From a virus: 20,647 nucleotides of DNA. Position 1 is the stretch's first letter. The number at the start of each line of letters is the position of its first letter. The DNA lies in IMG/VR virus record IMGVR_UViG_3300046011_008436, positions 1 through 20,647 of that record; one strand, 5' to 3'. Positions 1 to 20,647 of this stretch are shown one piece after another. The position numbers were made by a program, and so were the translations under genes. The notes below the pieces were generated by a model, which had not been told where the DNA came from, searched no databases, and was given only the letters and a program-made list of their open reading frames with translations.

Positions 1-1085
1 AATTCGGTTGGCTCACTAACTACCTAGAGACCTACCTCTCTTCTGAAGTTTGGAAGACCTGTACCAACGCAACTATCGCCTTTGAGTATCGTAAGCTGTT
101 TGACAAGTATGCGCAGATTACTGGTACGCCTCGCGAGTTTGTCCAGTTTCAGGGTCACGACTTCTCAATGCGTGGTATGGATGGAACTGAGTCAGCAGGA
201 CGTTCTGGAGCTGCTCACCTTCTTTCCTTCGTAGGAACGGATACTATTCCTGCAATTGACTTCCTTGAGGATTTCTACTTCGCTAATGCTGAGCAGGAAC
301 TTATTGGAACCTCTGTTCCAGCTACAGAGCACTCAACTATGTCAGCGGGTGGAGAAGTTGATGAGGCTGCTACCTTCAAGCGTCTTATTACTGAAGTGTA
401 CCCTTCTGGTATTATTAGTATCGTATCCGATACTTGGGACCTGTGGGGAGTGCTAACTGTTATTGCACCTTCTCTAAAGGAAGAAATCCTTAACCGCGGC
501 CGTGATGCCTTCGGCATGTCCAAGGTAGTGTTTCGCCCTGACTCCGGGGATCCTGTTAAAATCATTGTAGGTGACTGTAGTGCTGAACCTGGTACTCCTG
601 AGTTCAAAGGTGCTGTTCAACTACTGTGGGAAAACTTTGGTGGAACCTTTACTGATAATGGCTTCAAGCAAGTAAATGAGCACGTTGGTCTTATCTATGG
701 TGACTCTATTACTCCTGCTCGTGCTAGGGCAATCCTAGAAGGTCTAGCTAACAAGGGCTTTGCTAGTGGTAACATTGTGTTTGGTATTGGTTCTTACACG
801 TACCAAATGAACACTCGTGATACCTTTGGCTTTGCTATGAAGGCTACCTACGCTGTAGTTAATGGTGTTGGCCGAGAACTCTTCAAGAACCCTAAAACTG
901 ACTCTGGTATGAAGAAGTCTGCTAAGGGTCTGCTTCGTGTTGAACTAGAAGATGGTGAGTTTGTTCTATACGATCAGCAAACTGAACTAGAAGAGACATT
1001 AGGAGTACTTGAAACTGTATTCCTTAACGGTAAGCTAGTTAAGCAAACCAGCCTTGCAGAAGTTCGTAAGAATCTGCTAGGCTAA
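1..1085 (+). CDS. nadV: Nicotinamide phosphoribosyltransferase (NAMPT), 5'-truncated
   Basis: Open from the window's left edge (in frame from base 3) to TAA at 1083-1085; the N-terminal part lies outside. The enzyme joins nicotinamide and PRPP to give nicotinamide mononucleotide, the first step of NAD salvage, in the cytoplasm. Visible family motifs: an HDFSMRG stretch (the Asp that favours nicotinamide over nicotinate in characterised NAMPTs), SVPATEHST containing the catalytic His, VVSDTWDLW, RPDSGDPVK for phosphoribosyl binding, and a C-terminal VFLNGKLVKQTSLAEVRKN typical of the family end. It is therefore probably intact here. NAMPT is common in large phages and is part of a known phage NAD-restoring route (NAMPT plus an NMN adenylyltransferase) that counters NAD-depleting defences; a partner gene would have to lie upstream, out of view. 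Leucine is mostly CTA, as in the other core genes. Confidence 0.95.
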   Translation, partial: FGWLTNYLETYLSSEVWKTCTNATIAFEYRKLFDKYAQITGTPREFVQFQGHDFSMRGMDGTESAGRSGAAHLLSFVGTDTIPAIDFLEDFYFANAEQELIGTSVPATEHSTMSAGGEVDEAATFKRLITEVYPSGIISIVSDTWDLWGVLTVIAPSLKEEILNRGRDAFGMSKVVFRPDSGDPVKIIVGDCSAEPGTPEFKGAVQLLWENFGGTFTDNGFKQVNEHVGLIYGDSITPARARAILEGLANKGFASGNIVFGIGSYTYQMNTRDTFGFAMKATYAVVNGVGRELFKNPKTDSGMKKSAKGLLRVELEDGEFVLYDQQTELEETLGVLETVFLNGKLVKQTSLAEVRKNLLG

Positions 1086-1090
1086 GAACT

Positions 1091-1283
1091 GAACAGTTCG
1101 GCCCCACTAAGAGCTTAAGCTTTGAAGCTCTTAAGCTCTTAAGCTCTTAAGCTTTGAAGTTTGAAGTTTTGAAGTTTGAAGTTTGAAGTTTGAAGTTTGA
1201 AGTTTGAAGTTTGAAGTTTGAAGTTTGAAGTTTGAAGTTTGAAGTTTGAAGTTTGAAGTTTGAAGTTTGGGGTCGAACAGTTC
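1091..1283. repeat. 7-bp tandem array (TTTGAAG) with flanking palindromes
   Basis: From 1153 to 1265 the unit TTTGAAG is repeated about 16 times head to tail; the third copy has an extra T (1167-1174), and 13 perfect copies follow. Before it, 1109-1152 holds repeated AAGCTCTT/CTTAAG blocks, including a perfect 8-bp hairpin (1109-1116 with 1125-1132) just after the NAMPT stop. The hyphenated palindrome GAACAGTTC occurs on each side (1091-1099 and 1275-1283). The last unit runs straight into GTTTGGGGT (1265-1273), so the array looks like an expansion of the bases upstream of that motif. No gene is present. Confidence 0.95.
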
Positions 1284-1301
1284 CTCAAATTCTTTTATAA
1301 T
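1265..1301 (+). promoter_or_regulatory. Promoter with GTTTGGGGT motif abutting the -35
   Basis: TATAAT at 1296-1301 with a 17-bp spacer to a weak -35 (TCGAAC, 1273-1278). The motif GTTTGGGGT at 1265-1273 ends on the first base of the -35 box. The same geometry recurs before the genes at 6303 and 7279, and the bases after the -10 (TATTTCTTT..ATGGAGAACG) are also conserved. A transcript starting about seven bases after the -10 would have a short leader carrying GGAG. Confidence 0.75.
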
Positions 1302-1324
1302 TATTTCTTTAAATGGAGAACGAA

Positions 1325-1609
1325 GTGCAAAAACATAGAGACCTAATCATTGCCTGGGCTAATGGTGCTACTATTCAGTATAGAACCGATAATATTTGGT
1401 ACGATGTTCAAGATAATCATCCATCCTGGAGTAACCATACTGAATACCGTATTAAGCCTCAATTTGCTAATATTAAAGCAGTACCGGAAACTTATGGTTG
1501 TGATGGCTGCGTATCTAGCAATCAGACGCGCTGTCACGATTTAATTAAAGGTTTGGTTACACTAGGCCTACCTAAATGTGCAGAAGGTTATATCTATGTC
1601 AAAGTGTGA
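1325..1609 (+). CDS. Small phage protein: IQYR/EYRIKP domain plus four-cysteine module
   Basis: 94 residues. The GTG at 1325 is chosen because GGAG (1315-1318) sits just before it; the ATG at 1313 overlaps that ribosome site and would begin almost at the transcript start. The resulting N-terminus (MQKHRDLIIAWANG) matches the paralogue at 7279 (MKKHKELVIAWLNG). Residues 1-45 form a domain seen in many phages (IIAW..G..IQYR...W.DV...P.W....EYRIKP). Residues 50-94 carry C59, C62, C70 and C85 with LGLPKC..GYIYV, a probable zinc-binding module also found at 5669, 5832 and 7279. Function unknown. First gene of the run that continues to 4056. Confidence 0.8.
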   Translation: MQKHRDLIIAWANGATIQYRTDNIWYDVQDNHPSWSNHTEYRIKPQFANIKAVPETYGCDGCVSSNQTRCHDLIKGLVTLGLPKCAEGYIYVKV

Positions 1610-1784
1610 GCAAGTATTCGTTAAACGGTATGACGATACTATCGAGAAGGTAACGCTTACTGGACGTTGGTACGCGAATTCCAGTGGTAACTTGGGGTTT
1701 GAAGTTAAAACTTACTTCTGGCAAAAGCCTAAGTTTGTTTGGGAGAAAGATATTCGAGAGTTATATGGAGAACTATGTGAATAA
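1596..1784 (+). CDS. Hypothetical phage protein, 62 aa
   Basis: The start at 1596 (MSKCEQVFVKRY) is preferred to 1578, since it overlaps the previous gene by only 14 bases and has AAGG a suitable distance upstream. The protein is short, mixed in charge, with aromatic-rich strands (VTLTGRWYAN, FEVKTYFWQKPKFVWEKD) suggesting a small beta-rich fold. No signal peptide or membrane segment. I do not recognise a family. It overlaps its downstream neighbour as well, so it is probably translated in a coupled series. Confidence 0.6.
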   Translation: MSKCEQVFVKRYDDTIEKVTLTGRWYANSSGNLGFEVKTYFWQKPKFVWEKDIRELYGELCE

Positions 1785-1866
1785 GGATTACTTACCTCTA
1801 GTAATTATGCTAGTTATTGCCTCACTAGTAGTTTTTGGTCCTTTCATTGTTGGAGCACTTTCGTGA
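1777..1866 (+). CDS. Single-span membrane peptide, 29 aa
   Basis: GTG start at 1777 with GGAG at 1767-1770 in the context ATGGAGAACTATGTG, the same arrangement as the start at 1325. The alternative ATG at 1765 would place the start over the ribosome site and add four residues. After MNKDYLP the rest is one hydrophobic helix (LVIMLVIASLVVFGPFIVGAL), so it is a tiny inner-membrane peptide with a short polar N-terminus. It overlaps the previous gene by 8 bases, and its TGA stop overlaps the next GTG start. Role unknown; it is too short to call a holin. Confidence 0.55.
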   Translation: MNKDYLPLVIMLVIASLVVFGPFIVGALS

Positions 1867-2066
1867 TTGTATCGTATAAAATTTCTGATAATGGCAGCAT
1901 CCTAGCAGTAACGTACTCTCAGGGTTTTGTTGGCAAGTTACTTGGCTTTACTCCTGATATTGAGATTTATATCCTTATAGACGATGAGTGGATTAATGCT
2001 GATTCTCCTGGTGAAGAACTTCCTAAACCAATTAAAAACATTCTGAAGCGAGAAAACCTACTATGA
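1863..2066 (+). CDS. Hypothetical phage protein, 67 aa
   Basis: Starts at GTG 1863, overlapping the previous stop (GTGA), with GGAG seven bases upstream. The sequence alternates hydrophobic and polar residues (MIVSYKISDNGSILAVTY, IEIYILIDDEWIN), as in a small beta-sheet protein, and ends in a basic tail (KNILKRENLL). No recognised family. Its last bases overlap the ATG of the next gene. Confidence 0.65.
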   Translation: MIVSYKISDNGSILAVTYSQGFVGKLLGFTPDIEIYILIDDEWINADSPGEELPKPIKNILKRENLL

Positions 2067-2284
2067 AAACCTTTCCTACTTTCGGCAAACTAGAAACTGC
2101 TAAGCCTTGCATGAAGCGTCCTATCGTAGTTCATGCAGCTCAAATTGATGAAGAATTTCGCGTTGAGTCCCTAGAAGGAAACTACGCTATTGGTAAGCCT
2201 GGTGACTACCTAATGACAGGTGCTCAAGGTGAGCAGTATATCTGCGATAAAACTATCTTTGAGGCTACCTATGACTTCGTGTAA
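2063..2284 (+). CDS. Small phage protein with PGDYL/GEQY motif, 73 aa
   Basis: ATG at 2063 overlaps the previous stop. The C-terminal half has the pattern IGKPGDYLMTGAQGEQY followed by F...Y (IFEATYDFV), which recurs in small proteins of many tailed phages and in which a GDY turn precedes a G..GE.Y strand. The role of that family is not known to me. The N-terminal segment (KRPIVVHAAQIDEEFRVESLEGNYA) also fits the family. The ribosome site is weak, so translation is probably coupled to the upstream gene. Confidence 0.7.
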   Translation: MKTFPTFGKLETAKPCMKRPIVVHAAQIDEEFRVESLEGNYAIGKPGDYLMTGAQGEQYICDKTIFEATYDFV

Positions 2285-2579
2285 TAAAGAACTAATCCTA
2301 GAATTTCTAGAAGTACAGAATCTAGTTAGTGCTAGAGAGCAAGCGATTAATAGTGCGCTAGTTCTACTAAATCCAGATAATACGATTTTGGGTATTGTTC
2401 CGAACGAGGTAGACAACCTACTTTGGAAACTATTAACCCAAATTATCGGAGAGGATAAAGCTGACTGGCTACAGTGGTGGTTATACGAAGCAGAGCAAAA
2501 GCCTTCTGTGACTTGGAAAGATGGTGAGAAACTTCCTATTAACAACTTTGAAGACCTCTGGGAGAACTGGCTGAAATGA
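2271..2579 (+). CDS. Hypothetical phage protein, 102 aa
   Basis: The start at ATG 2271 (MTSCNKELILEF) is chosen because GAGG lies six bases before it and it overlaps the preceding gene by only 14 bases; 2220 would overlap by 65. Mainly helical (EFLEVQNLVSAREQAINSALVLL) with a Trp-rich C-terminal half (DWLQWWLYEAEQKPSVTWKDGEKLP ... FEDLWENWLK is split here by polar residues). A similar small phage protein type exists, but I cannot name a function. Stop and next start overlap as ATGA. Confidence 0.65.
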   Translation: MTSCNKELILEFLEVQNLVSAREQAINSALVLLNPDNTILGIVPNEVDNLLWKLLTQIIGEDKADWLQWWLYEAEQKPSVTWKDGEKLPINNFEDLWENWLK

Positions 2580-2701
2580 CAAGCAAAGAATTTATTGAAG
2601 CACTAGAAGAAATTATTAACGATGCATACCTAGTACCTGAGATTAAGTACCAGTTACTAGTAGAAGCTATACAGGAAATGCAGGAGTACCTCCTTGATTA
2701 A
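2576..2701 (+). CDS. Very small acidic helical protein, 41 aa
   Basis: ATG 2576 overlaps the TGA of the preceding gene (ATGA). It is read MTSKEFIEALEEIINDAY and continues to a TAA at 2699-2701, overlapping the thyX start by eight bases. Acidic, probably two helices, no cysteines. CTA/TTA leucines match neighbouring core genes, and it exactly fills the space between two genes, which supports it being real. Its last codons contain the AGGAG ribosome site of thyX, so translation of the two is probably coupled. Confidence 0.55.
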   Translation: MTSKEFIEALEEIINDAYLVPEIKYQLLVEAIQEMQEYLLD

Positions 2702-3497
2702 ATGCAATAACGAAGGCTACGTTCGTCTAGTAGACCATATGGGTGGTGACCTATCAGCAGTTCGTTCTGCTAGAGTATCCTACGACGCTGATTGGCGAGA
2801 CGCTAGTAAAACCTCAGACCGCGCGCTACTGCGCTACCTAGTACGAAATAAGCATACTAGCCCACTAGAAAGCATTGTATTTACGTTTGAGGTTAAGGCC
2901 GAAATCTTTACTTTACGCCAGCTAATGAGGCACCGTACCTGGGCATACAATGAAATTAGTGCTCGCTATACTCAACTTCCGGAGGAGTTCTTTATCCCAG
3001 AAGTATCTAGTATTACTGAGCAGTCTAAAGATAATAAGCAGATGCGCTCTAGTGAGCTAAATGATAACGCAGAGTACATTCAAGCTACACTAGAAGGAAC
3101 CTGTAAGGCTTCATTTGATGCCTACCAGGAAATGATTGACCTAGGTTGCCCACGAGAACTTGCTAGGGCTGTACTTCCTGTTGGAACCTACAGTCGTATG
3201 TTCGCTACGGTGAATTTGCACAACTTGTTTCACTTTCTCAAACTTCGCCTTCATGCACACGCTCAACCAGAGATTCAGGTTTATGCTAGAGCGATGCTTG
3301 AGTTGATTAAACCGATTGTGCCAATTTTGGTTGAAGCATTCGAGGATTACATTCTCAACGCTGTTACATTTTCGGGTAAGGAGATGCAATTTATCCGTGA
3401 TGTTCCTAGTACTCGCTGGAACGAAGTAACCCTACAGACTTTGGGCTTTACTGGCTCTGAACTTAAAGAACTTAAAGAAAAACTGGAGATTAAATAA
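2694..3497 (+). CDS. thyX: Flavin-dependent thymidylate synthase ThyX
   Basis: 267 residues. Makes dTMP from dUMP using methylene-tetrahydrofolate, FAD and NADPH, supplying thymidylate for phage DNA synthesis. The diagnostic RHR-x7-S motif is at R79-H80-R81...S89 (RHRTWAYNEISARY), preceded by HTSPLES (54-60) of the flavin site; the C-terminal NLHNLFHFLKLRLHAHAQPE helix is the usual conserved block. Length is normal for the family, which acts as a homotetramer. It begins at a TTG codon (2694) with AGGAG seven bases upstream; no in-frame ATG gives a complete N-terminus. Stop and next start overlap as TAATG. Confidence 0.97.
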   Translation: MIKCNNEGYVRLVDHMGGDLSAVRSARVSYDADWRDASKTSDRALLRYLVRNKHTSPLESIVFTFEVKAEIFTLRQLMRHRTWAYNEISARYTQLPEEFFIPEVSSITEQSKDNKQMRSSELNDNAEYIQATLEGTCKASFDAYQEMIDLGCPRELARAVLPVGTYSRMFATVNLHNLFHFLKLRLHAHAQPEIQVYARAMLELIKPIVPILVEAFEDYILNAVTFSGKEMQFIRDVPSTRWNEVTLQTLGFTGSELKELKEKLEIK

Positions 3498-3856
3498 TGC
3501 AGCTTATGAGAGTTGAAGCGGACTATAGCGCAAACTATGCGTCGTATAATACTGAAGTATTACTAAGGGCTACAACTGAAGAGGTAAACTTACTATTTGA
3601 CCTTCTAAAGGCACGAAAGGAAGTCTCCCTGGTAGAGAAGCAGCCTGTAGAGAACCTAGCACAAAAGCTGCGTAAGTCTCAGTATGAGAAGTTCTGTACG
3701 AAGGCACTAAAACTTATAGAAGCTCAGGTAGAGTCTTTCTCTTCTACCTTCGCAGTCTACGATAAACTCCTTCAACAGTATGTTGACGTCTTCTTTACTA
3801 GTAGGGGTTTCAGAGTTTCTCAGGTTAGAGACCATGAAGCAAAGGTGAGCTGGTAA
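3497..3856 (+). CDS. Hypothetical phage protein, 119 aa
   Basis: ATG overlaps the thyX stop (TAATG), with GGAG eight bases before. Helical: segments VLLRATTEEVNLLFDLLKARKEVSL and LAQKLRKSQYEKFCTKALKLIEAQV.. are amphipathic and partly coiled-coil-like, one cysteine, no membrane segment. Position directly after thyX suggests nucleotide metabolism or a general early function, but nothing in the sequence shows it. No family recognised. Confidence 0.7.
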   Translation: MQLMRVEADYSANYASYNTEVLLRATTEEVNLLFDLLKARKEVSLVEKQPVENLAQKLRKSQYEKFCTKALKLIEAQVESFSSTFAVYDKLLQQYVDVFFTSRGFRVSQVRDHEAKVSW

Positions 3857-4056
3857 TGCTAGGAAGCGTAGTATTTATCGTAGCACTAACACTATCTAGT
3901 GGTGAACACTATCAAGTGCCTACTCAATTCTTTGACAACCAAGTTCAGTGTATGGATGCAGCTATGACCCTAAGCTACACATACCGTAGAGCTGACCTAA
4001 AGAGCTATAGTTTGAAGTGTCTAAAGACTGTACCTGAAGTCGAAGAGAAAGAGTAA
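3856..4056 (+). CDS. Small protein with hydrophobic N-terminus, 66 aa
   Basis: ATG overlaps the previous stop (TAATG); AGGTGAG precedes it. Residues 1-14 (MLGSVVFIVALTLS) are hydrophobic but have no basic start, so this may be a membrane anchor or a weak signal sequence. The rest contains two cysteines (C32 and C54 region) that could form a disulfide if exported, and ends in a charged EVEEKE tail. Similar short proteins are common in phages; function unknown. Last gene of the run starting at 1325. Confidence 0.65.
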   Translation: MLGSVVFIVALTLSSGEHYQVPTQFFDNQVQCMDAAMTLSYTYRRADLKSYSLKCLKTVPEVEEKE

Positions 4057-4103
4057 AGTAACCTCTACAACCCCAAACTGCAATAACCTCTAAAGGATAT
4101 GAT

Positions 4104-4400
4104 ATGGGAATGCGACCTGAACTACTTCTAGTACTAGAGTTTGATGACTCTATGGAAAGTATAGTTGACTTGTTTAAGATGGAAGATGAGGAAGATATTT
4201 ATCTAGACCTTCCTAATAGTAATTGGTACACTAATAGTAGTAACCTAGAAATTTCTAGGAATTACTTAGCATTCGGTGTATTCTACGGTTGGGGTGAGGA
4301 ACACGACCCCAAACAGTTAACCATAGCACTTAAAGATGCTAACTTCCTAGCAGAGTTCCTAACTAATCCTAGAGTCTACTGTACAATGAACTTCTGTTAA
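4104..4400 (+). CDS. Hypothetical acidic phage protein, 98 aa
   Basis: ATG 4104 with AAAGGA seven bases before. The upstream gap (4057-4103) has two copies of AACCTCTA and one reverse-strand ACCCCAAAC (4070-4078). The product is acidic (MEDEEDIYLDLPN), aromatic-rich, and ends in VYCTMNFC. An ACCCCAAAC also occurs inside the gene (4306-4314). No recognised domain. It is followed at once by a strong terminator, so it ends the first transcription unit. Confidence 0.65.
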   Translation: MGMRPELLLVLEFDDSMESIVDLFKMEDEEDIYLDLPNSNWYTNSSNLEISRNYLAFGVFYGWGEEHDPKQLTIALKDANFLAEFLTNPRVYCTMNFC

Positions 4401-4403
4401 CCC

Positions 4404-4446
4404 AAAGCCTCAAGCCTACGAAATAATGGGCTTGAGGCTTTACTTA
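4404..4446 (+). terminator. Rho-independent terminator
   Basis: Perfect 13-bp stem, AAAGCCTCAAGCC (4404-4416) with GGCTTGAGGCTTT (4429-4441), 12-base loop, then ACTTATT. The A/T ends make it usable on either strand. It closes the 1325-4400 block. Confidence 0.85.
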
Positions 4447-4459
4447 TTAAAAAGTACAC

Positions 4460-4489
4460 TTGATTTTTATACCTAGCGTGTCGTATAAT
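4460..4489 (+). promoter_or_regulatory. Promoter of the HNH endonuclease
   Basis: TTGATT (4460-4465), 18-bp spacer, TATAAT (4484-4489). The -35 context CTTGATTTTTAT resembles the promoters at 12327, 16294 and 19055. Predicted transcript start is near 4496, at the left arm of the folded leader. Confidence 0.75.
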
Positions 4490-4494
4490 AAGTT

Positions 4495-4592
4495 TGTGAG
4501 CTAAAAGAATTTATATAGTTAAGGGCGAAAAGGGTAGCTCCCCTGGTCAACTCACAGACCTAGCCCAGGTATTACGACACAGTGAGGTGTCT
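4495..4592 (+). other. Structured 5' leader, possible pseudoknot
   Basis: About 100 bases between promoter and start codon with several pairings: TGTGAG (4495-4500) with CTCACA (4551-4556); CCTGG (4542-4546) with CCAGG (4565-4569); GGGC (4523-4526) with GCCC (4563-4566); GACAC..GTGTC (4576-4580 region) enclosing the start-proximal GAGG. The first two cross, since CTCACA lies inside the second hairpin's loop, so a pseudoknot is possible. It is not a tRNA (no T arm). It could control translation or be a relic of a group I intron; the flanking genes do not look split. Confidence 0.4.
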
Positions 4593-4595
4593 TAA

Positions 4596-5315
4596 ATGAT
4601 AGAAGAAATTTATACTGCTCTAGTTGAGCAGTTTGGGGTTGGAGTAGTATTCTTACCTAAGTATAGAAAGAATAGAGTTAAGGACATAACTTGGCTAGAG
4701 TTTATCGAAGCTGCTTTAGAAATAAGTACAGAAGAGCTATATAAGTATTGTGGTTACTCTGAGGCTACTAATTTTAGTAGAGGTTTAAGGCAAGCATACC
4801 CACATATAATAAAAGAAAAAGGTGGTAGACCTTGGAGATTATATCTCCCTACACTAGTACATAAGAGGCACTGCTGTTCCTGTGGTAGGTTGCTAGAGTA
4901 TATTAATTTTAGTCCAGATAGTACAAAGAAAGATGGTTTACACTCTGAATGTAAATCCTGTAAGTTAGAGTATTACAAAGGTAACAAAAACCATATTTTA
5001 GATAGACAGAGATACTACCGGCAAGCTAATACTGAACTTATTAAAGAGAGGCATAAAGAGTACTATAGTAATAACAAGTACCTATTTAATGCAAGAAATG
5101 CTAAGCGTAGAGCAACTAAACTACAGGCGACCCCAAATTGGGCAAACCTCATAACTATAAAACAAATTTATGAAACGTGCCCTTCTGGGTACCATGTAGA
5201 CCATATAGTTCCGTTACAGCATGACTTAGTGTGTGGACTTCATTGTGAATTTAATCTTCAACATTTAACAGCTAAAGAAAACTTAAGTAAAGGTAATAAA
5301 TTTGAGGTAGATTGA
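4596..5315 (+). CDS. HNH homing-type endonuclease with zinc-binding region
   Basis: 239 residues. N-terminal 1-90 unrecognised, helical. A treble-type zinc region follows: C93-x2-C96 ... C119-x2-C122 with the NFSPDSTKKDGLHSECKSC spacing seen in many phage HNH proteins. A basic linker (about 130-172) precedes the HNH core: H200-V-D-H203-I-V-P-L, then N220-L-Q-H-L and E-N229..KGN, the metal and catalytic residues of the family. It cuts double-stranded DNA. It stands alone, with its own promoter, leader and terminator, as expected for a free-standing homing endonuclease inserted between phage genes. Its A/T-rich codons use more TTA and fewer CTA than neighbours. One GTTTGGGGT falls inside the coding sequence (4631-4639). 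Confidence 0.92.
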   Translation: MIEEIYTALVEQFGVGVVFLPKYRKNRVKDITWLEFIEAALEISTEELYKYCGYSEATNFSRGLRQAYPHIIKEKGGRPWRLYLPTLVHKRHCCSCGRLLEYINFSPDSTKKDGLHSECKSCKLEYYKGNKNHILDRQRYYRQANTELIKERHKEYYSNNKYLFNARNAKRRATKLQATPNWANLITIKQIYETCPSGYHVDHIVPLQHDLVCGLHCEFNLQHLTAKENLSKGNKFEVD

Positions 5316-5328
5316 GGTAGACTTAGAT

Positions 5329-5363
5329 AAGCCCTGGGATTCTTTAGGATTCTAGGGCTTTTG
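5329..5363 (+). terminator. Rho-independent terminator after the HNH gene
   Basis: AAGCCCT (5329-5335) pairs with AGGGCTT (5354-5360), 18-base loop that is itself partly repetitive (GGATTCTTTAGGATTCT), followed by TTTT. Confidence 0.75.
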
Positions 5364-5387
5364 CATTACTACGCTATAATTTTAAGC

Positions 5388-5416
5388 TTACTTTACCTAC
5401 TTAATTACTTTATAAT
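5388..5416 (+). promoter_or_regulatory. Promoter before the 5448 gene
   Basis: TATAAT at 5411-5416, 17 bp from a weak -35 (TTACTT, 5388-5393). The stretch TATAATTACTTTATTG is nearly identical to that at 6274-6289. No GTTTGGGGT motif lies upstream here. A second TATAAT (5375-5380) is also present. Confidence 0.6.
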
Positions 5417-5447
5417 TACTTTATTGGTATAGCTTATAGGAACAAAA

Positions 5448-5672
5448 GTGGAAAGCATTCTGGTTGATGGTAGGAAGTATAAGTACCGTATAGTTAAAGA
5501 AGGCGGTATGTTCAAGTGGTTTATTATAGTGTATGAAGGTGGTTTTAATTACTACATTCCTATCACTCTCGATAATGATTATTTATATAATAAATATGGG
5601 GATAGTCCTGGTGGCCAAGCAGAGGTTGCTGAAAAGATTAAAGACTATTTCGCTGAGGAGCATTACATATGA
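5448..5672 (+). CDS. Hypothetical phage protein, 74 aa
   Basis: GTG start with AGGA (5438-5441) upstream. Tyrosine-rich, probably beta then helix: VDGRKYKYRIVKEGG, WFIIVYEGGFNYYIPITL, then an acidic helix (GGQAEVAEKIKDYFAEEHYI). No family recognised. Its TGA overlaps the ATG of the next gene (ATGA). First of a four-gene set to 6228. Confidence 0.65.
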   Translation: MESILVDGRKYKYRIVKEGGMFKWFIIVYEGGFNYYIPITLDNDYLYNKYGDSPGGQAEVAEKIKDYFAEEHYI

Positions 5673-5839
5673 TTAAGATTACTGTTGTTGCTAAACCTGT
5701 CGAAACTATCACTTGTACTGGGTGTCTTAGAGAGCTCTATCCTGGTTGTTCAAATGAGGATGTTGATTTCCTAGTAAATCTAGGACTACCTAGCTGTCAT
5801 GACGGTTATATTTACATCCTGGAGAAGAAAGATGATTAA
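5669..5839 (+). CDS. Four-cysteine module protein, copy 1 (56 aa)
   Basis: ATG 5669 overlaps the preceding stop. MIKITVVAKP, then C16-T-G-C19, C27, and LGLPSC43..GYIYILEKKDD. It is a close paralogue of the next gene and matches the C-terminal halves of the 1325 and 7279 products. Four regularly spaced cysteines in a cytoplasmic protein suggest one bound zinc ion. Function unknown. Confidence 0.7.
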   Translation: MIKITVVAKPVETITCTGCLRELYPGCSNEDVDFLVNLGLPSCHDGYIYILEKKDD

Positions 5840-6029
5840 AACTGTAAATATTGTAGCAAAGCCTTCTGGTAGGAATAGCTGTGGAGGCTGCCTCCTGATG
5901 GGTATTGGCTGCTCATCTATGGTTGGTGACCACTTTGAAGACCCTAGGGTTGATTTCGTTTTCAGTCTAGGACTTCCTGATTGTGTTCTAGGGTACATTT
6001 ACGTTTTGGAGAAGAAAGATGAAGTTTAA
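5832..6029 (+). CDS. Four-cysteine module protein, copy 2 (65 aa)
   Basis: ATG 5832 (MIKTVNIVAKP) is chosen over an earlier ATG at 5799 because it overlaps the previous stop by a few bases and makes the protein align end to end with the upstream paralogue. C17-G-G-C20, C27 and C51 in LGLPDC..GYIYVLEKKDE. About nine residues are inserted between the third and fourth cysteines compared with copy 1. The repeated GGAGAAGAAAGATGA end of both genes shows tandem duplication. Confidence 0.7.
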   Translation: MIKTVNIVAKPSGRNSCGGCLLMGIGCSSMVGDHFEDPRVDFVFSLGLPDCVLGYIYVLEKKDEV

Positions 6030-6228
6030 GATTTACATTATCAATGAGGCTGGAGAGCAGGTTAGGTATAAACCTAATAAAGGAGAAATGCTAGTAATGA
6101 ACTCTCAAGGGGTTTACTTTGTTTATAACAACGAACCATTCTACCCCTCTATTACTAGACTATACGATAAGATTGGGAACTATATAGTAGTTTGGGAGAA
6201 AGAAAAGCTACTTGAGGTTCTTAAATAG
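6019..6228 (+). CDS. Hypothetical phage protein, 69 aa
   Basis: ATG 6019 overlaps the previous gene by 11 bases; GGAGAAGAAAG is its ribosome site. Beta-rich (FKIYIINEAGEQVRYKP, VYFVYNNEPFYPSI, GNYIVVWEKEKLLEVLK), with no cysteine or membrane segment. No family recognised. Last gene before the promoter at 6243-6279. Confidence 0.6.
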   Translation: MKFKIYIINEAGEQVRYKPNKGEMLVMNSQGVYFVYNNEPFYPSITRLYDKIGNYIVVWEKEKLLEVLK

Positions 6229-6242
6229 TTTCAACCTCTAAA

Positions 6243-6279
6243 GTTTGGGGTCGAATGCTTTAACGAAATACTCTATAAT
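6243..6279 (+). promoter_or_regulatory. Promoter with GTTTGGGGT motif abutting the -35
   Basis: GTTTGGGGT 6243-6251, -35 TCGAAT 6251-6256, 17-bp spacer, TATAAT 6274-6279. Same geometry and the same AATGGAGAACG leader as at 1265-1301 and 7219-7255. AACCTCTAAA just before the motif also occurs at 4083 and 7195. Confidence 0.75.
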
Positions 6280-6302
6280 TACTTTATTGAATGGAGAACG
6301 AA

Positions 6303-6587
6303 ATGGAATTCCTTAAACTACTTATTAAAGACTTGAAAGATACTTTCACTGGTAACTCTCCCAAAGTACCTGAAAAAACTTATGCTGAAATGGTTAGGGA
6401 GATTCATGTTCAACGGTTCTGTGAAGGTTTGCTACTCAGCATTGAATACGATAAGTCTGGTGATATGCAGCGTGATGTTCGTATTGAGGATGCATCTTTA
6501 CGAGAGCGGACAATTAATTTTCTAAATGAAAAGGGTTTTATTGTCAAAGTATTTCATGCTTCTAAAACTATTCAAGTTAAATGGTGA
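6303..6587 (+). CDS. Hypothetical phage protein, 94 aa
   Basis: ATG 6303 preferred over 6291, because the GGAG at 6292-6295 is the ribosome site (context ATGGAGAACGAAATG). N-terminal amphipathic helix (MEFLKLLIKDLKDTF), then a charged middle and a small alpha/beta C-terminus (ERTINFLNEKGFIVKVFHASKTIQVKW) that resembles small phage proteins handling sliding or peptide binding, but this is not diagnostic. Function unknown. Its stop overlaps the region of the next start. Confidence 0.65.
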   Translation: MEFLKLLIKDLKDTFTGNSPKVPEKTYAEMVREIHVQRFCEGLLLSIEYDKSGDMQRDVRIEDASLRERTINFLNEKGFIVKVFHASKTIQVKW

Positions 6588-6592
6588 AACCA

Positions 6593-6967
6593 ATGCTATA
6601 TTTAATTCGCGGTGTGCCCGGTTCTGGTAAGTCTACAAAGGCTAGAGAACTACTAGAACAAGGGCTAGCTACTGTTCATCTAGAAGCTGATATGTATTTT
6701 GAAGATGAAGAAGGTAACTATAAGTTTGAGCCTACTAAGATTGGTAGAGCACATAGCTGGTGTTTGTACCTTACTAGAAAGCACTTAGAAGAAGGGCACA
6801 ACGTAGTTGTCTCTAATACCTTTATTAAGCGTTGGGAACTAGCTAAGTATGTTGCACTAGGATTTCCTTATGAGATCATTGAGTGTAAAGGTAGCTACGA
6901 GAGTGTACACGGTGTTCCGGCTGAAGTTGTTGCTAGAATGAAAGCTAACTATCAAGAGCTTGAGTAA
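6593..6967 (+). CDS. P-loop kinase, polynucleotide 5'-kinase-like (AAA_33/N4BP2 type)
   Basis: 124 residues from ATG 6593 (MLYLIRGVPGSGKST); 6581 would add four residues with a poorer ribosome site. Walker A is G7-VPGSGK-S14-T15. Then come LEADMYF (acceptor-side acidic residue), AHSWC, VVVSNTF (paired with the DTN/NTF segment of these kinases), a basic lid region (KRWELAKYVALGF) and HGVPAEVVARMKANY, which matches the VP..V..M tail of T4 polynucleotide kinase and N4BP2-type kinases. Likely transfers phosphate from ATP to a nucleic-acid 5' end, but substrate is inferred. No HAD phosphatase domain. An RNA ligase gene lies 1 kb downstream. Confidence 0.8.
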   Translation: MLYLIRGVPGSGKSTKARELLEQGLATVHLEADMYFEDEEGNYKFEPTKIGRAHSWCLYLTRKHLEEGHNVVVSNTFIKRWELAKYVALGFPYEIIECKGSYESVHGVPAEVVARMKANYQELE

Positions 6968-7003
6968 CACTTTCTACAATTAACACTTTCTACAATTTGG
7001 GGT
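6965..7003. repeat. 16-bp tandem duplication ending in the TTTGGGGT motif
   Basis: TAACACTTTCTACAAT occurs at 6965-6980 and 6981-6996, then runs into ATTTGGGGT (6995-7003), a one-base variant of the motif. The duplicated part is again the sequence just upstream of the G-run. Confidence 0.9.
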
Positions 7004-7008
7004 AAGAG

Positions 7009-7203
7009 ATGATTAAGATTTATTACTGGTGTGATGGTTGCTGGTGTTACTACAATGAGATTGGTCAGATGAGCCATAAGTCTGATGACTACGCTACCCT
7101 AGAAGTACCTGATGAGTTTTGTGATCTAGAAATTGATGCGCTAGTTCATGATTTAGTAGCTAAAGAAGTGCTATCATTTGCAGAACTGTTTCATAACCTC
7201 TAA
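7009..7203 (+). CDS. Hypothetical acidic phage protein, 64 aa
   Basis: ATG 7009 with AAGAG directly before, right after the motif. N-terminus is cysteine- and aromatic-rich (IYYWCDGCWCYYNEIG) with C-x2-C-x-C; another Cys at about 38. The remainder is acidic and helical (LEIDALVHDLVAKEVLSFAELFHNL). A metal site is possible. No family recognised. Confidence 0.6.
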   Translation: MIKIYYWCDGCWCYYNEIGQMSHKSDDYATLEVPDEFCDLEIDALVHDLVAKEVLSFAELFHNL

Positions 7204-7204
7204 A

Positions 7205-7255
7205 ACTTAAGAGCTTAAGTTTGGGGTTAACTTTTCTAGTAAAACCTTCTATAAT
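7205..7255 (+). promoter_or_regulatory. Promoter with GTTTGGGGT motif abutting the -35
   Basis: A 16-bp inverted repeat ACTTAAG-AG-CTTAAGT (7205-7220) leads into GTTTGGGGT (7219-7227). The -35 TTAACT (7227-7232) shares the motif's last T; 17-bp spacer; TATAAT 7250-7255; then TATTTCTTTGAATGGAGAACG as at 1296. Confidence 0.75.
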
Positions 7256-7278
7256 TATTTCTTTGAATGGAGAACGCA

Positions 7279-7569
7279 ATGAAGAAGCATAAAGAACTAG
7301 TAATTGCTTGGCTTAACGGGGCTAAGATTCAGTATAGGCATAATGGCTGTGGTTGGACTGATATTGATGAGCCTAACTGGATAGAAAATATGGAGTATCA
7401 AGTTAAGCCATCCTACACTGAGGAAGTTAAGATTAAAGCAGTAGAAGGTGCTTACTGTGGTGGATGCATCTTTGAAGATCAGATGGTTTGTGGTTCCCTC
7501 ATTACCACTATGGAGCTACTAGGACTTCCTAGCTGTCGTGAAGAGGCTATTCACTATGAAACTAATTAA
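7279..7569 (+). CDS. Small phage protein: IQYR domain plus four-cysteine module (paralogue of 1325)
   Basis: 96 residues from ATG 7279, with GGAG (7268-7271) as ribosome site; the ATG at 7267 overlaps it. MKKHKELVIAWLNGAKIQYR...W.DI..PNW....EYQVKP is the same N-terminal domain as in the 1325 product, and C60-G-G-C63, C71, C86 with LGLPSC form the same C-terminal module, though GYIYV has decayed to EAIHYETN. Promoter and leader are duplicated too, so promoter and gene were copied together. Function unknown. Confidence 0.8.
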   Translation: MKKHKELVIAWLNGAKIQYRHNGCGWTDIDEPNWIENMEYQVKPSYTEEVKIKAVEGAYCGGCIFEDQMVCGSLITTMELLGLPSCREEAIHYETN

Positions 7570-7828
7570 AGATTTTTTGCAGCGTAGACGTAATGCACTT
7601 AAAGTAATAAAAGAGGTTGAAGCTGGTTTGTGGGAGCGCTATAGCACTATAGGTAGTAATGCAATGCAACTACATAAAGAAGACTGGCGGCTACATATCG
7701 CTAATAAAACTGCTTTTCTATATAATTCTAAATACAACACAGAATCAATGCTAGGTGATTTTTGGGGTAGGTTTGTTTATGCCGTCTTGTGCAAAAAGCC
7801 TGTTAAGCCTAGCGCACCTGTTTACTAG
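7556..7828 (+). CDS. Hypothetical basic phage protein, 90 aa
   Basis: ATG 7556 (MKLIKDFLQRRRNALKVIKE) overlaps the previous gene by 14 bases; a GTG at 7538 is possible but overlaps more. Basic N-terminal helix, then EDWRLHIANKTAFLYNSKY, an aromatic segment (DFWGRFVYAVL) and a Pro-rich end (KKPVKPSAPVY). One Cys. No recognised family. Confidence 0.6.
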   Translation: MKLIKDFLQRRRNALKVIKEVEAGLWERYSTIGSNAMQLHKEDWRLHIANKTAFLYNSKYNTESMLGDFWGRFVYAVLCKKPVKPSAPVY

Positions 7829-7856
7829 AACATAAGTTTAACAATACGCAAGTTTA

Positions 7857-7921
7857 ACCAATTTCACAACTAGAAGTTTACGGTTTACCAATTCAACAGT
7901 TAGAAGTTTACGGTTTGGGGT
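7857..7921. repeat. 30-bp tandem duplication ending in GTTTGGGGT
   Basis: Two copies of a 30-bp unit (7857-7886 and 7887-7916, differing at a few bases) share ACCAATT and TAGAAGTTTACGGTTT. The second runs into GTTTGGGGT (7913-7921), which lies immediately before the ribosome site of the RNA ligase gene. A shorter related piece, AAGTTTAAC, precedes at about 7834-7858. Confidence 0.85.
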
Positions 7922-7928
7922 CAAGAGA

Positions 7929-8708
7929 ATGAAGCCACTAGTAATGAAGAAAGAACATAACGGATTGACCATGCTTAAGTACTCTAAGCGAGTGTTCTGG
8001 GACAATCTATGGAACGATGAATTAATTGAGTGTCGTGGGCGGGTTGTTGACTCTGAAGGTAACGTAGTAGTAAACCCGTTCACCAAGGTTTTCAACTATC
8101 TAGAAAATGATACCAAAGTTCCACTAGACGAAGTTGTACTAGCAGTTGAAAAGATTAACGGTTTTATGGCAGCTCTTACGTGGCATGACGAAGCGTGGCT
8201 AGTAACGACTACTGGTTCTTTCGACTCTAAGTACGTTGAAATTGCTAAGCGTTACATTGGAGATTCTGGGCTACCTGAGCTAAATGGTGTTACTTATTTG
8301 TTTGAGATTGTAGCGCCGGAAGATCCTCATATTATTCCTGAGCTAGAAGGAGCTTATCTACTAGGATACCGTACCGCTGGTTCACTAGTATACACCTCTT
8401 ATCTAGAAAAGGAAAAGAAGCTAGACTCACTAGCACGACAGTTTGGATATAAGCGTCCTAAGTACTTTCAGGCTACGTTTGGTGAGGTACTAGAGTTATC
8501 TAAGAAAGTTAGGCATGAGGGTTTTTGCATCTATGGTTCTGTTAACTTCAAGCTAAAGTCACCTTGGTATCTACAGTCTAAAGCTATTGCACGCTCTAAC
8601 CGTCGTCTAGCTCTTGACGAAGAGTTCTCTCAAATGCTCCTAGAAATGCCTAAGGTCTTGGGTGAGCAAGAGCGACTAGAGTTCATTCGTAACTACTTTA
8701 AGGTCTAG
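7929..8708 (+). CDS. ATP-dependent RNA ligase (T4 Rnl1-like)
   Basis: 259 residues, ATG 7929 with AAGAG before it. Nucleotidyltransferase motifs in order: ECRGRVVDSEGNVVVNPF.KVFNY (34-57), typical just upstream of the active site in Rnl1-like ligases; motif I K75-I-N-G78, K75 being the predicted AMP-accepting lysine; motif III around F125-E126 (YLFEIVAPED); motif IV E197-G-F; motif V K208-L-K210 (NFKLKSPWYL). It adenylates itself, then joins RNA 5'-phosphate to 3'-hydroxyl ends. Shorter than T4 Rnl1 (about 370 residues), so the C-terminal specificity domain is reduced. In T4 such ligases repair tRNA cut by host anticodon nucleases; the kinase at 6593 could be the partner. Confidence 0.88.
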   Translation: MKPLVMKKEHNGLTMLKYSKRVFWDNLWNDELIECRGRVVDSEGNVVVNPFTKVFNYLENDTKVPLDEVVLAVEKINGFMAALTWHDEAWLVTTTGSFDSKYVEIAKRYIGDSGLPELNGVTYLFEIVAPEDPHIIPELEGAYLLGYRTAGSLVYTSYLEKEKKLDSLARQFGYKRPKYFQATFGEVLELSKKVRHEGFCIYGSVNFKLKSPWYLQSKAIARSNRRLALDEEFSQMLLEMPKVLGEQERLEFIRNYFKV

Positions 8709-8710
8709 AA

Positions 8711-8809
8711 ATGGAAATAGAAATGGAATTAGAAAGTGTTACTGACCCCAAACTGCAAATCTTTAACTTGGAACCGTTAAGAGTGCTTTCCCCAAACCGT
8801 AAAAGGTGA
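8711..8809 (+). CDS. Possible 32-aa peptide after the RNA ligase
   Basis: ATG 8711 to TGA 8807-8809, read MEIEMELESVTDPKLQIFNL and a short basic tail. The ribosome site is weak and the frame covers two reverse copies of the motif (8745-8753 and variant 8789-8797), so it may be chance. Confidence 0.2.
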   Translation: MEIEMELESVTDPKLQIFNLEPLRVLSPNRKR

Positions 8810-8822
8810 TTAAACTGTAAAA

Positions 8823-8892
8823 TCTAGTTCACTAGAAAACCTAAATGAACTAGAAAGATTGGCCCTGGCTGTTGTAGCTAGGGCTTTTTCTT
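8823..8892 (+). terminator. Inverted repeat and Rho-independent terminator after the RNA ligase
   Basis: First a perfect 9-bp inverted repeat, TCTAGTTCA (8823-8831) with TGAACTAGA (8846-8854). Then a terminator: GCCCTGGCT (8862-8870) pairs with AGCTAGGGC (8876-8884) with one G-T pair, 5-base loop, followed by TTTTTCTTT. It closes the 6303-8708 block. Confidence 0.85.
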
Positions 8893-9191
8893 TGGTTCTA
8901 GGTGGTTTCGACTGTTAATGCAGTTTGATAAGTTTGGGGTGGGATACAACTAGTCGAACTCTCGATTTTTCCAGTTTGGGGTGACTTTTAATGAAGCGAA
9001 AAAATACACTTGAACATCGAGCGAATTTTCCGATAAAAATATAGGTGAGATTTTCTGATTTAGATGTGGTAGGAAAATGCGAAAACAGCGAAAAATAAAT
9101 TTTGATAATGTCCCTCGCTACGGTTTTCCCAGTTTGGGGTCCACGTTTGCTATCGTTTCTACACTGAAAAATTGCTTGAGAAAAAAAAATA

Positions 9192-9220
9192 TTGTTTTTG
9201 TAGTGACAGGAGTGTATAAT
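9192..9220 (+). promoter_or_regulatory. Strong promoter before the long hairpin
   Basis: TTGTTT (9192-9197), 17 bp, TATAAT (9215-9220), in the context GACAGGAGTGTATAATG, which resembles the GTGGAGA.GTATAAT of the promoters at 10945 and 12351. Expected start near 9227, nine bases before the hairpin. Confidence 0.7.
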
Positions 9221-9235
9221 GTTAGGAACAGAACG

Positions 9236-9329
9236 ACAGATGCGCTGCTTTAGAGAAACAGCAGATAGGTTTTTTCACCATGGATAAAAGGCCTATCTGC
9301 TCTATAAAGTCTAAAGCAAGCGCATCTGT
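9236..9329 (+). ncRNA. Candidate structured small RNA (two-part long hairpin)
   Basis: Lower stem: 9236-9254 (ACAGATGCGC then TGCTTTAGA) pairs with 9310-9329, 19 bp with a single bulged A at 9319. A 5 x 8 internal loop follows. Upper stem: AGCAGATAGG (9260-9269) pairs perfectly with CCTATCTGCT (9292-9301). The apical loop (22 bases) can add TTTT/AAAA pairing and contains CCATGG. Such a long pairing directly behind a good promoter in a gene-poor region suggests a functional RNA. No clear terminator follows, so the 3' end is unknown. Alternatives: an RNA switch for the small reading frame starting at 9280, or a DNA cruciform. Confidence 0.5.
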
Positions 9330-9378
9330 ACACGAGGGCGAAGCTGTAATTATTAAAATCAAAGAAAAAAAGACGTAA
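9280..9378 (+). CDS. Possible 32-aa peptide starting in the hairpin loop
   Basis: ATG 9280 lies in the apical loop of the hairpin; the frame reads MDKRPICSIKSKASASVHEG then EAVIIKIKEKKT, ending TAA 9376-9378. The only Shine-Dalgarno-like bases (AGG, 9267-9269) are in the upper stem, so translation would be blocked unless the stem opens. Basic, no leucine. The codon pattern gives no strong support. Confidence 0.25.
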   Translation: MDKRPICSIKSKASASVHEGEAVIIKIKEKKT

Positions 9379-9449
9379 AATAAGAATGTTTCGGGTTTTT
9401 ACCGTTTTCCGTTGATTTTAAGCGAACTGAGCCACCCCTTCTCAAGCGG

Positions 9450-9518
9450 TTTCTAGAGAAAAGAATTTCTAGAAATGTTAAATTAATATTCTCCAGCCCT
9501 TTCTAATTCCTAGAAAGG
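9450..9518. repeat. Two perfect short inverted repeats
   Basis: TTTCTAGA (9450-9457) with TCTAGAAA (9468-9475), and CCTTTCTA (9498-9505) with TAGAAAGG (9511-9518). Related sequence (TTTCTAGA core); neither is followed by a T-run on the plus strand. Possible operators or terminators. Confidence 0.6.
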
Positions 9519-9702
9519 TAATTTCTTGATATATTTAGGTTTTTTCGACTTTTTGGAATTTTGATTTCTACAATTTGGGGTCAGAAAAGCGCAGAACCAG
9601 TTTGACCCCAAACCGCAAGGGTTTCTAATCCGCTTTTGACCCCAAACTGGAAAAATCGGTCAAACCTATAAAGTTTGTGCTATCTAGTGTGTAATTTTGA
9701 GG

Positions 9703-9731
9703 TTGAAAGTCTCTACAGTTTGGGGTAAAAT
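9703..9731 (+). promoter_or_regulatory. Promoter of the 9824 gene with the motif inside the spacer
   Basis: TTGAAA (9703-9708), 17 bp, TAAAAT (9726-9731). GTTTGGGGT (9718-9726) fills the end of the spacer and shares its last T with the -10. The minus-strand promoter at 12195-12223 has the same GAGGTTGAA...GTTTGGGGTAAAATATTA layout. A protein bound here would block RNA polymerase or replace a poor -10 contact. Confidence 0.65.
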
Positions 9732-9823
9732 ATTATTTAAGATGTAAGTGGGTGAGGACTGTGGTTTGTAAGTTCTTATTACCACTTAAAATAATACCAA
9801 ACCAAGTCAGTAAAGGAAACAAA

Positions 9824-10714
9824 ATGAAGCAGAGTAATTCAAAACAGCAAAGTAACCTAGCCTCACTAGAAGTAGACTTCTTACGTGCGGCTTTAGAAAA
9901 TCCAAGTCTAATTAAGACTAACGATAAAGACTGGTTAACACACATTAAGCCAGTAGTAACGGCAGCACGCCCTACTATAGAAATTAATAAAAATACTAGA
10001 CTTTCTATGGAGCAACTTTTTAGCTTCTTAGGTACATCTAAAGTCCTAGAAGGAGGTTATACTACAGAGCAAGTACGCCTAGTTTACAGGATTCTAGCTA
10101 CGCACAACCGCTCAGATTACGTAGTGTCACAAAGTAAAAATACACAACACTCTTCTGCGGTACCTATTATCATGGCTGCTTACAGAGATAAGTACCAGAT
10201 TAAGTACTCTAGTTGGATTCACGACCATATTGGAATGTCTAACGCTATTTTAGGTAAAACCCTATCCGAGGTTCTAGAGGTTAAAGAATACCTAGATTCA
10301 CTAGGTAAGCAAGCAAAGCGCGCTCAAAAAACCTACGACACGGAGATGGGAGATAGTGAGTATGAAGACATGCTAGGCATTGAATCTCCTAGCCATGAGC
10401 CTATTGATGTATTTGACTTTGACTTTAGAGTGGACCTAAAGAATAGAGCCACCAAAAACGGTTCTATTCTAGATACTGGATATGCAACAATTAAGCGAGT
10501 ATTCAAACCTGACCACCCACTAGGGTCGGAGTTTTTATCCAAGTTCTACTGGCACATGCTAACGCAGACATGGATTTTCTCACCAAGTATTCGCCACCGT
10601 GACATGATTACTAATTTGCAGGATTTTGATGTACTAGATCCTTCATTGACACCTCTAACAAACTTAGAGGATAAGTCCAACCCTAGCAAGAAAAGCTCTT
10701 TACTAGATTGGTAA
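9824..10714 (+). CDS. Unrecognised 296-aa protein flanked by motif clusters
   Basis: ATG 9824 with AAAGGAA eight bases before; an in-frame ATG at 9752 lacks a ribosome site. N-terminus is Q/N/S-rich (MKQSNSKQQSNLASLEVDF), followed by mixed alpha-helical sequence. A basic helix (EYLDSLGKQAKRAQKTYDTE, about 156-176) precedes an acidic stretch (GDSEYEDMLGIE, DVFDFDFRVDL), then an aromatic C-terminal region (SEFLSKFYWHMLTQTWIFS) and a Ser/Lys-rich tail. No cysteine, no membrane segment, no motif I can assign. It stands alone between a motif-controlled promoter and a strong terminator, with motif copies on both sides. That placement would suit a replication initiator or regulator of its own promoter, but this is inference. 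Confidence 0.75.
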   Translation: MKQSNSKQQSNLASLEVDFLRAALENPSLIKTNDKDWLTHIKPVVTAARPTIEINKNTRLSMEQLFSFLGTSKVLEGGYTTEQVRLVYRILATHNRSDYVVSQSKNTQHSSAVPIIMAAYRDKYQIKYSSWIHDHIGMSNAILGKTLSEVLEVKEYLDSLGKQAKRAQKTYDTEMGDSEYEDMLGIESPSHEPIDVFDFDFRVDLKNRATKNGSILDTGYATIKRVFKPDHPLGSEFLSKFYWHMLTQTWIFSPSIRHRDMITNLQDFDVLDPSLTPLTNLEDKSNPSKKSSLLDW

Positions 10715-10715
10715 C

Positions 10716-10743
10716 AAAAAAGCCGCTAAATAGCGGCTTTTTG
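10716..10743. terminator. Perfect 12-bp terminator, possibly bidirectional
   Basis: AAAAAGCCGCTA and TAGCGGCTTTTT form a perfect stem with a tiny loop two bases after the stop of the 9824 gene; A-run on one side and T-run on the other allow use in both directions. Confidence 0.92.
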
Positions 10744-10775
10744 CATTTTAGAGGCTTTTCTGTGCAAAAACAGCG

Positions 10776-10901
10776 CAAATTGACCCCAAACTGTAGAAAT
10801 CGGACAAATTGACCCCAAACTGTAGAAATCGAGGGAAAACAGCTAGTAAACCGCAGAAATCGGGACATTTCATAGGTTTTATAATCTTTCCAGTTTGGGG
10901 T
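10776..10901. repeat. 29-bp-spaced direct repeats carrying the motif
   Basis: A 27-bp unit, CAAATTGACCCCAAACTGTA then GAAATCG, occurs at 10776-10802 and 10805-10831. A third partial copy (AAACCGCAGAAATCGG) ends near 10863. They contain reverse motif copies 10783-10791 and 10812-10820. A forward copy lies at 10893-10901, just before the promoter at 10921. A TATAAT at 10880-10885 has no good -35. Confidence 0.9.
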
Positions 10902-10920
10902 AAGGCTTATAAATACACAG

Positions 10921-10950
10921 TTGACAATTATTGCTGTGGAGATGTATAAT
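10921..10950 (+). promoter_or_regulatory. Near-consensus promoter, twin of 12327-12356
   Basis: TTGACA (10921-10926), 18 bp, TATAAT (10945-10950), the best sigma70-like match in the window. GTGGAGA.GTATAAT.GGCGC is shared with the promoter at 12327. It points toward the 3' ends of minus-strand genes and reaches a terminator within 90 bases, so it should make a short RNA (about 10957-11040) rather than express a protein. Confidence 0.8.
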
Positions 10951-10964
10951 AGGCGCCGAGTCAA

Positions 10965-11040
10965 AATTTGCGTTTTACGATTTGCGTTTTACGGTTTACG
11001 ATTTGCGTTTTACACTTTTCGTAAAACGCAAAAATTTTTA
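10965..11040 (+). repeat. Ten 7-bp units ending in a terminator hairpin
   Basis: Sequence falls into heptamers: AATTTGC, GTTTTAC, GATTTGC, GTTTTAC, GGTTTAC, GATTTGC, GTTTTAC, ACTTTTC, GTAAAAC, GCAAAAA (10965-11034). The last units give a perfect 12-bp hairpin, TTTGCGTTTTAC (11002-11013) with GTAAAACGCAAA (11021-11032), followed by AATTTTT. It therefore also acts as a terminator for the short RNA from 10921. TTTACACTTTTCGTAAA (11009-11025) recurs at 12168-12184. Confidence 0.85.
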
Positions 11041-11042
11041 TC

Positions 11043-11501
11043 TCAAGACACTTTCTTAGGTTCGAAGTTCTCCTCTAGCCTATTGTACACCCAGGCTATC
11101 CACTTCTCAGCCATTAGGTAGTCCTTGTCACAGATATTCGGAGCAAACTTAACTCTATAGTATATCTCTAGTAGCGCTGAAAGGTCCGCTAAGGTTTTAT
11201 TTGGTTTCCTGTGACTCCACGCGTAAGATTCATCGTCATTTACCAGTAAAGCTTGAGCAGTTACTCCAACTGGTACTACCACCTTTTTAGGTTCCTCATC
11301 CTTCTTTTCCTCAGGGAATGGATCCTTACTCAAATACTGTTTGTATAATAAAGTATCCTTTAAAGCCTGTTTAGACTTACCTTTACCCTTAACATGATAT
11401 CTAACACTACCTTCGCTAACACCTAAAGCTATAGATATCTCTGCCCAAGTGAATCCATCATCTCTAGCTCTTACTGCAAACTCTTTTGCCTTGTCATCCA
11501 T
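11043..11501 (-). CDS. Helix-turn-helix protein, 152 aa (paralogue of 11552-12118)
   Basis: Start at 11501 with AGGAG nine bases upstream in the same leader as its paralogue (AGGAG..ATTAAGAATG). Residues 4-39 (EFAVRARDDGFTWAEISIAL GVSEGSVRYHVKG, split by a normal turn) form a helix-turn-helix like those of resolvase or terminase small subunits. A Lys/Glu linker with LLYKQYLSKDPFPEEKK follows, then an all-helical C-terminal domain (LSALLEIYYRVKFAP...YNRLEE) similar to the paralogue's. Likely a DNA-binding regulator that oligomerises through the C-terminal part. Candidate binder of GTTTGGGGT, inferred only. Second in a minus-strand pair. Confidence 0.75.
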   Translation of the reverse strand: MDDKAKEFAVRARDDGFTWAEISIALGVSEGSVRYHVKGKGKSKQALKDTLLYKQYLSKDPFPEEKKDEEPKKVVVPVGVTAQALLVNDDESYAWSHRKPNKTLADLSALLEIYYRVKFAPNICDKDYLMAEKWIAWVYNRLEENFEPKKVS

Positions 11502-11551
11502 TCTTAATACTCCTATATCCTTACTTTTACAGTTGACTTCATACTACACTA

Positions 11552-12118
11552 TTATACTTGTTGCTTACGTTGCAGATATTCGTGTAACAATACGTACACT
11601 AGTTTAATTCTGCTATCAGCCATTTCTTGCTCAACATCAGTAACTAAAGGATTAAACCTAACGTTAAGTAAGAGTGCTAAAAATTCTCCTATCAATTTCC
11701 TAGTACTATTAGGGGTTAACTCCTTCAACAGGTCTACTTCAGATTCAGTTAATAGGTTTACGACCTTAGGAAGAGACTGCTCTTCCTTGCTTTTACTAGT
11801 AGGCAAAGACTCTTTGCTCAGACATTGCTTATATAAGTCTCTATCCTTTAAAGCCTCCTTCAACAGGTCTACTTCAGATTCAGTTAGTAGGTTTACAACC
11901 TTAGGAATAGACTCCTCTTCCTTGCTTTTACTAGTAGGGAACTGCTCTTCGCTTAGGTACTGCTTGTATAACTCACTATCTTTAAAAGCTGGCTTTATTA
12001 CACCTTTGACGTAGTATTTTAGTGTACCTTCTGGAATACTTAAAGTTTGTGCAATATCTCCCCAAGAGTACCCTTGTATCCTAGCCGTCGCTACAAGCTG
12101 TTTAGTTCTACTTTCCAT
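11552..12118 (-). CDS. Helix-turn-helix protein with internal duplication, 188 aa
   Basis: Start at 12118 with AGGAG upstream. Residues 6-40 (KQLVATARIQGYSWGDIAQT LSIPEGTLKYYVKG) are a helix-turn-helix matching the downstream paralogue. The middle is an in-frame tandem duplication of about 47 residues: the unit runs from KDSELYKQYLSEEQFPTSKS to VVNLLTESEVDLLKEAL and is repeated as KDRDLYKQCLSKESLPTSKS to VVNLLTESEVDLLKEL. The paralogue has one copy of LYKQYLSK. The C-terminal helical domain (LALLLNVRFNPLVTD...LVYVLLHEYLQRK) aligns with the paralogue. The DNA repeat is nearly exact, so the duplication is recent. First gene of the pair, transcribed from the motif-containing promoter at 12195-12223. 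Confidence 0.78.
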   Translation of the reverse strand: MESRTKQLVATARIQGYSWGDIAQTLSIPEGTLKYYVKGVIKPAFKDSELYKQYLSEEQFPTSKSKEEESIPKVVNLLTESEVDLLKEALKDRDLYKQCLSKESLPTSKSKEEQSLPKVVNLLTESEVDLLKELTPNSTRKLIGEFLALLLNVRFNPLVTDVEQEMADSRIKLVYVLLHEYLQRKQQV

Positions 12119-12144
12119 TCTTAATTCTCCTATTTACTACTTGC

Positions 12145-12184
12145 GATTTACACTTTACACTTTACAATTTACACTTTTCGTAAA
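12145..12184. repeat. Five 7-bp units upstream of the minus-strand genes
   Basis: GATTTAC, ACTTTAC, ACTTTAC, AATTTAC, ACTTTTC (12145-12179), then GTAAA. The end shares the 17-bp TTTACACTTTTCGTAAA (12168-12184) with 11009-11025, so the two helix-turn-helix genes are bracketed by direct repeats. Confidence 0.85.
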
Positions 12185-12194
12185 CTGTAGTAAT

Positions 12195-12223
12195 ATTTTA
12201 CCCCAAACCGCTAACCTGTTCAA
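12195..12223 (-). promoter_or_regulatory. Minus-strand promoter with the motif inside the spacer
   Basis: Read on the minus strand: TTGAAC (12223-12218), 17 bp, TAAAAT (12200-12195). GTTTGGGGT (12208-12200) fills the spacer end and shares the -10's first T, exactly as at 9703-9731. Drives the helix-turn-helix pair, with a leader of about 70 bases containing the heptamers. Further motif copies at 12236-12244 (reverse), 12305-12313 (forward) and a variant at 12270. Confidence 0.65.
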
Positions 12224-12326
12224 CCTCAGATTTTTACCCCAAACCGCGGAAATTAGGTTAGTCGCTTAAGTTTGGGTGTTGCGGGGACTGCTACAGTTAG
12301 TTCAGTTTGGGGTCAGGAATCTGGCC

Positions 12327-12356
12327 TTGATTTTACATGATGTGGAGAAGTATAAT
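12327..12356 (+). promoter_or_regulatory. Strong promoter, twin of 10921-10950
   Basis: TTGATT (12327-12332), 18 bp, TATAAT (12351-12356), with GTGGAGAAGTATAATTGGCGC matching the 10921 promoter. Motif copy 12305-12313 lies just upstream. It is divergent from the minus-strand promoter and faces a long region without a recognisable gene. Confidence 0.75.
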
Positions 12357-12390
12357 TGGCGCAGACTAGTACTAGAAACGAATTTTGAGG

Positions 12391-12540
12391 TTGACTCGGT
12401 TTCGTACTGGCGGGCGCAGAGATAATACTGATGTTGTTTCGATTTTGCACTAGGGCGCGTAGATAATTTTGCGCTTGTTTCACTTTTTCACTGGGGCGCG
12501 TGGCAAGCTTAAAATTGTTTCGTCGATTTACTACTCAGGC
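12391..12540. repeat. Four degenerate direct repeats of about 40 bp
   Basis: The unit has TTGTTTC, then about 10 bases, CACT.GGGCGCG and (in two copies) TAGATAAT. TTTC ends at 12403, 12440, 12481 and 12521 (spacing 37, 41, 40). Copies differ by many bases. It lies between the promoter and the 9-bp array and marks the start of the compositionally different module. No gene. Confidence 0.65.
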
Positions 12541-12573
12541 GCGGCGAAGCCGCGCTGGCCCGGAGGGCCAAAC

Positions 12574-12735
12574 GTCAAAAACGTCAAAAACGTCAAAAAC
12601 GTCAAAAACGTCAAAAACGTCAAAAACGTCAAAAACGTCAAAAACGTCAAAAACGTCAAAAACGTCAAAAACGCCAAAAACGTCAAAAACGTCAAAAACG
12701 TCAAAAACGCCAAAAACATCAAAAACATCAAAAAC
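12574..12735. repeat. 9-bp tandem array, 18 copies
   Basis: GTCAAAAAC repeated 18 times without gaps; copies at 12673 and 12709 read GCC, and the last two (12718, 12727) read ATC. Because the period is a multiple of three, several frames stay open through it on both strands, giving low-complexity reading frames that I regard as artefacts. The preceding GCGCGGCGAAGCCGCGC (about 12540-12555) is a hairpin. Confidence 0.95.
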
Positions 12736-13437
12736 ATGGATGCGAATGATTCTCACTAACTTCCTGGAAAACAACAAATCCACATTGTCTCACGCCGGCG
12801 GTAGGCTTGTCAATAACTCTAGAGGGTTATTTACAAAAAACTTTTTTCGTGGTAGCCATAAGAAAAACTTATAGCCATATAAAAAAATTTCATAGGCCGG
12901 CCTGGTGGATAGTATTTTTCTAGTGCTGTCAAATAAAATTTTTCTATAGCAAAAAACGCTTGTAAGTCCTTGATTCTAAAGGGATTTCCTAGAATCGACG
13001 TTCTAGTGCTGTCCTATGTCCTACCATCAGGAAACGGGAAAACGCCTTAAAACGCCTTAAAACGCCTTAAAACGGCATGTGCGAAAAAACAACACTTTTT
13101 TGCAGGAAGTTTGACTGTTAGCGTTTTTCGTGCTAGTGAAAAATCGCGGTTGACTACCTGCCAAATATCGTGCTATTCGTGTGTATGAAAAATAATTGTT
13201 GCGCTTGGCCGGATAGTGTGTTATCGCGTACACGTCTAAAGACTAAAAAGAGGCCGAAAAGAAAAAAGCCTTTAAAATCAAGGACTTAAAAATTTTTCAA
13301 AATATCTTCAAAATTTTTTCAAAACCGCTTGACGGTGTTAGTAGGAGTCTGGATAATTCATCCCATCGAAACAGCAACAGCAAGGCCAGGCCGGAAGGCC
13401 ACCGGGATAATTTTGTCCTCATTGATTGGAGTTTGAA
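12736..13437. other. Gene-free stretch with repeats and inverted repeats, origin-like
   Basis: No supported gene in 700 bases. Contents: direct repeat TTCTAGTGCTGTC at 12918-12930 and 13001-13013; inverted repeat GATTCTA..TAGAATC (12972-12995); AAGTCCTTGATT (12964-12975) repeated inverted at 13276-13287, extending to 17 of 18 bases; three tandem copies of AACGCCTTAA (13041-13070); hairpin GCG.TTTTC/GAAAA.CGC near 13120-13147; TTGACT at 13150 without a good -10; a T/A-rich run with three TTTTTCAAAA-like blocks (13289-13325). Short iterons plus an A/T-rich block would suit a replication origin, but no DnaA box is apparent. Confidence 0.5.
13329..13357 (+). promoter_or_regulatory. Promoter before the 13438 gene
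   Basis: TTGACG (13329-13334), 17 bp, GATAAT (13352-13357). AAAACCGCTTG in front is shared with the promoter at 15921 (AAAAACCGCTTG), so both belong to the same module style. Confidence 0.6.
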
Positions 13438-13635
13438 ATGATTGAAGTAATGGTTAATGGTAAATGGTTTGCAGTTCGTCAATCTTGCGGGATTTACCAG
13501 AAAATGATCTACGTAGAGTCTGGACACGGCATTTATTCCGGTTTTGATGAACTGTCCAGTATTCAAGGTTGGAAATTGGATGGGGAAATATCCAATCATG
13601 AAACTTGTAAAAAATTGCTTGAATTCAATTGGTGA
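13438..13635 (+). CDS. Hypothetical protein, 65 aa
   Basis: ATG 13438 with TTGGAG eight bases upstream; an in-frame TTG at 13426 is part of that ribosome site. MIEVMVNGKWFAVRQSCGIY, then YVESGHGIYSGFDELSSIQGWKL and NHETCKKLLEFNW. Small, mixed alpha/beta, two cysteines. Leucine is TTG/CTT/CTG rather than CTA. No family recognised. First gene of the module. Confidence 0.65.
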   Translation: MIEVMVNGKWFAVRQSCGIYQKMIYVESGHGIYSGFDELSSIQGWKLDGEISNHETCKKLLEFNW

Positions 13636-13646
13636 ATTAATCAGTT

Positions 13647-13712
13647 ATTCCGGCTTATTAATTAGGCCGGAATGGCGGATTAGATTCTAATCCGATTCCC
13701 GTTTTTAAATCT
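13647..13712 (+). terminator. Two hairpins after the 13438 gene
   Basis: ATTCCGGC (13647-13654) with GCCGGAAT (13666-13673), then GGATTAG (13677-13683) with CTAATCC (13687-13693), followed by CCGTTTTTAAATC. The second, with the T-run, may terminate transcription. Confidence 0.6.
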
Positions 13713-13727
13713 TTTGGAGTAAATAGC

Positions 13728-14150
13728 ATGGCCGAATCTAGCAAAAAACCTGCAAATTGGACCGCAGAACAGACTATCGCACTGGTTGCCGCATGGGATG
13801 CCGTGGGCCGCGATAACAAGCGAATTGACGAAGTAGCGGCAAAGATGAGGCGGACTCCTGCGTCCTGTCGCATGAAGCTTGTTCGGGAAGGCTTGTATCA
13901 AAAAGCGGAAAATCTGACAAAAACGGGGGAAAGCGTAATTTCCCGCGAGGAATTGGCTGATTCTATCGCCGCCTATCTGCCCGATACCGTTTCTGATGAC
14001 GTTAGCAGCCTCGCCAGGACGAATAAGCGAATTCTCAAAGCAATCAAAAAATTGCTGGATGAAAACGCTCAATTCCGGAAAGCGGCAATGGAATCTTTCG
14101 AGACTGACGCGGAAACCGTGGAAACGGAAAACCCGGAATTGGCTGATTAA
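13728..14150 (+). CDS. Myb/SANT-like DNA-binding protein, 140 aa
   Basis: ATG 13728 with TTGGAGTAAATAGC in front, the same leader as the 15420 gene. Residues 11-58 (NWTAEQTIALVAAWDAVG, then IDEVAAKMRRTPASCRMKL) form a Myb/SANT-like three-helix domain, with the Trp and RT..SC.MKL recognition helix typical of such phage and bacterial proteins. Then a helical region (REELADSIAAYLPD, LARTNKRILKAIKKLLDENAQFRKA) that may form a coiled coil, and an acidic tail (DAETVETENPELAD). Probably a dimeric regulator of this module. The codon use (GCC, CGC, TTG) differs from core genes. A terminator follows 8 bases after the stop. Confidence 0.75.
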   Translation: MAESSKKPANWTAEQTIALVAAWDAVGRDNKRIDEVAAKMRRTPASCRMKLVREGLYQKAENLTKTGESVISREELADSIAAYLPDTVSDDVSSLARTNKRILKAIKKLLDENAQFRKAAMESFETDAETVETENPELAD

Positions 14151-14157
14151 TTAATCC

Positions 14158-14184
14158 ACGCCGGGGCAATTCCCGGCGTTTTAG
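14158..14184 (+). terminator. Rho-independent terminator
   Basis: ACGCCGGG (14158-14165) pairs with CCCGGCGT (14172-14179), 6-base loop, followed by TTTTA. Just after the Myb-like gene. Confidence 0.85.
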
Positions 14185-14193
14185 GAAATCAAA

Positions 14194-14274
14194 ATGCGCT
14201 TATCAGTATTTGTGGCGATTGTTTCGTGTCTTAGTTTTATCACGGCATTAATCAATTTTTTCTGTAAAGGTTAA
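14194..14274 (+). CDS. Membrane peptide, 26 aa
   Basis: ATG 14194 with AGGA nine bases before. MRLSVFVAIVSCLSFITALI then NFFCKG: one hydrophobic span with a basic first residue, two cysteines, consistent with a small inner-membrane peptide or lipoprotein-like leader. It ends three bases before the next start, whose ribosome site (AAAGG) lies in its last codons. Role unknown. Confidence 0.45.
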   Translation: MRLSVFVAIVSCLSFITALINFFCKG

Positions 14275-14277
14275 CCA

Positions 14278-14541
14278 ATGGAAATCTTGCCATACTTAGG
14301 AATTATGCTATTGACTGCCGGAAGTGTAGGCATTCGAGTTGCGCAGCAATTAAACGTAACCCGTGGATACTTTATTAGGGCATTCTTTACAAGTTACGTG
14401 TTCACGGCATTTGATGCCTTAGTCGTTGGAGTGTATGCAAAGTTAATGCTAGACGGCGACTATATCAAATTGATATTCGCCGGTACTGGTTCCGCATTAG
14501 GTGGACTAATTGCAATGTTTTTTTATAGGAAATCGAAATAA
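14278..14541 (+). CDS. Integral membrane protein, 87 aa
   Basis: ATG 14278 with AAAGG upstream. Three probable spans: 5-18 (PYLGIMLLTAGSVG), about 34-56 (RAFFTSYVFTAFDALVVGVYA) and 63-82 (YIKLIFAGTGSALGGLIAMFF), ending in a basic tail (YRKSK). Size and topology would fit a holin-like protein, but no lysin is next to it and I do not recognise the family. Its stop overlaps the exonuclease ATG (TAATG), so the two are translated together. Confidence 0.7.
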   Translation: MEILPYLGIMLLTAGSVGIRVAQQLNVTRGYFIRAFFTSYVFTAFDALVVGVYAKLMLDGDYIKLIFAGTGSALGGLIAMFFYRKSK

Positions 14542-15245
14542 TGGCAAAGAAGGCATGGTATTTGCTGGTTGATACCGAGACTACCCTATCGGGGCGCGTG
14601 GTTGATTTTGGCGCCATTATCGTTGATAGAAATGGGGAAATTCATAAAAGAATCGCCGTATTAATCAAGGGCATTTTCGGCGTGGAAGAATTGTTTTTTG
14701 ATGTTAATTCCAAAGACGAAATTTGGACAAAACGCGGATTGGAGAAACGGAATCAGAATTACGTGGAACATTTGAATAATGGAACACGAATGCTTGCGAG
14801 TGTATCGGCCATTAATAAATGGCTTATGCAAGCAATGATAACTTATTCTCCAAGTGTAACCGCTTTCAATCTTGCTTTTGACAAAGACAAATGCCAAAAA
14901 ACCGGAATTGACTTGTCCATCTTTACCGATCAATTCTGTTTATGGCACGCCGCTATCGGTCACTTTGGGAGCACGAAAGCCTTTCGAGCGTTTGTTTTGG
15001 ATAATCATTGTATTAATCCGCCCACGGAATTGCGCAATTGCACGTATCAAACTAACGCGGAAGTAATGGCGTCTTTTCTTTCCGGTGGCATGTTGCCCCC
15101 GGAGCCACATACATCTATCGAGGATTGTATTGATTATGAATTGCCGATTTTGAGAGCCATTCTCAAGCGCAAAAAATGGCGTGAAAAAATCAAACCTTAT
15201 AACTGGCGGGATTATCAATTGCGTCATGGGTTTATCGCCAAGTAG
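14541..15245 (+). CDS. DEDDh 3'-5' exonuclease (DnaQ-like)
   Basis: 234 residues. ExoI motif VD11-T-E13-T; ExoII N110-LAF-D114; ExoIII H190 followed by D195 (PHTSIEDCIDYE), i.e. the DEDDh acidic set plus general-base His that bind two metals and remove nucleotides from 3' ends. Core length is normal for a stand-alone exonuclease; the C-terminal tail is basic (KRKKWREKIKPYNWRDYQLR), useful for nucleic-acid binding. Substrate (DNA or RNA) cannot be told. Leucine is mainly TTG, unlike core phage genes. The TAG stop is inside the first unit of the 10-bp array. Confidence 0.85.
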   Translation: MAKKAWYLLVDTETTLSGRVVDFGAIIVDRNGEIHKRIAVLIKGIFGVEELFFDVNSKDEIWTKRGLEKRNQNYVEHLNNGTRMLASVSAINKWLMQAMITYSPSVTAFNLAFDKDKCQKTGIDLSIFTDQFCLWHAAIGHFGSTKAFRAFVLDNHCINPPTELRNCTYQTNAEVMASFLSGGMLPPEPHTSIEDCIDYELPILRAILKRKKWREKIKPYNWRDYQLRHGFIAK

Positions 15246-15391
15246 CACCCCGTAGCACCCCGTAGCACCCCGTAGCACCCCGTAGCACCCCGTAGCACCC
15301 CGTAGCACCCCGTAGCACCCCGTAGCACCCCGTAGCACCCCGTAGCACCCCGTAGCACCCCGTAGCACCCCGTAGCACCCCGTAGCACCCC
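15242..15391. repeat. 10-bp tandem array (GTAGCACCCC), 15 perfect copies
   Basis: Begins at the exonuclease stop codon and runs to 15391 without a visible mismatch. Low-complexity reading frames on the minus strand across it (repeating GATGCYGVLR) are probably artefacts. It separates the exonuclease from the 15420 gene. Confidence 0.97.
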
Positions 15392-15419
15392 CGTTTTTCA
15401 ATTTTTTGGAGCAAATAGC

Positions 15420-15704
15420 ATGAACAAGCAACTTTTTGAGATGCACAATGATTGCAAGGTTTATCATTTTCCCGTGTACGGTGTAACCGTAGCAATCAAG
15501 GAAGCGTGTAAGAACGGCGACTTTCTACACTTTGCCATCGCACAATGCAGCAATGGCGATACCTACAGCAAAAAACGCGGAAAACAAGCGGTAATTGCCG
15601 CGTGGAATTGTGGGGAAGTGTTAGCCATCAGAAAGGGAAAACTGCAAAGCATGAAAAAACACGCGAAAAGTATCGCGGCATTTTTCGGCAATGGGACGAA
15701 GTGA
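15420..15704 (+). CDS. Hypothetical basic protein, 94 aa
   Basis: ATG 15420 with TTGGAGCAAATAGC, matching the leader at 13713-13727. MNKQLFEMHNDCKVYHFPVY, a beta-rich start, then LHFAIAQCSNGDTYSKKRGKQAV and a strongly basic C-terminus (IRKGKLQSMKKHAKSIAAFF). Four cysteines in all. Likely binds nucleic acid given its charge, but this is weak. No family recognised. Confidence 0.65.
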   Translation: MNKQLFEMHNDCKVYHFPVYGVTVAIKEACKNGDFLHFAIAQCSNGDTYSKKRGKQAVIAAWNCGEVLAIRKGKLQSMKKHAKSIAAFFGNGTK

Positions 15705-15716
15705 TTAACTAACCGG

Positions 15717-15745
15717 AATTCGCCCACTTATTAGGTGGGCGAATT
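15717..15745. terminator. Perfect 11-bp hairpin after the 15420 gene
   Basis: AATTCGCCCAC (15717-15727) with GTGGGCGAATT (15735-15745), 7-base loop; followed by AATAAAATG rather than a T-run, so termination is uncertain. Confidence 0.6.
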
Positions 15746-15751
15746 AATAAA

Positions 15752-15910
15752 ATGACAGTCGCCGAATTGATTGAAGTATTGCAAAGCGAGCCTATAGACT
15801 CACAAGTCTATTTTATAATTACTAACTCCGAAGGCACTACGGAAAAGTTAGCAGATATTGATATAATCCATTTTGAGGACAATACTACCGCTTTTTATTT
15901 ATACAGGTAG
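15752..15910 (+). CDS. Small protein of the MTVxELIExL type, 52 aa
   Basis: ATG 15752 just after the hairpin; the ribosome site is poor. MTVAELIEVLQSEPIDSQVY followed by FIITNSEGTTEKLADIDIIH and FEDNTTAFYLYR. The opening (MTV.ELIE.LQ..P.D..V) and the strand pattern match short proteins common in phages and mobile elements; their function is unknown. Previously easy to miss because of length. Confidence 0.6.
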   Translation: MTVAELIEVLQSEPIDSQVYFIITNSEGTTEKLADIDIIHFEDNTTAFYLYR

Positions 15911-15920
15911 AAAAAACCGC

Positions 15921-15961
15921 TTGCAAAGTGTACGGAAAGCCCAATAGAATATCGGCTTTCC
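15921..15961 (+). promoter_or_regulatory. Promoter with operator-like inverted repeat
   Basis: TTGCAA (15921-15926), 18 bp, TAGAAT (15945-15950), preceded by AAAAACCGC as at 13321. A perfect inverted repeat, GGAAAGCC (15934-15941) and GGCTTTCC (15954-15961), brackets the -10, as a repressor site would. It could instead be a hairpin ending the 15752 transcript. Confidence 0.45.
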
Positions 15962-15978
15962 AATACAGGATGAATGAG

Positions 15979-16080
15979 ATGAAAAAAATACTTGCTTTTT
16001 CCGAATATCAGCGGATTAATTTTTACAAAACCCGTCGGGTATCTTTTTATCAAATTTTAATCGACGTAATTTTCCGGTAA
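15979..16080 (+). CDS. Possible basic peptide, 33 aa
   Basis: ATG 15979 with AGGA eight bases upstream (an in-frame ATG at 15970 overlaps it). MKKILAFSEYQRINFYKTRR then VSFYQILIDVIFR. Basic and aromatic. Sits behind the 15921 promoter, which supports it. No known family. Confidence 0.4.
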   Translation: MKKILAFSEYQRINFYKTRRVSFYQILIDVIFR

Positions 16081-16088
16081 AAAATACT

Positions 16089-16128
16089 TGACAAAATCGC
16101 GGAAACCCGCTACACCGCGATTTTGTCA
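16089..16128. repeat. Perfect 13-bp inverted repeat near the module's right edge
   Basis: TGACAAAATCGCG (16089-16101) and CGCGATTTTGTCA (16116-16128), 14-base loop, then GTTGTTTC. Could be a terminator, operator or recombination site. From here to 16247 I see no gene; GCGCGCGG at about 16200-16206 is locally GC-rich. Confidence 0.7.
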
Positions 16129-16247
16129 GTTGTTTCACTTTTATCACTTCCGGGGGCGGTTATCAGACTTTTCATTTTGCATAGACGTATCGCACACCCG
16201 CGCGCGGTAAATTAGAAATTTTCTAGAAAGAGATTATAAGTGTGCTG

Positions 16248-16322
16248 ACCCCAAACTGTAAATATTGTTAGTTTGTTCTAGTTAAAAATAGGCTTGATTT
16301 TATATTCGTATTATTGTAGAAT
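16248..16322 (+). promoter_or_regulatory. Packaging-module promoter with upstream motif
   Basis: Reverse motif ACCCCAAAC (16248-16256), then TTGATT (16294-16299), 17 bp, TAGAAT (16317-16322). GGCTTGATTTTATA matches the promoters at 19055 and 12327. Core-style sequence resumes around 16215 (TTTCTAGAAAG). Confidence 0.7.
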
Positions 16323-16360
16323 GCACTAACAGTTAAAAATTCTACTACCAAAAGAAGGCC

Positions 16361-16807
16361 ATGTCAACCAACGAAATAGTTCCCATCTCCCCTGAGTCTC
16401 TAGAAATAATGCAAGTGTACCTTAGCACTCAGTCAATCGCTGAAACTGCTAGGCGTTTAGGTATACATGATACTCTAGTGTCACAATATTTAAATAAGCC
16501 CGAAGTTAAAAGATACCTAGACCACGTATACCTAAGTAGCGGGTACCGAAATAGGGATAAGATAGCAGAAGTTATGGACTCGGTTATCGAGACTAAACTC
16601 TCTGAGATGGTAGAAACTGGTCTAGGTAGTACTAAAGATATTGCAGACTTGCTGACGCTAGCTCATAAGATGCGTATGGACGAATTAAAGGCTATTACGG
16701 AATACGAAAAAGCTAAAGAAGGTTCTAGTATCAAAAAGCAAACCAATATTCAAATCAACAATAACCAGCCTAATTACTCAGACTTACTTGGAAAACTGTT
16801 AGGCTAA
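16361..16807 (+). CDS. terS: Terminase small subunit
   Basis: 148 residues. N-terminal helix-turn-helix at about 25-55 (SIAETARRLGIHDTLVSQYL then NKPEVKRYLDHVYLS), the fold by which small terminases recognise the packaging site. Then helices RNRDKIAEVMDSVIETKLSE and TKDIADLLTLAHKMRMDELK, the oligomerisation region, and an N/Q-rich tail ending SDLLGKLLG. It forms a ring that presents phage DNA to the large terminase. Length and layout are normal, and terL is 0.95 kb downstream in the same direction. ATG 16361 has AAGAAGG nearby as ribosome site. Confidence 0.82.
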   Translation: MSTNEIVPISPESLEIMQVYLSTQSIAETARRLGIHDTLVSQYLNKPEVKRYLDHVYLSSGYRNRDKIAEVMDSVIETKLSEMVETGLGSTKDIADLLTLAHKMRMDELKAITEYEKAKEGSSIKKQTNIQINNNQPNYSDLLGKLLG

Positions 16808-16850
16808 TTAAAAACTACTAGCCTACTAAGGCTAATTTAAGGAGAAATAA

Positions 16851-17684
16851 ATGAGCTTCCCAATTTTTAGAAATTCATACGAGTGGACTACTGTAACTAC
16901 TAGTGGTGAAAACATTCGTGCCACTAACCGCAAAACCGGCGAAACCTTCACAGGTACTCTAGCCGCTTTCGATGAACTAATGAACGATAGACTAGAAGGT
17001 ATCGGTCTAGTTGCCCAGTCTACTATTCCCGTCGGCATCGCCCCAAGTGGTTCAGTTGCCCCTAATGGAGCTATTACTCTAGGTACTGCTCTACCAGTTG
17101 TATACTCTAGTGGTATTTGGCTAGCTCTACCTGCCGATGCTGCTTATACTGATGCCCCAGCTGGAACCTATTGGTGTGTAATGTCTAGCACTACTGTTGG
17201 TACTGTATACGACGAAGTACTAGTTGGTGTTCCTACTGTTCCTAGTGCTCCTACAGCAATCGTAGATGCTCGCGAAGCTACTAACTATACCGGCGTTACT
17301 ACTGAAGTCGCTCTAGTTACTGCTACTGTAGCTGGTGGACTAGTCGGTGCTAACGGTTCCATCAAGATTAACTTCGCTGGATCGCAGAACTCTTCTGCTG
17401 GTGCTAAGACCTATGTAGTTAAGGGTGGAGCAGGAACCTGGCTATCTAGCGCTGCTACTACAACCGCTTCAGCTCTATACGACTTTACTGTTGGTAACCG
17501 CGGTAGCGCTGCTGTTAACTTTAGTACTGGCGTAAACGCTAATGGCCTAGGTGCTCGTGGTTTCCTAGCAACTACTGTAGATACTGCTAGCAACTTCAAC
17601 GTTACTTTCAACGCTACTCTAGCCGTTGCTACTGACTACGTTCTTTATGAGCACGTAGAAGTCCTAGTAGCCCCCAAACTGTAA
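16851..17684 (+). CDS. Virion surface/fibre-like structural protein
   Basis: 277 residues, ATG 16851 with AAGGAGAAATAA. Residues 1-50 (YEWTTVTTSGENIRATNRKT) may be the virion attachment part. Residues 55-125 carry the pattern IPVGIAPSGSVAPNGAITLG, TALPVVYSSGIWLALPA and YWCVMSSTTVGTVY, a module I associate with phage head-fibre or tail-appendage proteins. The C-terminal 140 residues are Thr/Ala/Gly-rich beta sequence, like a jelly-roll trimer. No enzyme motif. Its place between terS and terL is unusual. A C-run variant of the motif overlaps the last codons (17671-17679). Confidence 0.65.
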   Translation: MSFPIFRNSYEWTTVTTSGENIRATNRKTGETFTGTLAAFDELMNDRLEGIGLVAQSTIPVGIAPSGSVAPNGAITLGTALPVVYSSGIWLALPADAAYTDAPAGTYWCVMSSTTVGTVYDEVLVGVPTVPSAPTAIVDAREATNYTGVTTEVALVTATVAGGLVGANGSIKINFAGSQNSSAGAKTYVVKGGAGTWLSSAATTTASALYDFTVGNRGSAAVNFSTGVNANGLGARGFLATTVDTASNFNVTFNATLAVATDYVLYEHVEVLVAPKL

Positions 17685-17692
17685 AAACTTAG

Positions 17693-17721
17693 TAGGCCGG
17701 TGATTTATATGCACCAGCCTA
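17693..17721 (+). terminator. Hairpin between the fibre-like gene and terL
   Basis: TAGGC.GGTG (17693-17702) pairs with CACC.GCCTA (17712-17721) with one mismatch; no clear T-run, so it may only attenuate transcription. A smaller TAGCCT/AGGCTA hairpin lies before the fibre-like gene (16819-16834). Confidence 0.45.
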
Positions 17722-17750
17722 TTAACCTTTAATACGCGGAAATTATACTA

Positions 17751-19046
17751 ATGCTAAAAGTATCAAGACCTGACATAAGCACTACCGAGATTCAGGATTT
17801 TATGGTGCATGAGCGGTTCATTAAGCTTCCTATTGATAAATACCTCGAATTACTAGGAATGACTCTTAATGGCCCGCAAATTGCTATCCTTAATGCTATT
17901 AATAATCCTAAGTATAGATTCGTTACTGCTGCCGTATCTCGTCGCGTGGGCAAAACAACCATAGCGAATGTAATCGCACAAGTAATTTCTCTAGTACCTG
18001 GATGTGCAGTACTAATTATGTCACCTAATTATTCACTCTCTAGTATCTCCTTTGAGGAGCAACGTAAACTAATCAAAAAATTTGATCTAGAGGTTGTGAG
18101 GGACAACGCTAAGGATCGGGTCATAGAATTATCCAATGGTTCTAGTATTAGAATGGGTTCAGTATCGCAAGTTGACTCAGTTGTGGGTAGATCGTATGAT
18201 TTAATATTGTTTGACGAGGCGGCCTTAACGGCTGAGGGTAAAGAGGCATTCGAAGTTGCTTTACGGCCAACCCTAGATAAACCTAACTCTAAGGCCATCT
18301 TCATTTCTACACCGCGCGGCAGACTTAATTGGTTTTCCCAGTATTGGCAAAATGGGTTCTCAGACCTACCGGCCTATTCTAAGTGGGCTTCAGTTCACGC
18401 AGATTATAGAGCGAATCCTCGTGCAAACGAAGAAGATATTGAAGAAGCTCGCGCTACTATGTCTAAAGCCAAGTTCGAGCAGGAGTATATGGCTAGCTTT
18501 AGTGTTTTCGAAAATCAGGTATACAAATTCGATGCAGATGCTAGCGCAGTTGAAGTAGATACTAGCGGAATGGAACATATCATGGGTATCGACGTTGGTT
18601 TCCGTGACCCCACCGCTATGCTAGTTCTAGCCTTTGATGGCGAGAAGTTCTATGCTGTAGACGAGTATCTAGAAGCAAACAGAACAACTGATGAGCATGC
18701 AGCCGTATGTAAAGAGCTAGAAAGGAAGTACGACGTACAGGTAATTTTTATTGATTCCGCAGCGCAGCAGACTCGCTTTGACTGGGCACAGAATCACGAT
18801 ATCTCTACTACTAACGCTACTAAGTCAGTTCTAGATGGTATCGCTTATGTTCAAGCAATTGTGGAGCAAGGTAAGCTAGTTGTTAGTCCTAAGTGTAAAC
18901 ATACGCTAGCAGCACTAGACCAGTACCGCTGGGATCCTTCACCAAGTCTATTGCGTGAGAAACCACTTCATGACCAGTTTTCCCACGTTGCGGATGCGCT
19001 TCGCTATGCGTTATACAGCTATCGTAGTAACGTTGGCATATATTAA
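17751..19046 (+). CDS. terL: Terminase large subunit (packaging ATPase and nuclease)
   Basis: 431 residues, full length. ATPase: Walker A SRRVGKTT (63-70), Walker B LILFDEAA (151-158, D155-E156), coupling motif FISTPRG (184-190). Nuclease (RNase H-like): D281 in MGIDVGFRDPTA, D335 in FIDSAA, D415 in HVADALRYAL, the three acidic metal ligands. It docks on the portal, cuts concatemeric DNA and drives it into the capsid. ATG 17751; ribosome site is weak (GGAAA). Leucine strongly CTA. Confidence 0.96.
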   Translation: MLKVSRPDISTTEIQDFMVHERFIKLPIDKYLELLGMTLNGPQIAILNAINNPKYRFVTAAVSRRVGKTTIANVIAQVISLVPGCAVLIMSPNYSLSSISFEEQRKLIKKFDLEVVRDNAKDRVIELSNGSSIRMGSVSQVDSVVGRSYDLILFDEAALTAEGKEAFEVALRPTLDKPNSKAIFISTPRGRLNWFSQYWQNGFSDLPAYSKWASVHADYRANPRANEEDIEEARATMSKAKFEQEYMASFSVFENQVYKFDADASAVEVDTSGMEHIMGIDVGFRDPTAMLVLAFDGEKFYAVDEYLEANRTTDEHAAVCKELERKYDVQVIFIDSAAQQTRFDWAQNHDISTTNATKSVLDGIAYVQAIVEQGKLVVSPKCKHTLAALDQYRWDPSPSLLREKPLHDQFSHVADALRYALYSYRSNVGIY

Positions 19047-19054
19047 AAATGAGC

Positions 19055-19083
19055 TTGATTTTATTTTTCTATAAGACTATAAT
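19055..19083 (+). promoter_or_regulatory. Promoter before the HNH/portal genes
   Basis: TTGATT (19055-19060), 17 bp, TATAAT (19078-19083). GCTTGATTTTATTTTT matches the 16294 promoter. Start would be near 19090, about 43 bases before the HNH start. Confidence 0.75.
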
Positions 19084-19132
19084 GGCACTTATGATAAAAA
19101 TTTACGAGCAAGAAAATTACAAGTAGAAGAGC

Positions 19133-19522
19133 ATGGCAGCCAACACTGGATTGAAACGTTTAGAAGTAAAGTACGTTCGGGATAAAGCCAAAGCAAGATA
19201 CCCGCATGGTGAGGTTTGCGCGATTTGTGGGGCTACAGAGCCATTAGAATTACATCACTACAAATCAGTAACACTACTTTGGGAAGCCTGGAAGAAGGCA
19301 ACGGGTACTGAGATTAAAGATGTAGATGATGTGCTATTTCACAGAGACGCCTTTATAGCCGAACATCAGCAAGAATTGTATGTGGACTGCGTAACATTAT
19401 GTGCTGCACACCACGCTAAGCTCCATAGCATTTACGGCCCCAAGCCTATGCTGCACACCGCAGCGAAGCAGGCGAATTGGGTAAAGATTCAAAAGGATAA
19501 GAATGCTGGAAAAACTATCTAA
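19133..19522 (+). CDS. HNH endonuclease next to the terminase
   Basis: 129 residues, ATG 19133 with AGAAGAG before it. C29-x2-C32 (VCAICGATEPLELHH), H41-H42, then C90-AA-H93-H94..H98 (LCAAHHAKLH) make the HNH/beta-beta-alpha metal site. Between terL and portal genes, such HNH proteins are a known part of packaging machines in several phage groups (e.g. HK97 gp74), assisting terminase cleavage. A homing role is the alternative. It overlaps the portal start by 20 bases, which favours a co-expressed packaging function. Confidence 0.85.
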   Translation: MAANTGLKRLEVKYVRDKAKARYPHGEVCAICGATEPLELHHYKSVTLLWEAWKKATGTEIKDVDDVLFHRDAFIAEHQQELYVDCVTLCAAHHAKLHSIYGPKPMLHTAAKQANWVKIQKDKNAGKTI

Positions 19523-20647
19523 TTATATACGCAGCAAACTTAACCCCGCTCAAGCCTTGATAGCTCAAGATGAAGGGAGTTCTATATACCCTGAGCCTTC
19601 ATATAACTACGCACAAGCATATGATAACGTACCAGTTGTTCGTAGAGCTGTAGACTTGATCGTTAACGGTGCTGCTAGTTTCAACGTTGATGTTACAGAG
19701 AAACTACCTATCACAGCCGTAGTTAATAATATTCGTAAAACTAAAGTAAATACTCTTTTAAATTACCAACCAAATCTTTATATAGACATACACAAGTTCC
19801 GTAGGCTACTATACACTGACCTAGTTCTAGAAGGTAATGCCTTTATTTACTGGGATGGTGCTTACTTATATGTTCTTCCCGCAGCCAACGTAGAGATTTT
19901 AACAGACCAACTGACTTACGTCAAGGGTTATAAATATGGTGGTACCACTACTTTCCTACCTAGCGAGATTATTCACATCTGTGATAACTCAGCTACATCA
20001 ATCTATAGTGGAACTAGTAGGTTAAAGTCTACAGCTGATAGTATTAATACTCGCGCTAGTATGCTATCCTTCCAGGCAAACTTCTTCAAGAATGGGGCTG
20101 TGCCAGGACTAGTACTTGTTTCTGAGAATGTACTCGGAGATAAAGTTAAGGCTCGCATGGTGGAGAGCTGGTCACGTGAGTATAGCCCAAATAAAGGTGC
20201 CAAACGGCCTATTATTCTAGATGGCGGTTTGAAGCTTGATAAGGTTTCAGACGTAAACTTCCGCGAATTGGACTTCGAGGCCTCTATTACTCTCAAGGAG
20301 AAACAAATTCTAGTATCTCTAGGTGTACCAGAGATACTATTAAACTCGGGTAATAATGCCAACCTCCAACCTAACCTACGTTTATTCTATCTAGAGACTG
20401 TACTACCCCTAGTAACTATGGTTAATAGCGCACTAGAACGTTTTCTGGGCTATAATCTTGCCCATGAAGCAAGTAGAGTCTCAGCACTACAACCAGAGAT
20501 GCGAGATTCAGCCAGCTATTACTCTACTCTAGTAAATGGAGGAGTTCTAGCTCCCAACGAGGCTAGAACGGAACTACGCTACCCACCAAAGCCAGACGCA
20601 GATGAACTGCGAGTACCTGCAAATATAGCAGGCTCAGCGGCAGTTCC
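19503..20647 (+). CDS. Portal protein, HK97 type, 3'-truncated
   Basis: ATG 19503 inside the end of the HNH gene (GGATAAGA ribosome site), open to the window's right edge, 381 codons seen. Reads MLEKLSNYIRSKLNPAQALI at the start. Family signs: NVPVVRRAVDLIVNGAAS near the N-terminus, DLVLEGNAFIYWDG, EIIHICDNSA..IYSGTSRLK, FFKNGAVPGLVL, DFEASITLKEKQILVSLGVP, and VNGGVLAPNEARTELRYPP at the end. The portal forms a dodecameric ring at one capsid vertex through which DNA enters. Nearly the whole protein is present. Confidence 0.92.
   Translation, partial: MLEKLSNYIRSKLNPAQALIAQDEGSSIYPEPSYNYAQAYDNVPVVRRAVDLIVNGAASFNVDVTEKLPITAVVNNIRKTKVNTLLNYQPNLYIDIHKFRRLLYTDLVLEGNAFIYWDGAYLYVLPAANVEILTDQLTYVKGYKYGGTTTFLPSEIIHICDNSATSIYSGTSRLKSTADSINTRASMLSFQANFFKNGAVPGLVLVSENVLGDKVKARMVESWSREYSPNKGAKRPIILDGGLKLDKVSDVNFRELDFEASITLKEKQILVSLGVPEILLNSGNNANLQPNLRLFYLETVLPLVTMVNSALERFLGYNLAHEASRVSALQPEMRDSASYYSTLVNGGVLAPNEARTELRYPPKPDADELRVPANIAGSAAV

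Follow-up and report, generated by a model that had tools for sequence, protein, structure and literature searches.

The DNA analysed here, a stretch of 20,647 nucleotides from an IMG/VR virus record (the window), belongs to a distant T5-like phage. The 9-mer GTTTGGGGT occurs within it in 21 exact copies, 11 forward and 10 reverse, against a chance expectation of 0.13 copies (mean of 100 shuffles; largest 2), and on recount every coordinate and strand given in the initial annotation proved exact. Nineteen of the 21 copies lie in non-coding DNA, which makes up 23% of the window (P about 1e-10), and no copy was found from 12360 to 16240. Both observations agreed with the initial annotation, and the motif was enriched in non-coding DNA rather than equally frequent inside genes. 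The two coding copies, at 4306-4314 (reverse) in the ORF 4104-4400 and at 4631-4639 (forward) in the HNH gene 4596-5315, resemble chance products of coding sequence and are probably incidental; the second encodes QFGV, which is conserved in the homing-endonuclease family, and paralogues in a near-complete 114-kb relative repeat this copy. A search against Rfam returned no family above the gathering score.

The remaining copies are distributed over the early genes, their border with the pre-early block, and terS. Forward sites at 1265-1273, 6243-6251 and 7219-7227 each precede a TATAAT (at 1296, 6274 and 7250, respectively), the first lying in the -35 zone of an operon that starts near 1313. 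A reverse site at 4070-4078 separates an ORF ending at 4056 from one starting at 4104, and the RNA ligase gene (7929-8708) has a forward site directly upstream (7913-7921) and a reverse site downstream (8745-8753). A 1-kb non-coding region holds two forward sites (8932 and 8974; 8932-8982), and a further forward site at 9132-9140 is separated by 74 bp from a downstream TATAAT (9215), which is followed by a strong RNA hairpin. Around the border gene 9824-10714 (forward, 296 aa), for which no family was found, are module A (reverse sites 9605 and 9639; 9605-9647) and module B (reverse sites 10783 and 10812, a 29-bp repeat; 10783-10820). Beyond these lie a forward site at 10893-10901, a sigma70 promoter (TTGACA-18-TATAAT followed by AGGCGCC; 10921-10950, forward) and a terminator hairpin (11002-11032, forward) that would end a predicted short RNA (10951-11035). 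Two paralogous helix-turn-helix genes are encoded on the reverse strand at 11043-11501 (152 aa) and 11552-12118 (188 aa), followed by a reverse site at 12236-12244 (module C), a forward site at 12305-12313 and a second sigma70 promoter (TTGATT-18-TATAAT followed by TGGCGCA; 12327-12356, forward). Two sites are embedded in promoter spacers of the common form TTGAAN-17-TAAAAT: the forward site 9718-9726 in TTGAAA-17-TAAAAT (9703-9731), a candidate promoter of gene 9824-10714, and the reverse site 12200-12208 in TTGAAC-17-TAAAAT (12223-12195), a candidate promoter of 11552-12118. The pre-early block includes a gene for an A2-like DNA-binding protein (13728-14150, forward), and the last site (16248-16256, reverse) lies upstream of the terminase small subunit gene, terS (16361-16807, forward).

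The distances from the sites to sigma70 promoters fell into fixed classes, though not for every copy. In the three early operons, none of which has a good -35 region, the end of the core lies exactly 22 bp from TATAAT, with a null P of 5e-5 that overstates independence, as the three promoters are alike downstream and may share one ancestral module. At the promoters that have a -35 region, the distance to the -10 box is 43 bp (site 10893, 19 bp upstream of TTGACA) and 37 bp (site 12305, 13 bp upstream of TTGATT). Across phages, the 37-bp spacing recurred in G18, G20, L228 and L235 (null P 3.5e-4 for 37 in G18-G20), and the 43-bp spacing in G19, G20, L228 and L233. No clear promoter was found at a standard distance from copies 4070, 8745, 8932, 8974, 9605, 9639, 10783 and 10812. 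Helical phasing was considered and rejected, as 22, 37, 43 and 46 bp are no clean multiple of one turn. The motif was also rejected as a promoter for a phage RNA polymerase, given that it occurs in both orientations and adjoins sigma70 -10 and -35 boxes. The GGCGC that follows the -10 box characterises an entire class of promoters in this clade, and a link through it between the border promoters and the T5 nick sites (NRGCGCN) was discarded on that ground.

The initial annotation had described the motif as phage-wide. Of the 29 copies in the 114-kb relative, about 7 are within ORFs, and 21 of the 22 in non-coding DNA fall within the 16 kb from 75.9 to 91.9 kb (P about 5e-11), a stretch that adjoins the pre-early, first-transferred block; because of this confinement, the motif is regional, not phage-wide. 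A chimeric contig as the cause of the motif-free 12.4-16.2 kb was rejected, since the relative keeps the same order at 90-93% identity.

The 9-mer is the invariant core of an asymmetric site of about 22 bp, RATTTYTNCAGTTTGGGGTCA, and column counts showed the wider consensus proposed earlier to be essentially right. In sister phages whose terminases are 54-60% identical, RATTGCTNCRGYTTAGGGTCAG was among the leading repeated words and its map position was unchanged, so that relatives have kept the site in place, as would be expected of an operator. The sister form is GYTTAGGGTC, with flanks RATT..T.CR as in the site of the window (29 sites); a one-letter change in the core is shared across the sister-phage sites, giving matched variants with GGGG and AGGG cores. 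Between the window and the 114-kb relative, one region had diverged at 33% of columns (53/163) and its sites at 1/27 (Fisher P 7e-4), and in three regions pooled 4/72 site columns had changed compared with 76/488 others (P 0.013). Upstream of terS, one copy in the opposite orientation was present in 5/5 phages compared, at 107-177 bp (113 bp in the window), and TerS is only 39-44% identical across the phages that share this position and orientation. A scan of viral contigs with the sister form matched 12 stretches on 11 contigs, all encoding relatives of this phage. Scans with GACCCCAAACYGYAGAAA returned single matches per record only, and a paired-motif scan of viral contigs gave mostly chance matches and was dense only in the known relative.

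These observations suggest that the site is an operator for a putative phage DNA-binding protein that regulates early and border sigma70 promoters, a reading to which we assign a probability of roughly 0.6 from sequence comparison. The initial annotation had proposed a protein site acting on transcription or replication; non-coding enrichment, sigma70 spacing and sister-phage conservation favor transcription, and replication found no specific support. We infer that a phage-encoded, sequence-specific protein would bind the 22-bp site and act on promoters read by host sigma70, both in the early region and where the early genes meet the pre-early block. In the three early operons the site would stand in for the -35 region, with its core centre near -39, and where a border promoter has a genuine -35 it would be placed at about -53 to -59. 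Because these positions match those of class II and class I activators, activation is the likeliest outcome at both groups of promoters; the spacer copies beside genes 9824 and 11552 would instead repress those two promoters. The arrangement resembles the MotA boxes of T4 middle promoters, in which a phage-specific element, set at a constant distance from TATAAT, substitutes for a weak -35. It differs from them in its sequence, in its spacing (22 bp between the end of the core and the -10 box) and in the multiple positions allowed.

How T5 phages switch between pre-early, early and late transcription on host RNA polymerase with sigma70 alone is described as unknown (PMC7472727). With its 22-bp consensus, promoter spacing and GGGG/AGGG core pair, a conserved cis site makes this switch directly testable; it could serve to capture the regulator and could be placed in reporter fusions.

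Alternatively, the protein may bind but never activate, the sites being purely repressive operators or elongation-blocking, stoperator-like sites that silence early genes late. Many asymmetric, near-invariant copies between early genes, two of them within promoter spacers, are consistent with this possibility. As in the stoperators of Cluster A mycobacteriophages, a short asymmetric site in tens of copies probably has one cognate phage protein, and site and protein (here putative) drift between related phages (PMC6550527). Stoperators, however, lie predominantly in one orientation relative to transcription (PMC6550527), whereas both orientations were found here: of the non-coding copies in the forward-transcribed early block, 8 are forward and 4 reverse. 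The fixed promoter spacing and the T5-like phage background also set the present site apart; among the scanned subset of window proteins, neither an immunity repressor nor an integrase was recognised. Moreover, the lack of a good -35 at the 22-bp promoters suggests a need for help, and pure repression is considered unlikely.

For the operator reading, the initial annotation had offered the products of 9824-10714, 11043-11501 and 11552-12118 as binders. None was found in the sister phages that have the cognate site, so these are not the best candidates. Structure predictions for the 9824-10714 and 11552-12118 products (pLDDT 36 and 49, respectively) were of too low quality to be used for fold comparison, that of the latter showing no more than helices compatible with a helix-turn-helix, and no homology was detected between 9824-10714 and its positional counterpart, T5.018. 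The putative phage-encoded binder most likely belongs to the A2/D3/D5 helix-turn-helix family, which is present in the window, the 114-kb relative, G5, T5 and the sister phages examined; D5 and A2 relatives exist also in phages that lack the site (T5, G5). A tblastn search with T5 A1 matched nothing in either the 114-kb relative or G5, and an A1 family search gave no hits, although its controls were equally silent. More speculatively, and with low probability, an A2/D5-family protein at GTTTRGGGT sites would switch on the border promoters and early operons, coupling the second DNA-transfer step, which is poorly understood (PMC13250531), to the pre-early-to-early switch. The border promoters (site, 19 bp, TTGACA-18-TATAAT-GGCGC) would then make short terminated RNAs.

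It is improbable that the clusters at 8.7-12.3 kb form an injection-stop or terminal-repeat border element, marking where first-step transfer DNA gives way to second-step transfer DNA and acting in stopping, resuming or end formation, with the promoter copies secondary. The map position is that of the T5 injection stop signal (iss), by synteny only with the T5 annotation, and the iss is characterised by repeats, its mechanism being poorly understood (2026 paper, PMC13250531). The most enriched 9-mers of T5 derive from ATGTGCAAATCCGACA, clustered at T5 9753-10480 in an array that straddles the terminal-repeat end in T5, IME260 and phiR201. Both regions are non-coding and adjoin the first-transferred block, and each word is among the most enriched of its genome. 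The T5 array, however, is unrelated in sequence, runs in one direction and is nearly confined to the border. Copies of the present site also occur upstream of terS and, precisely spaced, at early promoters that lie kilobases from the clusters. The cluster also lacks DnaA boxes: TTATCCACA was absent from the window, where relaxed matching gave just four occurrences, including one (10761) within the cluster region.

Iterons for a replication initiator, either the 9824-10714 product or another protein, are very improbable. Direct copies do cluster, as iterons might, at intervals of 29-42 bp in the AT-rich non-coding DNA that flanks an unrecognised gene, but searches of sister phages carrying the site did not find this gene, leaving the copies without an adjacent conserved initiator, and single copies at terS and early promoters and spacing keyed to -10 boxes also argue against this role. 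A neutral or selfish dispersed repeat can practically be dismissed: short tandem arrays abound in the region, and one of them directly adjoins the copy at 1265, but the core is kept within diverged flanks, holds its place and orientation upstream of divergent terS genes, and changed by the same letter throughout the sister phages.

Palindromic operators (AACATTACAAATTTGTAATGTT in G5; CAAAATTATN4TATAATTTTGG in sister phages) were found at pre-early promoters, most of which are devoid of the GTTTRGGGT site; these operators differ from the asymmetric site of the window in symmetry but likewise recur at sigma70 promoters of the clade.

The small (TerS, 16361) and large (TerL, 17751) terminase subunits and the portal protein (19502) placed the window among distant T5-like phages, and comparisons were made with G1, a relative that is near-complete at 114,128 bp, and with a 33.7-kb fragment spanning the junction of the G1 ends. 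The 12.4-16.2 kb segment stands where T5 has its terminal repeat and the pre-early genes in it; an assembly chimera there was rejected because G1 has the identical order. This block contains an A2-like gene (13728-14150) that matches phrog_1725 (E 1e-5), as does T5 A2 (E 4e-52). CTAG occurs 0-3 times per kb in the putative pre-early block at 13000-16000, compared to about 7-21 in most other parts, and the block is rich in AATTC/GAATT. Short tandem arrays (units GAAGTTT, CAAAAACGT and CGTAGCACCC) lie in non-coding DNA at 1150-1270, 12570-12735 and 15240-15390, the first of which abuts the 1265 site and is different in G1 by one unit.

The 21 exact copies of the core, GTTTGGGGT, reported in the initial annotation were all recovered in place, compared to a shuffled expectation of 0.13. 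Nineteen of them are non-coding, as described, in a window that is only 23% non-coding (P about 1e-10), and one-mismatch forms are rarer there (4) than exact copies (19). The coding copies at 4306 and 4631 are probably incidental; the latter encodes QFGV, a sequence conserved in a family of HNH homing endonucleases and repeated in G1 paralogues. Paralogous HNH genes of the endonuclease VII-like type, probably homing endonucleases, number at least eight across G1 43-100 kb and window 4596-5315, and several have a common N-terminal EQFGV/FLPKRGKKRP stretch. G1 contains 29 copies, about seven of which are in ORFs spread across the genome. The non-coding copies are confined almost entirely (21 of 22) to 75.9-91.9 kb, which corresponds to the window (P about 5e-11, allowing for the non-coding share). 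These results indicated that the site is not phage-wide, as had been proposed, but a feature of the early region beside the pre-early block.

Column counts over the 19 non-coding window copies extended the core to an asymmetric site about two helical turns in length, with preferences upstream for R at -10, A/G at -9, T at -8, -6 and -4, C at -2 and A or G at -1, and downstream for C or A, then A. Across most of 3616-10748 the window and G1 share 99.9% identity, which makes this part uninformative on selection. In the diverged stretch at 10.77-10.96 kb, 1 of 27 columns changed within sites versus 53 of 163 outside (Fisher P 7e-4). Single copies do turn over: those at 10812 and 12236 are each broken in G1 by one base, and the G1 copy at 87602 is intact whereas its window counterpart at 12271 is disrupted. 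Extra G1 copies lie in unalignable sequence, one as a whole additional promoter cassette at 86832.

A search with the exonuclease at 14541-15245 identified the sister phages G18 (100.5 kb), G19 and G20, whose TerL proteins are 54-60% identical. Among the enriched 9-mers in their fetched loci, a one-letter variant, GTTTAGGGTCA or GCTTAGGGTCA, ranked first or close to it. The 29 sister sites, RATTGCTNCRGYTTAGGGTCAG, share the flanks and map position of the window site and differ in core position 5 (G to A) and position -6 (T to G). In each of the five phages compared, terS is preceded at 107-177 bp by a copy in the opposite orientation. Scanning viral contigs with RATTGCTNCRGYTTRGGGTC matched 12 stretches on 11 contigs, all of which encode relatives of G1 proteins. 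T5 and the G5 group have no comparable site set.

Spacing to promoters falls into classes. At 1265, 6243 and 7219, where there is no good -35, the core ends exactly 22 bp before TATAAT (null P 5e-5, a value weakened if the downstream likeness of these promoters reflects common ancestry, as it may). A 43-bp distance to the -10 was found at 10893, G1 86832, G19 10010 (TAAAAT), G20 428, L228 4802 and L233 8916, and a 37-bp distance at 12305, G18 4486, G20 1461, L228 4004 and two L235 promoters (null P 3.5e-4 for G18-G20). Promoters of these two classes have a -35, 13-14 or 19 bp past the core; classes of 44 and 46 bp also occur. The core centre lies near -39 at promoters that lack a -35, and at about -53 to -59 at those that have one. 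Class II and class I activators occupy such positions, and by this analogy activation is the likeliest action of the site at early and border promoters, the latter at the junction with the pre-early block.

At 9718 and 12200, which precede gene 9824 and the helix-turn-helix gene 11552, the core lies within the spacer of TTGAAN-17-TAAAAT, its last T forming the first base of the -10, and at 16248 in the window it falls between the two boxes of TTTACA-18-TATAAT on the minus strand, a promoter whose -10 G1 does not retain. In the favoured reading, binding within a spacer would repress that promoter. The main rival is a purely repressive role. The second rival, a role in stopping injection, draws on T5-type phages, in which a different repeat, ATGTGCAAATCCGACA, straddles the annotated terminal-repeat end (T5, IME260 and phiR201). 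The most enriched unique words of T5 derive from this repeat, and the array (AY543070, 9753-10480, and L152-L156) comprises 4-7 exact copies in one direction beside the T5.018 gene. One paper calls the mechanism of the T5 switch unknown (PMC7472727).

The initial annotation suggested testing the products of gene 9824 and of two helix-turn-helix genes, 11043 and 11552, for binding, but these genes turned up nowhere other than the window and G1. The best candidate regulator is instead a helix-turn-helix family in which an HMM seeded with the window A2-like protein united T5 A2, D3 and D5. The sister phages examined encode members of it, several of them with non-pre-early A2-like genes inside the site cluster; the family also occurs in phages without the site. 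The T5 annotation describes D5 as a DNA-binding protein needed for late transcription, and D5 appears to contain several domains of this type.

The border cassette consists of the 10893 site, TTGACA-18-TATAAT, AGGCGCC and, about 50 nt further, a terminator hairpin, which predicts a short untranslated RNA. The layout recurs in G19, L228, L233 and G18 and at G1 86832, with differing RNA sequence. TATAAT followed by GGCGC marks one promoter class in the clade: border members have the GTTTRGGGT site (the window and sister cores jointly) without a palindrome, and most pre-early members have a palindrome over the -10 without the site. In G18, G19 and G20 (L219-L227) this is the inverted repeat CAAAATTATN4TATAATTTTGG with GGCGC after it, which probably represents a second operator system, of palindromic type. 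The pre-early sigma70 promoters of a 97-kb relative (G005, L047; 72235-75630) have AACATTACAAATTTGTAATGTT palindromes, five in all and each perfect over 18-22 bp, which also occur in L213. Downstream of the TATAAT at 9215, window 9236-9330 forms a strong, long RNA hairpin that matched no Rfam family, with a folding energy for the region of -53 kcal/mol (z -6.4).
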